NCBI GenBank assembly: GCA_026388275.1
Contig: JAPLKB010000008.1
Span: forward strand, 1 to 64,000
Reading direction: 5' to 3'
DNA: 64,000 nt
Source of the DNA: Pseudomonadota bacterium
GTDB taxonomy: Bacteria > Desulfobacterota > Syntrophorhabdia > Syntrophorhabdales > Syntrophorhabdaceae
Shown here: one piece after another, positions 1 to 64,000 of the stretch
How positions within the stretch are numbered: position 1 is the first letter of the stretch
How the letters are laid out: every line of letters starts with the position of its first letter
Notes under the pieces: generated by a model
What the model saw: only the letters and a program-made list of their open reading frames with translations
Database searches by the model: none
Told to the model about the DNA's origin: nothing
Made by a program: the position numbers and the translations under genes

Positions 1-213
1 CTTAACCACTTGTTCTTTCAGGCCTTCGGGGAATGTCTCATCGTGCTTGTAAAAGTAAACACATGCCTCTGTGGTTATAGTAAAACCAGGAGGAACAGGT
101 ATCCCGAGATTTACCATCCCTGCAAGTCCTGCGCCTTTTCCCCCTAAAAGGTCTTTTAAGTTATCTCCACCTTCTGATTCCTTTCCACCAAAAAAATAAA
201 CATACTTTTCCAT
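1..213 (-). CDS. ppdK: Pyruvate, phosphate dikinase, N-terminal fragment
   Basis: Partial gene; only the first 71 codons are inside the window. The product begins MEKYVYFFGGKESEGGDN and continues with GGKGAGLAGMVNLGIPVPPGFT, the nucleotide-binding N-terminus typical of pyruvate, phosphate dikinase, which interconverts pyruvate and phosphoenolpyruvate using ATP/AMP and pyrophosphate. A GAGGGG ribosome-binding site sits just upstream of the ATG. It lies downstream of glyS on the same strand. A PEP synthase-like enzyme shares the fold, but the FGGKE...NLKDLLGGKGAGL start fits PPDK better. Confidence 0.88.
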   Translation of the reverse strand, partial: MEKYVYFFGGKESEGGDNLKDLLGGKGAGLAGMVNLGIPVPPGFTITTEACVYFYKHDETFPEGLKEQVVK

Positions 214-656
214 AATATCCCCTCACTTAAAATGAATTTTATAACACAGCCAGGCTTGAAACATATCTGCCACCTTCTCATACCAACTTTCATTAATTCA
301 GATGGCTTCGTTTGACCTCTCGTCATCTCATTCACGTTTTTTCCTTGTTCCTTGTTTTATTCTTGAGCCAGAGCCAGCATTAAACCGTTTGATACCCACT
401 ACCATTCATTGGGTAACCATAATAACATTACATCGCTTTTATGTAAATAAGGCAATATCCTATTTACTGATTCGAATAACCTGATATTGTGATGCTAAAA
501 CCCCGATTCATTCAATACCATTTGTATCGATAGAAGCCACTTGGGAGATGTATGCCTGTAATCCAGATAGTGCATTTTACAGTTTACGCGTGTAGTATCG
601 TTGCCGCCTTTAGCCTTGTTCCCACTAAAAAATACATATTTTCCAAAAACAACCCC
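214..656 (-). other. Spacer with a decayed copy of the glyS-end/ppdK-start junction
   Basis: No convincing gene is seen between ppdK and glyS. On the minus strand, the stretch just after the glyS stop (about 595-676) resembles the real glyS-end/ppdK-start stretch at about 185-241. Both read KIHF(E/K), then TGAGGGG, then a sequence encoding a YV-F-(F/S)-G-K-like peptide. In the upstream copy the ATG is replaced by TTG and the frame soon stops. The simplest reading is a local duplication, one copy of which has decayed. The middle of the spacer (about 250-590) shows no further recognisable feature. Confidence 0.5.
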
Positions 657-2729
657 TCACTCAAAATGTATTTTTGAAAAATCACCAAACATCAAAAACA
701 TATCTTTTATCTTCTTCAACAGTGCCAGTCTGTTGTTTTTTATTGCATCGTCTTTGTCCATCACAAAAACCTTATCAAAATATCCGTCTATTGTTTCCTT
801 GAAATTGACAAGAACGGACAACGCTTCATTGTAGCTTTTCTCGCGCATAAGATCAAAAAACGTCCCTTTTTTCGATTCGTAAAGATCAAATAGCATTTGC
901 TCTTGAGCCTCTTTAAAGAGGGCAGGATCGATTGGGTTGTCTTCGGTTATCAGTTTTGTAATATTAAAGGCCCTTTTAAAACCTACCATGAGTTTTTTAA
1001 AATCTTCTATGGATTTCTGCGTTTCAAGAGTAATGAGTCTTGCATACCCGTCATAAATATCTTTTGCCGCATATGGCAATACACTCTCAACAAATTCCTG
1101 GTTCCGGCCCTCTTCAATCATGGAAAATTTGAATCGCGTCACAATAAAATCAATAAGTGAAGTACTTGTTTCATGAAGCGATATTCTTCCATTGATAACG
1201 TCTCCACATGTATAAGCGGTCTCTATAAGTCCTTCGAGAGGTATATGTATCCTTTTATCGATTAAGATCTTTATAATGCCGAGGGACTGTCTTCTTAAGG
1301 CAAAGGGATCAAGATTGCCCGTAGGCATTATGCTCACGGAAAAGAAGGATGTTAATGAATCAATCTTATCGGCAACACTGATAATTGTGCCAAGGAGTGT
1401 CTCAGGCAAGTTGCCGTTGCCGCCTGAAGGTAAGTAATGCTCTTCTATGGCACGGGCCACATCGTCTGCTTCACCCTGATAACTTGCGTATATTCTGCCC
1501 ATAACTCCCTGGAGTTCAGGAAATTCGCCTACCATATGCGTCATGAGATCTGCCTTCATCATCCTCGCTACCCGATCTACCTTTTCTAAATCTCCAAATC
1601 CGAGGATTACAGAGAGTGAGTGCGATATATTTATTACCCTGTCTGTTTTCTGTTTTAATGTCCCGATTTTTACATGGAAGACAATTGATGAAAGACGGTC
1701 ATAAAGACCGTATAAAGGTATTTTCCTGTCCTCTTCAAAAAAGAACCCCGCATCTGCAAGCCGCGCCCGCAAAACCTTTTCATTACCCCTGATAACGTTT
1801 TTGTCCTCAACGGGTATTGTATTTGCAAAAAAGATAAAATAGGGCATTAACCTGCTCTGTTCGTCCATAATGGGAATATACCGCTGATGGCTTTTCATCA
1901 CGTTTATAAGCACTTCTTTCGGAATAGCCAGGAACTTTGCATCAAATTCACCCCGAAGCGGGTACGGATATTCCGTAATATACATGATCTCTTTTATGAG
2001 GTCATCGTCTCCTATTGCATGACCATTGGTTTCTTCTTCGATCCTTTTTATTCCCTGAAGAATTGTCCCCATTCTCTCTTCTTCACTTAAAACTATGAAA
2101 TTTTCCTTCAGTTTTTCCAAATAATCGGCAGGGCGGGCAATCTCAATCCTGCCGGATGACAGGAACCTGTGGCCGTATGTGAAATTTCCGCTTTTTACAT
2201 CAGCAATGGTAAATACTATCGGTTCTTCATCGAATAATGCGAGTATCCATTGAATGGGCCGTGCAAAATCGAAGTTTTCGTTACCCCAACGCATCTTCTT
2301 CTGAAAGGGAATACGAGGGATTATATTGCCGAACAGTCCGGAAAGCACCTCTTTTACCGGCATCCCTTTTTCCACTTTTTCAATTGCGATAAACTCTACA
2401 TTATCTTTTATCGCTCTCTTTAATTCTTCAACACTGACCCCCTGAGACTTTGCAAAGCCTTGTGCAGCCTTTGTAGGGACACCTGATTCATCAAAGGCCC
2501 TTTTCAGGGGCGGGCCATATTTTAAGGTAATACTCTCGTTCTGTTTTTCAGAAACATCCGAGACAAAAGCTGCCATCCTTCTCGGGGTTGCCTGAATCTT
2601 TATGTCGCCGAAAGAAATTCGGTAATCGTTGAGGCCATCCTTCAAAAGCGTAAAAAGACCTTCCTTTGCAGGTTCAATAAACCTTGCAGGAATCTCTTCA
2701 GTACCAATTTCAAGCAATAGCGTCTTCAA
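657..2729 (-). CDS. glyS: Glycyl-tRNA synthetase beta subunit
   Basis: A 690-residue protein of the length usual for the beta subunit of the tetrameric bacterial glycyl-tRNA synthetase, which binds tRNA and works with GlyQ to charge tRNA-Gly. The N-terminus LLLEIGTEEIPARFIEPA and the later GEFPELQGVMGRIYA and DKIDSL stretches are characteristic of the family. A C-terminal DALR-type anticodon-binding region follows. It lies 70 nt downstream of glyQ on the same strand and is almost certainly co-transcribed with it. The ATG follows a purine-rich stretch. Confidence 0.97.
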   Translation of the reverse strand: MKTLLLEIGTEEIPARFIEPAKEGLFTLLKDGLNDYRISFGDIKIQATPRRMAAFVSDVSEKQNESITLKYGPPLKRAFDESGVPTKAAQGFAKSQGVSVEELKRAIKDNVEFIAIEKVEKGMPVKEVLSGLFGNIIPRIPFQKKMRWGNENFDFARPIQWILALFDEEPIVFTIADVKSGNFTYGHRFLSSGRIEIARPADYLEKLKENFIVLSEEERMGTILQGIKRIEEETNGHAIGDDDLIKEIMYITEYPYPLRGEFDAKFLAIPKEVLINVMKSHQRYIPIMDEQSRLMPYFIFFANTIPVEDKNVIRGNEKVLRARLADAGFFFEEDRKIPLYGLYDRLSSIVFHVKIGTLKQKTDRVINISHSLSVILGFGDLEKVDRVARMMKADLMTHMVGEFPELQGVMGRIYASYQGEADDVARAIEEHYLPSGGNGNLPETLLGTIISVADKIDSLTSFFSVSIMPTGNLDPFALRRQSLGIIKILIDKRIHIPLEGLIETAYTCGDVINGRISLHETSTSLIDFIVTRFKFSMIEEGRNQEFVESVLPYAAKDIYDGYARLITLETQKSIEDFKKLMVGFKRAFNITKLITEDNPIDPALFKEAQEQMLFDLYESKKGTFFDLMREKSYNEALSVLVNFKETIDGYFDKVFVMDKDDAIKNNRLALLKKIKDMFLMFGDFSKIHFE

Positions 2730-2799
2730 TTCAATGACCTTCTTTTATTATTATTCAGCTCACAAGTTACAAGCCTTAATTCCAACCTGAACAATAAAA

Positions 2800-3672
2800 C
2801 TATTTTTTTAAAAGCGGAAACCCCATTTCTTCTCTCTTCTTTACATAAAGTTCTGCACACATCTTGGCAAGGTTTCTGACTCTTCCTATATAGTTTGCCC
2901 GCTCGGTGACGCTTATGGCGCCCCGTGCGTCGAGCAGGTTGAATATATGTGAGCATTTAAGACAAAAATCGTAGGCAGGAAAAATAAGCCCCCGACCTTT
3001 GATAATTCTTTCTCCTTCCCGTTCATAGTTATCAAAAAAACCTTTCAATATATCCGGATCGGATTCTTCGAAGTTAAATATAGAGAACTCTCTTTCCGGA
3101 TCAAGGAAAACATCACCATAGAGGATGTCCTTATTCCACTTAATGTCAAACACATTATCTATATCCTGGAGATACATGGCTATTCTTTCCGTACCATAAG
3201 TGATCTCAACAGTAACAGGGGAAAGGTTGATACCGCCGACCTGCTGAAAATAGGTAAACTGTGTAATCTCCATTCCGTCAAGCCAAACTTCCCATCCAAG
3301 TCCCCATGCCCCAAGAGTGGGCGATTCCCAGTCATCTTCGACAAACCGAATATCATGGTTTGATGTATCTATGCCGAAGCTCCTCAGGCTGTCTATATAC
3401 ATGTTCTGAATGTCTTTAGGGGATGGTTTCATGATTACCTGGAACTGGTAATAATGCTGAAGCCTGTTCGGATTCTCGCCGTATCTGCCATCCGTAGGCC
3501 TCCGCGAAGGCTGAACATATGCAGTATTCCACGGCTCCGGGCCAAGCGATCTCAGGAAAGTGGCCGGGTGGAATGTGCCGGCACCTACTTCCATATCATA
3601 CGGCTGTTGGACTATGCATCCCTTGTCAGCCCAGAATTTCTGTAATGCAAATATGAGTTCTTGAAAATACAC
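2800..3672 (-). CDS. glyQ: Glycyl-tRNA synthetase alpha subunit
   Basis: A 290-residue class II aminoacyl-tRNA synthetase alpha subunit carrying the glycine/ATP active site. Family hallmarks are visible: [20 protein letters not shown] near the N-terminus, [20 protein letters not shown], and [20 protein letters not shown] in the middle. The start is GTG at 3672, preceded by GGGA at suitable spacing; no better ATG fits the conserved N-terminus [11 protein letters not shown]. First gene of the glyQ-glyS unit. The glyQ-glyS gap holds two heptamer-like units (minus strand GCTTGTA ACTTGTG) but no gene. Confidence 0.97.
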
Positions 3673-4488
3673 GTTTAATTCCCGCTTGTTTATAACATAA
3701 AATATATATTCATTGCTATTAAATTTAACCTTTGGGTTTGAAAAATGAACATAGGCTATAGCTTTCCGTATAACCTGCAGACAAGTATGTCGCCATTATA
3801 TAAAAAGAAATAAATGAACTACTCCGGGATATCTTTCGATTGAAAAGATCCCCTCCCCAAATTTGCCCTCTACTTTTTTACGGGGGGGAGTGGGTAGAGG
3901 GCGGTGGTTGATACTGGGGAGGGGTATTTTGTTTATATCATGTCACTCCCACTTACCGGAAACAAAATCAGCAGTACAGGAAGAAACTCCGTTTGCACCA
4001 TTCTTTTGATACCTATGCATCTGCATCAGCAAAGTCAACACTTTTCGGTTCACTTCATTTTAGAATATTTTAAGTTTTGCAGCCCCTTCTCCAAGGCTAA
4101 AAGATTTGACCTGTCGTACTGCTTCGATTCCATTCATGGGTTTCAGTCCGTCAAATATCAATGCTAATTATATCAGGTAAATCTTTTTTTGCAACAGAAA
4201 CTGCCCATTTTCAACTTCCTGCTGCGGTAATAAGAATATGCAGGGACCTATATTTCAGCCGGTCAAGGACTTACAAACAGCATATAATTTTCAACAATTA
4301 ACATTGTTTCCAACATAACTCCCTGTTTATATTTTTATTACATCATTTCCTCGGGTTGTCTGTCAGGAAAGTTTGAATTTATTGCCAGGAAAGTTTGATA
4401 AACTTTAAAGCAAGGTCAGACCGTCCACGGTCTTTTTAACAAGAAATCTAAACCTCATACGTTTCATATATAAAGTAATTTTTTTATC
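3673..4488. other. Gene-free spacer upstream of glyQ
   Basis: About 800 bases without a supportable gene. It contains a two-part inverted repeat (annotated separately) and the glyQ promoter region next to the gene. It also has a pair of short direct repeats CAGGAAAGTTTGA at about 4368 and 4387, which could be the worn end of an insertion sequence, and a small hairpin GACCGTCCACGGTC followed by five T at 4419-4437. The open frames here show no family resemblance. Confidence 0.5.
3850..3924. repeat. Two-part inverted repeat (REP-like hairpin)
   Basis: Outer arms CCCCTCCCCA (3850-3859) and TGGGGAGGGG (3915-3924) enclose inner arms GCCCTCTAC (3865-3873) and GTAGAGGGC (3894-3902). Together they form a 75-nt hairpin with an internal bulge. 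There is no T-run directly after it, so it looks more like a dispersed palindromic element than a terminator. Confidence 0.6.
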
Positions 4489-5277
4489 CTATTCATTAAA
4501 CGGCTTTTTTTCATAACTTGCAATTTCAACAACATCTATTTTTCTTGCAAAGATAAGATAACCGGTATGAGCAACCATCCTGTCAACGGGTCTGACTCTT
4601 TCGGCAACAGTTTTGTATCTCCGCAGCATAATTTCCAAAACTTCAATATCCCCAAAACAGTTGCCCAGCTCTTTTAATGCATCTGTTATCTGATTTGCAG
4701 TGGGTACAATCATGCCGAGCAACCCGCTGTTTTTTAAAAGCTTGCTTGCCTTGTCAAAGCACATCCATGGTTCTCTGACATCAATAAATACTGCATCAAA
4801 ACCGCCGTCTTCATATTCCATTACATCACTGCAGTAAAGTTTTGTATTGTCCCATTTGGTAAAATGTTCAATGTTTTTCTTTGCATTTTTATGATGTCTC
4901 TCTTCTTTTTCAAATGAGACAACAGAGCCCCCGGGTCCTACAACACAGGAAAATATGAATGTCAAAGCCCCGCTGCCGGTACCAATCTCCAATATTCTTG
5001 AGCCATGCATCAACCCCAGTCTGAAGCATATAAAAGATGCATCTTTAGGGAAAACTATCTGGGTCTCTCTTTTTAGACCATACATTACAAAATCTTCCAT
5101 TGAAGGCTCGTAAATTTCATACTGACCGTATCGTATACCGAAAGGCATACCTGTCAACTCATTAAAATTTATTATGCCTCCTTTTCCATGAAATGATTTA
5201 TCAATTTGCACTCTTTTCAGGTATCTTTTATCTTTGTATATGATCAAAATTAAATCGTTTTCAGCAATTACTCTCAT
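4489..5277 (-). CDS. trmI: tRNA (adenine-58-N1)-methyltransferase, TrmI family
   Basis: SAM-dependent methyltransferase expected to make m1A58 in the T-loop of tRNA. The N-terminal TrmI domain (AENDLILIIYKDKRYL...) is followed by GIRYGQYEIYEPSMEDFV and a Rossmann fold with [12 protein letters not shown] as SAM motif I. Further on, DVMEYEDGGFDAVFIDVREPW is typical of TrmI/Gcd14. A longer frame extends to 5472, but the ATG at 5277 is preferred: it follows GGGTGG, matches family starts, and lies just downstream of a good promoter. The gene gives about 262 residues and is divergent from proC. Confidence 0.88.
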   Translation of the reverse strand: MRVIAENDLILIIYKDKRYLKRVQIDKSFHGKGGIINFNELTGMPFGIRYGQYEIYEPSMEDFVMYGLKRETQIVFPKDASFICFRLGLMHGSRILEIGTGSGALTFIFSCVVGPGGSVVSFEKEERHHKNAKKNIEHFTKWDNTKLYCSDVMEYEDGGFDAVFIDVREPWMCFDKASKLLKNSGLLGMIVPTANQITDALKELGNCFGDIEVLEIMLRRYKTVAERVRPVDRMVAHTGYLIFARKIDVVEIASYEKKPFNE

Positions 5278-5293
5278 ATCCACCCAATTTCCG

Positions 5294-5322
5294 GTTATAA
5301 GTATTAACTTTATTAAAGGCAA
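5294..5322 (-). promoter_or_regulatory. Sigma-70-type promoter of trmI
   Basis: Minus-strand TTGCCT (5322-5317), a 17-nt spacer, then TATAAC (5299-5294). Transcription would begin near 5287, about ten bases before the trmI ATG. This supports the shorter start and implies a very short leader. Confidence 0.6.
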
Positions 5323-5502
5323 CCGTTTTTTTGTTAATCTATAATAAACCGTGTGACTTGTAAATGAATTTACATCAAAAAGCATTTGAAGCAGTTGCAT
5401 ATGTACGCCTTTGGGCAAATTTAACTTTAAAATATCCTGCCCATTTGTTATAAACATTATAGATATAAACATTTTAGATGAAGCAAGGGAGAGGGAGGCA
5501 AT

Positions 5503-6303
5503 ATGGATAAAGTTGGAATAGTAGGGCTCGGCAACATGGGGGAAGCTATTGCAAAAAATCTTTTAAAAAGCGGCGCTAAAAAAGATTCAATACTTTGTTT
5601 TGAGATAAAACCGGAAAGAAGAAGGTTTATAGAGGAGAAATATAAATTAAAATTCACGGGAAGCGCCGAAGAGCTGATAAAAAAAGTCAGATATATAATT
5701 TTGTCAATAAAACCACAGGATGCTGACAAACTATTAAATAGCATTACCTCTCTTCTTGATGATAAAAAAATTATCATATCCATCATGGCCGGTATTACCT
5801 TATCAAACATATTATCGACCGTAGGTAAACCAATAAAAGCAATCAGGATTATGCCTAATATCTGTGTAAAAGTGGGAGAGGGTGCGATTGGTATTGCGCC
5901 AGGGTCTTATGTAAATAAGGAAGAAATTGATGCAGTTAAAGCTCTCATTTTGCCAATGGGCAGGATAATAGAGGTAGGGGAAGAGCTTATGGATGCTGTG
6001 ACCGCCCTTGGCGGGAGCGGACCTGCTTTTTTCCTGCTTTTTCTTGAATCTATGATTGATGCGGGTGTAAAAATAGGCATTGCGAGGGATAAATCAAAAG
6101 CTATATGCAGCCAGGTTGTTAGGGGCACATTAAAGATGCTGGAAGAGGAAGATGTTCATCCTACCTTGATGAAAGAGATGATCACATCTCCTGCCGGCAC
6201 TACCATTGCCGGACTGGCGATTCTGGAAGAAAGCGCTTTTAAGGGAAATATTATAAAAGCAGTAGAAATATCGGCAAAAAGGGCAAAAGAGCTTTCTCTA
6301 TGA
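5503..6303 (+). CDS. proC: Pyrroline-5-carboxylate reductase
   Basis: Last enzyme of proline synthesis, reducing 1-pyrroline-5-carboxylate with NAD(P)H. The 266-residue length is normal. The N-terminal Rossmann motif [14 protein letters not shown] binds the cofactor, and the C-terminal dimerisation domain carries the family signature [19 protein letters not shown] with [10 protein letters not shown] further on. GGGAGG precedes the ATG. The stop overlaps the pcm start (ATGA), so the two are translationally coupled. Confidence 0.95.
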
Positions 6304-6953
6304 TATTGAATGAATATGCCAGTAAAAGACAGCAGATGGTTGAATCGCAAATAATATCGAGGGGAATAAAGGATATCAGGATCATAGATGCTATGAAAAA
6401 GGTTCCGAGACACCTTTTCCTTGATGAAGCGTTGAGGTCTCAGGCATATGAAGATTATCCAGCCCCTATAGGAGAAAAGCAGACAATTTCCCAGCCCTAT
6501 ATTGTAGCCCTGATGACAGAATTGCTTCAATTAAAAGGCAATGAGAAGATTCTTGAAATAGGAACCGGATCAGGCTATCAGACAGCCGTACTTGCCGAAC
6601 TTGTTGACCAGGTATTTTCAATCGAAAGAATACCGGCATTGGCAAAAAGGGCAAGGAAACTACTTGATGAGTTGAAATACACAAACATAGTAATAACGAT
6701 AGACGATGGTACACTTGGGTGGAGAGAACACAGCCCTTATGATGGGATTATTGTCACTGCGGCAGCACCTTATCCACCTTCAACACTTCTTGAACAATTA
6801 AAAACCGGCTCTAAGCTTGTTATCCCGGTAGGCGAGGAATTTGTACAGGATTTACTAGTTTATACAAAAGATGACAAGGGCGAATACAATAAGGAAAGTT
6901 ATGGAGGATGCAGATTTGTGAAACTTATAGGTAATCAGGGTTGGAAAAGTTAA
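6300..6953 (+). CDS. pcm: Protein-L-isoaspartate O-methyltransferase
   Basis: A 217-residue repair enzyme that methylates L-isoaspartyl residues in aged proteins. It shows the family-specific [20 protein letters not shown] segment, [15 protein letters not shown], and SAM motif [19 protein letters not shown] (about residues 84-101). It overlaps proC by four bases and the following sigma-factor gene by about a dozen bases. The pcm-rpoS order is familiar from proteobacteria and supports the sigma-factor call. Confidence 0.95.
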
Positions 6954-7816
6954 CAGAAGATAAACCACCGGCGAAACTCCCGGAATACGAAGAATTTCAG
7001 GTTGAGAAGCTCTATATGAAAGAGCTGAGGAAGCTTCCGGTCATGTCGGCAGCAGAAGAAATAGCATATGCAGAACAGATGATGAAAGGAGACCCGGAAG
7101 CAAGGAAAAGGCTTATAGAGGCCAATCTAAGACTTGTTGTAAAGATAGCGAGAAAATATATAAACCAGGGATTATCAAGCCTTGATTTGATAGAAGAAGG
7201 AAACATCGGCCTTATTAGGGCTGTAGAAAAATTTGATTTGTTAAGAAAATGCAGATTTTCAACATATGCAACATGGTGGATAAAACAGTCAATTGAACGG
7301 GCAATAGCAAATTTTTCAAGAACCATTCGCCTGCCGATACATATTTCCTCAAGAATTTATAGAATATCAAGGATAGTAAATGATTATACGGACAAGGAGG
7401 GAAAAGAACCGCCACCTGAATATATAGCTCGGGAAACAGGGCTTTCCATTGATTTTGTAAAAAATCTGTTCTCCATGATAATAAAAACGTTCTCATTGGA
7501 AACCATCATAGATGAAGATGGTAAGCTAACACTCGAAGACGTTTTACCGAATACTTTATATGAAGAACCTTTGTCAGCGCTTGAACATGTAAAAAGAGTC
7601 GAAGAGGTTGCTTCATGGGTTGATGGATTAAACATTGATGAAAAAAAAGTAATTGTATTAAGGTACGGCCTTGACGGAGAGGAGCCGCAGACCCTCGAAT
7701 CAATTGGCAAGATCTTCGGGGTTACAAGAGAAAGAATAAGACAGATAGAACAAAAATCCTTAAATAAACTACGCAAAGCCGCTAAGAGAAAAAATATTGA
7801 AAGCGAAAATATCTGA
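6941..7816 (+). CDS. rpoS: RpoS-like sigma-70 family RNA polymerase sigma factor
   Basis: A 291-residue sigma factor with region 2 ([54 protein letters not shown]), region 3, and a C-terminal helix-turn-helix region 4 ([19 protein letters not shown]). It lacks the long region 1.1 and spacer of RpoD. DLIEEGN and the adjacency to pcm favour the stationary-phase RpoS group, though another group 2 sigma factor is possible. The start is TTG at 6941 inside the end of pcm with CAGGG upstream; no ATG fits. Confidence 0.8.
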
Positions 7817-9329
7817 CCAGGGCGCTTCCGATAATTCTGTAACCGATATAATAAAAAAAGGTTCAATAATTACCATAATCACATTAATAAGCAGGCCTAT
7901 CGGTTATGTAAGAGAGTCAATCCAGGCATATCTTTTCGGTGCAACGCTTGCTGTTGACGCATTTGTTGTAGCTTTTAACTTTCCTGAATTAATTCAAACC
8001 CTTTTCTTTTCAGGTGCAACAAGCGCTTTCCTTATACCCGTATGCACAAAATATTTAAAAAACGATAAAGAATACTCTGATATATATGCAACATTTATAA
8101 ATCTCACTATCATTATCACACTTTTTCTATCAACAATATTCTTTATTTTCAGTAACGAAATCGTCCAGTTAATAGCACCGGGATTCAGCCCTGAATCTAA
8201 AAGGATTACTAAAACCCTCTTTATAATTATGATACCCGTTATTGCCCTTCACGCAATTCTGTCTGTTATCAAAGCATTTCTCAATGCAAAGGAACATTTT
8301 GCAGCCCCTGAGATGTCGGGAATATTATGGAATATCGTTTTTATACTTGCCGCATTGTTTTTAAGTAAAAAATTCGGCATATACAGCCTCGCCATAGGAG
8401 TTACCATTGGTTCTATCTTTCAAATTATTGTACAATTTCCATATTTAAAAAAATTCAATATAAGATATAGCATGGTGCTTTCCCTGAACCACCAGTCTGT
8501 TAGAGATGCAAGGAGACTTTTTGCGGGTGCACTTATTGCCACATCAATCGTTCCTATTAACAGTTTTGTAGGCAGAATCATCGGTTCTTACCTTCCACAC
8601 GGAGAAGTGGCTTCCCTCGCTTATGCCTTTAGAGTCTTCATCCTCCCCTTTAGCCTTTTTGCCGTTCCTGTTTATACGGTAATGTTTTCGAAGATTGCAA
8701 AACTTTATCATGAAAAAGACTTGAAAGGTATTTACTCTAACATTGACGGTTCCTTCATTCTCTTATGCATAACCCTGATTCCCTCGACAATACTGCTATG
8801 TTCCACAGGGGATTCAATTATAAAAATACTTTATGAACGCGGTGCTTTTACTTCAAGGGAAACACTCATGACAAACAGAGCGCTTTTCGGTTACGGAACA
8901 GGGATTCTTTTTTATGCACTTTCTCTTTCCCTTGTAAGGGTATTTAATGCCTTGCACGACATGAAAACGCCCGCAGTCATAGGCATTACATCTATTGTTA
9001 TAAATGCAATGCTCGCTGCACTATTGATGAAAAAATTTAATAATCTCGGTATTTCTCTTGCCACATCCATTGTCTCGCTTTACAATTTTTCAGTGCTATA
9101 TATATGTTTAAAGAAGAAAATTAAATACAGAATGGCAAAAAGCACTATACGGGAGATAACAAAATCCCTGCTGTCCGGCATTGTACTGCTATTTTCTATT
9201 TTTGCGGTGAGATCCATATGGCACGACAGGACATACCTGACATTATCTTTGAGTATTATCCTGACTATCATCATTTATTACGTTTTTTTCAGAGATTACT
9301 ACCGGATGCTTATTCGCAGAAAAATATAA
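7797..9329 (+). CDS. murJ: Lipid II flippase MurJ (MviN family)
   Basis: A 510-residue polytopic inner-membrane protein with about 14 hydrophobic segments, the MurJ/MviN arrangement. N-terminal features include [22 protein letters not shown] and later [29 protein letters not shown], close to the conserved MurJ signature around the first helices. It flips lipid II to the periplasm for peptidoglycan assembly. The likely start is a TTG at 7797 overlapping the sigma-factor end by 20 bases; the ribosome-binding site is weak. It is probably part of the proC-pcm-rpoS transcription unit. Confidence 0.92.
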
Positions 9330-9427
9330 CAGGGCATAGAGATTTGACAACAAGTACATTCTTTTTTATACTACGTTACAAGAAATGCCAGGGCATTGCC
9401 GGTTTGAATGAATTGAAGGGTGTATAA

Positions 9428-10390
9428 ATGAAAAAGATTGCCATATTCATTATTGTTTTTGTATCAATTTTCACTTTGATAAGCTCCTTGCTTAATGCTG
9501 GAGAAAGCAAAGACAGTAAACTTTCGCCTGTCATAAGTTTCGGGACATTGCCCGTGCTGCAGGCACTGCCGATTTTTGTTGCAGCAGAAAAGGACTTTTT
9601 TAAAGAGCAAGGGTTGAACGTAAACCTTGTCAGATTCAATTCAGCCATGGAAAAAGATGTGGCACTTTCTGCAGGACAGATCTCCGGGTATTTTGGCGAT
9701 ATAATGACCCCTATGGTATTGAATGCCAACAAGACGCCTGCAAAAATGATCGCCACAATATTTAACACATCAAAAACGCAGCGTATGTTTGCAATTATTG
9801 CCTCTCCAAAGCACTCGAATAAATCAATTTCCGAGATCGCACGAGAGGGGATTGCAGTGAGTTCCAACACCATTTTGGATTACCTTATGACAAAGCTCTT
9901 AAAATCAAAATCTAATCAGACAGACAACGTAAAACAGATAGAAATAAAAAGCATACCAATCCGACTGCAAATGCTGCTCTCAGGCCAGATACCGGCGGCA
10001 ATGCTTCCTGAGCCTCTTGTGACCCTTGCCGAGCAAAAAGGCTGCAAGGTTTTGATTGATGATGCAGGGGCCGATGCATCTGCTACTGTGCTTGTATTTA
10101 ACGAAAATTTCCTCGCAGATCATCCTGATGTTGTAAAGAAGTTTCTGGCAGCAGTCGAAAAAGCCTCACAATATACAAACAAGCATCGCGATGAAGTCCG
10201 CTCGATCATGAACCGTGAATGCAGGGTTCCGGATTCTCTTCAAAAAACATTTCCCATCCCTGAATTCCGAAAACTTACTATGCCCGATTATAATCAAGTC
10301 ATGGATGTATATCAGTGGTTGAGAGGAAAAAAGATTATAAAAACTGAGATGACATTCAAACAAATGGTGGGTGATGGCTATCTCCCATGA
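9428..10390 (+). CDS. ABC transporter substrate-binding protein (SsuA/NMT1-like)
   Basis: A 320-residue periplasmic binding protein. A signal peptide is visible (MKKIAIFIIVFVSIFTLISS, cleavage likely near LNAGES). The mature part (ISFGTLPVLQALPIFVAAEK, FFKEQGLNVNLVRF) matches the fold of sulfonate/nitrate/thiamine-precursor binding proteins. It is followed without gaps by an ATPase, a permease, and then menG and menA. That arrangement suggests the ligand is tied to quinone metabolism rather than sulfonates; this is an inference, as ligand specificity cannot be read from the sequence. Confidence 0.85.
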   Translation: MKKIAIFIIVFVSIFTLISSLLNAGESKDSKLSPVISFGTLPVLQALPIFVAAEKDFFKEQGLNVNLVRFNSAMEKDVALSAGQISGYFGDIMTPMVLNANKTPAKMIATIFNTSKTQRMFAIIASPKHSNKSISEIAREGIAVSSNTILDYLMTKLLKSKSNQTDNVKQIEIKSIPIRLQMLLSGQIPAAMLPEPLVTLAEQKGCKVLIDDAGADASATVLVFNENFLADHPDVVKKFLAAVEKASQYTNKHRDEVRSIMNRECRVPDSLQKTFPIPEFRKLTMPDYNQVMDVYQWLRGKKIIKTEMTFKQMVGDGYLP

Positions 10391-11132
10391 CCTATTAAGA
10401 CTCGATAATATAAAAAAAACATTTATTAATGCTGATGAGTCAAAAACTGTATTACAGGGCATCAACCTTAGCCTTTCAAAGAGCGACTCTTTTTCTGTTG
10501 TAGGTCCTTCCGGATGCGGTAAAACAACACTTTTGCTGATTACAGCAGGACTTCTCCCTCCAACCGAAGGCAGCGTATGGATGGACGGCAGTCCGGTAAA
10601 TTCACCTAACAGAAAGATAGCCCTCGTATTGCAACATTACGGACTATTGCCCTGGAAAACTGTAGCAGCCAACATCATGCTGGGAGCTCACCTGCAAAAG
10701 ATAAAAATTATTGATGAAGAGCTGGTTGCCGTAAAACAAGAGTTAGGAATCGAAGATATCGACCATCTCTACCCTGGTCAGTTAAGCGGAGGGCAGCGAC
10801 AGCGTGTTGCCCTTGCAAGGGCAATTCTCCTTCGGCCGTCACTCTTACTTCTTGATGAGCCCTTTGCCGCAATTGATACGATTACCCGTGAACGGCTGCA
10901 AAACAGGCTTCTTACAATATTTACCGAGAGAAAGTTCAGTTTTGTCATAGTAACTCACAATATTGAGGAGGCAGTATTCCTCGGGCGTAAAATTATGGTA
11001 CTCGATAATCAGGGTACCGGCATAAGGACCGTAATCGAGAATCCGGAAATGGGAAGCCTTGAATACCGGAACAAACCCGCATTTTTTGAACTATGTCTTG
11101 AATTACGTACAATACTTGAGAAAATTGCATGA
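10374..11132 (+). CDS. ABC transporter ATP-binding protein (SsuB/TauB-like)
   Basis: ATPase of the importer. It has Walker A GPSGCGKTT (about residues 45-53), Q-loop VLQHYGLLPWKT, signature LSGGQRQRVALARA, Walker B LLLLDEPFAAID and switch histidine VTHNIEEAVFL. The sequence profile is that of nitrate/sulfonate/taurine-type importers. The ATG at 10374 overlaps the end of the binding-protein gene and sits just after GGTGG; a GTG one codon earlier is possible. The stop overlaps the permease start. Confidence 0.92.
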   Translation: MAISHDLLRLDNIKKTFINADESKTVLQGINLSLSKSDSFSVVGPSGCGKTTLLLITAGLLPPTEGSVWMDGSPVNSPNRKIALVLQHYGLLPWKTVAANIMLGAHLQKIKIIDEELVAVKQELGIEDIDHLYPGQLSGGQRQRVALARAILLRPSLLLLDEPFAAIDTITRERLQNRLLTIFTERKFSFVIVTHNIEEAVFLGRKIMVLDNQGTGIRTVIENPEMGSLEYRNKPAFFELCLELRTILEKIA

Positions 11133-11875
11133 AAAAACAACAGGTAATTACATATGGTATAACGATAATACTTGTTTATGCAGTCTGGTATATCCTTTCT
11201 TTAATCTTCGGTAGCGCAATACTTCCTGACCCGATATCAGTATTCATTCAAGGTTTTCGTGAAATTGGGGAACGCAGCTTCTGGGAGCATGTGCTAGCAA
11301 GTGCTTTTCGCATTATTACAGGACTTTGTATTGCCTTTTTCACTGCAACCCCTCTGGGACTTCTTCTCGGAAGTAACGATAAGCTCGACCGATTGTTTTC
11401 GCCGTTGATATATCTTGGATATCCGGTGCCTAAGATCGTCCTTATGCCCATTATCTTCGTCATATTCGGACTGGGAGATACAGCTAAAATAGTTCTCATT
11501 ACCATGATTATCTTTTTTCAGCTTCTCATAACAACCCGTGATGCTGCCCGTTCAATAGATAAGGAGGTAATTTACTCACTACGGTCGCTTGGCGGCCGGC
11601 AATGGGATTTTTATCGTCATGTAGTATGGCCGATCAGTCTCCCCGGCATATTCACTTCGTTGCGCATAGTCACGGGCACATCGATTGCCGTGCTCTTTTT
11701 TGTCGAGTCTATAGGGACAAATATGGGGCTTGGATATTACATAATAGACGCCTGGGGGAGGGCGGATTATACAATGATGTTTGTCGGCATCATTGCACTC
11801 TCCTGTATCGGTATTGTAATCTATGAGATATTCGATCTTCTTGAAAGAAAGGTGTGCAGATGGAAAAACGTCTGA
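11129..11875 (+). CDS. ABC transporter permease (SsuC/TauC-like)
   Basis: A 248-residue inner-membrane subunit with about six helices. The cytoplasmic EAA-type loop is seen in EVIYSLRSLGGRQWDFYRHV followed by PISLPGIFTSLRI, which docks to the ATPase. Membership of the BPD_transp_1 family is clear. It overlaps the ATPase gene by four bases and the menG gene by about 15, so transporter and quinone genes are one operon. Confidence 0.92.
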   Translation: MKKQQVITYGITIILVYAVWYILSLIFGSAILPDPISVFIQGFREIGERSFWEHVLASAFRIITGLCIAFFTATPLGLLLGSNDKLDRLFSPLIYLGYPVPKIVLMPIIFVIFGLGDTAKIVLITMIIFFQLLITTRDAARSIDKEVIYSLRSLGGRQWDFYRHVVWPISLPGIFTSLRIVTGTSIAVLFFVESIGTNMGLGYYIIDAWGRADYTMMFVGIIALSCIGIVIYEIFDLLERKVCRWKNV

Positions 11876-12624
11876 ATAAACAATATCCCTTAGTATCCAA
11901 AGTTACAGGGGCTGAACATACCGGTATGGTTAAGGAGATCTTTTCCACCATAACAAAGCGATATGATTTTTTAAACCATTTTCTCAGCATGAGGCGTGAT
12001 GTTGCCTGGCGGCGCTTTACGGTAAATAAAATGCGATATCTTCGCACTTACCGTTTTCTGGATGTAGCCTGTGGCACTGCCGACCTTGCCATTATGGCTG
12101 TAAAGAAATTTCATGATATACATGCAACAGGTGTAGATTTTGTCCAGGCCATGCTCGATGTAGGCCAGAAAAAAGTTCTTCAAAAAAGTCTCGGACAGAA
12201 TATCGATCTGGCCAATGCAGATGCCCTCAGCCTTCCCTTTAAAGACAACACCTTTGATGTTGCAGCCATTGCCTTTGGCATTCGGAATATTCCCGATAGA
12301 ACAGCGGCTCTGGTAGAGATGATGCGTGTAATAATACCAGGCGGACAGGTAATGGTTCTCGAAATGACTTATATCCATAACCGTTTGTTTAAAAGGCTAT
12401 ATCATTTATACTTAAATCGTATATTACCGGGCATAGCAGGTTTGTTGTCTTTTAATCCGGCTGCATACCTGTATCTTGCTGACTCGATTATGAATTTTCC
12501 TTCTCCGGAAATGTTTGCAAATTTAATGAGAGAAGCAGGACTGACACAGGTTAAAAAATATAAACTTACATTCGGCATCACCTATCTTTATACAGGAATC
12601 AAACCTGGGAATGGCATAACATGA
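11860..12624 (+). CDS. menG: Demethylmenaquinone/ubiquinone C-methyltransferase
   Basis: UbiE/MenG family SAM methyltransferase (about 254 residues). The family N-terminus FSTITKRYDFLNHFLSMRRD is followed by motif I FLDVACGTADLAIMA and by AIAFGIRNIPDRTAALVEMMRV. It carries out the last methylation of menaquinone; in an anaerobe without ubiquinone, MenG is the sensible role. The ATG at 11860 is preferred over the GTG at 11854 because AAAGG lies seven bases upstream of it. It overlaps menA. Confidence 0.9.
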   Translation: MEKRLNKQYPLVSKVTGAEHTGMVKEIFSTITKRYDFLNHFLSMRRDVAWRRFTVNKMRYLRTYRFLDVACGTADLAIMAVKKFHDIHATGVDFVQAMLDVGQKKVLQKSLGQNIDLANADALSLPFKDNTFDVAAIAFGIRNIPDRTAALVEMMRVIIPGGQVMVLEMTYIHNRLFKRLYHLYLNRILPGIAGLLSFNPAAYLYLADSIMNFPSPEMFANLMREAGLTQVKKYKLTFGITYLYTGIKPGNGIT

Positions 12625-13505
12625 GCAGCGAAAAACTGAAAGCCTGGATTCAGGCAAGTCGTCCGCCTTTTTTCATTGCCACCCTTGCTCCGCTTTTTAT
12701 CGGATGGATATCTGCAAAGGCTTACGGCCTGCATCTGGGCAGGTTTCTACTGGTTATCTTAGGATCGTTTATTGTCCATCTCGTTACCAATCTTGCGAAT
12801 GACTATTTCGATTATATCGAGGGCACTGATTCAGGTGAATCAATCGGCGGCTCACGTGTTATACAGGAAGGTAAGATTTCGCCTGACTTATTATTGAAGG
12901 CGATTATCTTTTTATACTGTATAGCTTTCCTGATCGCCTTTATTATCATGTTCAGTTTTGATCTTTTTGTGATCTTTCCTTTGATTGTCTTTTCCGCTTT
13001 CAGCAGTTTCTTTTATGTAGCACCCCCGATCCGTTATGGATACTACGGGTTAGGTGAATTTTTTGTCGGGATAAACATGGGACCTGTTATTGTAGTAGGG
13101 ACTTATTGGGTTATTGCGAACCGCTTTGACTGGGTGCCATTTTATCTGTCCTTGCCTGTCGGGCTGATGGTTGCCTCGATCCTTTATTATCAGAGTCTCC
13201 CGGATATGAAAACCGACCTTGATGCAGGCAAATATACTCTTGCCGTGAGACTTGGCAAAAAAGGTGCATTTATCGGCCTTATTGTTTTCTGGATTTTGAT
13301 TTATCTGGCCATCATAATCTTAATGCTTACAAAGATGCTCTCATGGTATGCCCTGATATTCCTTATAAGCATCCCTGTGTTCGTAAAAATGATCCAGACA
13401 GTAAAGAATACGGAAGATTGGGTACTCCTTGACCAATATGGCAGATATGTGAGGATACTCTATGGCCTCAACAGTATTGCCATAATTTCCGGCTTGTTTA
13501 AATAG
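12621..13505 (+). CDS. menA: 1,4-dihydroxy-2-naphthoate polyprenyltransferase
   Basis: A 294-residue UbiA-superfamily membrane enzyme with about eight or nine helices. Both aspartate-rich prenyl-diphosphate/Mg sites are visible: NLANDYFDYIEGTDSGES and DMKTDLDAGKYTLAVRLG. The N-terminus WIQASRPPFFIATLAPLFIG is MenA-like. It prenylates DHNA to demethylmenaquinone, the substrate of the preceding MenG. It overlaps menG by four bases and ends the operon. Confidence 0.9.
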   Translation: MSSEKLKAWIQASRPPFFIATLAPLFIGWISAKAYGLHLGRFLLVILGSFIVHLVTNLANDYFDYIEGTDSGESIGGSRVIQEGKISPDLLLKAIIFLYCIAFLIAFIIMFSFDLFVIFPLIVFSAFSSFFYVAPPIRYGYYGLGEFFVGINMGPVIVVGTYWVIANRFDWVPFYLSLPVGLMVASILYYQSLPDMKTDLDAGKYTLAVRLGKKGAFIGLIVFWILIYLAIIILMLTKMLSWYALIFLISIPVFVKMIQTVKNTEDWVLLDQYGRYVRILYGLNSIAIISGLFK

Positions 13506-13513
13506 CTTCCGTC

Positions 13514-13532
13514 CGGAAAAGGTTCTTTTCCG
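13514..13532 (+). terminator. Hairpin at the end of the menA operon
   Basis: CGGAAAAG, loop GTT, CTTTTCCG: an eight-base-pair perfect stem starting nine bases after the menA stop. It is not followed by a T-run, so it is a weak terminator candidate or an mRNA 3'-end stabiliser. Confidence 0.4.
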
Positions 13533-13743
13533 CCCTGTAAGCATCAATCTGTAGTCCTGCTTGTGCGGCATATATGTTGTATATCTCTGGACAATCCCTT
13601 AATTTTCCATTAAGATTGACAACGGTTTAATCTCCTTGCCGGAACAAAAACATCTTCTTTCCAGCTCTGCTGCAGACCATGTATAACAGTACACAGATGT
13701 TTTTCACAGCCTTCGGCAGAATGCCTATTATGAACATTTTCTA

Positions 13744-13772
13744 TTGAAATATTTGAAATCATGTGATATTTA
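13744..13772 (+). promoter_or_regulatory. Possible promoter of the rpsB operon
   Basis: TTGAAA (13744-13749), a 17-nt spacer, then TATTTA (13767-13772). This is a moderate sigma-70 match about 100 bases upstream of rpsB. The rest of the 13506-13874 spacer holds no gene. Confidence 0.4.
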
Positions 13773-13793
13773 ATACGTGCATTCAAATTAGCA

Positions 13794-13852
13794 CGCCTTT
13801 CAATTGGAAATAGGGTGCAGTAAATCTGTCTATTGCCAAAATGCGAAAGGCG
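13794..13852 (+). promoter_or_regulatory. Structured leader of rpsB (possible S2 autoregulation site)
   Basis: CGCCTTTC (13794-13801) is perfectly complementary to GAAAGGCG (13845-13852). The stem closes about 12 bases before the AGGAGG of rpsB. rpsB leaders are known targets of ribosomal protein S2 feedback in several bacterial groups; whether this stem is such a site is an inference. Confidence 0.4.
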
Positions 13853-13874
13853 GAAGTATAAACCAGGAGGATAA

Positions 13875-14663
13875 ATGTCAAATTTAACAATCAAACAGTT
13901 ACTGGAAGCAGGCGTCCATTTCGGACATCAGACAAAAAGGTGGAATCCTAAAATGAAACCTTACATTTTCGGTGCGAGAAATGGCATTTACATTATTGAT
14001 CTTCAGCGGACATTAAAAATGTTTAAGGAAGCATACAATTTTGTCAGGGAAGTAGCTTCCCGGAATGAATACATTCTTTTCGTTGGCACTAAAAAGCAGG
14101 CCCAGGAGGGAATCAAGGAAGAAGCAAAAAGATGCGGCACGTATTATGTCAATTCCAGATGGCTTGGCGGAACAATGACAAACTTTCAGACTATGGAAAA
14201 AAGCCTCGAAAGACTAAGAAAATATGAAGAAATAAAAGGGAGTGACATTATAAAAGCCCTTTCTAAAAAAGAAGCGATAGGCATCGACAGAGAAATTGCG
14301 AAACTTGAAAAAAATATCGGCGGTATAAAAGGCATGGATCGGCTGCCCGGCGCTGTTTATGTAGTAGACCCTAAGAAAGAATATATTGCTGTAAAAGAAG
14401 CAAGAAAACTTGGCATTCCAACAATTGGCATCGTTGATACAAACTGTGATCCTGACGACATTGATTATATCATACCCGGAAATGATGATGCAATCAGGGC
14501 TATAAAACTCATCACTATGAAAATTGCAGATGCAGTTCTCGAAGGGAAGGCATTGTATGTAGAGGAATTCCAGGGTAAAGATGAGAACGGAGAAGAGCCT
14601 AAACCTTTCATAGACGAAAGTATACTAGAAGAAAAATATGATGATGATCTTGAGGAAATTTAG
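13875..14663 (+). CDS. rpsB: 30S ribosomal protein S2
   Basis: A 262-residue S2 protein with the typical start [23 protein letters not shown], the central [14 protein letters not shown] and the later [20 protein letters not shown]. An AGGAGG site precedes the ATG. It opens the rpsB-tsf-pyrH-frr-uppS-cdsA-dxr-rseP-tsaB run, a classic bacterial order joining translation, cell-envelope lipid and isoprenoid synthesis. Confidence 0.98.
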
Positions 14664-14677
14664 TAAGGAGGAATCTG

Positions 14678-15283
14678 ATGGAAATAACAGCAGAACACGT
14701 TAAAAAATTGAGAGAGAAAACAGGCGTAGGCCTGATGGATTGCAAAGAGGCGTTAAAGCACTCAGACTGCGATATGGAAAAGGCTATTGATTATTTAAGG
14801 GAAAAAGGTCTTGCAAAACTTCAGAAACGTTCAGGCAGGGCTGCATCAGAAGGCGTTATAGCCTCTTATATACATGCCGGTTCAAAAGTAGGCGTTATGG
14901 TAGAGGTGAACTCTGAAACAGATTTTGTTGCAAAAACAGATGAGTTTCAAGATTTTGCAAGAGATGTTGCAATGCAGATTACGGCTGCAACTCCTATTTA
15001 TATAAATAGGGAGGATGTTCCCGAGGAAGTAAAGGAAAAGGAAAAGGCATTATACCGCAGGCAAGCCCTTGACTCAGGCAAACCGGAGAAGATTGTTGAT
15101 AAAATTGCGGAAGGAAAGATGGAAAAATATTATCAGGAGGTATGCCTCCTTGATCAGTCCTTTATTAAAAACCCTGATATAACGGTAAAAGGACTTCTTG
15201 AAGGACTTGTTATAAAGCTGGGAGAGAATATTGTTATCAGGAGGTTTGTGAGATTTCAACTTGGTGAGACAGTCGAAGGATAA
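14678..15283 (+). CDS. tsf: Translation elongation factor Ts
   Basis: A 201-residue guanine-nucleotide exchange factor for EF-Tu. The N-terminal UBA-like domain (VKKLREKTGVGLMDCKEALK) is followed by DYLREKGLAK and the conserved VEVNSETDFVAKTDEF. The protein is at the short end of the family (one rather than two dimerisation subdomains), common outside enterobacteria. AAGGAGG precedes the ATG. Confidence 0.97.
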   Translation: MEITAEHVKKLREKTGVGLMDCKEALKHSDCDMEKAIDYLREKGLAKLQKRSGRAASEGVIASYIHAGSKVGVMVEVNSETDFVAKTDEFQDFARDVAMQITAATPIYINREDVPEEVKEKEKALYRRQALDSGKPEKIVDKIAEGKMEKYYQEVCLLDQSFIKNPDITVKGLLEGLVIKLGENIVIRRFVRFQLGETVEG

Positions 15284-15284
15284 C

Positions 15285-15998
15285 ATGTCCTATAGCAGAA
15301 TTCTTCTAAAATTAAGCGGTGAGATCCTTGCAGGGGGTGAAGGTTTTGGCATTGACCCCGATACGGTCAGAGAGATATGTCTACAGATCAGAGATATTTC
15401 AGATCTCGGCATTGAAATTGCCGTTGTAATAGGTGGAGGAAATATATATAGGGGTGGCAAGGCAGAAAAACAGGGTGTTGACAGAGTGACAGGCGATTAC
15501 ATGGGCATGATTGCAACTCTAATGAATGCTCTTGCGATCGAGGAAGCGCTTACGAAATTGCATATTTCCACAAGGGTCCAGAGTGCACTGGAAATAAGGG
15601 GTATTGTAGAACCATACTCACAAAAAAAGGCTTTAGAGCATCTCGAAAAAGACAGAGTTGTTATTTTTGCCTGTGGCACAGGAAACCCTTTTTTTACTAC
15701 AGATACTGCTGCTGCATTAAGGGCTCTGGAGGTTGGAGCCCAGGTGATTTTTAAGGCCACAAGAGTGGACGGTGTATACGATAAAGACCCTGAAATATAC
15801 AAGGATGCCTTGTTTTTTAAGGAAATTTCTTATTCTGATGTGTTGAACAAAGGTTTAAAAGTAATGGATGCAACAGCTATAACCATTTGCAGTGAAAATA
15901 ACCTGCCTATTATTGTGTTCAACATAAAGAAAAAGGATAATATGAAGAAGGTGATTCTGGGAGAAAATATCGGAACAATTGTCAAGGGGGTACTATGA
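15285..15998 (+). CDS. pyrH: Uridylate kinase
   Basis: UMP kinase of the amino-acid-kinase fold, 237 residues from the ATG at 15285. The motifs RILLKLSGEILAGGEGFGID, VVIGGGNIYRGG and AVFACGTGNPFFTTDTAAALRA-like stretches are all present. An in-frame TTG at 15261 would overlap tsf, but AAGGA placed before the ATG and the family start favour 15285. Confidence 0.96.
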   Translation: MSYSRILLKLSGEILAGGEGFGIDPDTVREICLQIRDISDLGIEIAVVIGGGNIYRGGKAEKQGVDRVTGDYMGMIATLMNALAIEEALTKLHISTRVQSALEIRGIVEPYSQKKALEHLEKDRVVIFACGTGNPFFTTDTAAALRALEVGAQVIFKATRVDGVYDKDPEIYKDALFFKEISYSDVLNKGLKVMDATAITICSENNLPIIVFNIKKKDNMKKVILGENIGTIVKGVL

Positions 15999-16552
15999 AA
16001 AGCGAGATTATAAACGAGCTTGAAGATAAACTGGACAAATCACTCGCCACGTTCAAAAAAGACCTGTCTAAACTCAGAACAGGTGTAGCATCTGTCTCTC
16101 TTCTCGAAGATATTCGGGTTAGCTACTATAACCAGCCCACACCCTTAAACCAGGTTGCAGCAATAGGAGCGCCGGACAGCAGAACCATTACAATACAGCC
16201 CTGGGAAATATCTATCATAGGTGAAATAGAAAAGGCAATCCAGAAATCGGATATCGGGGTCAATCCTATGTCCGACGGTAAGATGATACGCCTTTCATTT
16301 CCTAAACTGACGGAAGAGCGCAGACGCGAGGTGGTAAAACTTGGCGGGAAGATGCTCGAAAGCACAAAGGTTGCCATAAGAAATGTCAGAAGGGATATGA
16401 ATGAAAAACTGAAGAAGATGGAAAAAGACAAACTCCTGTCTCAGGACGATCTCCACAAAAATCAGGAGGATATCCAAAAAATTACAGATAAATATATACA
16501 GATGGCAGAAAAGATTTACGTTGATAAAGAAAAAGAAATCCTGGAAGTCTGA
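15995..16552 (+). CDS. frr: Ribosome recycling factor
   Basis: A 185-residue factor that, with EF-G, splits post-termination ribosomes. Characteristic parts are LRTGVASVSLLEDIRVSYY, TPLNQVAAIGAPDSRTITIQPW and RRDMNEKLKKMEK. It overlaps the pyrH stop by four bases (ATGA), implying coupling. Confidence 0.97.
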   Translation: MKSEIINELEDKLDKSLATFKKDLSKLRTGVASVSLLEDIRVSYYNQPTPLNQVAAIGAPDSRTITIQPWEISIIGEIEKAIQKSDIGVNPMSDGKMIRLSFPKLTEERRREVVKLGGKMLESTKVAIRNVRRDMNEKLKKMEKDKLLSQDDLHKNQEDIQKITDKYIQMAEKIYVDKEKEILEV

Positions 16553-16560
16553 TACCTCCA

Positions 16561-17274
16561 ATGCAAAATATCGAGAGCAGTAAGCTTCCAACCCATGTAG
16601 CCATTATAATGGATGGAAACGGCAGGTGGGCAAAACTCCGCAACCTTCCGAGAGTAGAAGGGCATCTCCAGGGGATGGAGTCTGTCAGGGATGTTATTAC
16701 TGAGACAAGAAACCTCAAAATACCCTTTCTGACACTCTATGCTTTTTCCAAAGAGAATTGGTCAAGATCCGAAGTGGAAGTAAAGAGATTGCTTGAGATT
16801 CTGGGTGTTTATCTTCAAAACGAATTGCCCCTTATGATGGATAAAAATATAAGGTTTAATGTAGTAGGAAATTTAGGGGATTTTCCAAAGAGACTCCAAC
16901 ATCAGATAAAAGATGTTATGGATAAAACAGCCGGGAATGCATCGCTTACACTCAGCATAGCCTTAAGCTACAGCGGAAGAGAAGAGATAGTAAATGCCGT
17001 TAAGTTGATTCTGGAAGATGTAAAAAAAGGAAATGTTAAAAGGATCAACGAAAATGTTTTCTCCAGGTATCTATATACAGGGAAAATACCTGACCCTGAT
17101 CTGCTAATAAGGACAAGCGGAGAGATGAGAATAAGCAACTTTCTGCTCTGGCAGATTGCATATACAGAGCTTTATGTGACGGACACATTATGGCCTGATT
17201 TCGGAAAAGAAGCATATGTTGAGGCTTTGAAAGCATTTGCCAGGAGAGAAAGAAGATTCGGGAGTGCGAAATAA
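16561..17274 (+). CDS. uppS: Undecaprenyl diphosphate synthase
   Basis: A cis-prenyltransferase of 237 residues that makes the C55 lipid carrier for peptidoglycan. The catalytic P-loop HVAIIMDGNGRWAK is near the N-terminus, FSKENWSRS follows, and the distal DLLIRTSGEMRISNFLLWQ signature is intact. It lies eight bases after frr. Confidence 0.97.
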   Translation: MQNIESSKLPTHVAIIMDGNGRWAKLRNLPRVEGHLQGMESVRDVITETRNLKIPFLTLYAFSKENWSRSEVEVKRLLEILGVYLQNELPLMMDKNIRFNVVGNLGDFPKRLQHQIKDVMDKTAGNASLTLSIALSYSGREEIVNAVKLILEDVKKGNVKRINENVFSRYLYTGKIPDPDLLIRTSGEMRISNFLLWQIAYTELYVTDTLWPDFGKEAYVEALKAFARRERRFGSAK

Positions 17275-17369
17275 GCTCCCCGACTGCTTTGGACAGGGAA
17301 CTCCATTCTTTCGAAAACAGACGCATGTCTTTGAGATTAAATAACAGCAACATAAAGGAAAATTAGAAA

Positions 17370-18167
17370 GTGGGAGAATTAAAAAAAAGGGTTATTACAG
17401 GTATTCTTCTTGCTCCACTTACAGCTTTTTTATTTTATATTTTACCATCTGAATGGTTTTTTGCGCTTTTAACCATAGTTGCTGTCTTCGCAGTCTTCGA
17501 ATACATTACAATGGTAAAAATACCGGGTAAATACCTGCCGTTATTCATTATTATCGTCAGTCTTGTCCCTCTCTATTATAAATGCTATCAGGCATATCTC
17601 ATGTGGCTTATTGCATCGCCTCTGATTTACCTCTTTGCCGAGTTTGCAGCAAACAGAGGCAAGAAAGAGGACATAAATAAGAAAATCATAAAGACAGTTG
17701 CCGTCATCCTCATTGGCGAAGCGTTTATCATCCTCCCCCTTTTCTATGTTTACCTGCTAAAAGAGCTGAACAACTATTTACCCTTAATCCTGCTTTTTGC
17801 AATATGGTCAAGTGATACGTGCGCTTACTTTACAGGTAAAACTTTCGGAAAAACACCCCTTGTCCCTCAAATCAGTCCAAAAAAAACATTCGAGGGATTG
17901 ATTGGCGCCATGTTCGGCAGTATGATCATCATTGTTTTGACAAGCCGGTTATCGGGTTTAAGTTTAACAAAATCTATTATTATAGGGCTTTTGACCGGTG
18001 TTCTCGGTCAGCTCGGTGATATATTTGAATCCATAGGCAAGAGGGTGTCGGGTGTAAAAGACTCATCGTCACTGATTCCAGGGCATGGAGGTATACTCGA
18101 CAGGATGGACAGCTTTATTTTTACTGCGCCATTCCTTTACAATATGTATCGTTTAACAGGTATGTAA
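17370..18167 (+). CDS. cdsA: Phosphatidate cytidylyltransferase
   Basis: CDP-diacylglycerol synthase (265 residues, multiple membrane helices). The C-terminal family signature is seen in KDSSSLIPGHGGILDRMDSF, with SPKKTFEGLIGAMFGS before it. It supplies CDP-DAG for phospholipid synthesis. The start is GTG with AAGGA about ten bases upstream; the roughly 95-base gap after uppS contains nothing recognisable. Confidence 0.95.
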   Translation: MGELKKRVITGILLAPLTAFLFYILPSEWFFALLTIVAVFAVFEYITMVKIPGKYLPLFIIIVSLVPLYYKCYQAYLMWLIASPLIYLFAEFAANRGKKEDINKKIIKTVAVILIGEAFIILPLFYVYLLKELNNYLPLILLFAIWSSDTCAYFTGKTFGKTPLVPQISPKKTFEGLIGAMFGSMIIIVLTSRLSGLSLTKSIIIGLLTGVLGQLGDIFESIGKRVSGVKDSSSLIPGHGGILDRMDSFIFTAPFLYNMYRLTGM

Positions 18168-18173
18168 GGAAAT

Positions 18174-19379
18174 ATGAAAAAGAAAATTACAATACTTGGT
18201 TCAACAGGTTCTATAGGGCGTGCCACACTTGAGGTCATAGATAATCAGAGGGATACCTTTGAAGTATTCAGCCTTGCCTGCAAGGGTAATACAGAGTTGT
18301 TGAATGAACAGATAGATAAATTTAAACCTAAATATGTATGTATCTATGAAGAATCTTTAAAGGAAAAAGTACGTTTTGACCGGAAGAGGCTTTTTACGGG
18401 CATAAAAGGGGTAAATGAAATAGTAAACATGGAGGAAGATATAGTAGTAAATGCAATGCCCGGCAGCATCGGTCTTGAGCCTACAATCAGCGCTTTAAAA
18501 TCAAAGAAGGTCCTTGCTCTTGCAAATAAGGAAAGTCTTGTTATGGCAGGCAGGATTGTCTCAAAACTGCTCAAGGCATATGGGTCAAAACTTATTCCCA
18601 TTGACAGTGAACATTCAGCACTTTTTCAGGTTATGAAAAAGATAAGAAGACATGAGTTGAAAACCATAACCATCACGGCTTCAGGGGGCCCTTTCAGAGA
18701 GCACACAAAAACATCTCTGGCACATGTGAGGCCGGAAGAAGCCCTTAATCACCCTACATGGAAAATGGGGAACAAGGTGACACTTGATTCGGCAACATTA
18801 ATGAATAAAGGCCTTGAAGTGATCGAGGCACGTTGGTTGTTTAATATCCAACCTGAATTAATCAGGGTTCTTGTCCATCCTGAAAGCATTATCCATGGGA
18901 TGATAGAGTGTGTGGACGGTGCTTTTATTGCGTATATGGCAAATCCTGATATGAAAATCCCGATTTCCTTTGCTATCAACGAGGGGAAGATTCGTGACCT
19001 TCCTTCTTTCCGACTAAACCTGGAAGATTTGTGCAAATTGACATTTTATACGCCTGATATTGATAGATTTCCATCGCTTAGGCTTGCTTTTGATGCGCTT
19101 CATGCCGGGGATAGCGCCCTTGTAGTGTTGAACGCTTCAAACGAGGTTGCCTCCGAAGCATTTATAGAAGGCAGGATCCGATTTATTGATATCCCCGTTT
19201 TTATAGAAGAGGCTCTTGAGCATCATCCGGCATTGCCGGTAATTGAAGATATTGAAACCATATGGGAAATACATAATTGGACAAAGAGATATACGGAAGA
19301 AATAATAAAGGGAAGGGTCAAGGGTCGACAAATTGACACACACCAGGGCAAAAAAGGATCTTTTCCAGACAGAAACTAA
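18174..19379 (+). CDS. dxr: 1-deoxy-D-xylulose 5-phosphate reductoisomerase
   Basis: Second enzyme of the MEP isoprenoid pathway (401 residues). The NADPH-binding ITILGSTGSIGRATLEVI starts the protein. The metal/substrate site IPIDSEHSALFQ and later ASGGPFREHTK, HPTWKMGNKVTLDSATLMNKG are conserved. It feeds isoprenoid units to UppS and to menaquinone tails made by MenA. It lies six bases after cdsA. Confidence 0.97.
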   Translation: MKKKITILGSTGSIGRATLEVIDNQRDTFEVFSLACKGNTELLNEQIDKFKPKYVCIYEESLKEKVRFDRKRLFTGIKGVNEIVNMEEDIVVNAMPGSIGLEPTISALKSKKVLALANKESLVMAGRIVSKLLKAYGSKLIPIDSEHSALFQVMKKIRRHELKTITITASGGPFREHTKTSLAHVRPEEALNHPTWKMGNKVTLDSATLMNKGLEVIEARWLFNIQPELIRVLVHPESIIHGMIECVDGAFIAYMANPDMKIPISFAINEGKIRDLPSFRLNLEDLCKLTFYTPDIDRFPSLRLAFDALHAGDSALVVLNASNEVASEAFIEGRIRFIDIPVFIEEALEHHPALPVIEDIETIWEIHNWTKRYTEEIIKGRVKGRQIDTHQGKKGSFPDRN

Positions 19380-19397
19380 ATATGAGAGGTTAATAAT

Positions 19398-20465
19398 ATG
19401 GTTATTAACATAATTTATGGTTTTATTGCACTGAGCCTCCTGATACTTGTGCATGAGCTTGGTCATTTTCTTGTTGCAAGGTGGGCAAACGTAAAGGTTC
19501 TGTCATTTTCACTGGGCTTCGGGAAAAAACTCCTGAGTTTCAAAAAGGGCGAGACAGAATATGCCATATCAGCCGTCCCTCTTGGCGGATATGTAAAAAT
19601 GCTTGGCGAAGCGCCCGGAGAAGAAGTACCAGAGGAAGATAAAAACCGGTCATATTCGGATAAACCGCCTTTTGTGAAAATTCTCATTGCCTTCACAGGT
19701 CCTTTTTTTAACATACTATTTGCCCTTGTTCTTTTCTACATTGTCTTTCTGAGCGGATACTCCGTCCTCTCAACAAAGGTGGGGAGTGTAGACAAAGATT
19801 ATCCTGCTTACAAAGCCGGTATTATGGAAGGGGATACTATTGTTGCCATTGACGGCAAAAGTATTTCCGAGTGGACGGACCTGACAGATGCCATGGCGCA
19901 AACAGGTTCGCAGCCTATAAAGGTAACGGTGAAAAGAAATGAAAAATCATTTGATATATCATTAACCCCGAAGGAAACGGAAAGCAAAAACATCTTCGGA
20001 GACACGATTAAGAGAAATGTCATAGGTGTTGCAGCATCAAATGAGTTTTTCATAAAAAAAGAGACTGTTTCCAGTGCAGCAGTAAAGGCTGTTTATCAAA
20101 CATATAATATGACAAAGATAACTATAGTGGGGATTATCAAATTGATAGAGGGAAGTATCTCTCCGAAACAGGTCGGCGGTCCCCTGCTTATCCTTGAGGT
20201 GGCCGGTAAACAGGCAAAGGAAGGGAAGACAAATCTCATATATTTTATTGCAATAATCAGTATTAACCTTGCGGTTATCAATCTTATGCCTATTCCAATT
20301 CTTGACGGAGGCCATATCCTGTTTCACATTATAGAGATTGTTATAAGAAGAAAGGTCTCGCTAAAGTTTATTGAAATCTCTCAGAAGGTTGGTATGGGAA
20401 TTCTTATTGCCATAATGGCGCTTGCCTTCTTTAACGATATTACAAGGATGTTTTTTGGAAAATAG
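19398..20465 (+). CDS. rseP: Site-2 protease RseP (regulator of sigma-E protease)
   Basis: A 355-residue intramembrane zinc protease. The HELGH zinc motif lies near the N-terminus (residues 19-23), a single PDZ domain is seen around VGSVDKDYPAYKAGIMEGDTI, and the third zinc ligand region NLMPIPILDGGHI is near the C-terminus. It cleaves membrane-bound anti-sigma factors; no anti-sigma gene is in the window. It overlaps tsaB by about ten bases. Confidence 0.95.
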   Translation: MVINIIYGFIALSLLILVHELGHFLVARWANVKVLSFSLGFGKKLLSFKKGETEYAISAVPLGGYVKMLGEAPGEEVPEEDKNRSYSDKPPFVKILIAFTGPFFNILFALVLFYIVFLSGYSVLSTKVGSVDKDYPAYKAGIMEGDTIVAIDGKSISEWTDLTDAMAQTGSQPIKVTVKRNEKSFDISLTPKETESKNIFGDTIKRNVIGVAASNEFFIKKETVSSAAVKAVYQTYNMTKITIVGIIKLIEGSISPKQVGGPLLILEVAGKQAKEGKTNLIYFIAIISINLAVINLMPIPILDGGHILFHIIEIVIRRKVSLKFIEISQKVGMGILIAIMALAFFNDITRMFFGK

Positions 20466-21144
20466 AATTGTCCTCGGAATAGACAACTCCATGGATTTTC
20501 TGAGCATTGCCCTGTCTATGGATGATAAGCTCATCGAAGAAAGACATGTTAGAAACAAAAAAGCGCCGTCAGAGATACTCCCCGTTGAAATATCCCACAT
20601 ACTTTCCAATAACGGATATACGATAAATGATGTAAAACTTTTAGTTGTAACGTTGGGGCCCGGATCATTTACCGGTATACGGGTCGGCATTGCCTTCTGC
20701 AAGGGGCTTAATGCGGGCGGCAATATCCCCCTGGTTGGAGTGTCGACACTTGATGCACTTGCATCATCTTTCTCATTTATGGAGGGACAGTATCTTTTTC
20801 CGCTGATAGATGCAAAAAAGAGCGAAGTCTTTTCTTCCATGTATTATGTGTCTGACGGATGCGTACAAAGACTGACCGACTATTGTTCAATGAGACCTGA
20901 AAAGCTTATGGATATTATAAAAACACCTTGTATATGCTTTGGAACCGGTACAGGTCTCTGTAAGCCCTTTCTTTCCGGTATGCGGGATGTCCGGATAATC
21001 AGAGAAGGTTTTTCTAAGATTTCAGGCGAAGCATTGATTAAAGAAGGGTTAAAAAGTGAATTTATAACAGGTAAAAATTATTTGGAACCTATTTATTGCA
21101 GAAAATCGGAAGCAGAAATTAAGTTTAATATTACTGTTGAATAG
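20455..21144 (+). CDS. tsaB: tRNA threonylcarbamoyladenosine biosynthesis protein TsaB
   Basis: About 229 residues from a TTG at 20455; an upstream TTG at 20422 is unlikely. The start VLGIDNSMDFLSIAL and the conserved VTLGPGSFTGIRVGIAFCKGL identify TsaB, the inactive Kae1-like partner that scaffolds TsaD and TsaE in t6A37 synthesis. AAGGA precedes the TTG at good spacing. The gene overlaps the rseP end and closes the operon. Confidence 0.9.
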   Translation: MENRIVLGIDNSMDFLSIALSMDDKLIEERHVRNKKAPSEILPVEISHILSNNGYTINDVKLLVVTLGPGSFTGIRVGIAFCKGLNAGGNIPLVGVSTLDALASSFSFMEGQYLFPLIDAKKSEVFSSMYYVSDGCVQRLTDYCSMRPEKLMDIIKTPCICFGTGTGLCKPFLSGMRDVRIIREGFSKISGEALIKEGLKSEFITGKNYLEPIYCRKSEAEIKFNITVE

Positions 21145-21168
21145 ATACAGCAATTACAAGGACACCCA

Positions 21169-21594
21169 TTATATATTATCAACAACCTTTGGTTCATGTT
21201 CATCCTCTTTTATAAAAAAAACCTGATGAATAACTGCTATCAGCTCCATGTTTTCTTTATATATTTTTACATCTATTCTGCCTATCCGTGCACCCTTATA
21301 TGTCAATACCGCCTCTGCAAAAACAGTTTCATTCTCCAGGGCTCCTTTCATGTACTGTATGGAGGATTCAACAAGCACTGCCTTCCTGCCGAGAGTATTA
21401 CCGCAGGCTCCTCCAACGTGATCTGCCAAAGTAAATAATATTCCGCCATGTACATTGCCGAAAATATTAATATGTTCTCTTCGTATTGTTAATTTTCCTT
21501 TTGCAAATCCCTCCCCTATTTCATAAACATTTATTCCTATAAACCTGCCTACGTTACATTGATTAAAAGTATTTTTGATTTGTTCTTCATACAT
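21169..21594 (-). CDS. PaaI-family hotdog thioesterase
   Basis: A hotdog-fold protein likely to hydrolyse acyl- or aryl-CoA thioesters. The family motif is seen in NIFGNVHGGILFTLADHVGG, with ESSIQYMKGA and VLTYKGARIGRIDVKIY forming the later strands. The frame opens at 21675, but the ATG at 21594 (preceded by GGCAGG) gives the usual family length of about 141 residues; the upstream starts remain possible. It is convergent with tsaB and divergent from the dodecin gene. Substrate unknown. Confidence 0.8.
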   Translation of the reverse strand: MYEEQIKNTFNQCNVGRFIGINVYEIGEGFAKGKLTIRREHINIFGNVHGGILFTLADHVGGACGNTLGRKAVLVESSIQYMKGALENETVFAEAVLTYKGARIGRIDVKIYKENMELIAVIHQVFFIKEDEHEPKVVDNI

Positions 21595-21731
21595 TGCTTG
21601 TACCTGCCTTTCCAGACCTGTGAATAGTCGCTTATAACCTGCCATCATGATAACACAGTCATCACCATAATGCATCCCATTCTATTGGGGCATTTGAACT
21701 GAATACACCCTCTTGATAAAACAAATTAGTG

Positions 21732-21760
21732 TTGACACAACTTATTCTTCTTGTTAGCCT
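21732..21760 (+). promoter_or_regulatory. Promoter of the dodecin gene
   Basis: TTGACA (21732-21737), a 17-nt spacer, then TAGCCT (21755-21760). The -35 is perfect and the -10 weak. It lies upstream of the dodecin start and starts a monocistronic unit. Confidence 0.45.
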
Positions 21761-21806
21761 TTTACATTCGTTTATTTGTTGTATAAAAAATCAGGAGGTA
21801 TCAAAT

Positions 21807-22022
21807 ATGAGGTCAGACGGCAAAGTAGCAAGAATAACAGAAGTGGTTTCCAGTTCACCGAAAGGTTTTGATGATGCAATAATAGTAGGTTTCAAAAGGG
21901 CTTCCAAAACGCTGAGAGGCATAACGGGCTTAAAAGTAAAAGATCAACGCTGCAAGGTGGAAGACGGGAAAATTATTGAGTACAGGGTTACTCTTGAAGT
22001 GCTCTTTATATTGGAAAGCTAA
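21807..22022 (+). CDS. Dodecin-family flavin-binding protein
   Basis: A 71-residue protein starting MRSDGKVARITEVVSSSPKG and containing FDDAIIVGFKRASKTLRGITGL, the typical dodecin layout of a beta-alpha-beta-beta unit that assembles into a hollow dodecamer storing or buffering flavins. AGGAGG lies eight bases before the ATG at 21807, so the longer in-frame extension upstream is not used. It ends with LEVLFILES, a standard dodecin tail. It stands alone between divergent and convergent neighbours. Confidence 0.9.
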   Translation: MRSDGKVARITEVVSSSPKGFDDAIIVGFKRASKTLRGITGLKVKDQRCKVEDGKIIEYRVTLEVLFILES

Positions 22023-22039
22023 AACAGCTCGGCATCTAT

Positions 22040-23047
22040 TTAACTGCGCAGGCCGGCATTATCCGGGCAGCCCTTAATATGCCAGAGGAACAGCTTTGTA
22101 TAGTAAGTATATGACATCTTTAATTTATCTTTAACCGGGAAAAAGGGCAGAGTTGAGAATACTACCAGGAATATGAAGCATTTAATGAACCTGGTAGTTT
22201 TAAAAGCCGTGTAATATATAAAAGTATGATGCTTTCTGATAAATTTGTAAAGAGAGATATTATATTCTATCCTGCCCTGGACCCAATTTCTTGCAACTGT
22301 TTTTCCTTGCAAGTGAATAACTTTTGCATGAGAATAAAAAACAACCCTGTATGTTTTCCCCTCTTTTCCATACATCATAGTCCTTGTCCTTAAACAAAGG
22401 TCTGTTTCTTCAAGGAAGAAGAAGAACCTTTCATCAAATCCTCCGAGATACTCCAGTACATTTCTCCTAATCAGGACAGCAGCTCCGATAAGGGAAGGTA
22501 CATTAAGTATAGTTGGCAAATCTTGTGATGCAGAAGGTCTGGCAGAAATTGCTTCAGGAGATAAAAATTCAATAAGTGAACGGGGAAATATTTCGAAAAC
22601 CAGAGAAGGGACATACGCAAAAGAGCGCTGAGGCCTCATATCAGGGTATACAAGCTGAGGCCCGCATATCCCGATATCCGGATTTTCTTTCATAAGGTTA
22701 AGCATCTTTTTTGTTTCGCCCTCAACAAGAAGCGTATCGGAATTCAAAAAGAGCATATATTCACCGGCAGCACGAGACAAGCCTTTATTGACAGCAGCAG
22801 CAAACCCTTCATTTTTCTCATTTTTGATATATAACAACCCGGGGAACTCTTTCTTAACCATGTCAGCGGTCCTGTCGGCAGATGCGTTATCCACGACAAT
22901 TACCTCTTTTAAGAACGGCTCCAGGGATTTATCTTTTTTAATTGAAGATAAAAGATCTTTGAGAAGTTCTTCCGTATCTTTTGTTATTATAATAATGGAA
23001 AGCACCGGGTTTTGCCTGATACCTATACCTTTTTCTCCGGCCTGCAT
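22040..23047 (-). CDS. Glycosyltransferase family 2 (rhamnosyltransferase-like)
   Basis: A GT-A-fold glycosyltransferase of about 335 residues. It has VLSIIIITKDTEELLKDLLS, EVIVVDNASADRTADMV, NEGFAAAVNKGLSRAAGEYM and the metal-binding FLNSDT. GGFDERFFFFLEETDLCLR resembles rhamnosyltransferases of O-antigen or exopolysaccharide loci. The start is uncertain: ATG at 23047 overlaps the iorA end, while a GTG at 23005 would start directly at the first strand. It is the last gene of the ior operon, an unexpected partner for aromatic metabolism. Confidence 0.85.
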   Translation of the reverse strand: MQAGEKGIGIRQNPVLSIIIITKDTEELLKDLLSSIKKDKSLEPFLKEVIVVDNASADRTADMVKKEFPGLLYIKNEKNEGFAAAVNKGLSRAAGEYMLFLNSDTLLVEGETKKMLNLMKENPDIGICGPQLVYPDMRPQRSFAYVPSLVFEIFPRSLIEFLSPEAISARPSASQDLPTILNVPSLIGAAVLIRRNVLEYLGGFDERFFFFLEETDLCLRTRTMMYGKEGKTYRVVFYSHAKVIHLQGKTVARNWVQGRIEYNISLYKFIRKHHTFIYYTAFKTTRFIKCFIFLVVFSTLPFFPVKDKLKMSYTYYTKLFLWHIKGCPDNAGLRS

Positions 23048-24828
23048 ATGCTGCAGGCAACAAGACACATCCCGCATTCCGCACAGAGACCTTCATCAAC
23101 AACAATTTTATGTTTTTCATCGTTAAACAACATTGCAGGACAATCAAAAAGTTTTATGCAACGCTTGCATCCAATACATCCCTCTTCCAGAACCGCCCTG
23201 TCAAACACGCCTGCAAATTTTTCCTTTGTGTGAAGCAGGCACTCCCTTCTGGCAATGATTACTGCAGGGCCATTACCGTCTTTGCCGATATATGCCTCTG
23301 CCTCCTTTATTATGTTTATCATATTGGGTATGTCATAAGGATCAAGAATTCTCAAAAATGTAACACCAAAACCCTTTATGATATTCTCCATCAACACCTG
23401 GCGGCCTTGTGTGCCGTCTGCCATAATGCCTGTCTGCGGATTCGGCTGCATTCCTGTCATTGCTGTGGTGCCATTGTCCATAATAACGAGTATAAAACGT
23501 TTTTGTTTTTTGACTGCGTCATAAAGGGGAGGCAGGCAGGCGTGAAAAAATGTTGAATCCCCGACAGAAGCAAGAATAGGTATGACCTCCCTGTCCTGAT
23601 AAACAGTATTGTAAAAACCCGAAGCCATAGTAACTCCGGCGCCCATATCGAGACAGGTATCTACAGCCCCTTGAGAAATACCAAGAGTATAACACCCGAT
23701 ATCACCGGGAAAAATAGCCTCAGGGTATGCCTGTCGCATTGCAAAGAACGATGCTCTATGTGCACAACCGGCACATAATTTTGGAGGTCTCGGTGAGACC
23801 TGTATGCCTTTCAGCGATTCGTCTATCAGAGGATCAGGCATAAATATGTTTGTACTTATCTCTAAATCTCCGGTTATCCTTTCAACTACGCTTCTCACAA
23901 TATCATAGGTCAGTTCACCGGCATCCGGGACATAACCGTTTAATCTTCCATAAACTTTATTTCCATTTTCAATAAGTACTTCCAGAACACTGTCCGTTTC
24001 CTCGATCACCAATATTTTGTCCATGTTATTAATAAATTTATCAAATTCAAGATTTTCGTTTTGTTGTTCCAGACCATTTAATCCATGACCGGGTACAGGA
24101 GATCTGGCGTGCGGTATTTTAACAACTTTGTAAACAGGGACCAGGGCTTCAAGGCCAAGCTCTGATATTACATCCGAAACAATAGAATAGCTCATGCCCG
24201 AAGCAACAATGCCAAGTTTGGCAGGCATAGGGTCCGGAGCGTTTATCTCTTCAATGTGTGTAATAGGCCTTTCTCCAAAAGGGTAGAGCGGGACTGCTTC
24301 TCTTGCATGACTTACCCTGTGGGTAGACCTCAATATCACCGGTGTATGTTTTTCAGCAGAATATTGTAACGCAGAATATGCAACATCAGATGCTTCTTTC
24401 GGTGAAGCCGGGTCAAAGACCGGGATATCAAACAACGTAGCAAGAAGCCGTGTATCCTGTTCAGTCTGTGAAGATTGCGGTCCCGGATCATCACACGATA
24501 CTATTACCAGGGCTCCCCTTAACTTTTTTCTTCTTGCGCTTAAAAGCGGCGGGAAGGCAACATTCAATCCCACCTGTTTCATCATACAGGCAGCCTTTTT
24601 ACCTGCCGATGCTGCGCCAAAAGCTGCCTCAAGGGCACATCTTTCGTTGACGGACCATTCTGTATGGATATTGCCCTTTTCTCTCCTGTTAAATTCTATG
24701 ATACCCGGTATGATTTCTGAACTCGGCGTTCCGGGATATGCTGCTGCAAGGTCTAATCCTGCCTCTACAAGGCCTCTTGCTATTGCATAATTACCGATCA
24801 TTACTTCCATAACGACTTCTTTTATCAC
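23023..24828 (-). CDS. iorA: Indolepyruvate:ferredoxin oxidoreductase, alpha subunit
   Basis: A 601-residue thiamin-diphosphate enzyme subunit converting arylpyruvates to aryl-acetyl-CoA with reduction of ferredoxin. Order of domains: N-terminal PFOR domain I (IARGLVEAGLDLAAAYPGTPSSE), domain II, TPP-binding domain with CAGCAHRASFF and GDSTFFHACLPPL...MDNGTTAMTG, and a C-terminal bis-4Fe-4S domain (CIGCKRCIKLFDCP and CAECGMCLVACSIC). It sits directly downstream of iorB. An aminotransferase at the head of the operon would supply arylpyruvate from aromatic amino acids. Confidence 0.95.
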   Translation of the reverse strand: MIKEVVMEVMIGNYAIARGLVEAGLDLAAAYPGTPSSEIIPGIIEFNRREKGNIHTEWSVNERCALEAAFGAASAGKKAACMMKQVGLNVAFPPLLSARRKKLRGALVIVSCDDPGPQSSQTEQDTRLLATLFDIPVFDPASPKEASDVAYSALQYSAEKHTPVILRSTHRVSHAREAVPLYPFGERPITHIEEINAPDPMPAKLGIVASGMSYSIVSDVISELGLEALVPVYKVVKIPHARSPVPGHGLNGLEQQNENLEFDKFINNMDKILVIEETDSVLEVLIENGNKVYGRLNGYVPDAGELTYDIVRSVVERITGDLEISTNIFMPDPLIDESLKGIQVSPRPPKLCAGCAHRASFFAMRQAYPEAIFPGDIGCYTLGISQGAVDTCLDMGAGVTMASGFYNTVYQDREVIPILASVGDSTFFHACLPPLYDAVKKQKRFILVIMDNGTTAMTGMQPNPQTGIMADGTQGRQVLMENIIKGFGVTFLRILDPYDIPNMINIIKEAEAYIGKDGNGPAVIIARRECLLHTKEKFAGVFDRAVLEEGCIGCKRCIKLFDCPAMLFNDEKHKIVVDEGLCAECGMCLVACSICRPEKKV

Positions 24829-24843
24829 AAAACCTCCATATGG

Positions 24844-25413
24844 TTAATGTTCCCGAATATTTCTGTCTTGAGCAATTGCATAACCCGAGTCAAAGATCTC
24901 CATATTTTTTTCTAAAAACTTTCCCTTCGTCCTTTTCCTTATTGTTTCTTTTATGCTCTGAGCGCTGTATGGTTCAACGGCCAGACAAGAAAAGAAACCA
25001 AGTAGAGCCATATTGGATGCCTGCAGCATGTTTTTTTCCGCTGCAATATCATCAGCATTGACAGAAAGGTACGTGATGTTCCTTTTTAAAAGCATGGCGT
25101 CAACTTCTGCAGGCAGTCTGTCCTTTCCGGTATTAACGATTGTCAAACCGCCTCTTTTCAGGAAGCCGAGGTTGCGGTAAAATTCACTTTCCTCAAAGGC
25201 AAGTAGTATGTCGGCATTCTCTTTCCCGATGAGCGGGCTTTTAAAATCTCCGATCTTAACAAGTGAAACAACAGAGCCCCCTCTTTGACTCATACCGTAT
25301 TCATCTGATGCCAGCGCATGATGCCCTGCGTTGATTGCCGTTTCTATCAGGATTGTAGATGCGAGGAGTACACCTCTTCCGCCTATGCCTGCACAAACGA
25401 TCTCGAGTTTCAC
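24844..25413 (-). CDS. iorB: Indolepyruvate:ferredoxin oxidoreductase, beta subunit
   Basis: A 189-residue gamma-domain subunit (KLEIVCAGIGGRGVLLASTIL, DEYGMSQRGGSVVSLVKIG) that partners IorA and binds CoA. The GTG at 25413 is chosen because GGGAGG lies seven bases upstream and the conserved sequence starts right there; a frame extension to 25461 is spurious. The region upstream (25414-25537) contains heptamer-type repeats rather than coding sequence. Confidence 0.93.
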   Translation of the reverse strand: MKLEIVCAGIGGRGVLLASTILIETAINAGHHALASDEYGMSQRGGSVVSLVKIGDFKSPLIGKENADILLAFEESEFYRNLGFLKRGGLTIVNTGKDRLPAEVDAMLLKRNITYLSVNADDIAAEKNMLQASNMALLGFFSCLAVEPYSAQSIKETIRKRTKGKFLEKNMEIFDSGYAIAQDRNIREH

Positions 25414-25537
25414 ATTGCCTCCCGATAATAAAACGTGAAGCGTGGAGCCCTTGCCAAGCAAGGACAGGCGTAAAGCGTGAAATGAATTTCAGGGTTTTCA
25501 ATTTTACATTCATCATTCTTAATTTTTAATTGCATCA
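25414..25537. repeat. Low-complexity heptamer-type repeats between iorB and the IorA-like gene
   Basis: Plus-strand units such as AACGTGA AGCGTGG and GCGTAAA GCGTGAA at about 25432-25482, followed by AATTTT/TTTAATT-rich sequence. They resemble the 7-nt-period tracts found at 26328, 37042, 42081 and 43543 in this window. No gene is present. Confidence 0.45.
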
Positions 25538-26809
25538 TCATAATATCCCCCTGCAGAAAAGGACTGTCAAATCATCTGCATTGTAAAAACGTTCTATTTC
25601 TGAAATGTTCTCTATATGAAAAAAGTTGTGAAACCCGCAACCTTCAATGATCTTTTTAATCTCATCCTCTCTTTCGTTTGTCATGATTAAAAGTACAAAA
25701 GATGAATTGTTATAAAGGATATTTACAAAAGCAGGCATTCCTGAATGAAAGAAGTGGTCTTCAAAGGTCACGGCAAGAATTTTTTTATCAGGATCGGCTT
25801 TTTTAATACCGTGCGCCATACTGATTGAGGATGCGCCGCCAAGTGTATCACGTACCACCTCGAAGCCATACATGATCTCCTCCGGCTTTTCCCTCTCAGG
25901 AGTAACTCCTATGTGTTCTGCTATTATTTTTGTCCTGTCCTGTATCTGCAATTCAATAGCCGGATATTCCCCTTCAATCACGAATATCTTATCCATATGC
26001 TCTATAAAAGTATCCACCAGTTTTGTAGGCAACGGGTAAACTGTTGAGATATATAAAACACTTGTGTCTTCCCCGTAAAATTCGGCATATGAACGTTTAT
26101 TAGTAATAACGCCTGTCTTTCCCGGCACAATATTGAGAATATTCCCTTCATATCGCTCAAATTCTGCACGGATTTTCTCTGTCTTTTCGTTGAGCAGTTT
26201 ATGCAACTGGTATCTGAATTTTGGCGTGGCTGCCCAGCGTGCAGGATTTTTAACAAATTTTGATTTTTGAGTTGTTCCAATTGTGTCGGGATAATAACTT
26301 ATGAATTTTGAGTCTTCATTCTCCGCAACTTGAAACTTGAATCTTGAACCTTGAAAGCCCCCTTCATCGAGTGTCGCCTGGATAATAACGGGAATTTCGT
26401 ACTTATCTGACAGATAATATCCGAACTCCACGGAGCGGGCCAGCGCAACAGGTCCTTCTGCTATTATAAGGGGTAATTTCGAAAAAAGCCCCATGGGCGT
26501 CACTTCCTCGTCAGTTTCCTGAAGACACAGGATAAGTAAACCGCCGACTGTGCCGGTGTAGGCAGAACTCATCAAGGGGTCTAACGCTTCATAAAATCCT
26601 TCTGTTGAAAAAACGCATGCAGTCTTTTTAGCAACCATGCCGCCTGTCAAAGCAAGCTCATATGCTATTTTTTCATTTATTGAAACTTCTGAATAAAAAG
26701 CAGTGTTTTCTTTTTTTAAAGCCTCAAGGGTTTGCCCCACAGCCCTGTTTGTCGTATAAATAAGCCGCACACCGTTATCTATGAGCAATCTACATATCTG
26801 TTTATACAT
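25538..26809 (-). CDS. IorA-like protein with a degenerate TPP site and no ferredoxin domain
   Basis: A 423-residue paralogue of IorA. PFOR domain I (NRAVGQTLEALKKE, CVFSTEGFYEALDPLM) and domain II are recognisable, and KNPARWAATPKFRYQLHKLL matches an IorA segment. The TPP region is short and altered: where IorA has GDSTFFHACLPPL and MDNGTTAMTG this has FEDHFFHSGMPAF and MTNERED, losing the GD...N metal/diphosphate pattern. The CxxC segment and both 4Fe-4S clusters are gone. Residues about 152-186 are an insertion encoded partly by tandem heptamers. It is likely a structural or regulatory partner, or it may bind another ligand. It lies between the aminotransferase and iorB. Confidence 0.75.
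   Translation of the reverse strand: MYKQICRLLIDNGVRLIYTTNRAVGQTLEALKKENTAFYSEVSINEKIAYELALTGGMVAKKTACVFSTEGFYEALDPLMSSAYTGTVGGLLILCLQETDEEVTPMGLFSKLPLIIAEGPVALARSVEFGYYLSDKYEIPVIIQATLDEGGFQGSRFKFQVAENEDSKFISYYPDTIGTTQKSKFVKNPARWAATPKFRYQLHKLLNEKTEKIRAEFERYEGNILNIVPGKTGVITNKRSYAEFYGEDTSVLYISTVYPLPTKLVDTFIEHMDKIFVIEGEYPAIELQIQDRTKIIAEHIGVTPEREKPEEIMYGFEVVRDTLGGASSISMAHGIKKADPDKKILAVTFEDHFFHSGMPAFVNILYNNSSFVLLIMTNEREDEIKKIIEGCGFHNFFHIENISEIERFYNADDLTVLFCRGIL
26328..26355. repeat. Tandem heptamer repeat inside a coding sequence
   Basis: Four consecutive 7-mers, ACTTGAA ACTTGAA TCTTGAA CCTTGAA (plus strand), lying inside the IorA-like gene and read in frame as GSRFKFQV. The surrounding insert adds about 35 residues to a loop where IorA relatives have none of this sequence. 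Confidence 0.75.
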
Positions 26810-26884
26810 GGTCTATATCCTCTGTAAAGTAATGATAAGCATATGATTTTATAGTTTTATTTTTTAAGTTGTAATCTGTCTCTC

Positions 26885-27982
26885 TCACGCCATTTTCCTC
26901 AATATTTCTATGCCTTTCAATAAGTTCTCATCGCTGGTAGCAAATGAAATGCGCACATTTGATTTCCTGCTTGAAAAAACACTCCCCGGGATAATAAACA
27001 GGTTATTTTCCAGGGCCTTTTCAACAAACTTATCGCCATCTCCGCCAGGGACCTCAGGAAAAATAAAAAAGGCACCTTCGGGTTTTACTACATTGTATTT
27101 ATCTTTTAGACCATCATAGATGAGATCCCTTTTCCTCCTGTATCCTTCAATCAATGAATCCACATTATAATCAAGGGCTAAAAGTGCTGCTTTTTGAGCA
27201 AATGAATTAACGCTGCTGAACACATACTGCTGCATTGTTACCATATATTGAATGATCTCTTTCGGTCCGGCAACAAACCCGAGTCTCCAGCCTGTCATTG
27301 CCCATGTTTTTGAAAAACCCCCGATTGTAAGGGTCTTATCGTATAGCTGACCCAGATAAACTTTGTTCGTGTTGCTCTCAAATACAAATCTATCATATAT
27401 ATCATCGGAAAATACAAGCAGATTATTTTCCCTTGCAACTCTTGCGACCATTTCAAATTCTTCTTTGGAACATACTGCACCTGTAGGGTTATTGGGGCTG
27501 TTAATAAGTATAATCTTTGTTCTATCGGTAATAGCCTTCCTCAGCGCATCTTCCTTTATCGTAAAATCGGGGTATGTATCTATAAAAACAGGTTTACCGC
27601 CAAGGAGCATGATCTGATACTCATATAATACAAAATACGGGTCTGGAATAATAACCTCGTCGCCGGGATTCAAAGTAACCATAAGGGAAAGCAGTAATCC
27701 GCCTGTTGCGCCGGCAGTAATTATTACATCGTCGCATATAATGCTCTTACCTTTTAAATTATATAGGAGTTTTTCCCGTAATTCCTGAATACCCCCTGAT
27801 GGAGTATATTTGTTAAATCCTGCCCTTATCCATTTGATCCCTTCTTCCTTAACCGGATCCGGGATATCAAAATCCGGTTCGCCGATACTGAGGTTTATCG
27901 GATTTTTCATCTTATTTGCAAGGTCGAAGATTTTTCTCACACCTGACGGCCTTACACTCATTACCCTGTCGGAAAGCAGCAT
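26885..27982 (-). CDS. Class I/II pyridoxal-phosphate aminotransferase
   Basis: A 365-residue fold-type I aminotransferase. The substrate/cofactor regions NLSIGEPDFDIPDPV, NSPNNPTGAVCSKEEF, FSDDIYDRF and the PLP lysine context GGFSKTWAMTGWRLGFVAG are intact. Placed at the head of the ior operon, it most likely deaminates aromatic amino acids to arylpyruvates for IorAB; an aspartate aminotransferase role is possible from sequence alone. The upstream spacer is filled by palindromic repeats. Confidence 0.9.
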   Translation of the reverse strand: MLLSDRVMSVRPSGVRKIFDLANKMKNPINLSIGEPDFDIPDPVKEEGIKWIRAGFNKYTPSGGIQELREKLLYNLKGKSIICDDVIITAGATGGLLLSLMVTLNPGDEVIIPDPYFVLYEYQIMLLGGKPVFIDTYPDFTIKEDALRKAITDRTKIILINSPNNPTGAVCSKEEFEMVARVARENNLLVFSDDIYDRFVFESNTNKVYLGQLYDKTLTIGGFSKTWAMTGWRLGFVAGPKEIIQYMVTMQQYVFSSVNSFAQKAALLALDYNVDSLIEGYRRKRDLIYDGLKDKYNVVKPEGAFFIFPEVPGGDGDKFVEKALENNLFIIPGSVFSSRKSNVRISFATSDENLLKGIEILRKMA

Positions 27983-27998
27983 TGTTCCTCCTTATATT

Positions 27999-28286
27999 GG
28001 GGCTCACGTCGCCCCCTCCACCAGCAAAGCTGTCGGAGCCACCCCTTCGCGCCCGAGAACGGGCTATTTAGCACTTTGACGCTATGTACGATGGGGCTTG
28101 CGTTGCCCCCTCCACCTTTCCGTATGCACGAAGGATGTCCGCTCACTTATGTTCGCTTGGACGTCCGCTTGCGCTGGGACGCAAGTAAATGCATTTACGT
28201 CCTACGTCCGAAGGAGCATAGCGACTGAACGTCCTTCGTCCCTCGGGTAAATGGGAGCCACCCCTTCTCACCCGAGAACGGGCTAT
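27999..28286. repeat. Composite repeat with two copies of paired modules and a large palindrome
   Basis: Module A occurs at 27999-28022 and 28093-28116 (GGGGCT--CGT-GCCCCCTCC). Module B occurs at 28035-28067 and 28254-28286 (GGAGCCACCCCTTC then CCCGAGAACGGGCTAT). Between A2 and B2 sits an imperfect palindrome of about 115 bases. Its outer arms are GCACGAAGGATGTCC (28126-28140) and GAACGTCCTTCGTCC (28227-28241), and its centre is GTAAATGCATTTAC (28185-28198). It has no coding potential and looks like a non-autonomous repeat interrupted by a second one. The rest of the gap to 28500 shows nothing else. Confidence 0.65.
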
Positions 28287-28500
28287 GGGCCTACGCCCTC
28301 ATTTACAGGCTTACAAAAACCCCCGAGTATAGGCCTGTGGGGAGTCCATACCCTTTGTCTGTCCTAATAGCGTTTAGCGTATAAGATATAATATTTTTAT
28401 CATAATAGAACAACGTTTTTTTATGTCTGAGAGCAAAGAACCAAATTGATTATGCAGGGTGGAGATCAGGAGGAGCCTGTTATGAGGGGAAGGATAAATT

Positions 28501-29274
28501 TTAAGCCATTGATTCCTGGATAAAACGCTTTATTCTGTCTTTATTTGCCCCGAGGCTTGAAAACTGTTTTTCACATATATCGCTGAAACGGGCAAGGACC
28601 TTGCGACTTATTTCTTCTTGATCCTCGAAGATAGCAAGAGAACGAAAAGGAACTCCCCATTTTTCATACTGTAGAAATGTAATCGTAGCATCCCTTGTTT
28701 TATCATCGTTGGGTAATGCCTGAACAAGAACCGGCCGCGACATACCGTTAATCCGGCAATCAACAGGATATTTACCTTCCGGATCATGTAATTGGTGGTG
28801 CCAATCGAAGTCACGGCGATTAGCCGGAACAGTCTCTTCCATAAATGCCCTGAAATCTTCCATAAATGTTGATCTTACTCTTTCACGGGAAAGATATGAG
28901 ATATCGGTAATTTTCAAAAGGGCCTGAATATAGCTGTAGAGTGCATTGCCGTATTGTTCGTTTTGGATCGGAATTAGAATTTCGCCTCCCCTGTCCTGAA
29001 CGCTGAACATAGATAAGGTATTTGAAATAATTTTTTGTCTTGTTCCTTGTTGTAAGGCTTTTTCATCGAGATCATAGGTAAGATGCATGTATGTGTGCCC
29101 TTCGTCCGTCAATACCCAGTAACCATCTTCTTTTTTCAGGATCACTGAAAGGTGATCTCCATCTTCAAAAAGAAAGGGGGTAAAAACACGATAACGATTA
29201 ATACCCTCCGATTCAAGCTTTAGCTTCTCACTTACTTTTTCACGAAAATCACGTTCTATAGTATCCACATTCAT
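28501..29274 (-). CDS. DUF1828/DUF1829-type protein of unknown function
   Basis: A 257-residue protein. The N-terminal part (FTPFLFEDGDHLSVILKKEDGYWVLTDEGHT) resembles the DUF1828 family and the C-terminal half (VDCRINGMSRPVLVQALPNDDKTRDATITF) resembles DUF1829. Such proteins are often encoded in accessory or defence-rich loci; the biochemical role is not known. The ATG at 29274 (GAGGA upstream) is preferred to the one at 29289. It follows the preceding small gene by one base, so the two form a coupled pair. Confidence 0.65.
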   Translation of the reverse strand: MNVDTIERDFREKVSEKLKLESEGINRYRVFTPFLFEDGDHLSVILKKEDGYWVLTDEGHTYMHLTYDLDEKALQQGTRQKIISNTLSMFSVQDRGGEILIPIQNEQYGNALYSYIQALLKITDISYLSRERVRSTFMEDFRAFMEETVPANRRDFDWHHQLHDPEGKYPVDCRINGMSRPVLVQALPNDDKTRDATITFLQYEKWGVPFRSLAIFEDQEEISRKVLARFSDICEKQFSSLGANKDRIKRFIQESMA

Positions 29275-29275
29275 G

Positions 29276-29758
29276 TTAAATATCCTCAAATAAACTTCCC
29301 TGTGGATTTATGGGTAGCTCAAATCCGCAATCATCAAGCATACACTTTATTGCCTGTTGATAATCAGCAAATCTATCTGTCGGTTGTGCATAGGTGTCTT
29401 CCCTTGCCCCTATCTCCTGATATCTTTCGGTAGCCATGTGTATATGATATCCGTAGAATGTCTCCATTTCAATGAAATTTGTGTGTTCATGACTCTTTCC
29501 ATTATAGCGACGAATACGGAAAAGCTGGCTGGATTTTGGAGGTCTATATGCCAGAATGACAGAAAAATCTAATGGATTAAACAAGCTCTGTCTCATAATG
29601 AGACGAAACTCGCTTCCATTGGCCCCGTTTACGTCAAGCTCTGATTCCTTATGACCCTTTTTTGGACGGGTCTGGATCTTTGTCATGAAATCGGCAGGTA
29701 ATGGCTTGTTCTCATCTATCAGGAGGTTTATATCATTATCTGAAAGCGTAAGTGCCAT
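29276..29758 (-). CDS. Small protein of unknown function paired with the DUF1828-type gene
   Basis: A 160-residue, soluble, acidic-to-neutral protein beginning MALTLSDNDINLLIDENKPL and containing SEFRLIMRQSLFNPLDFSVIL and YGYHIHMATERYQEIG. It resembles DUF6978-like partners of DUF1828 proteins, but this naming is tentative. The stop codon abuts the start of the downstream gene, so the two products are probably made in a fixed ratio and may act together. No catalytic motif is evident. Confidence 0.6.
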   Translation of the reverse strand: MALTLSDNDINLLIDENKPLPADFMTKIQTRPKKGHKESELDVNGANGSEFRLIMRQSLFNPLDFSVILAYRPPKSSQLFRIRRYNGKSHEHTNFIEMETFYGYHIHMATERYQEIGAREDTYAQPTDRFADYQQAIKCMLDDCGFELPINPQGSLFEDI

Positions 29759-30126
29759 TGAATTTATTTTCCTGTAATTTTAATCATTTTACAATGAAAA
29801 AGTGAAGGCTTCAGAAAAAAAGGGGGGACCGCCAGGGGGATTGCCGGGACATTCGAGTAGATTTGGGTCGGGCCAAACTAACCCATTGAAATAAGTAGTT
29901 TTATGCATGGAAAATGGCCAATTTCAGGGCTTGAAATGCTGTTTTTTTGGGCAATTTGTAATAAAAGGGTATAACATGGACAGCCTTATGAGCGAGTTGG
30001 TGAGTTATGATAGGAGGTCCGAAGACCTATACAAGGCAATTGCCGCAACAGTTGCGGCAATTGCTCAAATCTCTGCAAAGTCAATAAAGACGATGTTTTA
30101 CGGGCTATCACTCTTCAAGCTTACTA
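29759..30126. other. Spacer with tandem hairpins and a doubtful short ORF
   Basis: No secure gene. A plus-strand frame from an ATG at about 29976 to 30140 could encode some 54 residues (MDSLMSELVSYDRRSEDLYK...), but it has only a weak ribosome site. Within it lie a small hairpin AGGTC-CGAA-GACCT at about 30015-30028 and the perfect palindrome at 30036-30064. Hairpin density suggests a structured RNA or a repeat rather than a protein gene. Confidence 0.35.
30036..30064. repeat. Perfect 29-bp palindrome with CAG triloop
   Basis: GCAATTGCCGCAA, loop CAG, TTGCGGCAATTGC: 13 perfect base pairs closing on a three-base loop. It has the same architecture (long perfect stem, triloop of CNG type) as the hairpins in the 32.3-32.9 kb element. 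Confidence 0.8.
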
Positions 30127-30579
30127 TCATTTTCCTCTGAGAATTGCCTGGATCAGGTCATCAAGGCGCTGCAGGAAGCGAGAGCTGTCCCGTTTTTTTC
30201 GGGGAGTTGAGCCGCCTGTCATTGTCCCCAGGTCACGCAGATACGTCATCAGATCTCTATGCGCAAGAGCTTCGCCAATGGATTCTTCAGTGAAGACTCG
30301 TCCGTTGGGATCGAGTACCCGAGCTCCTTTTTTGATACACCGCGAAACAAGAGGGACATCAGCCGACACCACTATATCCTTTTCGACAATGTGGTCTACA
30401 ATCCAATCGTCTGCTGCGTCAAGGCTATCGGAAACTACCACAGTCTCAATCAATTCATCTTTCGGGATCTTCATTTTAAAATTTGAAACAAAGAAGATTT
30501 TCAACCCATAACGTTTGGCTACTTTAATTGATTCATTCTTTACAGGGGAGGCATCGGCATCAACATATATTGTAATCAA
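30127..30579 (-). CDS. YaiI/YqxD family (DUF188) protein
   Basis: A 150-residue member of the UPF0178/DUF188 family, probably a PIN-like nuclease fold. It starts MITIYVDADASPVKNESIKVAKRYG and carries VSDSLDAADDWIVDHIVEKDIVVSADVPL and KGARVLDPNGRVFTEESIGE, the conserved acidic positions of the family. The ATG lies near a GGATAT stretch rather than a strong site. Single-gene unit within the accessory island. Confidence 0.92.
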   Translation of the reverse strand: MITIYVDADASPVKNESIKVAKRYGLKIFFVSNFKMKIPKDELIETVVVSDSLDAADDWIVDHIVEKDIVVSADVPLVSRCIKKGARVLDPNGRVFTEESIGEALAHRDLMTYLRDLGTMTGGSTPRKKRDSSRFLQRLDDLIQAILRGK

Positions 30580-31098
30580 GGGATATCCTTTCGTTAGTAA
30601 ATAATTTTGGTGATTTCAAGATGAACCACCTGATAAAAAAAGCGTTGAACAATAAATTGCCAAAATCCTATTCCTTTACATGTTTTTTGTCAACAAAGAT
30701 TAGGCTTCCTTATAATTTTTGCGTATGGTTTTAAGAAGCCTGGGAGTACCCTATTCTTCGGCAATTTACTGATTTAGTTTGTTATTTTATGCAAAAAGCC
30801 CCATATTCCCCAACACAGTTGGCAACATGCGGGTAGGAGCTGTGAAAAAATGACTTATACCAATTCGCCTTCAATCATATAACTTCTTTAACTCCTCATC
30901 ATTCTCATAGATGTGCAATAACACCTTTTACCATTCAATATTATATTCACAAAATACGGTGCCTTTTTTACGACTGATTCAAATGTCAAAGGCTTACCCT
31001 AATATTACATAAACTGTCGTGTTTATCCTACAGACATTGTCAAAGATATCCTACATACAAAATAAATAAAATGTATTACAGCGTTATATCTTTCTGAT
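30580..31098. other. Gene-free spacer with a possible promoter
   Basis: No gene is seen. TTGTCA (30687-30692), an 18-nt spacer and TATAAT (30711-30716) form a good plus-strand sigma-70 promoter. It could start a long leader running through the riboswitch candidate to the PEP-CTERM gene, or a separate small RNA. A broken inverted repeat AGGCTTC/GAAGCCT (30702-30708 and 30735-30741) overlaps it. Confidence 0.4.
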
Positions 31099-31165
31099 AA
31101 AGCCAATTCGGCGACGACGGGACGGGAAGCCACGGGTTTTTGATGGCAGATGGCCGGGTTGCTTT
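31099..31165 (+). promoter_or_regulatory. Candidate cyclic di-GMP-I (GEMM-I) riboswitch
   Basis: The core AAGCCACGGG ... GGCCGGGTTGC, preceded by GGGAC, closely follows the GEMM-I aptamer pattern (GGGACGCAAAGCCACGGG ... AGCCGGGTTGC). The outer ends AAAGC and GCTTT pair. The GACGGGAAGCC segment departs from the usual GACGCAAAGCC, and helix P2 seems shortened, so ligand binding is uncertain. It lies 160 bases upstream of a PEP-CTERM gene, a class often under c-di-GMP control. Confidence 0.55.
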
Positions 31166-31325
31166 GTATTGGAAATAGGATGTGGGCTTTTTCCTCCATG
31201 AGAGATGTTGCTTTCTGTAAAGAGGGACCTTATCGGGGCTACATTCGTGGGAAGAGATTCCCAAAACCATTTTTAACCGTGGTGGCCAAGGCTGCCGCAT
31301 AATTTAGGGTAAAAGGAGAAATCTC

Positions 31326-32117
31326 GTGAAAAAGACAATGGGTATTATGATATGTGCGGGTTTGCTGCTTTTAGGGACCGGGATGGCTTACGCCGATATA
31401 AAGACCGGTCTGATAGCTGACTATCAGTTTAACGGCAACGCCTTTGATACCGCAGGCAGTAATAACGGCACGGTTTATAATGCCGCCCTGACTGCTGACC
31501 GGTTCGGCAACGCCAATGGTGCTTACTACTTCAATGGTGGTTCCTCAATATCCGGAGGAGGATCATATATAGGACTTGACCATAATTTTAATTTCGTCAG
31601 CATGGGGGATTTAACCTTCTCGGCTTGGGTCAAACCTGCAGCTGACGGCGGCTTTATTTTCCATCAAGCCAACGGGGGTCAACTTTATCTGGCAAACGCG
31701 AGCATGACCGCCCATCTGGCCAATGGCGGCTGGTATTCGGCCGCAAACCCTGTCCCTTTCGCGCAAGATACATGGGTCAACCTCACCGGGGTCTATAAAG
31801 CCCGGAATCAAAACGAATTATGGGTAAATGGCAATCTTGTCGATACAATAAGTTTGGCTGACAGTAACCTGTTCGATGTCTATTGGAGTGATTATTTTTA
31901 CGCTGGTTTTGGGGCTTATCGTGAATCATGGTATTCCGACAGTTTACAGGGTGCATTCACTGGAACCATCGATGATTTCCGGATATACAACCGCGCCCTG
32001 ACACAGGGGGATATCCAAGAGTTAGCCGCCAACAACGTCCCACTTCCCGGAGCCGTCTGGCTCCTGGGATCCGGTCTCCTGGGGCTGGTTGCCAGAAGGA
32101 AACTTAAAAAAAGTTAA
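31326..32117 (+). CDS. PEP-CTERM sorted protein with LamG/concanavalin A-like domain
   Basis: A 263-residue exported protein. Signal peptide MKKTMGIMICAGLLLLGTGM ending in AYA. A LamG-like jelly-roll domain spans about residues 30-225 (DYQFNGNAFDTAGSNNGTVY, FSAWVKPAADGGF, IDDFRIYNRALTQGDIQEL). The C-terminus VPLPGAVWLLGSGLLGLVAR plus RK-rich tail is a PEP-CTERM/exosortase sorting signal, linking it to exopolysaccharide and surface functions. The GTG start has AAGGAG upstream. No exosortase gene is in the window. Confidence 0.88.
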   Translation: MKKTMGIMICAGLLLLGTGMAYADIKTGLIADYQFNGNAFDTAGSNNGTVYNAALTADRFGNANGAYYFNGGSSISGGGSYIGLDHNFNFVSMGDLTFSAWVKPAADGGFIFHQANGGQLYLANASMTAHLANGGWYSAANPVPFAQDTWVNLTGVYKARNQNELWVNGNLVDTISLADSNLFDVYWSDYFYAGFGAYRESWYSDSLQGAFTGTIDDFRIYNRALTQGDIQELAANNVPLPGAVWLLGSGLLGLVARRKLKKS

Positions 32118-32134
32118 CCATTATTAACTCCGAG

Positions 32135-32179
32135 GGGAAATACTTAGGAGAAATATAGGATGTCCCCTAAGTATTTCCC
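32135..32179 (+). terminator. Long hairpin after the PEP-CTERM gene
   Basis: GGGAAATACTTAGG (32135-32148) and CCTAAGTATTTCCC (32166-32179) form a perfect 14-bp stem with a 17-nt loop, starting 18 bases after the stop codon. No T-run follows, so it may act as an mRNA 3' barrier or be the edge of the adjoining repeat element. Confidence 0.5.
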
Positions 32180-32181
32180 AA

Positions 32182-32560
32182 TCCCTGAAAGAAGGATATC
32201 CTTTCAGGCGCAGACATTAACATCTCAAGCGTGTTCCCTTCACCTTCCAACTTCCGGAGAGAGTAAAACCCGCCAGTTTTAAGAACCTTATTTTTACCTT
32301 TCTGTACTACATAAAATACATTTATAAATAGTTTTCCATGCTTACATTCACAGTGAATGTAAAATTTACTCAATTATCCAAACTAAAGCCTGTATTGGTT
32401 TTACAGAAAATTCCTGTTTTGCACCAACTGTTGGTGCAATGTTGTAGACAATGTGTCTACAAAATCTAATTTTAAAAAATTATGACTGTTCATTTTGCTT
32501 CCCACCATCCGTTTAATGGAAATATTGAAGGATATTCCCCACCCTCTTTCTGGTAAAACA
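32182..32560. repeat. Noncoding hairpin element, copy A
   Basis: First of two diverged copies. It carries three triloop hairpins: TTACATTCA-CAG-TGAATGTAA (32342-32362), TTGCACCAA-CTG-TTGGTGCAA (32419-32439) and TTGTAGACA-ATG-TGTCTACAA (32442-32462). Shared with copy B at a constant offset of 464-466 bases are an identical 11-mer AGCCTGTATTG (32387-32397) and an identical 21-mer at 32511-32531 (containing TTTAATGGAAATATTG). The stems differ from copy B, but each arm remains complementary to its partner. The boundaries are approximate. Confidence 0.7.
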
Positions 32561-32589
32561 AAATCTGAAGTCTGAAACTCTCTCGGATA

Positions 32590-32616
32590 AAATGGTTCTC
32601 ACTGTGAGAACCATTT
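32590..32616. repeat. Perfect 27-bp palindrome with CTG triloop
   Basis: AAATGGTTCTCA, loop CTG, TGAGAACCATTT: twelve perfect base pairs between the two copies of the hairpin element, with the same triloop style as its hairpins. Confidence 0.8.
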
Positions 32617-32664
32617 CTTAAATCTCCGGAAAATCAATATAGACGGCGTATTGCGCGCTATGGC

Positions 32665-33020
32665 TGTTAAAATGGTTTTTTAAATTCAGGGGACCTGTCC
32701 TCAGGTGCTTTCCCGGTTCCAGGGACAGGAAACTAACCGATTTAAGGAACCTTCTTTTTTGCCTTTTGCACTCCAGAATAAACATTTTAAAATAAGTTTT
32801 CATACTTTCTTGCACGTTGCAAGAAAACTATACCTAATTGTCTAAATCATAGCCTGTATTGAATTTACGGAGATTTTAAATAAGTTAGCAACAGTTGCTA
32901 ACAATGTTTCAGACACAGTGTCTGCAAAATTCCATTTTTGAAGGTTTATGACTTATTATTTTACTTTCCGCTATCTGTTTAATGGAAATATTGAAGGGCA
33001 TCCCACGTCCCCTCCTAAAC
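32665..33020. repeat. Noncoding hairpin element, copy B
   Basis: Second diverged copy. Hairpins at positions equivalent to copy A: TTTCTTGCA-CGT-TGCAAGAAA (32806-32826), GTTAGCAA-CAG-TTGCTAAC (32884-32902) and TTTCAGACA-CAG-TGTCTGCAA (32907-32927, one mismatch). The conserved 11-mer is at 32851-32861 and the 21-mer at 32977-32997. An additional stem CCTGTCC/GGACAGG flanks it at about 32694-32730. Boundaries approximate; no coding frame. Confidence 0.7.
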
Positions 33021-33089
33021 AAGTAACTTTATCTTCGGGTTCATGGTTTTAATCCGGTTTCATTTGTTGACTTCATCGCCCAGTAAAGT

Positions 33090-33332
33090 TCAACGGGAAG
33101 TCCGCTTTTTGGCTGATCCAATGGGACGAGTTGTTCGCTCTCCTATCTGTTTCTTGAGATTATCAATACTAATAGTCGGGGCATTTATTTCAGCTTCCTT
33201 GGCCTTTCTTAAACAGCGAAGGTCCTCGTAGTTATGGAGTTCTTCCTGGACTTTCAGGAATTCTTCATAGGGAATTATTGCATATTCTTTTTTCCCTTCC
33301 TTTTTTATGATTTGGGCATTTAGGGTAACCAT
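33090..33332 (-). CDS. Type II antitoxin (Phd/YefM or RelB-like)
   Basis: An 80-residue protein starting MVTLNAQIIKKEGKKEYAII, then PYEEFLKVQEELHNYEDLRCLRKAKEAE. A short N-terminal DNA-binding segment followed by a charged helical toxin-neutralising tail is the usual antitoxin layout. The tail is rich in basic residues (TTRPIGSAKKRTSR), which is unusual because antitoxin tails are usually acidic. It lies 15 bases downstream of the toxin gene, giving a toxin-first order. Confidence 0.75.
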   Translation of the reverse strand: MVTLNAQIIKKEGKKEYAIIPYEEFLKVQEELHNYEDLRCLRKAKEAEINAPTISIDNLKKQIGERTTRPIGSAKKRTSR

Positions 33333-33347
33333 TTTTTAGCCTCCATT

Positions 33348-33596
33348 TTATCGGTATGCTTCTCGGCGATGTCGAATGCGATAAATAATGATTGCATCTC
33401 CTTCGATTTCAAATAGAACTCTGTACTCCCCAACGCGTAATCTATATTCAGGTGTCGAATCGGTAAGTTGTTTCACGTCTCCACTTAGATTATCGCTCAT
33501 TTCTTCAATTTTTGCAACGATCCGAGCCTGTGTCCTGGAAGGAACAGCCTTTATATCTTTGACCGCCCGCGGCTTGAACTCTATGCTATATTTCAT
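33348..33596 (-). CDS. RelE/ParE-family toxin
   Basis: An 82-residue protein starting MKYSIEFKPRAVKDIKAVPS and ending YRLRVGEYRVLFEIEGDAIIIYRIRHRREAYR. The arginine-rich C-terminal strand and RVGEYRVLFEI are standard for RelE-type ribosome-dependent mRNA interferases. It is encoded upstream of its antitoxin on the minus strand. It probably serves as an addiction or stress module in the accessory island. Confidence 0.88.
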   Translation of the reverse strand: MKYSIEFKPRAVKDIKAVPSRTQARIVAKIEEMSDNLSGDVKQLTDSTPEYRLRVGEYRVLFEIEGDAIIIYRIRHRREAYR

Positions 33597-33696
33597 CTTT
33601 CCTCATATGCGAAAACAAAAATCAGCTGCGGTTGCAAGACGTTCGCTATGCTTACCTGCTGGGCAAACATCAAGATTTTATATCCTCATCGTATTT

Positions 33697-33731
33697 CAAC
33701 ATTTCAAGGGCGTCCCCTTCGCCTTCCCAAG
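33697..33731. repeat. Partial third copy of the element's 5' segment
   Basis: CAACATTTCAAGGGCGTCCC and the following CTTCGCCTTCCCAA resemble copy A at 32218-32250 (TAACATCTCAAGCGTGTTCC then CTTCACCTTCCAA), with about 26 of 32 aligned bases equal by eye. The downstream hairpins are missing; the FRG gene end follows. Confidence 0.4.
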
Positions 33732-33744
33732 GGGGCGTGGAACG

Positions 33745-34845
33745 CTATTCACTAAACATCTTCTCTCTAAGCTCCTCACATGCTCCGTCTAAGCCAGGAA
33801 ACATCGAACCCGCCGTAATTCCCATGTAGGCGAGTTCCTGCATGACACTATTCCGTTCCGAAGCTGGAATGTCAATAGCAGTAAGATAACTGGATTCTTT
33901 TTGGATTTCCTTTTCCCTTATATATGACTCAATATCATCGATGTTTGTTACGGTAGTGGCAGCTTGTTGGGGGATTAGTCTTTCGTTTTCAATTGCGAGG
34001 AACTCCATGACGGACAGATGAAGACCTGCAATGTTTAACATTACCAACTGGCCCCAGTGGCTTTTCCATTGCTCCTGGTTAAAAACATATACTCTTACAA
34101 ATTCTTCGATTTTGTTGGTCTTGGGTAAACCCCTGAAAGCAAAGAACGCCGCCACGTATGGTGAGTAAGTCCAATCCAGTAATGGAGTTGGGTAGCCGTG
34201 ATGTTGAACAAGATTCAGAAATGCTCCGTTCTCATTTGGTATTTCAAGATTGAAAACATGTGACGTTTTTGCGCTTAAGTGTCGATGTAATAGAGGAACG
34301 TCATTAGATAGAAAGCGAGAGAGATCATACCTGCCTTTTCTGTGAAAAGCTGTTCTTAGTTTCCAGGGCTTTCGTTGGCCCCGGAAAAGGTTTCTTTGGC
34401 CTAACATTGTGGAGACAAACGTCTTGTATTGCTCCCAAGTTCTGACATCTCCTTTGATGTCCGAGACGGTAGAAAATGTTTTCTTAACTATGTCGCTCTT
34501 TACAGTAGTACCCAGATTGGTTTTTGCCGTCAAGTGAAGTTCGTTTTCTTTGAAACAGATGTCTACAGTCGCTTCAGTGGAGTGATTAACGCCTGGATAC
34601 AAGCTTTGAATCTCGGTCCAGGCAGTGGTTAAGCCAGTTCGAGGATCTATGGGAGCGGTAAAGGCTTTAAACGAGGTGTCGGTTTCTTTGTCAGGCGTCT
34701 CGAAGAATCCCGCAGAAGATGGCAAAGCCTTATTGTCGGGCAGCACAAACGCTACGCCCCCATACCTCTCTCCAAGGTCATCGATATTTGCAATAATATG
34801 ACCCTCAATGTCTCCGCCTATCCTCCCTATCCATTGCCCCTTCAA
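33745..34845 (-). CDS. FRG-domain protein
   Basis: A 366-residue protein. The C-terminal two-thirds hold an FRG domain: TWEQYKTFVSTMLGQRNLFRGQ gives the name-giving FRG tripeptide, followed by FLNLVQHHGYPTPLLDWTYS and PYVAAFFAFRG. The N-terminal 130 residues (MKGQWIGRIGGDIEGHIIAN...) form a beta-rich domain I cannot name. FRG proteins are common in mobile and defence-associated loci; activity is not established from sequence. It is transcribed alone, with the spacer upstream free of genes. Confidence 0.85.
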   Translation of the reverse strand: MKGQWIGRIGGDIEGHIIANIDDLGERYGGVAFVLPDNKALPSSAGFFETPDKETDTSFKAFTAPIDPRTGLTTAWTEIQSLYPGVNHSTEATVDICFKENELHLTAKTNLGTTVKSDIVKKTFSTVSDIKGDVRTWEQYKTFVSTMLGQRNLFRGQRKPWKLRTAFHRKGRYDLSRFLSNDVPLLHRHLSAKTSHVFNLEIPNENGAFLNLVQHHGYPTPLLDWTYSPYVAAFFAFRGLPKTNKIEEFVRVYVFNQEQWKSHWGQLVMLNIAGLHLSVMEFLAIENERLIPQQAATTVTNIDDIESYIREKEIQKESSYLTAIDIPASERNSVMQELAYMGITAGSMFPGLDGACEELREKMFSE

Positions 34846-35408
34846 TGTTCACTCCTTACATGAGACATAATTATCGATATTACCAATGTTCAATTAATTA
34901 TTCAATATAATTAATGAAATTAAAGAACTTTTCATATAATCTCCTAACCGGATAACGCTACAATTCAGATGATTATCAATAGATGGGCAACTCCGAATGA
35001 TCATTATACCACCAGGATTATTAACTGGATTTGATTTTTTCGGAGACTCTGTAAATTCAACATCTCTATATAACGGTTTTAGCTGGTATGACGGTGTTTG
35101 CAAAGGGAACTATCGAGACATTCTTAATATGGTGAATATCTTTCAATACCAATTCTGATTCATTTATATAAAGACACCTGTCTTTTTATTGCCGAATTCA
35201 CATATGCATGACAGAAGCTTATGTGAATTCGGCTTGGTGTGGGCAGCGGCATGGAAGAAATGTTTCAGATGTGGATGAGATGCAAGTCTTGCTGACCGGA
35301 AACTATACTTTATGTATGTTGGAGGGCGCAAGGCGCAGCAGATCGCCGCAGATGGACATTTCAATCATGCCGCTGACCTACTAAAGGGAAAACCAAGAAA
35401 AGACAAAA
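34846..35408. other. Gene-free spacer between the FRG gene and the radical SAM gene
   Basis: No supportable gene. It contains a perfect 14-bp inverted repeat at 35191-35233 and a stretch around 35240-35400 with richer GC that may be the remnant of a small coding region, but no family resemblance was found in any frame. Confidence 0.45.
35191..35233. repeat. 14-bp inverted repeat
   Basis: GCCGAATTCACATA (35191-35204) and TATGTGAATTCGGC (35220-35233) are perfectly complementary with a 15-nt loop. No T-run follows on either strand, so a terminator is unlikely; function unknown. Confidence 0.7.
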
Positions 35409-36986
35409 TTATTGAGCTTTTATAAAATCCCACGGCAGCATTTCGTCGTTACCCCTTTCCCGCAAAGCATAAAAGTTCAGATTAATGGCGCTGTCCTTCA
35501 TAATCCTGCTTAAGCTCACATTGTCTGCAAACTTCAGAATAACATCCTTCAATCTTCTGTCGCCCCTGGCAAGCACAGCCTGGATAAAGCTGTACTTCAC
35601 GGACTCATGGGTAAAATATGTGTTGTCAACCTTGCCTAAAGCACTCTTTAACCGGTTTATCTTGTCTTTCAATTCATTCATATCATCCATGGGAAGCCGC
35701 TGAAAAGGGGTGGAAGGCTTCGGCACAAAGGGGCTTGCATGGACGGTAACGCTGCCGACAAAACCTCTCTTCGCCCCTTCTTTAACCATTACATGCTTCA
35801 CGTGCTTAACAAGCTCCACAATACCGTCAACGTCTTCTGCTGTCTCACCAGGCAGGCCGATCATAAAATACAGTTTCAGATTGAAGGGCTTAATTTTAAG
35901 TATGGCGCTTAATTTATCGTAAATCTCCTGATCCGATAAAGGCTTACCGATAACAACCCTCAACCTTTCCGTGCCTGCCTCAATTCCGAAGGTCAACGTC
36001 TTAATCTCATCCTGCATAAGCTCTATAATTGAAAGCGGAATTTCATCAAGCCTCAGTGACGGAAAATGCACGCGCTTGCCTTCGCGCATAAGCGCGGCAG
36101 TGATTTCCTCAAGTTGAGGATGGAACGAAACTCCTCCTCCGATAATACCAACATCCTCTATATCGGTTTTGAGCGGGAGGATTTTATCACAGACAAAACG
36201 ATAAGAGTTCCCCAAAAGGCAGAACGGGCATTTCGATGGACAGCCACGCGTTCCCTCCACAAGGAACATCCCGGAGAATTCAGTTTTATCGGCAATAATT
36301 GCTGATGTCCCGAGGGTTTTACCTTTGTATCTGTTTATCTTTACAGTAAAATCCTTTGGAGCAAAAGACCCGATTGTGCCGTCTTCCCGATATGAAACCT
36401 TTAGTCCTGCCGGATTATAGACCCAATCAAACCCGCTCAGCTCATCAATTACCTCGTCCCTGTCTTTGCCTATTGTTTCCCTGTACTTCTCCAGAAAATC
36501 CGGAACGGTTGACTCGATGTCACCCATGATAAAGAGGTCAACAAAACTGTGGATGGGTTCCGGATTTGAAATCACACAGATACCCCCGGCAACAATGATG
36601 GGATCATCTTTTTTTCTTTCTGCAGAATGCACGGGTATGGAAGAAAAACGTAGAATCTTCGGGATGTTTATAAAATCCATTTCAAAGGATATTGTGAAAA
36701 ATATGCACTTAAAAGACTTGAGCGGCCTTCCGCTCTCTATTGATATGCATTCACCGTTTTCTTCGAGAAAGCACCTCTCGCAGACAACGTCATCATAACT
36801 ATTCAGCGTTTTATACAGTATATGGGCGGCGAGATTGGACATGCCTATATAGTACGTGTTCGGAAATACCACGCACACAGGGATTTTGCCGCCCCATTTT
36901 TTTACTATTGTCCCGCTTTCAGATGCAAGAAACTCTTTGCGTCCTGCACCCTGCTTTTTCAATTGATTGGACAACACACGCCGCAT
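35409..36986 (-). CDS. B12-binding-type radical SAM protein
   Basis: A 525-residue radical SAM enzyme. The N-terminal region (KIPVCVVFPNTYYIGMSNLA ... VAGGICVISNPEPI) resembles the cobalamin-binding-like domain of the TIGR03960-type group. The 4Fe-4S motif is CPSKCPFC (Cx3Cx2C), after LVEGTRG. GIEAGTERLR and YFMIGLPGETAEDVDGIVEL complete the radical SAM barrel. The start is ATG/near 36986. It lies just downstream of ftsZ, a neighbourhood common in deltaproteobacteria, but its substrate is unknown. Confidence 0.85.
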   Translation of the reverse strand: MRRVLSNQLKKQGAGRKEFLASESGTIVKKWGGKIPVCVVFPNTYYIGMSNLAAHILYKTLNSYDDVVCERCFLEENGECISIESGRPLKSFKCIFFTISFEMDFINIPKILRFSSIPVHSAERKKDDPIIVAGGICVISNPEPIHSFVDLFIMGDIESTVPDFLEKYRETIGKDRDEVIDELSGFDWVYNPAGLKVSYREDGTIGSFAPKDFTVKINRYKGKTLGTSAIIADKTEFSGMFLVEGTRGCPSKCPFCLLGNSYRFVCDKILPLKTDIEDVGIIGGGVSFHPQLEEITAALMREGKRVHFPSLRLDEIPLSIIELMQDEIKTLTFGIEAGTERLRVVIGKPLSDQEIYDKLSAILKIKPFNLKLYFMIGLPGETAEDVDGIVELVKHVKHVMVKEGAKRGFVGSVTVHASPFVPKPSTPFQRLPMDDMNELKDKINRLKSALGKVDNTYFTHESVKYSFIQAVLARGDRRLKDVILKFADNVSLSRIMKDSAINLNFYALRERGNDEMLPWDFIKAQ

Positions 36987-37041
36987 GATTCATGCCAGGT
37001 GTTTAACAGACATAAGTACTCTACATTCTATACTGTCCACC

Positions 37042-37099
37042 ATTCACTATTCACTCTGTTCACTGTTCACTATTCACTGTTCACTATTCACTGTCCACT
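37042..37099. repeat. Tandem heptamer repeat (ATTCACT/GTTCACT)
   Basis: Eight 7-mers of the form (A/G)TTCACT, with one CT slip after the second unit, and the last copy GTCCACT. They fill the gap between ftsZ and the radical SAM gene and end two bases before the ftsZ stop codon. The same 7-mer recurs at 42081-42144 and 43543-43556. Confidence 0.85.
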
Positions 37100-37101
37100 A
37101 A

Positions 37102-38256
37102 TTAATCTGCCTGTTTCCTCAAAAAAGTAGGAATATCGTACCTGTCGTCGTCAATATCAATCATATCGCTTTTCATCTTTATTTCTTTGTAGTCTATAGC
37201 AACTTTTTTCTTCATAAAGGGAGGCAGGTCTTCATTGTCAAAAAGCCTGCTTTTGTTGAGCATATCGCTTGTATCCTCGTCCACAACAACCTTTTCTTCA
37301 AAACCGGTGGCAATGACCGTTATCCTCATAGCACTTTCCATGGTCTCATCATAGACAAGTCCCCATATGATCTTTGCTTCATCATGAGACTGTTCCTGAA
37401 TTAGTGAGGAGGCTTCATGTACCTCATGGAGAGTCATGTCTTTATTGCCTGTTACGTTTATCAATACCCCCCTTGCTCCGTGAATTGAAATATCTTCAAG
37501 AAGCGGGCTTGATATGGCTTTCTGGGCTGCATCCCTTGCCCTGTTTTCGCCTGAGGCTTCCCCGATGCCCATTATTGCCATCCCTCGTTCGCTCATAATA
37601 GTTTTAACATCCGCAAAATCTACAACTACATGGCCTGACCCTACAATCAAATCTGATATACTTCTTACAGCATTGAGGAGCACTTCGTCTGCCTTGAAAA
37701 AAGCCTCCATGATAGTCATGTGCTTGCCGCCGATAGACAGGAGTCTCTGATTAGGTATGGTAATGAGAGAATCAACCCTGGTTTTTAACTGGATTATCCC
37801 GTTTTCTGCCTGTCTCATCCTGTCTTTGCCTTCAAAGGCAAAAGGCTTTGTTGTAATTGCTACTGTTAAGGCGCCCAGTTCTTTTGAAATCTCCGCAATT
37901 ACTGAAGATGCACCTGTTCCGGTTCCACCTCCAAGCCCGCATGTTATAAAGACCATATCAGCGCCCTTCAGGTGCTCGATAATTTTTTCCGTGTCTTCGA
38001 GCGCTGCCTTTCTGCCGACTTCCGGGTCAGCACCTGCACCGAGCCCCCTGGTTAATTTGCCTCCTATCTGTATCTTAACACCGGCTTTGCATGTGCTCAG
38101 GGACTTGACATCCGTATTGACTCCGATAAATTCAACACCTGGAACACCCGCGTCCACCATGTTGTTTAAAGCATTACATCCGCCTCCACCAACCCCTATA
38201 ACCTTTAATTTTGCTGAAAAACCGTTATCCTCATCAATATAAAAGACTCTGCTCAC
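37102..38256 (-). CDS. ftsZ: Cell division protein FtsZ
   Basis: A 384-residue tubulin homologue that forms the Z-ring. It shows KVIGVGGGGCNALNNMVDAG at the nucleotide site, the tubulin signature GGGTGTGASSVIAEISKELG, and a C-terminal conserved peptide DRYDIPTFLRKQAD that binds FtsA. The linker before it is moderate. It is the last dcw gene, 12 bases after ftsA, and ends against a heptamer repeat. Confidence 0.98.
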   Translation of the reverse strand: MSRVFYIDEDNGFSAKLKVIGVGGGGCNALNNMVDAGVPGVEFIGVNTDVKSLSTCKAGVKIQIGGKLTRGLGAGADPEVGRKAALEDTEKIIEHLKGADMVFITCGLGGGTGTGASSVIAEISKELGALTVAITTKPFAFEGKDRMRQAENGIIQLKTRVDSLITIPNQRLLSIGGKHMTIMEAFFKADEVLLNAVRSISDLIVGSGHVVVDFADVKTIMSERGMAIMGIGEASGENRARDAAQKAISSPLLEDISIHGARGVLINVTGNKDMTLHEVHEASSLIQEQSHDEAKIIWGLVYDETMESAMRITVIATGFEEKVVVDEDTSDMLNKSRLFDNEDLPPFMKKKVAIDYKEIKMKSDMIDIDDDRYDIPTFLRKQAD

Positions 38257-38268
38257 AATAACACCTCC

Positions 38269-39516
38269 TTAGAAAATTTCTTTAAACCATTCCCTCATTT
38301 TATTGAGAAGATTATTACCATTTACTAATTTCATTAATGATTGCGTACCACCATACATTTTGCGCCTTTTTATATCAGAATGTTTGAACCCGTATACCAG
38401 AAGTCCAACTCCGGTTGCATATATAGGATTATTTACCACATCAACAAGACCGCCTACGCCCACAGGAAACCCCCTTCTTGTAGGGAGGTTGAAAATATTT
38501 TCAGCAAGTTCGGGAATGCCTTCAAGATTTGCACACCCTCCGGTAATTACAACACCCGAAGCAAGCAATTTTTCAAATCCTGATTTCTTAATCTCATCAT
38601 AGATCATGGATGATATCTCTTCAACCCTCGGCTCGATTATGTCTGCCAGGGTTTTTCGCATAAGCGTTCTCGGTTTTCTACCGCCTACACTGGGAACTTC
38701 AATGGTTTCATTAGCGCCTATCATGTTCGAAAAAGCGCAGCCGTATTTCTTCTTTATCTTCTCTGCATCATCAACAGGTGTTCGTAATCCGATGGCAATG
38801 TCATTCGTAATACTATTCCCTCCAAAGGGCAGCACCGATGTATGTTTTATGCTTCCCGTTGAAAATACTGCAATATCACTTGTACCGCCTCCGATATCGA
38901 CCAGAGCAACACCTATTTCTTTTTCTTCCGGTGTGAGTACCGCCTCTGATGAAGCAAGTTGTCCGAGTATGATACTGTCCACTGTGAGCCCTGCCATACG
39001 ACAGCACTTTATGATATTCTGCGCAGAGGAGGAGCTGCCGGTAACAATATGTACCTTTACCTCAAGCCTGACCCCTGTAATCCCGAGGGGGTCACGTATT
39101 CCATCCTGGTCGTCTATGATAAATTCCTGGGGGATAACATGAAGAATTTCCCGGTCTGCCGGTATTGCAATTGCTTTTGCAGCATCAATCGCCCTTGCAA
39201 TATCATCGGCTTTCACTTCCTTTTCTTTGATTGCAACAACGCCATTACTGTTGAAGCTCTTGATGTGAGCGCCCCCTATGCCTGCCATACAGTTGTTAAT
39301 CTTTATGCCTGCCATTAATTCGGCTTCTTCTACAGCCTTTTTTATAGAAGTAATAGTGCTTTCCATATTCACAACAACGCCTTTTCTCAGGCCCGTAGAA
39401 GGGTAAGATCCTATGCCTACTATGTTTATCTTCTCCTCAGCTACTTTCCCCACAACAATGCATATCTTTGTGGTTCCAATATCAACTCCTACGAGAAGCT
39501 CTTCTTCTCTAACCAT
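38269..39516 (-). CDS. ftsA: Cell division protein FtsA
   Basis: An actin-fold protein of 415 residues that tethers FtsZ to the membrane and relays activation to the septal synthase. N-terminal EELLVGVDIGTTKICIVVG, later VALVDIGGGTSDIAVFSTGS, and the C-terminal amphipathic membrane helix LLNKMREWFKEIF are visible. It directly follows ftsQ with a two-base gap. Its presence is notable because the FtsW/FtsI targets in this cluster look inactive. Confidence 0.97.
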   Translation of the reverse strand: MVREEELLVGVDIGTTKICIVVGKVAEEKINIVGIGSYPSTGLRKGVVVNMESTITSIKKAVEEAELMAGIKINNCMAGIGGAHIKSFNSNGVVAIKEKEVKADDIARAIDAAKAIAIPADREILHVIPQEFIIDDQDGIRDPLGITGVRLEVKVHIVTGSSSSAQNIIKCCRMAGLTVDSIILGQLASSEAVLTPEEKEIGVALVDIGGGTSDIAVFSTGSIKHTSVLPFGGNSITNDIAIGLRTPVDDAEKIKKKYGCAFSNMIGANETIEVPSVGGRKPRTLMRKTLADIIEPRVEEISSMIYDEIKKSGFEKLLASGVVITGGCANLEGIPELAENIFNLPTRRGFPVGVGGLVDVVNNPIYATGVGLLVYGFKHSDIKRRKMYGGTQSLMKLVNGNNLLNKMREWFKEIF

Positions 39517-39518
39517 TT

Positions 39519-40220
39519 TTAGCCCTTCCTTTCCTGGATAATTCCACCCTTTTCAAATCTTGCATCTATACATTTAATCATGAGACCCCGTTTTTTTGCA
39601 TCTTCGAGTATAGAAACAGCTCTCTTAAGTCTTTCCTTCTGGTCTTCCTTGCCGAGCACTATCTCTACCCCGTCTTCTGCACCAAAAACCGTCACGCTGC
39701 CTTCGTCATATGCAATTTCCGATATGGCATTTCTTTTTATAATTCCTTGCGTAATCCAGCTATTGGTTTCCCTGTACAGGCTCTTTACATCCGCCTTATC
39801 CCCGGCATTAATAACAAACATATTTTTTATATCGCCTTTCGTTAACCTTTTATATGGCTCTCCACATTCATCAAGCACACTGATAACACCATTCTTATCA
39901 ACCCATAGAGCCGAGGGTATTTTTTCCTTCACGTCTATGATAATTGAAAAAGGGAAAACTCTTTTTATCCTTACTTCCTTTACAAACGGGTGCGACGTGA
40001 TGATTTCTTTCATCTTTTGAATGTCTATTCTGAAAAGGTTTCCCCGAATGAAAGGGGATATCCTGCCCATAATATCTTCATCTCCTAATTGACTTGCCCC
40101 GTTTATTCTTATATTTTTTATGAAGAACAACGGTTCATCTTTTGAAAATATGTATATTGTCGTTAGCATGGATAAAATACATATTGGCACAAGAAAAAAG
40201 ATGTACAGGGTTTTTTTCAT
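39519..40220 (-). CDS. ftsQ: Cell division protein FtsQ
   Basis: A bitopic divisome protein of 233 residues. One N-terminal membrane helix (LYIFFLVPICILSMLTTIYI) is followed by a POTRA domain (FFIKNIRINGASQLGDEDIMGRI) and a beta domain (ASYVTVFGAEDGVEIVLG-like region). It connects early and late division proteins with FtsL. It overlaps ddl by four bases. Confidence 0.9.
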   Translation of the reverse strand: MKKTLYIFFLVPICILSMLTTIYIFSKDEPLFFIKNIRINGASQLGDEDIMGRISPFIRGNLFRIDIQKMKEIITSHPFVKEVRIKRVFPFSIIIDVKEKIPSALWVDKNGVISVLDECGEPYKRLTKGDIKNMFVINAGDKADVKSLYRETNSWITQGIIKRNAISEIAYDEGSVTVFGAEDGVEIVLGKEDQKERLKRAVSILEDAKKRGLMIKCIDARFEKGGIIQERKG

Positions 40221-41125
40221 GTTTTTAAAGAAGCCCCCTTTATAATTTCGTCAACAAGATCATCAAATGACCTGCCAAGATATTCCCATGCCTTCGGCAC
40301 AAGGGAGGTTTCAGTCATGCCCGGAGAGGTATTGATATCTATTATGAGCGGGATACCTTCATCCACCATCATGTCAACCCTGGCACACCCTGAAAGCCCA
40401 AAAGCTTTATATACTGTCATCGCATAGTCCTGCGCTTTTTTTTCAACTTTTTTGCCGATCTTTGCAGGTATGATATATTCAGTCATCCCCTTGGTATATT
40501 TTGCCTCAAAATCATAAAATCCTTTTAATGGTTTTACCTGAATGACAGGCAGCACCTCATTATTAGCTATACCGACAGTTATTTCCTCCCCCTGTATATA
40601 CTTTTCTATCAGAACTTTCTTATCATATTTCAGGGCATTTTTAATAGCCCCGTTTTTCTCTCCATTTTTTCTGACAATAGATATGCCGATTGTTGAGCCT
40701 TCGTTGGCCGGCTTTACAACAAAAGGTACGGGAAACCTGACTTTGTCTTTGGCATAGCAGACTTCATAGGCAGGAGTGGGCAGTCCCATTCTATCCAACA
40801 GCATCTTCATGATCGCCTTATCCATTGCAATAGCCGACCCGAGCACACCGGAACCGGTATAGGGTATACCCATCATTTCGAGGAGACCCTGAACTGTACC
40901 ATCCTCGCCCCATCTACCGTGAAGGGCAATAAAGACAACCTGAACTTTATTTTTTTTCAAATTATCTACGATGTTATGCTCCGCATCTATCCCTACAGCG
41001 CTGTAACCGCTGCGTATAAGGCTTTGAAGAATTGCCTTTCCACTCTTCAGGGAAATCTCCCTTTCCGAGGATTTCCCTCCCATAAGAACCCCTATTTTTT
41101 TTTCTTTCATATCTCCCTTACCCAT
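40217..41125 (-). CDS. ddl: D-alanine--D-alanine ligase
   Basis: An ATP-grasp ligase of 302 residues. The N-terminal KIGVLMGGKSSEREISLKSG, central HGRWGEDGTVQGLLEMMGIPYTG, ATP-binding FVVKPANEGSTIGISIV and C-terminal IDINTSPGMTETSLVPKA are all conserved. It makes the dipeptide used by MurF, in the usual dcw place before ftsQ. Confidence 0.97.
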   Translation of the reverse strand: MGKGDMKEKKIGVLMGGKSSEREISLKSGKAILQSLIRSGYSAVGIDAEHNIVDNLKKNKVQVVFIALHGRWGEDGTVQGLLEMMGIPYTGSGVLGSAIAMDKAIMKMLLDRMGLPTPAYEVCYAKDKVRFPVPFVVKPANEGSTIGISIVRKNGEKNGAIKNALKYDKKVLIEKYIQGEEITVGIANNEVLPVIQVKPLKGFYDFEAKYTKGMTEYIIPAKIGKKVEKKAQDYAMTVYKAFGLSGCARVDMMVDEGIPLIIDINTSPGMTETSLVPKAWEYLGRSFDDLVDEIIKGASLKT

Positions 41126-41162
41126 GGCTCCGGTTCACTATAAACGGTTTAAACTATTTCTT

Positions 41163-42062
41163 TTAATTTTCATTGAATCCCCACATTTCCACTTCTTCCT
41201 CCAATGTAACCCCCAGTTTTTCAAATACCTCTTTTTTTATTCTATCAATAAGAGCTTTTATGTCATGTGCTGTAGCATGGCCAAGATTCACAATAAAATT
41301 CGTATGTTTCTCAGAAACACAGGCATCACCGATCCTAAAGCCTCGCAGCCCTGCCTTTTCAACATACTGCCATGCAGGCTCTTTGTTCACACTCTTGAAT
41401 ACAGATCCGGATGAAGGGAATTCCATTGGGTGCCTCTTTTTTCTTTCAACAAAAACATATTCCATGTCTTCCAGTATCTTCTCTCTGTCCTTTGTTTTTA
41501 ACTGGAAAACAGCATTTATCACGCACTCAGTATTTTTTACAGGCGATGACCTGTAGTTGAACGTAAGAGCCTTCTTATCAAGAGTTGTAATATTCCCCTT
41601 ATCGTTCATTACGGTTACTCCCTCCAATACATCAGAGATGGATGCTCCGAAACTCCCGGCATTCATCTTGATTCCACCACCAACAGTGCCTGGTATCCAG
41701 TATAGCTTTTCAAGACCGGCAAGCCCACGCATGGCGCTATCTTTTATAAACCCTTTTAAAGAAGCTCCTCCGGAAACCTTTACAACTGCGCCTTTTTGAT
41801 TCCTTTCGTACTGCATACACCGTATCTTTACTATCCTGATTATTGCCCCATTAAACCCCTTATCATGTACAATGACATTCGTTCCATTGCCTACAAACCT
41901 GTATTTGATTCCCTCTGCTCTCAAAATACGCATCGTCTTCAGCAGGTTAGTCTCATCTGCGGGATACACAAGGTATTTTACAGGACCACCCACTTTCATG
42001 GATGTATACCTCTTCATGGGCACATCCGTTAAAACAGTACCTTTTATTCCCCAATCTCTCAA
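41163..42062 (-). CDS. murB: UDP-N-acetylenolpyruvoylglucosamine reductase
   Basis: A 299-residue FAD-dependent reductase forming UDP-MurNAc. The motif TSMKVGGPVKYLVYP, FVGNGTNVIVHDKGFNG, YWIPGTVGGGIKMNAGSFG and HPMEFPSSGSVFKSV (catalytic serine region) indicate a type II-like MurB. The start is TTG at 42062 with AGGGAGAG upstream. The gap to murC carries heptamer repeats and a GC-rich hairpin. Confidence 0.95.
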   Translation of the reverse strand: MRDWGIKGTVLTDVPMKRYTSMKVGGPVKYLVYPADETNLLKTMRILRAEGIKYRFVGNGTNVIVHDKGFNGAIIRIVKIRCMQYERNQKGAVVKVSGGASLKGFIKDSAMRGLAGLEKLYWIPGTVGGGIKMNAGSFGASISDVLEGVTVMNDKGNITTLDKKALTFNYRSSPVKNTECVINAVFQLKTKDREKILEDMEYVFVERKKRHPMEFPSSGSVFKSVNKEPAWQYVEKAGLRGFRIGDACVSEKHTNFIVNLGHATAHDIKALIDRIKKEVFEKLGVTLEEEVEMWGFNEN

Positions 42063-42080
42063 TCTCTCCCTGCCTTTTAC

Positions 42081-42144
42081 CTTTCACTATTCACCGCGGG
42101 CAGGTTTAAAACCCGCCCCTACTGTTCACTATTCACTGTTCACT
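42081..42144. repeat. Heptamer repeats flanking a GC-rich palindrome, overlapping the murC end
   Basis: Units TTTCACT ATTCACC (42082-42095) and GTTCACT ATTCACT GTTCACT (42124-42144) bracket the inverted sequence GCGGGCAGG-TTTAAA-ACCCGCCCC (approximately 42096-42119). The second repeat tract supplies the last codons and the stop of murC. Confidence 0.75.
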
Positions 42145-43520
42145 GCTTTTCCCCATTCCGCTTTCAGCCTGTCGCATATCTTATTGATATCACCTGCGCC
42201 GAGAGTAACAACGGTATCGCCGTCCTGCGCGAGCTCCAGAATCTTTTCAGCCGCATTTTCCTTCGTCTCGACAAAAAACACATTCTTGTGCCCGCTGGCA
42301 CGTATATTTTCTGCAAAAAACATCCCGCTGATACCCTCTATTTTTTCTTCGGAAGCTGCATATATCTCAGTAACAATCAGGATATCCGCTTCATTAAATG
42401 ATGTTATAAAATCATCCATCAATGCCTTTGTCCTTGTGTATCTGTGAGGCTGAAATGCAACGACAATTCTTCCTTTACACATCTTCTTTATTGCCGATAG
42501 CGTAGCTTTAACCTCTGTGGGGTGATGCCCGTAATCGTCAATAAGCTTTATGTTCCCATCCCACTTTACTTCGAGTCTCCTCTGGACGCCGGAAAATGTT
42601 TCCAGTGCTTCCGCTATTTTGGAAAAGGGAATATCAAGCTCTATGCCAACACCGCATGCGGCAAGTGCATTGACAACGTTATGGATGCCTGGCATGGCAA
42701 GGTTTATGACGCCCAGTTCATATCCTTTATAGATTACTCTGAAGTTTGTACCTGTTTCATTGTACGTAACACCATCTGCTCTAAGGTCTGCCTGTTTTGA
42801 AAGTCCATAGGTCATATACCTTCTCTTTAATTGAGGGATAAGAGTCTGGATATTCGCATTGTCAATGCATATGATGTCAAGCCCATAGAAAGGTACTTTA
42901 TTGAGAAAGGTTAAGAATGCAGCCTTTATGTCATTGATATCCTTATAGAAATCAAGGTGCTCCAGATCTATGTTCGTTGTCACGGCAATTGTCGGAAAAA
43001 GAAGGAGAAATGTCCCGTCACTTTCATCTGCTTCTGCCACCAGGAATTTACTGCCGCCGAGTTTTGCATTACTGCCGAGACTGTTCAATTTACCGCCAAT
43101 GACGCATGTCGGGTCCAAACCTGCACGTCCGAGGATCGTTGAGACTATTGAAGTTGTGGTTGTTTTACCGTGGGAACCTGCTACGGCAATACTATATTTC
43201 ATCCTCATGAGCTCTGCAAGCATTTCCGCCCTCTGTATTACCGGGACAAAAATCTCTTTTGCCTTCTGTATCTCAGGGTTATCAGGCTTTACCGCCGACG
43301 AAATAACGACTACATCGGCATCCTCTACATTTTCTTTCTTATGGCCATAAAATATCTTTGCGCCAAGCTGCTCAAGCCTTTCGGTAGTATCGGTTTTCCT
43401 GATATCCGAACCTGTAACAGTAAAATCGAGATTTAACAGTACCTCTGCAATACCGCTCATCCCTATACCGCCGATGCCGACAAAATGTATTTTCTCTATC
43501 TTGTGAAGAACCATATTCAA
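42129..43520 (-). CDS. murC: UDP-N-acetylmuramate--L-alanine ligase
   Basis: A 463-residue Mur ligase. Signature regions: IHFVGIGGIGMSGIAEVLLN at the N-terminus, ATP loop VAGSHGKTTTTSIVSTILG, EADESDGTFLLL and DDYGHHPTEVKATL. It adds L-Ala to UDP-MurNAc. The final residues AVNSE and the stop codon are encoded by a heptamer repeat tract (AGTGAAC AGTGAAT AG), so the C-terminus seems rewritten by repeat invasion without loss of the core. Confidence 0.97.
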   Translation of the reverse strand: MNMVLHKIEKIHFVGIGGIGMSGIAEVLLNLDFTVTGSDIRKTDTTERLEQLGAKIFYGHKKENVEDADVVVISSAVKPDNPEIQKAKEIFVPVIQRAEMLAELMRMKYSIAVAGSHGKTTTTSIVSTILGRAGLDPTCVIGGKLNSLGSNAKLGGSKFLVAEADESDGTFLLLFPTIAVTTNIDLEHLDFYKDINDIKAAFLTFLNKVPFYGLDIICIDNANIQTLIPQLKRRYMTYGLSKQADLRADGVTYNETGTNFRVIYKGYELGVINLAMPGIHNVVNALAACGVGIELDIPFSKIAEALETFSGVQRRLEVKWDGNIKLIDDYGHHPTEVKATLSAIKKMCKGRIVVAFQPHRYTRTKALMDDFITSFNEADILIVTEIYAASEEKIEGISGMFFAENIRASGHKNVFFVETKENAAEKILELAQDGDTVVTLGAGDINKICDRLKAEWGKAVNSE

Positions 43521-43620
43521 CCCCTGTCTTCAGTTATCTGTCTGTTCACGGTTCACATATTTGAACTTTAAAGTATTCAGATTTTCTCCTTTTCCGTTAG
43601 CTGTAAAATGCGAAATATTT

Positions 43621-44694
43621 TCATTTCCCGGTTACCTCTTCCTGTATCTTTGAAATAATCCTCTCCTGTGCATCATCGACAAACAGTCTGCCGATATTTT
43701 CACCCATCTGCTTAAGCAATGCAGGCTCATTCATGAGATGCTTTATAACACCATAGAGCCTTTCTCCGCTTGCCTCATCATTGCCGACAATATAACCTCC
43801 GCCGACATTCTCCACGTGAGAAGCATTTTTCCATTGGTGCTGTCCTGCAGAGAACGGATAAGGTATAAGTATCGCCGCTTTTCTGAAATATGCAAGCTCG
43901 AAGATTGTTGAAGCTCCCGCCCTTGATATAACTACGTCTGAACGGTTGTAGTAATTAGCCATGTTGTCTGTAAAAGGAAAAACCTCGTGTTTTATATCTG
44001 TTTTTTCATATGCTTCTTTTATGCGATCATAGTCTTCCGCCCCTGTCTGGTGATAAATAACTGCATTTTTGTAGCCTTCCAGGTAAGGAAGTAAGGAAAG
44101 TACTGATTCATTGATGCTTTTTGCGCCCCTGCTCCCTCCGAATACAAAGATTCCGAATGTTTCATCGCTTTTTGTTTCTCTTGGAACCTTGACAGCATGT
44201 CTTACGGGGTTACCTGTATAATATACACCTTTGCTTTTAAACAATTCCCCTGATTCCTGAAAACTGATGAATGTCGCCTTTGCGTATTTTGAAAGCACCT
44301 TGTTTGCAAGTCCGGGCTCAGCATTCTGCTCATGAAGAAAGACCGGTACGCCGAGGATGGCACCTGCAAAAATTATTGGTACGGATGTAAAACCACCCAT
44401 CCCGAGAATTGCATCCGGTTTCTCCCTTTTTATAATCCTCATGCAGCTGCAGATACCCTTCAGGATATAAAAGAGTGTGGCAGCCTTGTACAATGCACTT
44501 CTGCCCTGAAACTGCCGTGCCTGAACGAAAAGGAGTCTGAACCCATACTGGGGGATAATTTTACTCTCAAGCCCAAAAGTTGTCCCGATGAATACCACCT
44601 GGTTATCCTGCCCCTGCGCAATAAACGTCTCAGCCACGGCAATACCGGGAAAGATATGTCCTCCTGTCCCGCCTGCCGATATGATGAGCTTCAT
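43621..44694 (-). CDS. murG: UDP-GlcNAc:lipid I N-acetylglucosaminyltransferase
   Basis: A GT-B transferase of 357 residues making lipid II from lipid I. The first glycine loop SAGGTGGHIFPGIAVAETF, LGMGGFTSVPIIFAG, LHEQNAEPGLANKVLSKYA, the second glycine loop FVFGGSRGAKSIN, and RAGASTIFELAYFRKAAILIPYP are intact. It overlaps the FtsW-like gene by four bases. The 100-base gap before murC carries two heptamers (GTTCACG GTTCACA at 43543-43556). Confidence 0.97.
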   Translation of the reverse strand: MKLIISAGGTGGHIFPGIAVAETFIAQGQDNQVVFIGTTFGLESKIIPQYGFRLLFVQARQFQGRSALYKAATLFYILKGICSCMRIIKREKPDAILGMGGFTSVPIIFAGAILGVPVFLHEQNAEPGLANKVLSKYAKATFISFQESGELFKSKGVYYTGNPVRHAVKVPRETKSDETFGIFVFGGSRGAKSINESVLSLLPYLEGYKNAVIYHQTGAEDYDRIKEAYEKTDIKHEVFPFTDNMANYYNRSDVVISRAGASTIFELAYFRKAAILIPYPFSAGQHQWKNASHVENVGGGYIVGNDEASGERLYGVIKHLMNEPALLKQMGENIGRLFVDDAQERIISKIQEEVTGK

Positions 44695-45482
44695 ATATAC
44701 TCCTTTTCCGCTTTGAGCATTATTCCGATAAGCGGCGTCAATACAAGAAGGGCAGCCACTGGCTGATACAGAAGCCCGGCTGAAAGTCTTAGCCCCAGCA
44801 CCATAAAAATATCCGTTGCAATATAGATAGAACCGAAAAAGATCATGAGCTTGATAAAATTGCTCTTTTTTGTAAATCCTACAAAAGCCGTGATCAAAAA
44901 TACAAAAGAAGTTGCTAAAAGCAAATATTTTTCCACATCGTTGATCTTTACCCCGCCTCCAAGTATGTTTACTTCCTTGTTAAAGATGATCAGTGCTATG
45001 GTAATAGCCAGTGTATATCCTGCTATGAAGGGAATCAGACGGTTTTTACCGATTACGAAAAGAAAAAACACGGCAGCTATGGACATGGGAATGATAAAAA
45101 GCGCTTTCCCGATCATAAAGAGGTTGAAGGCAGAGGAAAGAAATAACACTGAAAGGGCTGCAATTTCTTTAATCAAATTTTTTCCTTTTTCATCAATTGT
45201 AATTAAATAAAAGGTTAATCCGTAAAAAGAAACAAATATAATAAGGGCATCAAGGGGATATTGGATACTCATCTTCGGATATACGAAGAAAAAGACTGTC
45301 ACTGCAAGAGCAAAACATATAAAGGGATATTTCATCGCAATGATATGCTTTGCCGGGATGAGGTATATAAGGTAGGCAGCTCCGAGGCCAAGACAGATCA
45401 TCAGAACTTTGACAACATTAAGCTCACGGAAGAAGCCGTATAGTAAAATGGAGGCTGTCAGATAAACAAATACTTTTTTCAA
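44691..45482 (-). CDS. Degenerate FtsW-like (SEDS-derived) membrane protein
   Basis: A 263-residue polytopic protein in the exact murD-to-murG position of ftsW, with about ten hydrophobic segments. The C-terminal part IATDIFMVLGLRLSAGLLYQ, then PVAALLVLTPLIGIML, lines up with the FtsW end (INIGMVLGLLPTTGLPLP then FISYGGSSLL), but the PFISYGGSS motif is gone. Canonical FtsW is about 370-410 residues. The large extracellular loop 4 carrying the catalytic aspartate is reduced to roughly 15 residues (NKEVNILGGGVKIND). The TTG start overlaps the murD stop, with GGTGGA upstream. Homology is inferred from position and pattern, not from a search. Confidence 0.6.
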   Translation of the reverse strand: MKKVFVYLTASILLYGFFRELNVVKVLMICLGLGAAYLIYLIPAKHIIAMKYPFICFALAVTVFFFVYPKMSIQYPLDALIIFVSFYGLTFYLITIDEKGKNLIKEIAALSVLFLSSAFNLFMIGKALFIIPMSIAAVFFLFVIGKNRLIPFIAGYTLAITIALIIFNKEVNILGGGVKINDVEKYLLLATSFVFLITAFVGFTKKSNFIKLMIFFGSIYIATDIFMVLGLRLSAGLLYQPVAALLVLTPLIGIMLKAEKEYI

Positions 45483-46804
45483 AGTGATTCCACCATTTCC
45501 TTAAACATATTCCCCCTCTCTTTATAGTCTTTAAACATATCAAAGCTGCTGCACATTGGAGAAAAGAGGACTGCATCACCATCACCGGCAATTTCATATG
45601 CCTTCTTTATTGCTGCGTTCAAATTATCTTCAATGTAGGTCTTTGTATATCCTCCCAGTTCTTCCGATATCCGCTGACTCGCCTCTCCTATGAGTATCAT
45701 CGCCTTTACCTTTTTCATGAGGTCACCGATGACTTTATAGCTCCCGCCCTTATCTCTTCCCCCTGCAATAAGCACCACGTTTTTTTCTATACTTTCCAGG
45801 GCTCTTTTTGTAGCATCTACATTTGTAGCCTTTGAATCATTGTAGAACTTCACTCCCTTCAATTCCCTCACAGGCTCAACCCTGTGGGGCAGCCCCTTGA
45901 AGTTTTTCAGTACCTCTCCGACAACGTCCTGCCCTATGCCGTATATATGGGAGACAAGAAGCGCTGAGAGAATGTTTTCCGTATTATGAATACCCAAAAG
46001 CGGGGATATATCTCTTCTGTACACGGTCTCTCTTCCCATGAGCCTGACAAACATAAAGTCGTTGAAGAAAAAGGCTCCTTCCTTTAATATTGTATTGCTT
46101 TTAAAAAATAGGGTCTTTGCCTTTATCTCCCTCTCGATGGAGAGTTCTTTATTCAATACAGCCCAGTTTGTTTCCTGCTGATTTTCAAAGATCCTGTACT
46201 TCGCAGCCTTGTATTCATCATAACTTCTGTATCTGTCGAGATGATCTTCGGTAATATTCAAAAGAACAGACGTATCCGGGCGAAAGGTCTCTATAGTTTC
46301 AAGCTGAAAACTGCTTATTTCAAGTATGACATATTTTGCCTTTTTCCCTTCCATCACATAGTTTATCAGGGGATTGCCGATATTGCCGCCTACAAAGACA
46401 GACCCGCATGCTTTATCAAATATCTCTCCGATAAGGGAGGTTACGGTGGTCTTCCCGTTTGTTCCTGTAATAGCAATAATAGGTTCATTTACAAATGAAG
46501 ACGCAAGTTCAATTTCACCGATAATTTTTGCCCCGCTTTTGCGTGCTTCCTGAAGATAAGGCATCTCGCTATCCACTCCCGGGCTTATGACTATCAGCGG
46601 GTAACCAAGGAAATCCTCTCCGTTATAGCTCCCGAAACAACCTTCAAATTCAATGCCCTGGAGCTCTTTTAGCGCCCCTTTAAGTTCTTCTTCTGTTTTT
46701 GTATCAATAACGGTAATCTTTTTTCCCATGCTGCTTAAAAATTTTGCTGTTGCAATCCCTGTTTTACCAAGGCCAACAATAAGTATCTTATCCGGAAGGT
46801 TCAT
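45479..46804 (-). CDS. murD: UDP-N-acetylmuramoylalanine--D-glutamate ligase
   Basis: A Mur ligase of 441 residues adding D-Glu. It begins ILIVGLGKTGIATAKFLSS, has the ATP loop AITGTNGKTTVTSLIGEIF, GGNIGNPLINYV, LEISSFQLE (typical of MurD), and the C-terminal NDSKATNVDATKRALESI. It is followed by the FtsW-like gene with overlapping stop and start codons. Confidence 0.97.
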   Translation of the reverse strand: MNLPDKILIVGLGKTGIATAKFLSSMGKKITVIDTKTEEELKGALKELQGIEFEGCFGSYNGEDFLGYPLIVISPGVDSEMPYLQEARKSGAKIIGEIELASSFVNEPIIAITGTNGKTTVTSLIGEIFDKACGSVFVGGNIGNPLINYVMEGKKAKYVILEISSFQLETIETFRPDTSVLLNITEDHLDRYRSYDEYKAAKYRIFENQQETNWAVLNKELSIEREIKAKTLFFKSNTILKEGAFFFNDFMFVRLMGRETVYRRDISPLLGIHNTENILSALLVSHIYGIGQDVVGEVLKNFKGLPHRVEPVRELKGVKFYNDSKATNVDATKRALESIEKNVVLIAGGRDKGGSYKVIGDLMKKVKAMILIGEASQRISEELGGYTKTYIEDNLNAAIKKAYEIAGDGDAVLFSPMCSSFDMFKDYKERGNMFKEMVESL

Positions 46805-46886
46805 ATCATCATTCCTATCGTTATTGAGTACCGGGTAAACACCTGCAAATATTTAAACAGTGAACTGTTGGCCATGAACATCTTTC

Positions 46887-47963
46887 TTACCTCAGTTTTA
46901 GTGTACTCAAAGCCAGAAGCGCCAGTATGAAAGAAACAATCCAGAAACGCACTACGATCTTCCCCTCATTCCACCCCTTCAATTCATAGTGGTGGTGTAT
47001 GGGCGCCATTCTGAAAACCCGCTTTCCCCTCCATTTAAAGGAAAGCACCTGGATGATTACCGATAATGTTTCTATCACAAATATCCCGCCAGCAATGACA
47101 AGTAAAATCTCCTGTTTTATGATAATGGCAATGGCAGCAAGAGATGCCCCCAGCGACAAAGAGCCTGTATCGCCCATAAATAATTCTGCAGGATAGGTGT
47201 TATACCAGAGGAAACCTATGCCTGCACCAAGCATGGCCCCGCATAGTATTGTAAGCTCTCCGGCGCCTTTCACATAGAATATTTGCAGATACTGGGCAAA
47301 CTTTACATTGCCGGCAAGGTAGGCAAAGAGCATAAAAGTCAAACATACCGTTAAGACAGGCCCGATTGCCAGTCCGTCAAGTCCGTCTGTAAGATTTACG
47401 CCGTTTGAGGCGCCGACGATTATAACCGTGCAGAGAAAGATGTAAAATATCCCGAGATCAGGCGTAATATTTTTAAAGAAAGGCACTGTAAGTCCTGTGA
47501 TAAGGCCGCCCTTCATATACAAAAGCACACCTACTACAAGAGAAAAGAATATCTGCAAAATAAGCTTTGTTCTGCCTGTTACGCCTTTGCCGCGCTCATT
47601 TCTAAGCTTTTTTATATCATCCATGAAGCCGATGCCGCCAAAAGACAGAAGCACAAAGGTTACTATCCAGACATAAGAATTACTCAAATCAGACCATAAA
47701 AGCGTGGGGATAATAGTCGATACAAGGATGACAAATCCACCCATGGTAGGGGTTCCTGTTTTCTCCGTATGCCTTTCAGGCACATCCTCTCTCTTGTCGC
47801 TTTTTATCTTCCACTTGTTAAACTTTCTGATCATCAGTGGAGTAAGGAAAAAGCTTATAACAAGGGCCGAAAGAACCGCGAGGACCGTTCGGAAAGTAAT
47901 ATATCTGAATACGTTAAAGACTGAAAACTTTGTGTGGAGCGTATATAGCAGATGATACAACAT
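46887..47963 (-). CDS. mraY: Phospho-N-acetylmuramoyl-pentapeptide transferase
   Basis: A 358-residue, ten-helix inner-membrane enzyme making lipid I. Conserved loops: TPTMGGFVILVS, FMDDIKKLRNERGKGVTGRTK, SNGVNLTDGLDGLAIGP (with the catalytic aspartates) and MAPIHHHYELKGWNEGKIVVRFW. Its start abuts the murF stop. Confidence 0.98.
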   Translation of the reverse strand: MLYHLLYTLHTKFSVFNVFRYITFRTVLAVLSALVISFFLTPLMIRKFNKWKIKSDKREDVPERHTEKTGTPTMGGFVILVSTIIPTLLWSDLSNSYVWIVTFVLLSFGGIGFMDDIKKLRNERGKGVTGRTKLILQIFFSLVVGVLLYMKGGLITGLTVPFFKNITPDLGIFYIFLCTVIIVGASNGVNLTDGLDGLAIGPVLTVCLTFMLFAYLAGNVKFAQYLQIFYVKGAGELTILCGAMLGAGIGFLWYNTYPAELFMGDTGSLSLGASLAAIAIIIKQEILLVIAGGIFVIETLSVIIQVLSFKWRGKRVFRMAPIHHHYELKGWNEGKIVVRFWIVSFILALLALSTLKLR

Positions 47964-49318
47964 TATTTAAGCGCCTCCACTATAATTTCCATCTTTGCCG
48001 CTCTTGAGCCCTTTACAAGCACCGTATCCCCTTTTTTAAGGTTTTTTGCTGCATAATCGATGAGTTGCTCCTTATTTTCAAAAAAAATGGCTCTCCCATC
48101 ATTCAGTTCCTCGAGGGTTTCCTTCATATACTCTCCGGTTATCAGAATCATGGGTATGCCGGTATCATTCAAAAACATGCCCAGCTTCCTGTGGTAAAAG
48201 GATGTTTCTTCTCCAAGTTCTTTCATGTCTCCAAGTATGACCATCTTCTTTCCGTTACATGGCAGGTCAAGCAAAGTTTTTATTGCCCATTCCATTGAAG
48301 AGGGGTTTGCATTATAAGTATCGTCTAAAATGATATAGCCTTTATCGGACTCAACAGGCTTGAACCTCATCATGTATGGATCAAATGTTTCAACACCTTC
48401 CGATATAAGTTTGCTGTCTATTCCGATACTGCATGCAATAGTCGAGGCAGCAAGGATATTATAGAGATTGTGTCCTCCAAGAAGAGTTGTCCTTGTCCTG
48501 ATTTCGACCCCGGGGCATTTGAGGACAATACGGGAACCCTTCCAGCCCAGGTCCTCTTCGACGGAAAGGGTAAAATCGGCGTTATTGATTATACCATAAG
48601 TAGTCAATACATGTTGGTTGTCCTTATAACGGATCAAAATGTTCGGGTCATCTGCATTCACGATGACTTTCCCACCCTCTTTTGTATTGTAAAAAAGGCT
48701 CAGTTTTTCTTCAAGCACACCATCAAGATTCAAAAGACCCTCAAGGTGAGAAGGGTTTACATTTGTGATCAACGATACATCCGGTTCGGTCAATCGGGCA
48801 AGCTGTTTTATCTCTCCCTTGTTGTTCGTTCCAAGTTCAAAAATACAAAACTGTGGGTCACCTTCTATGGAAAGGATGCTTTTTGATATGCCTATTGCAT
48901 TATTGTAGTTCTTCTCATTGTAATGAACAGAAAAACCTTTTTTTATAATATTAACCAATATTTCCTTTGTTGTTGTTTTGCCGTTGCTCCCTGTTATGGC
49001 GATGATACTTGACCTTGTGAGCCCTTTTTTATAATATGCAAGATCGAGGAGCGCCTGCATAGCATCATCAACGAGAATAACCGTGCCTCCGGCATGCAGT
49101 GTATCCTGGCGACCTTTCTCACAGATGGATCCTGCATGAGACCTGTCATAGGCGGCCCTTATAAATTGATGTCCGTCAAAGTTTTTACCGGTTAAAGGTA
49201 TGAACAGCTCATTATCCATTATGGTTCTTGAGTCTGTAGATATTCCGGAAAATGATGATTTTCCGATTCTCAGCAACTTACCTTTTACCGCTTTGACAAC
49301 TTCTTCAACATGCCACAT
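47963..49318 (-). CDS. murF: UDP-MurNAc-tripeptide--D-Ala-D-Ala ligase
   Basis: A 451-residue Mur ligase completing the pentapeptide. It contains FSGISTDSRTIMDNELFIPL, the ATP loop AITGSNGKTTTKEILVNI, NYNNAIGISKSIL, FELGTNNKGEIKQLA, and DDTYNANPSSMEWAI, the last typical of MurF. It overlaps murE by 14 bases. Confidence 0.97.
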   Translation of the reverse strand: MWHVEEVVKAVKGKLLRIGKSSFSGISTDSRTIMDNELFIPLTGKNFDGHQFIRAAYDRSHAGSICEKGRQDTLHAGGTVILVDDAMQALLDLAYYKKGLTRSSIIAITGSNGKTTTKEILVNIIKKGFSVHYNEKNYNNAIGISKSILSIEGDPQFCIFELGTNNKGEIKQLARLTEPDVSLITNVNPSHLEGLLNLDGVLEEKLSLFYNTKEGGKVIVNADDPNILIRYKDNQHVLTTYGIINNADFTLSVEEDLGWKGSRIVLKCPGVEIRTRTTLLGGHNLYNILAASTIACSIGIDSKLISEGVETFDPYMMRFKPVESDKGYIILDDTYNANPSSMEWAIKTLLDLPCNGKKMVILGDMKELGEETSFYHRKLGMFLNDTGIPMILITGEYMKETLEELNDGRAIFFENKEQLIDYAAKNLKKGDTVLVKGSRAAKMEIIVEALK

Positions 49319-50756
49319 CTAAAAACTCCTCGACAACTTCTCTATCACTGAAATGAAAAACCTTGTCGCCTATAATTTGATAGTCTTCGTGCCCTTTTCC
49401 TGCAATTAAAAGGATATCATCCTGTCTTATTATTTTTATCCCTTCAAAGATTGCATCCTTTCTGTTTTCCACAATCCTGCATGTATTACCGATGAACCCT
49501 TTTTTAACGTCTTCTATAATCTTCATGGGGCTTTCACTTCTCGGGTTATCTGATGTAATTATTGTATAGTCTGCAAGTTGTGAGGCTATATTTCCCATTA
49601 CAGGCCTTTTTTCTCTGTCCCTGTCGCCCCCGCATCCGAAAATTACAGTAAGTTTCCCTTTTTTTAACGAATTGAGCATTTCAAGAACCTTTTTCAATGC
49701 ATCCGGCGTGTGAGCATAATCTATGAAGATATAGGCACCTTTTCCGTTCTTTACCCTTTCAAGTCTGCCGGGAACGCCTTCAAGACCTTCAAGCCCTTTT
49801 TTTATCTGTTCATGTGGCATGTTTACAGCATAACCGGCAAGCGATGCAGCCAGTATATTCGATACATTAAAAACACCTATCAACGGGGATACAATTGACA
49901 AAGGCTTTCCCATCAATTTCATCTCAAGCTGCAAACCCCCTATGTCTTCTCGGAAGGTGGTGATATATGCATCCGATGTTTTTTTCAGGCTGTATAAAAG
50001 TGTCCTGATAGGTGGACCAGGCATAAATCCATCTGCGTTGGGATCGTCTGCATTTATTATGGCGTATTTCTCCTTCTTTGAGCTCTTTTTCAGAAAATGT
50101 GAGAAAAAAAGATTTTTTGCTGCTTTATAATTTTCGAAAGTACCGTGGTAATCAAGGTGGTCGTGGGTAAGGTTCGTAAAAATTGCCGTATCGAAATCCA
50201 CCCCTTCAACCCTTTTCTGATCAAGAGCGTGCGATGAAACTTCCATCACCACATATTCCATATTGGCAAGTTTCATATCATGGAGAAGGCTATGCAGTTC
50301 CTCAGCACCTGGCGTAGTGTTAAATGCCTTAAAGGTACGACCGTCATAACGGTATGATATGGTTCCTATAAGGCCTGCTTTTTTATTGGCAGTATTCAGC
50401 ATGGACTCGATGAGATAGGTTGTTGTGGTTTTCCCGTTTGTGCCGGTAATGCCTATTATATATAGTTTCTTTGACGGGAAGCCGTAAAATTTCGATGCAA
50501 TATTCCCCAGAAGGCCCTTCGGGTCATCTGTTTTTATGGAACAGGGAAAGTTTGTTTTTACCTCTCCGTCAGATACAATAACGCTTGCACCCCTGTCTGC
50601 TGCATCGTTTATAAACCTTTCGCTTTTCTCTGTTGCGAAAAAAATGTAACCTTCCTTTGCTTTTCTTGAATCCTTGGTAATACCTGTAATCTCGATGTCG
50701 GTATTGCCGATAACCTCGATTGCAGGTATATTATTTATTAACTCATCAAGCTTCAT
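49305..50756 (-). CDS. murE: UDP-MurNAc-L-Ala-D-Glu:meso-diaminopimelate ligase
   Basis: A Mur ligase of 483 residues. It has ITGITKDSRKAKEGYIFFA, GITGTNGKTTTTYLIESML, GLIGTISYRYDGR, NTTPGAEELHSLLHDM, MEVSSHALDQKRVEGV and TSDNPRSESPMKIIEDV. The DNPR motif is the diaminopimelate-type specificity signature, predicting meso-DAP peptidoglycan, as in Gram-negative bacteria. Confidence 0.97.
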   Translation of the reverse strand: MKLDELINNIPAIEVIGNTDIEITGITKDSRKAKEGYIFFATEKSERFINDAADRGASVIVSDGEVKTNFPCSIKTDDPKGLLGNIASKFYGFPSKKLYIIGITGTNGKTTTTYLIESMLNTANKKAGLIGTISYRYDGRTFKAFNTTPGAEELHSLLHDMKLANMEYVVMEVSSHALDQKRVEGVDFDTAIFTNLTHDHLDYHGTFENYKAAKNLFFSHFLKKSSKKEKYAIINADDPNADGFMPGPPIRTLLYSLKKTSDAYITTFREDIGGLQLEMKLMGKPLSIVSPLIGVFNVSNILAASLAGYAVNMPHEQIKKGLEGLEGVPGRLERVKNGKGAYIFIDYAHTPDALKKVLEMLNSLKKGKLTVIFGCGGDRDREKRPVMGNIASQLADYTIITSDNPRSESPMKIIEDVKKGFIGNTCRIVENRKDAIFEGIKIIRQDDILLIAGKGHEDYQIIGDKVFHFSDREVVEEFLDVAC

Positions 50757-50775
50757 CCGGGCTTATCCTCTTAAT

Positions 50776-51732
50776 TCAACGTTTATCCGGTAATGTGACA
50801 GGGAAACCGTTTTGTTGCTTTTGCGTTTTCCCGTAAATGATGCATTCGGTTTCCCCGTTTATTCTTTCAAAGGGCTTGGGAAATTGCTCGGCAACAATGC
50901 CGCTCCCGTGTATCTTTATTTTTGCGGTATTGATTGCAAGTTTTTCAAGGGCGACTTTAATTGGAAGGTTCATCAGGTTCGGCATCAGCCGTTCTTCATT
51001 CTCTGCATTATGGTGTTTCTTAGCGTTATTCTTCATCGCTGTAAACTCAAAATGCCCATTATTCCCGATAATCACCGTCCCGTTAACGGTAAAGGGGAAT
51101 AGATTGCAATACTCATTTGAAACAGTGTCGCTATAGAGCGATAGCAACTTTTTCTTTTCCAGGACATAACCTCTGCCCAGCATGATTTCTTCTGCAGAAA
51201 GTCCTTCCTTTACCATAATCCCTTCCTGTTTCAGGAATAACATCATATGTTTTATGCCTATTGTTTTTGAGATATTTTTTAAGCCCTCTACGTCCTTGTC
51301 ATATAATATATCAATGGGCTTTTTCCATTGGGCAGCATTCCCGTTGTCTTTACCTGCCGGGATCATGCCCTCCTTTTCTATCAGCCCTTCCTTAATGGCA
51401 AAGCAAACTAAGGGGAGCGACATAAAGAACGACGGTTCAATAAAATCATTTCCAGGCACAGGTGGAGACACCTTTTTGTTGACAGCAGCTTGTTCAGTCT
51501 GTGTTTCTCGTACCGGTTGTATTGCCTGAGCTGTTGAGACCGATACTATTTTCGGTATAATCTTTCTTTCATTTTCCTGCATATATATACTCATATTTGC
51601 CGGTACTATTTTCTGATCAGTGGAAACTCTCTGAAAACTTATTTTTTCCGGCAGATGCATGATTATTGACACAAACATCAAAAAAATAAACATACAAACA
51701 AAAAAGGCTCTTCTATTAGCCTTTTTATTCAT
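50776..51732 (-). CDS. Degenerate FtsI-like protein with PASTA domain, active-site motifs lost
   Basis: A 318-residue protein in the ftsI position between ftsL and murE. It has a single N-terminal membrane helix (about residues 8-27), a long linker, a reduced transpeptidase-like core (about 97-232), and a C-terminal PASTA domain (about 249-301, LMPNLMNLPIKVALEKLAIN). In the core, FIEPSFFMSLPLVCFAIKEG matches the serine helix of PBP3 enzymes (EPGSxxKxxTALAALE). The SxxK lysine is Met, the SxN equivalent is DKD (residues 145-147), and no KTG is present. FtsI is normally about 580-650 residues. It appears non-catalytic; homology is inferred by eye and position. Confidence 0.65.
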   Translation of the reverse strand: MNKKANRRAFFVCMFIFLMFVSIIMHLPEKISFQRVSTDQKIVPANMSIYMQENERKIIPKIVSVSTAQAIQPVRETQTEQAAVNKKVSPPVPGNDFIEPSFFMSLPLVCFAIKEGLIEKEGMIPAGKDNGNAAQWKKPIDILYDKDVEGLKNISKTIGIKHMMLFLKQEGIMVKEGLSAEEIMLGRGYVLEKKKLLSLYSDTVSNEYCNLFPFTVNGTVIIGNNGHFEFTAMKNNAKKHHNAENEERLMPNLMNLPIKVALEKLAINTAKIKIHGSGIVAEQFPKPFERINGETECIIYGKTQKQQNGFPVTLPDKR

Positions 51733-52031
51733 CTTAATACCAGGACCTCTTCTTCTTTTGCTTTCTTAAGACCGAGTTTTTTTGCCTGCAGTTCGAGAAA
51801 TCTTGCCCGTGTTGTCGCTAAGTATTCTATTTTTAAATTTTCATTAATTTGAGCAACCTCTCTTTCCTTCTGCAATATTTCCAACAAATCTTCCCTGACA
51901 TGGCTGTATACACCCTTTATAAAAAAAGATAAAAAAATGAAACCGATAAAACAAAGAATTCCCATAAAGATTGACGGGAAATTCCTGGTTTCTCTGTCTC
52001 TTTTTACTGAAACATACACCCCATTGTTCAC
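51729..52031 (-). CDS. ftsL: Cell division protein FtsL-like
   Basis: A 100-residue bitopic protein: basic cytoplasmic tail, one membrane helix (FPSIFMGILCFIGFIFLSFF), then a heptad-rich coiled coil (REDLLEILQKEREVAQINEN...). Size, topology and position between rsmH and the ftsI slot identify FtsL, the partner of FtsQ/FtsB in activating FtsW-FtsI. The start is GTG and the stop overlaps the FtsI-like start. Confidence 0.8.
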   Translation of the reverse strand: MNNGVYVSVKRDRETRNFPSIFMGILCFIGFIFLSFFIKGVYSHVREDLLEILQKEREVAQINENLKIEYLATTRARFLELQAKKLGLKKAKEEEVLVLR

Positions 52032-52037
52032 TCTGCC

Positions 52038-52910
52038 CTAACCCCCTTTTTTTTCTGCTATCCTCAATTTTGAACTTCTTGAGTTTGGATTCTCCTTTAC
52101 TTCAACTCTTTCCGGCCTTATAGGTTTTTTTGTTATTATATTGAGGACAGGTGAATCTTTGAATGCTACCTTTATAATCCTGTCCTCAAGGGAATGAAAA
52201 GAAATAACTCCTATCCTGCCTTCAGGGGAGAGCATATCTATGGCTGCTTCTATGCCTGTTTGCAGGCCTCTTAACTCATCGTTGACCTCAATCCTGATCG
52301 CTTGAAAGGTCTTTGTTGCAGGATGAATCCTCCCTGTTCTTCTTTTTGCTTTAAGCACGACATTGCCAAGCTCCTTTGCTGTAGATATCGACTTTTTCTT
52401 TCTTGTCTCTACAATCATTTTTGCAATAGCCGGGGCCCGGTAATCCTCTCCGTAGTCTCTGATTATTCGCAGCAGTTCTTTATAGTCGTAGCTATTCACA
52501 ACATCATATGCTGTTAACACCAACCTGTTGTCCATTCTCATGTCAAGAAAGCTGTCGTCATTAAAGCTAAATCCTCTTTTCCCTGTTATCTGGAAAGTTG
52601 AAAGACCGAGATCAAAAAGGATGCCGTCACAGGATGCAATACCTTCAGAAGTTAATATTTCCCTCAGATCCCTGAAGTTTCCCCTGATCAATCTTGCCCT
52701 TCCTTCAAATTCATATAGTCTTTCCTTGGCAATCTTCAAAATGTCTTCATCAGCATCCAGACCGATAAGTTTTACATTTTTGTACCTCTCAAGGATATCA
52801 GACGCGTGGCCTCCCCCTCCCACTGTTGCGTCAATAAAAACATTCGTTTTTTCACTTACAAGGTTTTTTATTACTTCTTCAAGAAGAACAGGTGTATGTA
52901 CGACATTCAT
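52038..52910 (-). CDS. rsmH: 16S rRNA m4C1402 methyltransferase
   Basis: RsmH (MraW), about 290 residues. HTPVLLEEVIKNLVSEK begins the protein; the SAM loop FIDATVGGGGHASDILER and DGILFDLGLSTFQI follow, with RKKKSISTAKELGNVV and HPATKTFQAIRIEVNDEL later. The ATG at 52910 shares bases with the mraZ stop (TGATG), so the TTG one codon earlier is not needed. Confidence 0.97.
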   Translation of the reverse strand: MNVVHTPVLLEEVIKNLVSEKTNVFIDATVGGGGHASDILERYKNVKLIGLDADEDILKIAKERLYEFEGRARLIRGNFRDLREILTSEGIASCDGILFDLGLSTFQITGKRGFSFNDDSFLDMRMDNRLVLTAYDVVNSYDYKELLRIIRDYGEDYRAPAIAKMIVETRKKKSISTAKELGNVVLKAKRRTGRIHPATKTFQAIRIEVNDELRGLQTGIEAAIDMLSPEGRIGVISFHSLEDRIIKVAFKDSPVLNIITKKPIRPERVEVKENPNSRSSKLRIAEKKGG

Positions 52911-53350
52911 CAAAGACCGAGTTCCGAAACAATATCGGCTACTTGATCAGGGTCGGAAGTTGCTTTTTTAACCAGTTCTTCCCATCTTTCCTGTGCCCAT
53001 ATTTCAATTTTGTTGCCCACACCAATGATTACGACATTCTTTATGATGGCTGCGTCAGCCTTAAGTGATTGCGGTATGAGAACCCTGCCGAGCTTGTCTA
53101 TAAGGCATTCGGTAACACCGGAATAAAAGTATCTTAAAAATGTCCGCGCTTCTTTTTTTATAGCTCCATAATTTGATATCTTTGCTTGTATACTCATCCA
53201 TTCCTGGTACGGATAACCAACAATACAGCCGTCAAGATTCGTGACCATCAGCCTCATATCGTGATTTGCCGACAGTATCTCCCTGAATTTTGCAGGAATA
53301 CTGATTCTGCTTTTATCATCAATAGCGTATTCAAATCTTCCGGCGAACAT
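52910..53350 (-). CDS. mraZ: Transcriptional regulator MraZ
   Basis: A 146-residue protein with two AbrB-like SpoVT domains: FAGRFEYAIDDKSRISIPAKFRE at the N-terminus and CLIDKLGRVLIPQSLKADA in the second. It represses the dcw operon by binding repeated GTGG-type boxes; three such boxes at 10-bp spacing precede the gene. It opens the dcw cluster. Confidence 0.97.
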   Translation of the reverse strand: MFAGRFEYAIDDKSRISIPAKFREILSANHDMRLMVTNLDGCIVGYPYQEWMSIQAKISNYGAIKKEARTFLRYFYSGVTECLIDKLGRVLIPQSLKADAAIIKNVVIIGVGNKIEIWAQERWEELVKKATSDPDQVADIVSELGL

Positions 53351-53357
53351 TTTTTAT

Positions 53358-53382
53358 CCCACCATTATACACTTTTTACCAC
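53358..53382 (-). promoter_or_regulatory. MraZ operator boxes
   Basis: On the minus strand, GTGGT, GTGTA and GTGGG start at 53382, 53372 and 53362, exactly 10 bp apart, between the promoter and the mraZ ATG. Repeated GTGG(G/T) boxes with this spacing are the known MraZ-binding arrangement, here overlapping the ribosome site. Confidence 0.6.
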
Positions 53383-53390
53383 TTTAAAGA

Positions 53391-53418
53391 GTTATACTAT
53401 AACTATAAATTTTGTCAA
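53391..53418 (-). promoter_or_regulatory. Promoter of the dcw cluster
   Basis: Minus-strand TTGACA (53418-53413), a 16-nt spacer, then TATAAC (53396-53391), about 40 bases upstream of mraZ and just before the MraZ boxes. A strong sigma-70-type promoter. Confidence 0.7.
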
Positions 53419-53642
53419 GGCTTTTTTCAGTTATTGGCGGCATTTGGAGTATCTTTATTTTTCCATGATAAAAAAGCGCTTTGAAAGAACAGGGAAAAAG
53501 CATTCAGGCCGTACGTCTAAAAAATTTGTGGAACTCCAGACCGGAATGCTCTCGACATTTAACGGTTGAAAGGACACACCTTTTTTGTTATTTTATCCTA
53601 TCAAAATAATTTACAAAAATATTCCATATAATCAGCCAGAGT

Positions 53643-54671
53643 ATGAATAACTTTTACGGCCTAACACTAAAAGAACTTGAAACCCTGATTGGGGCTCTCG
53701 GAAAAGAAAAATACCGGTCCCGGCAGCTTTTCAAATGGATATATAACAAAGACACCCTTGATTTCGATGAGATGAGCGATGTCCCGAAGGGCCTGCGGGT
53801 AATATTCAAGGATATGTTTGATCTAAAACCACCTGAAATAATAGATGTCTTGATATCAACGGACGGCTCCGTAAAATTCGGATTCCTTGGAGAAGACGGG
53901 AATCTTATTGAAAGCGTTTTAATACCGGAAAAAGATAGAAATACACTCTGCATATCCAGCCAGATAGGTTGCAGGATGGGATGCAGGTTCTGCGTTACCG
54001 GAAAAATAGGATTTATAAGGAATCTCAAGGTATCAGAGATTGTAGGGCAGCTTATAGGGGCAAAACAATATCTCGGCGACAGGAAAATCACAAACATAGT
54101 TTTCATGGGCATGGGTGAACCCATTGACAATCTCGACAACTTCATGCGTGCTCTTGAGATACTGCAAGACCCAATAGGTCTTGATTTCTCGCACAGGAAG
54201 ATTACTGTGTCATCGGTAGGCTTGATAGGGGGGCTGAAAACGATAGATCCGAAAGCTGCAGGCATTGCAATATCTCTGAATGCAGCAGATGATAAAACAA
54301 GGACATACCTTATGCCCATTAACAGATTATATCCGATACGGGAGATTATAGATTATGTAAAAGGCTTTAAAGGAGGTAATCGCAACAGGATTACTTTTGA
54401 GTATATTCTGATAAAAGATGTTAACGACTCGCCGGAAAGCGCAAAACTTCTCTCCGAGGTGCTGGCCGGGCTTCGGTGCAAGATAAACCTTATCCCTTAC
54501 AATGAATCACCATATGTTGACTTTAAGACACCGCCGGATAAAACTATAGAGCAATTTCATGCTTATCTCCTGAACAAACACTTCACCGTTATTGTAAGGG
54601 AATCCAGGGGAAAAGACATTGGCGGGGCCTGCGGACAACTGGGAATGAAGTACTTAAATGAAAGGCCTTAA
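53643..54671 (+). CDS. rlmN: Dual-specificity rRNA/tRNA adenine-C2 methyltransferase RlmN
   Basis: Radical SAM methyltransferase of 342 residues modifying A2503 of 23S rRNA and A37 of some tRNAs. The Cx3Cx2C motif is in SQIGCRMGCRFCVTGKIGF; FMGMGEPIDNLDNFMRALEI, RKITVSSVGLIGG and the C-terminal RESRGKDIGGACGQL (catalytic cysteine) are conserved. It is divergent from mraZ. Confidence 0.96.
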   Translation: MNNFYGLTLKELETLIGALGKEKYRSRQLFKWIYNKDTLDFDEMSDVPKGLRVIFKDMFDLKPPEIIDVLISTDGSVKFGFLGEDGNLIESVLIPEKDRNTLCISSQIGCRMGCRFCVTGKIGFIRNLKVSEIVGQLIGAKQYLGDRKITNIVFMGMGEPIDNLDNFMRALEILQDPIGLDFSHRKITVSSVGLIGGLKTIDPKAAGIAISLNAADDKTRTYLMPINRLYPIREIIDYVKGFKGGNRNRITFEYILIKDVNDSPESAKLLSEVLAGLRCKINLIPYNESPYVDFKTPPDKTIEQFHAYLLNKHFTVIVRESRGKDIGGACGQLGMKYLNERP

Positions 54672-54715
54672 AAACAAAGAAGAGACTTAGAATGTTGTTT
54701 TAAACGGAGGATGAA

Positions 54716-55213
54716 ATGGAAGGTATGCTGCCAACATATAAAGGTTCTTTTTTCTGCGATCTAGACAGGGAAGACGGATTAAAACTGAAGATGTACCATA
54801 AAGACGACATGGTATATTGTAACTTCAGTATTAATAACAGGTTTGAGGGTTACAGGGATGTTTTGCATGGGGGCATGATCTTCGGCATCCTCGATGTCAT
54901 TATCTGGTATATCATATTCATGGAGACAAAAAAGATATGTATGACCCGGCATGTTGAAATGGAATTTTTAAAACCGGTTATGTGCAATTCTTCTTATGTC
55001 GCCAAAGGGAAGGTTATAAAGGTTAAGGGCAGGAACTTCCATGCATCTGCCTGGGTAGAAGATGACATGGGCAATATTTGTGCAAAGATAAACGCAGTAT
55101 TCCGGGAGACAAAAGACCTGTCTGTCAGAGATTTTATAGACAGGATGGACTTCGGTCGTATATCGCCTGATGTCAAGGCATATTTTATGTCTCTGTTAGA
55201 AACTCAACTTTAG
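54716..55213 (+). CDS. Hotdog-fold thioesterase family protein
   Basis: A 165-residue hotdog protein. FEGYRDVLHGGMIFGILDVIIW carries the usual HGG turn and central helix, and TRHVEMEFLKPVMCNSSYVAKGKV is the typical mid-strand. Probably a CoA-thioester hydrolase of unknown substrate. GGAGG precedes the ATG. Its end overlaps the convergent hflX gene by 29 bases. Confidence 0.78.
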   Translation: MEGMLPTYKGSFFCDLDREDGLKLKMYHKDDMVYCNFSINNRFEGYRDVLHGGMIFGILDVIIWYIIFMETKKICMTRHVEMEFLKPVMCNSSYVAKGKVIKVKGRNFHASAWVEDDMGNICAKINAVFRETKDLSVRDFIDRMDFGRISPDVKAYFMSLLETQL

Positions 55214-56843
55214 AATGTCCTTCGGAAAGTTCCATCTCGATTGCCTGAAGTAGTCGCTCTATTCCTTCCTTTTTTTTGCATGATATGGAGACTGCCCGGT
55301 AACGGTCTTCTATGCGATTGAGGAATGCCCTGTCAATCTTGTCAATCTTGTTAAAAACAACAAATAATTTTTTCTCTTTAAGGTTTAATTTTGTAATGAG
55401 TTTTTCCACAACATTCATCTTCTCTTCAAAGTCAGATGAGCTTATATCCACAAGATGCAACAGGATGTCCGCATCTTCCAGTTCTTCAAGGGTAGCAATG
55501 AAAGCTCTTAGCAGCACTTCGGGCAGATCTTTGATAAAACCAACCGTATCCGTTACGATTATGTTTTTCCTTTCAGGGTATTTTATAAGCCGCGTTGTAG
55601 GATTTAATGTGCTGAAAGATCTGTCTTCTGTCTCAACATTGCTTTTTGTAAGCAGGTTAAGTAATGTTGATTTGCCTGAATTTGTATACCCGACAATTGA
55701 TACGATGGGTATATTTGAGTCCCTTCTTCTCTCCCTCTTTTTATCCCGTATTTTTCGTATTTCTTCAAGTTTCTTTTCCAGAAATGCAATCCTTGCACGT
55801 ATCCTGCTCTTATTAACCTCAAGTTTTGTCTCACCAGGCCCTCTGGTGCCTATTCCGCCGGTCAACCGGGAAAGAGCGGTATTTTTATCTGCAAGACGTG
55901 GAAGAATATAATTAAGCTGGGCAAGCTCAACCTGGATCTTTGATTCGTTTGTATTTGCCCGTTGAGCAAAAATATCGAGTATCAATTGATTCCTATCAAT
56001 AACCTTCAGTTCTGTCAAGGCAGAGATATTTTTTATCTGCCCCGGGGTTAATCCCTCATCAAAAACAAGGAGGTCTGCATCCTGCTGCCGGCATTTCATG
56101 ATTGTTTCTTCTAATTTGCCTTTGCCTATAAGATACTTCGGATGCAATTCCTTCGGCTTTTGTATTGCCGTATCCAATACGATTATACCTGCGGAATAGC
56201 AAAGGTCTTTTGTTTCGGCCATATTGTCTTCCACGTCTTTGTGCTTGCCGGGTAGGACAACGCATACAAGGACAGCCTTTTCCCTGCCTTCACCAAGCAC
56301 ATAAAGGCTTCCTCTGGTCTTAACAAACTCATTTTCAAGCTCATTTACAAGCCCGATGAAATCAATTTCAAGGTCTTGTATTTCCACGGGACCAATAAAT
56401 TCCCATGCCTTTCCGTTTTTATCCTCCGGTATAAGATGGCCGATATGTATCATCTCTGTTGACTCACCTCTTCTTGCGGTGATAGCAGCAATGAGATCAA
56501 GCTGCAATATAGCAAGGTCGGTTAAGTCCTCTTTTGAGAGAAGCTCTCCTTCTAAGTGCGTATGGACAAAACGTACTCCTCTGAATCTTTCCCTTCCAAC
56601 TCTCTCAGTCACGAGATGGGGTATCTCGATCCTTCCTTTCTCTCCAACAACCACATATTCGACAAGCCCCCTGCGGTTTATAATAAGACCTACTTGTCTC
56701 GATATTTCTCTCGAGATTTGCATTATGTTTTTTGCTGTGTCAAAGGTAATAATCTGTGAAGGTTCGATTCTTTTTGTGTATAGGTTGAGAAGTCTTCTTC
56801 TTATAAGGTGGTTAAGTCCCTGTGTGTTGCCGTAGAGTTCTAT
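55185..56843 (-). CDS. hflX: GTPase HflX
   Basis: Ribosome-associated GTPase. It contains the N-terminal nucleotide-binding domain (VCVVLPGKHKDVEDNMAETKDLC), the glycine-rich linker GIGTRGPGETKLEVNKSRI, and the G domain with GYTNSGKSTLLNLLT (G1), DTVGFIKDLP (G3) and NKID (G4). From the first ATG (56723) the protein would be 512 residues, but 40 more codons upstream read IELYGNTQGLNHLIRRRLLN and continue, matching the standard HflX start. That extension begins at an ATA codon (56843) with GAGG six bases upstream and no ATG/GTG/TTG in frame, so AUA initiation is likely; otherwise start at 56723. Confidence 0.88.
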   Translation of the reverse strand: MELYGNTQGLNHLIRRRLLNLYTKRIEPSQIITFDTAKNIMQISREISRQVGLIINRRGLVEYVVVGEKGRIEIPHLVTERVGRERFRGVRFVHTHLEGELLSKEDLTDLAILQLDLIAAITARRGESTEMIHIGHLIPEDKNGKAWEFIGPVEIQDLEIDFIGLVNELENEFVKTRGSLYVLGEGREKAVLVCVVLPGKHKDVEDNMAETKDLCYSAGIIVLDTAIQKPKELHPKYLIGKGKLEETIMKCRQQDADLLVFDEGLTPGQIKNISALTELKVIDRNQLILDIFAQRANTNESKIQVELAQLNYILPRLADKNTALSRLTGGIGTRGPGETKLEVNKSRIRARIAFLEKKLEEIRKIRDKKRERRRDSNIPIVSIVGYTNSGKSTLLNLLTKSNVETEDRSFSTLNPTTRLIKYPERKNIIVTDTVGFIKDLPEVLLRAFIATLEELEDADILLHLVDISSSDFEEKMNVVEKLITKLNLKEKKLFVVFNKIDKIDRAFLNRIEDRYRAVSISCKKKEGIERLLQAIEMELSEGHSKVEFLTET

Positions 56844-56901
56844 GGTCTGCCTCGTTTTTTTAAATTATTTAAACCGCTTGCAAGGTTTAATATACCCCTG
56901 C

Positions 56902-57396
56902 TTATTCATTGATAATAAGATCCCCGTCTATCTCTACAGTTGCCGAATATTTGACGCTGTCAAGAAGGACCATTACACGGTCTTTGCCTTCCAGTTCTTT
57001 TTCAAATATCCCGCTTATGCCTTTAAAGGGTCCATCTTTGACCAGAATCTTTGCGCCTTTCTTGAACGGCTTTTTTTCAAGCATTGCAACACCGTCTTCA
57101 AGCCTGTATCTGATAAATTCAATCATTTCATCCTGAACAGGGACAATCCTGCTGCCAAAATGTACGATCGTCTTCACGCCTCTTGTGTACTTTATAAGAT
57201 GAAAATCATCTATTGGGTGAAACTTCGCAAATATATATCCCGGGAACATCTGCTCTATCACATATATGAATTTACCGTCTTTATATTTTCTCAGTTTAAG
57301 CTTCGGGGCAAGGACTTCTATACCCCCGCTTGAAAGGTTGCCTGCAGCCCTGTCCTCGTTTTTCGGCTTTGTATTTACAACAAACCATCTTTTCAT
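56902..57396 (-). CDS. NusG-family antiterminator (RfaH/LoaP-like paralogue)
   Basis: A 164-residue NusG-like protein: NGN domain (RWFVVNTKPKNEDRAAGNLSS, FPGYIFAKFHPIDDFHLIKY) and C-terminal KOW (GAKILVKDGPFKGISGIFEK). It is not adjacent to secE/rplK, so it is a specialised paralogue, probably an operon-specific antiterminator for long envelope or polysaccharide operons, as RfaH and UpxY are. AAGGGA precedes the ATG. It lies upstream of hflX. Confidence 0.85.
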   Translation of the reverse strand: MKRWFVVNTKPKNEDRAAGNLSSGGIEVLAPKLKLRKYKDGKFIYVIEQMFPGYIFAKFHPIDDFHLIKYTRGVKTIVHFGSRIVPVQDEMIEFIRYRLEDGVAMLEKKPFKKGAKILVKDGPFKGISGIFEKELEGKDRVMVLLDSVKYSATVEIDGDLIINE

Positions 57397-57603
57397 TATA
57401 GTTCCCTTATGTTATATTATTATTCATTATCAGCTAAAATATACAATTTTACAAGTCAAATGAATGTTTTCAAATCATTTTGCAAGGCTTGATTCAAATG
57501 ATGTTTCTCATCGGGATAATCTATTAGCCTTACAGGCGATCGGCGGCATCATTGTATACAAAAGTCCTGAAAGGCATTTATATAAGAAATTTGCTAAATA
57601 ATC

Positions 57604-57632
57604 TTGACATAATTAGGATTTTTTAATATTAT
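57604..57632 (+). promoter_or_regulatory. Strong promoter giving a leaderless mRNA
   Basis: Perfect TTGACA (57604-57609), a 17-nt spacer, then TATTAT (57627-57632). The gene's ATG starts at 57640, the expected transcription start, and no Shine-Dalgarno sequence is present. Confidence 0.7.
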
Positions 57633-57639
57633 GCAATAA

Positions 57640-58404
57640 ATGAAGATAGAAATACTCGGGTGTTATGGTAATGTAACGAGCAATTACAGAGCAACCTCTT
57701 TCCTGATCAACGATACTCTTCTACTTGATGCAGGTACAACTACTGAAGTACTCGACGACAGCCGGGTACATAAAATAAAGAACATAATTATAAGTCATAC
57801 TCATATTGATCACGTTAAAGGTATTTTTTCGCTCGTTGATGAGCTTGCCATGTTGGACAGGGAAGGTTTAAGGCTGCTAAGCCTGAAAAACATACTTGAA
57901 ATTATATCAAAAAACCTCTTCAACAATCTCATATGGCCTGATTTTACAATAATACCTTCTGTAAAAAATGCTTTTGTAAACCTGCAGGAAATACCATTGG
58001 AACAGGTAACGCTCATAGATAAAATAGCCGTAAAACCTGTTCTTATGACGCATACCGTTTACACTGTGGGCTATATAATAAAAGAAGGTAAAAAAGGTTT
58101 TATGTTTACTTCCGATACGGGACCCACACAAAGGTTCTGGGAGGTGGCAAGGGAAGAGAAAGGTATAGAATATATTATTGCCGACGTCTCATTTCCAAAC
58201 CGCTTAGAGAATATGGCAAAGATTTCCGGACACATGACGCTTTCCATACTTATTGAGCATCTCGACAGGTTTGGACTTGAAAACATGCCGATTTATATAA
58301 GCCATATAAAACCGGTCTTCCTGGATGAAATTTTAAAAGATTTAAGCCAATCAGGCAGGAAAAATATTACACCCCTTGTACAGGGATCAACCCTGAAGAT
58401 TTAA
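57640..58404 (+). CDS. Metallo-beta-lactamase-fold hydrolase (class II cyclic-nucleotide phosphodiesterase-like)
   Basis: A 254-residue MBL-fold enzyme. MKIEILGCYGNVTSNYRATS and FLINDTLLLDAGTTTEV are typical of the class II phosphodiesterase branch, and the metal-binding SHTHIDHVKGIF motif is intact, with FMFTSDTGPTQRFWE and SGHMTLS supplying later ligands. It could hydrolyse cyclic nucleotides or another phosphodiester; the substrate is not resolved. The promoter and start codon nearly coincide, suggesting leaderless translation. Monocistronic. Confidence 0.8.
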   Translation: MKIEILGCYGNVTSNYRATSFLINDTLLLDAGTTTEVLDDSRVHKIKNIIISHTHIDHVKGIFSLVDELAMLDREGLRLLSLKNILEIISKNLFNNLIWPDFTIIPSVKNAFVNLQEIPLEQVTLIDKIAVKPVLMTHTVYTVGYIIKEGKKGFMFTSDTGPTQRFWEVAREEKGIEYIIADVSFPNRLENMAKISGHMTLSILIEHLDRFGLENMPIYISHIKPVFLDEILKDLSQSGRKNITPLVQGSTLKI

Positions 58405-58650
58405 AACCAACCTTCAATTTGTAATCGAAAATTAATAGAAGATTCATAAATGTAACATCTGTTATTTTATATATTTACAAATTCTACTTTAGGCATACTG
58501 TTAAATTAAATATTAAAAATTGTTTTTCTACTTCATAGTATTTTACGATAATTTATGTTATTAATTAATTGTATTAAATAAGCTTTTAATTTCAAACATA
58601 GATAAATAATTTTTGATACTTTATAAAATATAATTATCGGGGGTGTCTTG

Positions 58651-60237
58651 ATGAAAAAACTCTTTACAGTATTATCACTTTTTACTGTAATCAATATCTT
58701 CTGTCTGACCACTGCTGCCGTACATGCACAAACTCCGTTGGAGCAAGGTATTAAGGATTTTAAAGAAGAGAATTACGAAGAATGTCTTGAAAACCTTACC
58801 CAGGCACGCAAACTTGATCCTACATCAACAGCGGCAGCCTTTTACCTCGGACTTACCTATAAAATCATGGAGAATTACAAAGAGGCCGTACCCCATCTGC
58901 GGGATGCCGTCACCTTTAACCCTCCTGTAAAAGAAGCCCTTGTAGAACTTATTGACTCACTATATCAGATCGATAATATTGAGGAAGCAAATAAATGGAT
59001 AGCAGTGGGAGAAAAGGAAGGAGTTGCCCCTGCCCGTATTCAGTTTTTAAAAGGACTTGCTCTCCTTAAAGAGAACAAAAATGCCGAAGCCATCACTGCC
59101 TTTGAAAATGCAAAAGAAGTGGACAAGACCCTTGCCCAGGCAGCTGATTTCCAGATTGCCAGCGCCTATATGAAGATAGGGAAGCTGCAGGACTCACAGA
59201 AGCGTTTTAAGTCATTGATTACTCTTGACCCCACATCCGATCTTGCTACCTATGCAAGGGATTATGAAAGGGCGGTAACAGACAAGATAGAGGCAGAGCG
59301 TCCCTTCAGGTTCAGCATAGGGTTAGGCTACAAATACGACACCAACGTCAACGCAAGCCCTTCATCGGGCACTGTTTTTGATAACCCGGGCAACGCATGG
59401 ATGGTTTCCGGCCAGGAAGATACTGCACTTAATACAACACTCCGCGCCATGTATATTGCACCTTTTTCTTTCAAAACCCCCTACAACCTTTCCGTGCAAT
59501 ATTCCCTCTCTGCAGAACGGTACATGAGAAGGGATGATTACAACCTCGCTCAGCAGTCCTTAAGCGTTACTCCGGGATACAGCTTCAGCAAGGTTGCTTT
59601 TACTTTGCCTCTTATATTAGGCTACATCAACCTTCAGAGGGAAAAGGGCAATGACTTCCTCAATAAGCTCGCCTGGTGGCAGGATACCCGGTATCTTATC
59701 ACGATGGGATTTACCCCGACTGCAAGATACATGATCAACGAAAAGAACGTTCTGGAGCTTACCTACGGTTTTATGCGGAATAAATACTACAACACTACAG
59801 ATTCGACAACGGCAAAGGACCCCAATGAAGACCGGGATGGTGAGAGCAACAGCGGTTCTCTCGGATGGACATATTTTTTCAAAGAAGGAACAGGACTCTT
59901 TACTCTTAAGTATACCTATACTGCAATGGGAACAGACGGACACAACTGGTCCTACGATGAGGACAGATTCAGTCTGAGCTTCCTTTACCCCTTGAAGAAA
60001 AACCTCAAATTACAGTACTCATCGGATGCTGCATTCACAAAATACAAACACGACAATACGGTGTTTAACATGAGAAGAAGGGATGATACATTTACTAATT
60101 CTCTCGGCCTTATTTACACAATTTTCAAGAATGTTGACATCACCGGACAGTTAACCTACACCAGAGACAACGCCAACATCAGTACTTACGATTATGACAG
60201 ATCTGTCGCCTCTATAGGCATAGAGTACAGATTTTAG
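58651..60237 (+). CDS. TPR protein with C-terminal outer-membrane beta-barrel (Slam-like layout)
   Basis: About 528 residues. Signal peptide near the N-terminus (ending about VHA-QTP), then about five TPR units (residues 30-205, for example FKEENYEECLENLTQARKLD), then a beta-barrel of many amphipathic strands ending SVASIGIEYRF, the outer-membrane C-terminal Phe signal. The layout, periplasmic TPR plus barrel, resembles surface lipoprotein assembly modifiers. ATG at 58651 follows GGGGGTG. A large FecR-domain surface protein and a shortened copy lie downstream, so it may help surface export; inferred from context. Confidence 0.8.
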   Translation: MKKLFTVLSLFTVINIFCLTTAAVHAQTPLEQGIKDFKEENYEECLENLTQARKLDPTSTAAAFYLGLTYKIMENYKEAVPHLRDAVTFNPPVKEALVELIDSLYQIDNIEEANKWIAVGEKEGVAPARIQFLKGLALLKENKNAEAITAFENAKEVDKTLAQAADFQIASAYMKIGKLQDSQKRFKSLITLDPTSDLATYARDYERAVTDKIEAERPFRFSIGLGYKYDTNVNASPSSGTVFDNPGNAWMVSGQEDTALNTTLRAMYIAPFSFKTPYNLSVQYSLSAERYMRRDDYNLAQQSLSVTPGYSFSKVAFTLPLILGYINLQREKGNDFLNKLAWWQDTRYLITMGFTPTARYMINEKNVLELTYGFMRNKYYNTTDSTTAKDPNEDRDGESNSGSLGWTYFFKEGTGLFTLKYTYTAMGTDGHNWSYDEDRFSLSFLYPLKKNLKLQYSSDAAFTKYKHDNTVFNMRRRDDTFTNSLGLIYTIFKNVDITGQLTYTRDNANISTYDYDRSVASIGIEYRF

Positions 60238-60410
60238 GGCAAAAGGGAAATTATACCATCATATTTGATGCTTACCGTGCCAATATCATACACTTTAAAA
60301 ACACGATCAACAATACAGATAAGATACTTGAAAAACACAAGTATTACAATGTTTTACAATAGTATTTCCTATTGCCTTAGAATCTAAAAATATCCAATAA
60401 TATTTATTAC

Positions 60411-60439
60411 TTGACATATAATTGTAATTCTACTATCTT
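60411..60439 (+). promoter_or_regulatory. Promoter upstream of the mini-barrel and FecR genes
   Basis: Perfect TTGACA (60411-60416), a 17-nt spacer, then TATCTT (60434-60439), about 55 bases before the mini-barrel start. It likely drives the mini-barrel/FecR-protein unit. Confidence 0.6.
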
Positions 60440-60493
60440 TAATAAGAGTTATATAATATTTTACGAAACTTTATAAAAGAACATGGTGGTTTG

Positions 60494-60856
60494 ATGCAAA
60501 ATCTTTTTACGGTATTATTAATTCTTCATGATGCTGCATTTAATGCAACCCTTTGCGCTTTATATATTGCACCTTTTTCTTTCAAAACCCCCTATAACCT
60601 TTCCGTGCAATATTCCCTCTCTGCAGAACGATACACGAGAAGGGATGATTACAGCCTCGCCCAGCAGTCTTTAAGTGTTACCCCGGGGTACAGCTTCAGC
60701 GATGATACATTTACTAATTCTCTCGGCCTTATTTACACAATTTTCAAGGATGTTGACATCATCGGACAGTTAACCTACACCAGAGACAACGCCAACATCA
60801 GTACTTACGATTATGACAGATCTGTCGCCTCTATAGGCATAGAGTACAGATTTTGA
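60494..60856 (+). CDS. Shortened in-frame copy of the TPR/beta-barrel gene
   Basis: About 120 residues. MQNLFTVLLI matches the start of the upstream protein; then, after loss of the whole TPR region, IAPFSFKTPYNLSVQYSLSA continues the barrel up to TPGYSFS. A second jump leads to DDTFTNSLGLIYTIFKDVDI and the identical C-terminus SVASIGIEYRF. Nucleotide identity in the retained parts is very high, pointing to recent duplication with two internal deletions that kept frame. It may be a decaying copy or a minimal porin-like barrel; too few strands are left for a normal monomeric barrel. Confidence 0.65.
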   Translation: MQNLFTVLLILHDAAFNATLCALYIAPFSFKTPYNLSVQYSLSAERYTRRDDYSLAQQSLSVTPGYSFSDDTFTNSLGLIYTIFKDVDIIGQLTYTRDNANISTYDYDRSVASIGIEYRF

Positions 60857-60866
60857 GGAGATTACC

Positions 60867-63800
60867 ATGAAAAAGCATATTTTATCCTTTGTTGTTGTTT
60901 CCCTTATCTTCTTATCCTTTGCATGCCTGTCGCATGCACTTCTGGCAGGCAAAGTCAGCACTCTCGAAGGCAGGGTGGATGTACTGAAACCCGGGAAAAA
61001 TGTAGCAGCACCGGTCAAAAAGGGAGACACCGTAGATGTAGGTGATATCTACCGCGCAAAGAGCGACGGAAGAGCGGAGATCATCTTTCTTAACGGAAAC
61101 ATACTGAGGATTGCCTCCAATACCAGGGCTGAAATAAAAGAGGCCATGTTCGAAGGGAACAAGAGCAGCAGCGTCATCAGGCTTCACCGCGGCAGGGTTC
61201 AGGCTATCTCCAGCGATGATTTTGTTAAAAAAGTCTCCGCCTTTGCAGAGGGCAACAGGTTTGAAGTCCATACCCCTAATGCCGTAGCAGGAATCAGGGG
61301 ATCCAATATGGTTGTCTCATTCCTGCGGGGTATTACCGGATGCCTCTTCATCAGCGGCAAGGGTTATCAGTTCAACCCTAACGACCCCCAGAGAAGAATA
61401 GTAAACATTGTAGGCGGCTCCATATCCTTTGTCACATCTTCCACCGGTTCTCCTACACCGCCAAGAAGCGCTGCGGCTGCTGAAATTGCCATACAGGTAG
61501 CTGCAATGACAACAATTGAGAAGCCAAAAGAAGGAGGGCAGCAGGATTCAGGGCCACCGCCACCACCGCCACCTCCATCATCAGGGCCGCCAGAACCGCC
61601 ACCACCACCGCCACCACCGCCACCACCGCCACCACCGCCGGCACCAGTAACAACAATAAATTATACAGCAACCCTTACAGGCGGATTGCTTTATGACAAT
61701 AACTTCGTCGGGTCAGGCAACCTAACAGCAGCTATGACAGGTTCCATTGAAAGCAACACCAATATCGGCTCTGCAAATTTTGCAGGAACTTACAACAATC
61801 CGAACAATAATAAAATCTGGAGCGGAGGAATTGAAGGAACTCTTGACAAAGGCGGGGCATTTCTCGGGTATGCAGGCGGTTCGTGGACTTCCTGGAGCGG
61901 TAATGCCATTGGATTACTTGTAGAGGAAGGGAGAGCAGGCTTCCTGACAACCAGTCCTTCCGGAGATTCTGCAGGTGGGTTATTTACAGGAGGCGGGTTG
62001 CTTGTAAAAAGATTCATAGGCACTACAACGCTGGCCCCGACAGAAGGACAAACATGGCTTGATGCACTTAAAAGCAACACAACTACAAATACATATAATA
62101 CAACCGATTCGGGCTGGTCCATCGGAGATGCCGTTTTCAGCGTATCAAACCATAAAACGAGTACAACTACAATAATACCAGAACTCGTTGGCAATAAATC
62201 CATTGGCGTTATCAGAGAAATGGTAAGTGGAGACAGTTATAATAATCCTGACCATGCCATCCAGAACGGAATAAATGGTCAAAAATTGGGTGATTCTTTT
62301 TACTCAATAGGCACCGCAGCACTTTCCGATGATCCGTCACATAATCAATTATTCATGAATATAAGCAACACCTATATGACTACTCGTTTTTTCGGCACTC
62401 AGAGCGTCTACTATGAAGGCACTTATGATGCATTGAACAGCCCCTTTAGAATGGTAGGTATCGGGACAATAGAAGGTTCACCGTTGAGTTTTGTCAGTAA
62501 GGTTTCTGAGGGACGTTTTCAGGGGCTCTTAGGCGGAGCTAATTCTCTCTGGTCAGGAAATTCTGTGAGTGTGACCTTCATGGGGAAACTTGTCAACGGC
62601 GGCGGGAACCTTGATATCCAAGCCTGCGATCAAGGCTGGGCCAGTGGAAACTGGTCAACATTGCTGCCCGGTGGGGTTCAACATGTTTCCGGGATTAATA
62701 CTGGTTATAACTATGTTGCAGATACTTCCCATCCGATAACGCAGGGTGTAACTTCCACTCCACAAAGTACTCCTATGAGTTGGCATTACTTTACAAATTT
62801 ATTGCCTGGAACTGATATTATATATACTGCCACCGAAGGATCATCATCCTATCCTACTTCCATTGAATATACCTATAACGGCGGCAAGGTTCTGGCATCT
62901 ACGCAATCATTGGAATATTCTTATCAATATGGTAGAAATAGTGCTGCAATATTGACTAATACGCTGTCCTATGCAACATCCGGGGGCGGTAAGGCGCTGC
63001 TGATTCAGGATACTCTACCATGGGATTCTAATGCAAATACGCAAATATTGAATACGCTCGGTGTTAGCTATGATGTTGTTACTTCGACACAGTTCGCGTC
63101 CCTCGATCTCTCCCCTTATTCAACAATTATCATCGCTTCGGACCAGCATCAGAGTTTTTATGATACAATGGCAACCAACATTTCCAAACTCGAAAGTTTT
63201 GTCGGCTCAGGTTCTAATCTCACAAATGTAGGTTTATCCAATATTTTTAGCTATGATTATGCAAACAACAAATATATGACATATGACGGCGGCGCATACC
63301 GTGGTCTGGTCGGTACCGTAAAAGTCGGAACAGATGCAGCAGGAAAATATAAGGCCATCTATATCGCCCCTGACGGCAGCGCAGGTTACCTTTACGGTTA
63401 CCTTTACGGAACGGTTTATGATAATGCCGACAATATGTTCCTCCTGAATGGAAGTATTGTAAAAGAACAGGTGAAGACTGCTGCAGAAATAGGCAACATA
63501 GCTCCTCAAGATCTTTATAACAGCGTATCCGTAGGCACAATGGACGGAACGGGTGCTTATTTCGAGGGTTTCTTCGCAAACTTTGATACTATAAACGGAC
63601 AGGAAGACAAAGGCTATACAATGGCTATAAAAAATACCGTTTCTAAAGTAGGACAGAATTGGGGTATATACGGAATTTCACTTTACGGTACCTTTATTAA
63701 CGAATTACAGGTACCGACATGGACAGGAAATTTCGGCGGACAAGGCAGCTTCGGTGAATATTATAAAAACGAGGCATGGGTAGCCGACAGCGGTTACTGG

Positions 63801-64000
63801 CTCTTAAGTGTTGATGACGGAACATGGAATGATGGCTGGATGGAAGGTACTGCTTACGGTAAATTGATTACAAAGAAAAAACTCGGCACTATGGCTGGTA
63901 ATGTTCTCGGTTCATCCATAGGATCAACTAATGGTTCCTGGGAGATGACATCTCTTGGTGCATGGACAGCAAATGACCTGAAGTTCTGGAGCAGCTTAGA
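60867..64000 (+). CDS. Very large FecR-domain surface protein, 3' end outside the window
   Basis: Open frame of at least 1044 codons running off the window end. Signal peptide MKKHILSFVVVSLIFLSF...SHA, then a FecR domain (about residues 30-175: GKVSTLEGRVDVLKPGKNVA, LRIASNTRAEIKEAMFE, NRFEVHTPNAVAGIRGSNMV), then a polyproline linker (about 229-261), then long glycine/serine/threonine-rich beta repeats. A flavodoxin/GATase-like segment (GGGKALLIQDTLPWDS ... YSTIIIASDQH) sits around residues 705-795. GAGGAG precedes the ATG, ten bases after the mini-barrel. Probably a cell-surface or adhesin-like protein. Confidence 0.8.
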   Translation, partial: MKKHILSFVVVSLIFLSFACLSHALLAGKVSTLEGRVDVLKPGKNVAAPVKKGDTVDVGDIYRAKSDGRAEIIFLNGNILRIASNTRAEIKEAMFEGNKSSSVIRLHRGRVQAISSDDFVKKVSAFAEGNRFEVHTPNAVAGIRGSNMVVSFLRGITGCLFISGKGYQFNPNDPQRRIVNIVGGSISFVTSSTGSPTPPRSAAAAEIAIQVAAMTTIEKPKEGGQQDSGPPPPPPPPSSGPPEPPPPPPPPPPPPPPPAPVTTINYTATLTGGLLYDNNFVGSGNLTAAMTGSIESNTNIGSANFAGTYNNPNNNKIWSGGIEGTLDKGGAFLGYAGGSWTSWSGNAIGLLVEEGRAGFLTTSPSGDSAGGLFTGGGLLVKRFIGTTTLAPTEGQTWLDALKSNTTTNTYNTTDSGWSIGDAVFSVSNHKTSTTTIIPELVGNKSIGVIREMVSGDSYNNPDHAIQNGINGQKLGDSFYSIGTAALSDDPSHNQLFMNISNTYMTTRFFGTQSVYYEGTYDALNSPFRMVGIGTIEGSPLSFVSKVSEGRFQGLLGGANSLWSGNSVSVTFMGKLVNGGGNLDIQACDQGWASGNWSTLLPGGVQHVSGINTGYNYVADTSHPITQGVTSTPQSTPMSWHYFTNLLPGTDIIYTATEGSSSYPTSIEYTYNGGKVLASTQSLEYSYQYGRNSAAILTNTLSYATSGGGKALLIQDTLPWDSNANTQILNTLGVSYDVVTSTQFASLDLSPYSTIIIASDQHQSFYDTMATNISKLESFVGSGSNLTNVGLSNIFSYDYANNKYMTYDGGAYRGLVGTVKVGTDAAGKYKAIYIAPDGSAGYLYGYLYGTVYDNADNMFLLNGSIVKEQVKTAAEIGNIAPQDLYNSVSVGTMDGTGAYFEGFFANFDTINGQEDKGYTMAIKNTVSKVGQNWGIYGISLYGTFINELQVPTWTGNFGGQGSFGEYYKNEAWVADSGYWLLSVDDGTWNDGWMEGTAYGKLITKKKLGTMAGNVLGSSIGSTNGSWEMTSLGAWTANDLKFWSSL

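What the first reader, a model, noticed from the sequence alone, without database searches (positions are those of the whole stretch)
37102..53350. A complete dcw cluster in which the FtsW-FtsI septal synthase pair appears jointly inactivated
Everything that makes lipid II and the Z-ring is present and normal (mraZ, rsmH, murE, murF, mraY, murD, murG, murC, murB, ddl, ftsL, ftsQ, ftsA, ftsZ). Both members of the synthase pair look degenerate in parallel, while their regulators FtsQ/FtsL/FtsA are kept. Parallel loss suggests co-evolution into a non-enzymatic divisome complex, with synthesis handed to another SEDS/PBP pair, or a novel mode of septation.
Basis: inference. Interest (0 to 1): 0.88.

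Follow-up and report, generated by a model that had tools for sequence, protein, structure and literature searches.

The report
Divisome built on dead wall enzymes
In an order of anaerobic bacteria, the two enzymes thought to build the wall between daughter cells appear to survive only as conserved, catalytically dead shells, so another enzyme must build that wall.

Summary
The dcw cluster (53350-37102, minus strand) is otherwise complete. Its ftsI slot encodes 318 aa and its ftsW slot 263 aa; neither matches a Pfam or NCBIfam family at E<=1. Models show the FtsW-slot protein is a SEDS fold (Z 19.7 to RodA, 19.2 to FtsW) without the catalytic loop or motifs. The FtsI-slot protein keeps a membrane helix, about 145 residues of transpeptidase fold and PASTA, but no SxxK/SxN/KTG. 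The genome (99.5% complete) has one intact SEDS, RodA, beside PBP2 in an mre operon, and two class A PBPs. Homologues of the dead proteins occur in 45 and 46 of 46 genomes of the order (Syntrophorhabdales), under constraint (dN/dS 0.17, 0.20). In 84 genomes from elsewhere in the phylum with both slots readable, 50 with FtsW have catalytic FtsI and 34 without FtsW have dead FtsI; a tree needs three changes. FtsW absence was published for Thermodesulfobacteria and Desulfobulbaceae; my searches found no report of dead FtsI there or of this dead pair. Most likely both proteins are scaffolds and class A PBPs and/or RodA-PBP2 make the septum. Which one is not shown.

The parts
52910..53350 (-). mraZ (146 aa)
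   Evidence: NCBIfam TIGR00242, E 1.3e-36
52038..52913 (-). rsmH (291 aa)
   Evidence: TIGR00006, E 1.8e-90
51729..52031 (-). ftsL-like, 100 aa
   Evidence: position; weak DivIC match E 0.0095, under cut-off
50776..51732 (-). pseudo-FtsI, 318 aa: membrane helix 3-24, low-confidence linker about 30-89, truncated transpeptidase fold about 94-240, PASTA-like tail about 247-302; no SxxK, SxN, KTG in order
49305..50756 (-). murE
   Evidence: NF001126, E 4.6e-170
47963..49318 (-). murF
   Evidence: TIGR01143, E 4.7e-111
46887..47963 (-). mraY
   Evidence: TIGR00445, E 2.4e-125
45479..46804 (-). murD
   Evidence: TIGR01087, E 1.8e-127
44691..45482 (-). pseudo-FtsW, 263 aa: ten long helices in the SEDS fold; 14-residue loop (168-181) between long helices 7 and 8, where the catalytic loop belongs
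43621..44694 (-). murG
   Evidence: TIGR01133, E 2.5e-93
42129..43520 (-). murC
   Evidence: TIGR01082, E 1.5e-162
41163..42062 (-). murB
   Evidence: NF010480, E 3.6e-92
40217..41125 (-). ddl
   Evidence: NF002378, E 1.7e-114
39519..40220 (-). ftsQ
   Evidence: POTRA_1 E 4.2e-12 and FtsQ_DivIB_C E 3.5e-9
38269..39516 (-). ftsA
   Evidence: PF14450 E 2.3e-52
37102..38256 (-). ftsZ
   Evidence: PF00091 E 4.6e-45, PF12327 E 1.7e-35

Best explanation
The dcw FtsW and FtsI of Syntrophorhabdales are vertically inherited pseudoenzymes that lost polymerase and transpeptidase activity (shown by sequence and predicted fold, not by assay). They persist as a non-catalytic scaffold inside the divisome, probably still touching FtsQ, FtsL, FtsA and each other through the kept SEDS body and the FtsI membrane helix (inferred). 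Septal peptidoglycan is made by a synthase from outside dcw. I commit to class A PBPs docked on this scaffold as somewhat likelier than RodA-PBP2, about 50 to 40, with a mixture possible (inferred). A RodA-FtsI hybrid pair is unlikely, because FtsI was dead in every genome without dcw FtsW in which I could read it.
For: Homologues of the pair in 45 and 46 of 46 genomes of the order, constrained (dN/dS 0.172 and 0.199; the other 14 dcw genes 0.043-0.154). SEDS fold Z 19.7; transpeptidase fold Z 11.2-11.8 over about 145 residues. Profile matches to FtsW (E 0.0026) rather than RodA (0.26), and of the non-PASTA part to FtsI (E 0.0011) rather than PBP2 (0.2). Motifs absent. One SEDS in 43 of 46 genomes of the order; in this genome it sits in mreB-mreC-mreD-mrdA-rodA, and 23 RodA sequences of the order fall on the RodA side of a SEDS tree at support 100. 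GT51 in 46 of 46 genomes; two class A PBPs here with both domains. Coupled loss outside the order: 50 intact FtsI with FtsW, 34 dead without, three changes on the tree, which suggests that the replacing enzyme supplies both activities.
Against: No experiment, expression or interaction data. The FtsI-slot protein has no recognisable pedestal domain, through which FtsI meets FtsQLB in solved complexes (recalled), so any scaffold contact may differ. Nothing here separates class A PBPs from RodA-PBP2. FtsB and FtsN were not searched for. Sequence-only evidence of homology is weak (hhalign probability 8-20%; no PDB sequence match to the FtsW-slot profile and only two chance-like ones to the FtsI-slot profile), and Foldseek's best hit for the FtsW-slot model is E 6.6e-3; the case rests on fold alignment and gene position. 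Their dN/dS are the highest of 21 genes.
Confidence: 0.62

Rival explanations
1. RodA-PBP2, the sole intact SEDS/class B PBP pair, makes both lateral and septal wall, and is brought to the Z ring by the dead pair.
For: It is the only intact pair in the genome. mrdA keeps its three motifs in 29 of 30 loci of the order examined, the other lying near a contig end. In the five FtsW-less genomes of families f74, f89, f17 and f28 whose SEDS I fetched, rodA lies next to mrdA.
Against: In C. difficile, which also lacks a canonical pair, rodA or pbp2 knock-down gives elongation-type defects and class A PBP1 drives vegetative septation (PMC10693644, passages read).
Confidence: 0.36
2. The dead pair is a brake or timer: it competes with RodA or PBP2 for partners and is not a docking platform for a synthase.
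For: Pseudoenzymes often become regulators (general knowledge). The SEDS body and FtsI helix are kept.
Against: No direct evidence. Both genes remain in their original dcw places in the four clusters mapped for families f2 and f3, which fits a divisome role better.
Confidence: 0.15
3. Relics in decay without function.
For: Strong sequence drift; the two highest dN/dS of 21 genes. In G041 the FtsW-slot frame is broken, which may be a sequencing error.
Against: Frames of 257-265 aa in the 34 FtsW-slot proteins measured, homologues in 19 of 19 genera, dN/dS 0.17 and 0.20.
Confidence: 0.04
4. The proteins still catalyse through unrecognised residues.
For: Invariant K105, N120 and D224 in the 24-row FtsW-slot alignment.
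Against: The loop that holds the SEDS catalytic aspartate (recalled) is 14 residues long. The FtsI remnant lacks the three transpeptidase motifs and more than 100 residues of the domain.
Confidence: 0.03

Closest known systems
FtsW-FtsI septal synthase (SEDS-bPBP pair)
   Same: dcw position, SEDS fold, FtsI membrane helix, PASTA tail, remnant of the transpeptidase fold
   Different: No catalytic motifs, loop or recognisable pedestal; 263 and 318 aa against about 370 and 650 in the phylum's intact clusters
Clostridioides difficile and other Clostridia dividing without a canonical FtsW/FtsI pair (PMC10693644, abstract and passages)
   Same: The dcw synthases do not serve vegetative division; RodA-PBP2 is encoded beside mreBCD; a class A PBP remains
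   Different: There the dcw pair is an active sporulation pair (SpoVE/SpoVD); here it is a conserved dead pair in bacteria not known to form spores (recalled)
ftsW loss in Thermodesulfobacteria (PMC8871954, passage) and four Desulfobulbaceae genomes (PMC7873302, passages)
   Same: No catalytic FtsW in dcw
   Different: There ftsW is reported absent and, for Desulfobulbaceae, FtsI is treated as working. Here FtsW remains as a pseudoenzyme, and in the FtsW-less genomes that I could read dcw FtsI is dead
RodA-PBP2 elongasome synthase
   Same: The only intact SEDS-bPBP pair in this genome
   Different: The dead pair resembles FtsW and FtsI profiles more than RodA and PBP2

Membership tests
FtsW (SEDS glycosyltransferase) | SEDS fold | tested here: met
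   Z 19.7 to RodA 6bas (251 residues, rmsd 3.4), 19.2 to FtsW 8bh1_A (254, 3.5); best non-SEDS 12.9 (WaaL), then 8.3. Foldseek alone: best E 6.6e-3
FtsW (SEDS glycosyltransferase) | PF01098 over curated cut-off | tested here: not met
   no family at E<=1; not among PF01098 matches of the own genome
FtsW (SEDS glycosyltransferase) | Catalytic loop and motifs (QPSE, PDLGT, HTDF, FxSYGGSS types; recalled) | tested here: not met
   0, 0, 1 (chance, SSDL) and 0 of 34, against 12, 7, 13 and 12 of 13 dcw FtsW
FtsI (class B PBP) | Transpeptidase fold | tested here: inconclusive
   residues 94-240 match at Z 11.2-11.8, about 145 residues spread over about 259 of the target: truncated
FtsI (class B PBP) | SxxK, SxN, KTG in order | tested here: not met
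   0 of 31 by a strict and by a loose pattern; KTG 0 of 31
FtsI (class B PBP) | PBP dimerisation (pedestal) domain | tested here: not met
   no Pfam family at E<=1; the stretch is a linker with pLDDT under 50
FtsI (class B PBP) | C-terminal PASTA as in dcw FtsI of the phylum | tested here: met
   profile match E 5.4e-13 to FtsI 590-654; matches of that part in FtsI frames of relatives. PF03793 itself is not matched at E<=1
C. difficile type division (class A PBP makes the septum) | class A PBP needed for septation | not testable with these tools
   GT51 in 46 of 46 genomes only shows it is possible

The most novel reading that the evidence does not exclude
A divisome whose core SEDS-bPBP pair is wholly non-catalytic: a conserved dead FtsW-FtsI complex has become a pure signalling scaffold that licenses a foreign synthase at the Z ring. 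Across the phylum, FtsW and FtsI catalysis are lost as one unit, three times on my tree, while the FtsI body usually stays.
Probability: 0.55. Interest if true: 0.9.

Novelty: new variant of a known kind. Interest (0 to 1): 0.82.

Why it matters
[quoted passage not shown] An order that keeps both as dead shells, in a phylum where catalysis of both seems to be lost together more than once, separates the structural from the enzymatic role of the pair. It offers natural scaffold-only versions for testing how FtsQLB and FtsA pass their signal, and it asks which enzyme builds the septum in a large group of anaerobes. The question can be tested in cultured relatives.

Tried and rejected
Assembly error, pseudogene or contamination: rejected by conservation across 46 genomes and dN/dS. 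Intact ftsW elsewhere in the genome: rejected, one PF01098 match. The second SEDS of G030 and G032 as a hidden FtsW: each has its own class B PBP next to it and lies outside dcw. The second SEDS match of G045 is a contig-end FtsW-murG pair, probably contamination (not tested further).

A live dcw FtsI served by RodA in FtsW-less families: rejected for the genomes read, since FtsI there is dead.

Led nowhere: sequence search of the PDB with both profiles (no match, and two chance-like ones). The pseudo-FtsW profile against 297 phylum genomes found the family in the 13 sampled members of the order only; three other genomes gave weak partial matches (E 1e-4 to 7e-3). Foldseek gave no match at E<=0.001 for the FtsW-slot model (best 6.6e-3); 25 for the FtsI-slot model.

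Slips corrected: one search used the wrong reference set and was repeated. The FtsW-slot count (35) held one mis-picked frame of L064; recounted as 34. In one search and 85 one RodA (L008) was mis-extracted; the tree was rebuilt. In one search two FtsI picks (G296, G056) were wrong frames, corrected. A loose pattern called G069 intact; I set it dead by hand, and the strict pattern does so without me. A strict RodA motif pattern missed 7 of 30 that the looser pattern accepts.

Sampling and dropped rows: the 110 dcw loci were chosen by me (genomes with a PASTA match, with FtsW coordinates listed, and 80 handles made of 39 with one or no SEDS and 41 with two or more), not at random. Three loci were dropped as duplicate or off-target (L158, L165, L190), leaving 107 genomes. 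Two were left out by me (L191, L198) and seven had too few columns (L229, L232, L278-L281, L283), leaving 98 on the tree. Of these, 84 have both slots readable. The other 14: G052 (frameshifted FtsI, FtsW present), 8 with FtsW and no FtsI found, G105 without FtsW and no FtsI found, and 4 with the FtsW slot not reached (1 dead, 3 intact FtsI). The FtsI profile used was built from these same sequences.
Full report
What is there. The window holds a full dcw cluster on the minus strand, 53350 to 37102: mraZ, rsmH, ftsL-like, [ftsI slot], murE, murF, mraY, murD, [ftsW slot], murG, murC, murB, ddl, ftsQ, ftsA, ftsZ. Names come from NCBIfam and Pfam; ftsL is named by place and a weak DivIC match. The two slots hold proteins of 318 and 263 aa without any Pfam or NCBIfam family at E<=1.

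The genome. It has 3.53 Mb in 71 contigs, 99.51% complete and 0.62% contaminated, and one PF01098 (SEDS) match. That protein lies in mreB-mreC-mreD-mrdA-rodA. RodA (PF01098, 329.5 bits) and PBP2 (PF00905, 234.4 bits, plus the dimerisation domain) look intact. The other PF00905 matches are two class A PBPs with GT51 and transpeptidase domains and a 308-aa protein that looks OXA-like by eye. A third GT51 match is a 267-aa frame. I found no catalytic FtsW or FtsI.

The order. The one scan of named genomes with the FtsI-slot profile gave 19 loci. Their record titles name Syntrophorhabdus, Syntrophorhabdaceae and Syntrophorhabdales, but also 'Deltaproteobacteria', 'Proteobacteria', 'Syntrophus sp.' and 'Syntrophaceae'; I take the order to be Syntrophorhabdales, and that its phylum is Desulfobacterota in GTDB is recalled. 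In 46 genomes of the order (19 genera, 3 families) 43 have one SEDS match and 3 have two. FtsW-slot homologues are in 45 and FtsI-slot homologues in 46; many FtsI-slot matches run over a stop codon, and the frames that I extracted for 31 of them end 248-345 aa long. Four clusters of families f2 and f3 show the same gene order. Forty-three of 46 genomes show one mrdA-type transpeptidase match at E<=3.2e-64; G006 and G039 show pieces at contig ends and G014 (74% complete) none of that kind.

What they are. AlphaFold models from the order's own alignments (24 and 26 rows) have mean pLDDT 86.8 (FtsW slot) and 77.8 (FtsI slot). The first is a SEDS fold: Z 19.7 to T. thermophilus RodA, 19.2 to P. 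aeruginosa FtsW, with WaaL the best outside SEDS at 12.9 and then 8.3. Foldseek puts four SEDS chains at ranks 1-4, but with E 6.6e-3 to 1.5e-2. The model has ten long helices, and the loop between long helices 7 and 8 is 14 residues. The second has a transpeptidase-like core, residues 94-240, at Z 11.2-11.8 to PBP2, PBP2x, PBP3, PBP4/5 and OXA enzymes (Foldseek best E 8.1e-5). The aligned 145 residues are spread over about 259 of the target, so a large part is missing. Its tail matches the PASTA region of dcw FtsI (E 5.4e-13). Profile comparison prefers FtsW to RodA (0.0026 against 0.26) and FtsI to PBP2 for the non-PASTA part (0.0011 against 0.2); these are weak by themselves (probability 8-20%).

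Dead but kept. Of 34 FtsW-slot proteins none has the QPSE-, PDLGT- or FxSYGG-type motif and one has a chance match to the fourth; of 31 FtsI-slot proteins none has KTG or the three motifs in order. In RodA of the order 29 of 30 have each motif, the thirtieth being mis-extracted. Against the nearest genome (G023) dN/dS is 0.172 and 0.199, the two highest of 21 genes compared (others 0.025-0.154) but well below 1.

Beyond the order. In 297 phylum genomes (at least 85% complete) about three quarters have two or more SEDS by my reading of the table, but a number of families have one. I read the dcw clusters of 107 genomes (fetched; read); the choice was mine, not random. With a strict motif pattern, 50 genomes with FtsW have catalytic FtsI; one more with FtsW (G052) carries an FtsI frame that stops early after showing the first two motifs. 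All 34 genomes without FtsW between murD and murG and with an FtsI found have it dead, in 13 families. One of these, G056, still has two SEDS elsewhere, and G152 none at all. In Pfam, 12 such FtsI score from nothing to 102 bits for the transpeptidase domain against 281-305 for 5 intact ones; 9 of the 12 still pass that family's cut-off, so a plain domain search would call them FtsI. Nine of 12 keep the dimerisation and 8 of 12 the PASTA domain over cut-off. The SEDS of five FtsW-less genomes that I fetched lies beside mrdA: f74 (two), f89 and f28 in an mreB operon, f17 at a contig end. The opposite also occurs: in 11 of the 107 genomes the one SEDS match is the dcw FtsW, with intact FtsI in the 8 of them where FtsI was found.

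Events. On a tree of six concatenated dcw proteins (111 rows, 2409 columns, FastTree, midpoint root) the FtsW-loss label needs three changes, against 35.3 for shuffles: one branch with 12 families with dead FtsI plus f47 (FtsI not found), Syntrophorhabdales, and family f17. Only three independent pairs exist, so a sign test cannot reach significance (p 0.25): the 84-genome concordance counts relatives, not events.

Reading. Loss of FtsW together with FtsI catalysis suggests that the replacing synthase provides both activities, so a RodA-FtsI hybrid is unlikely. Class A PBPs (GT51 in 46 of 46 genomes, in G010 only a fragment) and RodA-PBP2 remain. G002 (97% complete) has one GT51 and two transpeptidase matches, so the choice there is between one class A PBP and RodA-PBP2. 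That the dead pair stays among ftsL, ftsQ and ftsA suggests a scaffold role; this is inference.

Literature. C. [quoted passage not shown] ftsW absence is reported for four Desulfobulbaceae genomes (PMC7873302, passages) and for the dcw cluster of Thermodesulfobacteria (PMC8871954, passages). I found no report of dead FtsI in these groups or of a dead FtsW-FtsI pair in searches, which cover only open-licence PMC papers and were read as listings apart from the three papers named.

Verdict. Real, conserved and surprising. The pair is a new variant of a known theme (division without canonical FtsW/FtsI): both enzymes kept as dead bodies. Catalytic death is inferred from sequence and fold. Function as scaffold, and the identity of the septal synthase, are open.

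Noticed in passing
phylum families f14, f17, f27, f28, f53, f59, f62, f63, f64, f74, f76, f81, f89 (L147-L166, L223-L275): dcw FtsI is catalytically dead in all 34 genomes read that lack ftsW between murD and murG, often near full length with pedestal and PASTA domains kept.
   Followed up: yes
G060, G061, G064, G090, G108, G117, G139, G190, G202, G261, G325: The opposite single-SEDS state: the one PF01098 match of these 11 genomes is the dcw FtsW, so RodA was not found; incomplete assemblies may explain some.
   Followed up: no
L100 (G030:C51), L101 (G032:C91): A second, divergent SEDS (458-470 aa) followed by a class B PBP; by eye a Ser/Thr-kinase-like gene lies next to it in G032 and a sigma-factor-like gene in G030. 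Only in these 2 of 46 genomes of the order.
   Followed up: partly
L099 (G045:C54): Contig-end FtsW fragment joined to murG, unlike the order's own cluster; probably contamination of that assembly.
   Followed up: no
G152 (f14), L271; G056 (f14), L267: G152, 99% complete, has no PF01098 match; G056 of the same genus has two, neither in the dcw stretch fetched.
   Followed up: no
L003:1204-2130 (G000:C33): A 308-aa transpeptidase-fold protein in the window's genome that looks like a class D (OXA) beta-lactamase by eye.
   Followed up: no
L149, L150, L154, L157, L159, L160 (families f14, f76): murE and murF appear fused into one frame of 985-1048 aa.
   Followed up: no
G041:C61:2885-3600: FtsW-slot frame is split by stops; sequencing error or local decay not decided.
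   Followed up: no

What the first reader, a model, noticed from the sequence alone, without database searches (positions are those of the whole stretch)
50776..51732. FtsI slot of the dcw cluster holds a pseudo-transpeptidase
The protein keeps the N-terminal membrane anchor, a vestigial transpeptidase core and a PASTA domain. However, it is about half the normal length, and the SxxK lysine, the SxN triad and KTG are all absent. It has an intact frame and is tightly embedded by overlap with ftsL, so it seems maintained rather than decaying. It may act as a scaffold or a muropeptide/lipid II sensor through the PASTA domain.
Basis: partly seen in the sequence, partly recalled or inferred. Interest (0 to 1): 0.85.

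Follow-up and report, generated by a model that had tools for sequence, protein, structure and literature searches.

The report
Dead FtsI and FtsW pair retained
In a whole order of syntrophic bacteria, the two enzymes that normally build the cell-division wall (FtsI and FtsW) have been worn down to catalytically dead remnants that stay in their usual gene slots and are still under selection, so these cells must build their septum with other enzymes.

Summary
Confirmed and extended. ORF 50776-51732(-) is an intact 318-aa protein in the ftsL-X-murE slot. It has a membrane anchor, a compacted transpeptidase fold (best PDB match PBP3/FtsI, Z 11.6) and a PASTA domain. SxxK, SxN and KTG are all gone. 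A profile of 23 homologues aligns to full-length FtsI (E 3e-14). The slot is filled the same way throughout the order Syntrophorhabdales (3 families). dN/dS is 0.1-0.33.

The FtsW slot (44691-45482, between murD and murG) holds a 263-aa ten-helix protein with no detectable sequence similarity to FtsW. Its model nevertheless matches FtsW from FtsWIQLB (Z 19.8, 254 of 263 residues), without the catalytic loop. 43 of 46 genomes of the order carry only one SEDS protein, RodA beside PBP2. The septal synthase pair therefore survives as a pseudo-pair.

Other families of the phylum show a parallel: full-length FtsI without catalytic motifs, and ftsW deleted.

Most likely the pair is a divisome scaffold or regulator, and a class A PBP (or RodA-PBP2) makes septal wall. 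That role is inferred, not shown. Precedents: C. difficile (aPBP-driven division) and inactive B. subtilis PBP2B. I found no published pseudo-SEDS or order-wide dead FtsWI.

The parts
50776..51732 (-). pseudo-FtsI (pFtsI), 318 aa, in the ftsI slot between ftsL and murE
51658..51726 (-). pFtsI residues 3-25: N-terminal membrane anchor
   Evidence: AF2 helix 3-25; hydrophobic segment 5-33
50998..51462 (-). pFtsI residues 91-245: compacted transpeptidase domain
   Evidence: VIA-align to P. aeruginosa PBP3 residues 283-545, Z 11.6, rmsd 3.3, 147 aligned
51418..51438 (-). pFtsI residues 99-105 EPSFFMS, counterpart of EPGSTFK (nucleophile Ser to Phe, Lys to Ser)
   Evidence: hhalign, motif table
50827..50994 (-). 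pFtsI residues 247-302: PASTA domain
   Evidence: PF03793 in 14 of 20 homologues; profile matches PASTA of full-length FtsI
51729..52031 (-). ftsL, overlapping pFtsI by 4 bp
   Evidence: PF04977 E 0.0095; conserved overlap
44691..45482 (-). pseudo-FtsW (pFtsW), 263 aa, ten helices, in the ftsW slot between murD and murG
44940..44981 (-). pFtsW residues 168-181: the only segment between helices 7 and 8, where FtsW has the catalytic loop (GxGxG...LPxxHTDF)
   Evidence: helix limits; motif count
39519..40220 (-). ftsQ, retained divisome partner
   Evidence: position and sequence in dcw
37102..39516 (-). ftsA and ftsZ, retained and intact

Best explanation
The dcw cluster of Syntrophorhabdales encodes a catalytically dead version of the septal synthase pair. 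FtsI has lost its pedestal and all active-site motifs but keeps the membrane anchor, a trimmed transpeptidase fold and the PASTA domain. FtsW is reduced to a bare ten-helix SEDS-like bundle without its catalytic loop. Shown here: the sequences, motif loss, conservation, purifying selection, predicted folds, and absence of any other FtsI or FtsW. Inferred: pFtsI and pFtsW still form a membrane complex with FtsQLB, and PASTA touches FtsQ or nascent septal peptidoglycan. The complex would recruit or gate a replacement septal synthase, most likely one of the class A PBPs, while RodA-PBP2 keeps the elongation role. Identity as a dead FtsI descendant is about 0.95 certain; the pseudo-SEDS reading of the FtsW slot about 0.85; the scaffold role with an aPBP about 0.6.
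For: Homology: pFtsI profile vs 21 FtsI-slot proteins of the phylum (19 active, 2 dead), probability 98.2, E 3e-14, collinear from the nucleophile motif to PASTA. Fold: PBP2x and PBP3 top Foldseek (E 3e-5); PBP3 tops VIA (Z 11.6). pFtsW model: FtsW of FtsWIQLB Z 19.8 and 19.7, RodA 19.4, next other fold 12.1. Motifs: 21 of 21 active FtsI keep SxxK and SxN and all keep KT[GA]; pFtsI lack them at the aligned positions. Catalytic-loop motif G.G.G in 19 of 19 FtsW and 2 of 34 pFtsW; PE..[TS]D[FY] in 11 of 19 FtsW (three misses inspected read LPAxHTDF) and 0 of 34 pFtsW. No substitute: one SEDS in the 99.5% complete genome, next to mreBCD-PBP2; a single SEDS in 43 of 46 genomes of the order. The only bPBP is PBP2, plus two class A PBPs and a class D beta-lactamase-like protein. 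Selection: pFtsI dN/dS 0.11-0.33 and pFtsW 0.09-0.36, vs ftsL 0.09-0.24. pFtsW in 45 of 46 genomes. ftsL, FtsB-like (E 1.4e-12), ftsQ, ftsA and ftsZ are retained. Precedents: C. difficile divides by an aPBP and lacks canonical FtsWI (PMC10693644); catalytically inactive PBP2B supports division structurally in B. subtilis (PMC5656894); S. aureus PBP1 PASTA is essential, binds peptidoglycan, and its loss weakens DivIB and FtsW contacts (PMC9426605); E. coli PBP1b GTase is regulated by FtsBLQ and FtsN (PMC6325244).
Against: No interaction, localisation or activity datum exists. The pedestal, which from general knowledge of FtsWIQLB structures is a main FtsI contact to FtsW and FtsL, is missing, so contacts would have to differ. 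The pFtsW model rests on 18 sequences and only one of five models was confident (pLDDT 79; others 48-59). Sequence comparison finds no FtsW homology (prob 1.6). Class A PBPs are not enriched in every member (G026 and G053 show only two transpeptidase hits). No SPOR/FtsN-type protein was found in the own genome, so how a replacement synthase would be activated is open.
Confidence: 0.6

Rival explanations
1. The dead pair is a scaffold, but the septal synthase it serves is RodA-PBP2, the only SEDS-bPBP pair left, which works in both elongation and division.
For: RodA-PBP2 is conserved beside mreBCD and is the only SEDS-bPBP in nearly all genomes. pFtsW keeps a SEDS-like bundle that could compete for or pair with PBP2-type partners.
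Against: In C. difficile, which also has a single essential RodA-PBP2 pair, that pair mediates elongation and an aPBP drives vegetative division. G147, a member of the parallel lineage f17, shows no SEDS or PBP2 at all, and its relative G059 has a frameshifted rodA. These may be assembly or sequencing errors.
Confidence: 0.27
2. pFtsI is mainly a cell-wall sensor: PASTA reads septal peptidoglycan or lipid II and reports to FtsQLB or another partner, with no scaffold role for a synthase.
For: PASTA and the residues around the old active site are the most conserved parts. PASTA of S. aureus PBP1 binds peptidoglycan.
Against: No signalling domain on the cytoplasmic side (only a few residues before the anchor). 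pFtsW retention is unexplained by a sensor alone.
Confidence: 0.08
3. Relics: both genes are decaying leftovers held in place by operon structure and translational coupling.
For: Both are shorter than their ancestors and mostly faster evolving than their Mur neighbours. ftsW is gone altogether in parallel lineages.
Against: No sustained decay: open frames of similar length in three families, dN/dS well below 1, invariant residues across the order.
Confidence: 0.04
4. Truncated or misassembled ftsI with the rest nearby or elsewhere.
For: Draft genome in 71 contigs.
Against: Same short protein in all sampled genomes of the order; no second FtsI in the own genome.
Confidence: 0.01

Closest known systems
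FtsI / PBP3 (class B PBP), including PASTA-bearing PBP2x, SpoVD and S. aureus PBP1
   Same: Slot after ftsL, membrane anchor, transpeptidase fold, C-terminal PASTA; profile homology E 3e-14.
   Different: No pedestal, no SxxK, SxN or KTG; half length; cannot be an acyl-enzyme transpeptidase.
FtsW (SEDS glycosyltransferase)
   Same: Slot between murD and murG; ten-helix fold matching FtsW over 254 residues.
   Different: About 100 residues shorter, no catalytic extracellular loop, no detectable sequence similarity.
Clostridioides difficile division without FtsW/FtsI (PMC10693644)
   Same: Single RodA-PBP2 pair for elongation plus class A PBP as septal synthase candidate.
   Different: In C. difficile the dcw pair remains enzymatically active and sporulation-specific; here it is dead and the organisms are not Firmicutes.
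B. subtilis PBP2B structural role (PMC5656894)
   Same: Division supported by a catalytically inactive septal bPBP.
   Different: A laboratory point mutant backed by PBP3, not a natural, order-wide state.
Desulfobulbaceae / cable bacteria lacking ftsW (PMC7873302)
   Same: ftsW and ftsN reported absent in four genomes of the same phylum.
   Different: That paper treats FtsI as active; the matching pattern here (f17 and relatives; family names were not available to me) has a motif-less FtsI.

Membership tests
FtsI / class B PBP | dcw position between ftsL and murE | tested here: met
FtsI / class B PBP | N-terminal single membrane anchor | tested here: met
FtsI / class B PBP | Pedestal (PF03717) | tested here: not met
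   no hit in any of 20 members; only a variable, low-confidence linker of about 60 residues
FtsI / class B PBP | Transpeptidase fold | tested here: met
   predicted model vs PBP3 Z 11.6, rmsd 3.3, 147 residues; PF00905 itself gives no sequence hit
FtsI / class B PBP | SxxK, SxN and KTG active-site motifs | tested here: not met
FtsI / class B PBP | PASTA domain (in this phylum's FtsI) | tested here: met
FtsI / class B PBP | Complex with FtsW and FtsQLB | not testable with these tools
   no multimer prediction or experiment available
FtsW / SEDS | PF01098 sequence family | tested here: not met
FtsW / SEDS | Ten-helix SEDS fold | tested here: met
   Z 19.8 to FtsW, 254 aligned; one of five models confident
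FtsW / SEDS | Catalytic extracellular loop with GxGxG and LPxxHTDF | tested here: not met
FtsW / SEDS | dcw position between murD and murG | tested here: met
C. difficile-type aPBP-driven division | No active septal FtsWI; one RodA-PBP2 pair; at least one aPBP | tested here: met
C. difficile-type aPBP-driven division | aPBP is the septal synthase | not testable with these tools
   needs cell biology

The most novel reading that the evidence does not exclude
A natural pseudo-FtsWI complex: both the septal glycosyltransferase and the transpeptidase have become non-catalytic partners that control a different septal synthase, including the first pseudo-SEDS protein, with similar loss of septal FtsWI activity reached separately in other Desulfobacterota lineages.
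Probability: 0.5. Interest if true: 0.9.

Novelty: new variant of a known kind. Interest (0 to 1): 0.82.

Why it matters
FtsW and FtsI are considered nearly universal and essential for septal wall synthesis. An order with FtsZ, FtsA, FtsQ and FtsL but only dead FtsWI separates the structural and regulatory role of the pair from its catalysis by natural experiment. It makes testable whether the divisome can drive a class A PBP or RodA-PBP2. It also warns that an FtsI annotation from gene position does not imply activity, and that FtsW can persist below sequence detection. FtsI- and FtsW-directed drugs would have no target here.

Tried and rejected
Pfam and NCBIfam on pFtsI and pFtsW alone: no hits. 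Second FtsI elsewhere in the genome: none; the four PF00905 hits are PBP2, two class A PBPs and a class D beta-lactamase-like protein. hhalign of pFtsW to FtsW: no homology; resolved only by predicted structure. Second SEDS in G010 and G018: an accessory SEDS-PBP pair in a kinase/FHA/phosphatase-type cluster, not FtsW in dcw. Second SEDS in G027: a partial hit at a contig end beside foreign-looking murG-murC joined to Syntrophorhabdales-type murB-ddl, read as a chimeric contig. A single origin of all dead lineages: the free trees give two or three losses, but the AU test does not reject one clade (p 0.17). Paper searches for pseudoenzyme FtsI, FtsW with Desulfobacterota, and FtsI/FtsW with Syntrophorhabdus: none.

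Full report
Observation. The ORF at 50776-51732 on the - strand encodes 318 aa without interruption and overlaps ftsL by 4 bp. Order in the window is mraZ, mraW, ftsL, X, murE, murF, mraY, murD, Y, murG, murC, murB, ddl, ftsQ, ftsA, ftsZ. X gives no Pfam or NCBIfam hit on its own.

X is an FtsI descendant. Homologues fill the same slot in all 31 other genomes of the order sampled. In named contigs, with record titles Syntrophorhabdus, Syntrophorhabdaceae, Syntrophorhabdales and generic Deltaproteobacteria, the slot and mostly the overlap with ftsL recur. A profile of 23 such proteins aligns with a profile of 21 FtsI-slot proteins of the phylum (19 active, two from the dead lineages) at probability 98.2, E 3e-14. 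The alignment is collinear: EPGSTFK to EPsfFiS, SSN to KDE, then the C-terminal PASTA. Fourteen of 20 members hit PASTA PF03793 individually. In the phylum-wide profile search, the matches outside the order are to the PASTA region of longer ORFs, mostly 560-880 aa and typically about 6 kb from ftsW. The AF2 model (pLDDT 74, core and PASTA mostly above 80) matches PBP2x and PBP3 in Foldseek. P. aeruginosa PBP3 tops VIA-align (Z 11.6, rmsd 3.3, model 91-239 on PBP3 283-545): 147 residues represent a stretch of 263. The pedestal is absent.

X is inactive but kept. Across 21 active FtsI of the phylum SxxK and SxN are invariant and KTG is present (KTA in one); none is found at the aligned positions in the pFtsI family. 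dN/dS for pFtsI is 0.11-0.33 in six pairs from the window genus and related genera, against 0.09-0.24 for ftsL and 0.03-0.20 for murE, mraY, murD and murG.

The FtsW slot is degenerate too. Y (44691-45482, 263 aa) has no Pfam hit and no profile similarity to FtsW (prob 1.6), but is present in 45 of 46 genomes of the order and lies between murD (or mraY) and murG where the contig reaches that far. Its AF2 model has ten membrane-length helices. FtsW of the FtsWIQLB complexes matches at Z 19.8 and 19.7 over 254 residues, RodA at 19.4; the next other fold is WaaL at 12.1, and the rest lie below 8. The segment between helices 7 and 8, where FtsW carries its catalytic loop, is about 14 residues. The loop motif G.G.G is present in 19 of 19 FtsW and 2 of 34 Y proteins; the PE..TD motif, as counted, is in 11 of 19 FtsW and none of 34 Y (three inspected misses read LPAxHTDF). 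Caveat: only one of five AF2 models was confident. I therefore read Y as a probable pseudo-SEDS.

Nothing replaces them in kind. The own genome (99.5% complete) has a single SEDS protein, RodA, in the operon mreB-mreC-mreD-PBP2-RodA, and only PBP2, two class A PBPs and a class D beta-lactamase-like protein with PF00905. Forty-three of 46 genomes of the order have one SEDS; the exceptions are two accessory pairs and one chimeric contig. Most other genomes of the phylum have two. FtsZ, FtsA, FtsQ, FtsL and an FtsB-like protein are present; no SPOR-domain protein was detected.

Parallels. Families coded f17, f20, f62, f65, f66 and f67 have an FtsI-slot protein of 455-666 aa with PASTA and a pedestal match, but without SxxK, SxN or KTG, and no ftsW between murD and murG. 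Their SEDS is a RodA adjacent to PBP2 where located. In several (f62, f66, f67, G062 of f20) the whole synthase set detected is RodA-PBP2 plus one class A PBP. Among the 32 non-Syntrophorhabdales loci read, loss of FtsI motifs and absence of ftsW coincide without exception; these loci were chosen because their FtsI carries a related PASTA domain, so this is not an unbiased sample. On murE-murF-mraY-murD trees Syntrophorhabdales is sister to f40, which keeps active FtsI and FtsW (support 0.99 and 99); f17, f62, f65, f66 and f67 form another clade, with f20 joining it in one tree and placed elsewhere in the other. Two or three losses are favoured; one loss is not rejected (AU p 0.17).

Mechanism. 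Shown: identity, motif loss, selection, absence of substitutes. Inferred: retained anchor, PASTA and SEDS-like bundle keep a complex with FtsQLB that positions another synthase. Precedents from papers read: class A PBP-driven vegetative division in C. difficile (PMC10693644); structural role of inactive PBP2B (PMC5656894); PASTA function in S. aureus PBP1 (PMC9426605); FtsBLQ/FtsN control of PBP1b (PMC6325244). I favour a class A PBP as the septal synthase over RodA-PBP2, roughly two to one, on the C. difficile precedent; the genomes do not decide it.

Novelty. Absence of ftsW in four Desulfobulbaceae was noted in 2021 (PMC7873302), with FtsI treated as active. I found no report of a dead FtsI in these lineages, of a pseudo-SEDS, or of an order-wide dead pair; the library lacks most subscription journals.

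Noticed in passing
L114-L118 and L112: murE and murF appear as single ORFs of about 1000-1050 aa in the f17 and f67 lineages (likely MurE-MurF fusion).
   Followed up: no
L102 (G010) and L103 (G018): An extra SEDS + class B PBP pair sits in a cluster with a Ser/Thr kinase and, in L103, phosphatase- and FHA-like ORFs; the cluster resembles actinobacterial pknB clusters.
   Followed up: partly
L134/L138 (G059) and genome G147: In lineage f17 the only rodA is frameshifted in a single-contig genome, and another genome shows no SEDS or PBP2 at all: possible loss of every SEDS protein, or sequence error.
   Followed up: partly
L104 (G027 contig 54): Actinobacterial-looking ftsW-murG-murC joined to Syntrophorhabdales-type murB-ddl: probable chimeric contig in a public MAG.
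   Followed up: partly
own genome, contig 33 (L002:1204-2130): A class D beta-lactamase-like protein (308 aa, STFK motif) in an anaerobe that lacks an FtsI target.
   Followed up: no
L071: murD is missing between mraY and the pseudo-FtsW gene in this locus.
   Followed up: no
window 31326-32117 (+): A secreted LamG-like protein with a PEP-CTERM-type tail (VPLPGAVWLLGSGLLGLVARRK).
   Followed up: no
own genome: No SPOR-domain protein detected, so no FtsN-type activator is evident.
   Followed up: partly
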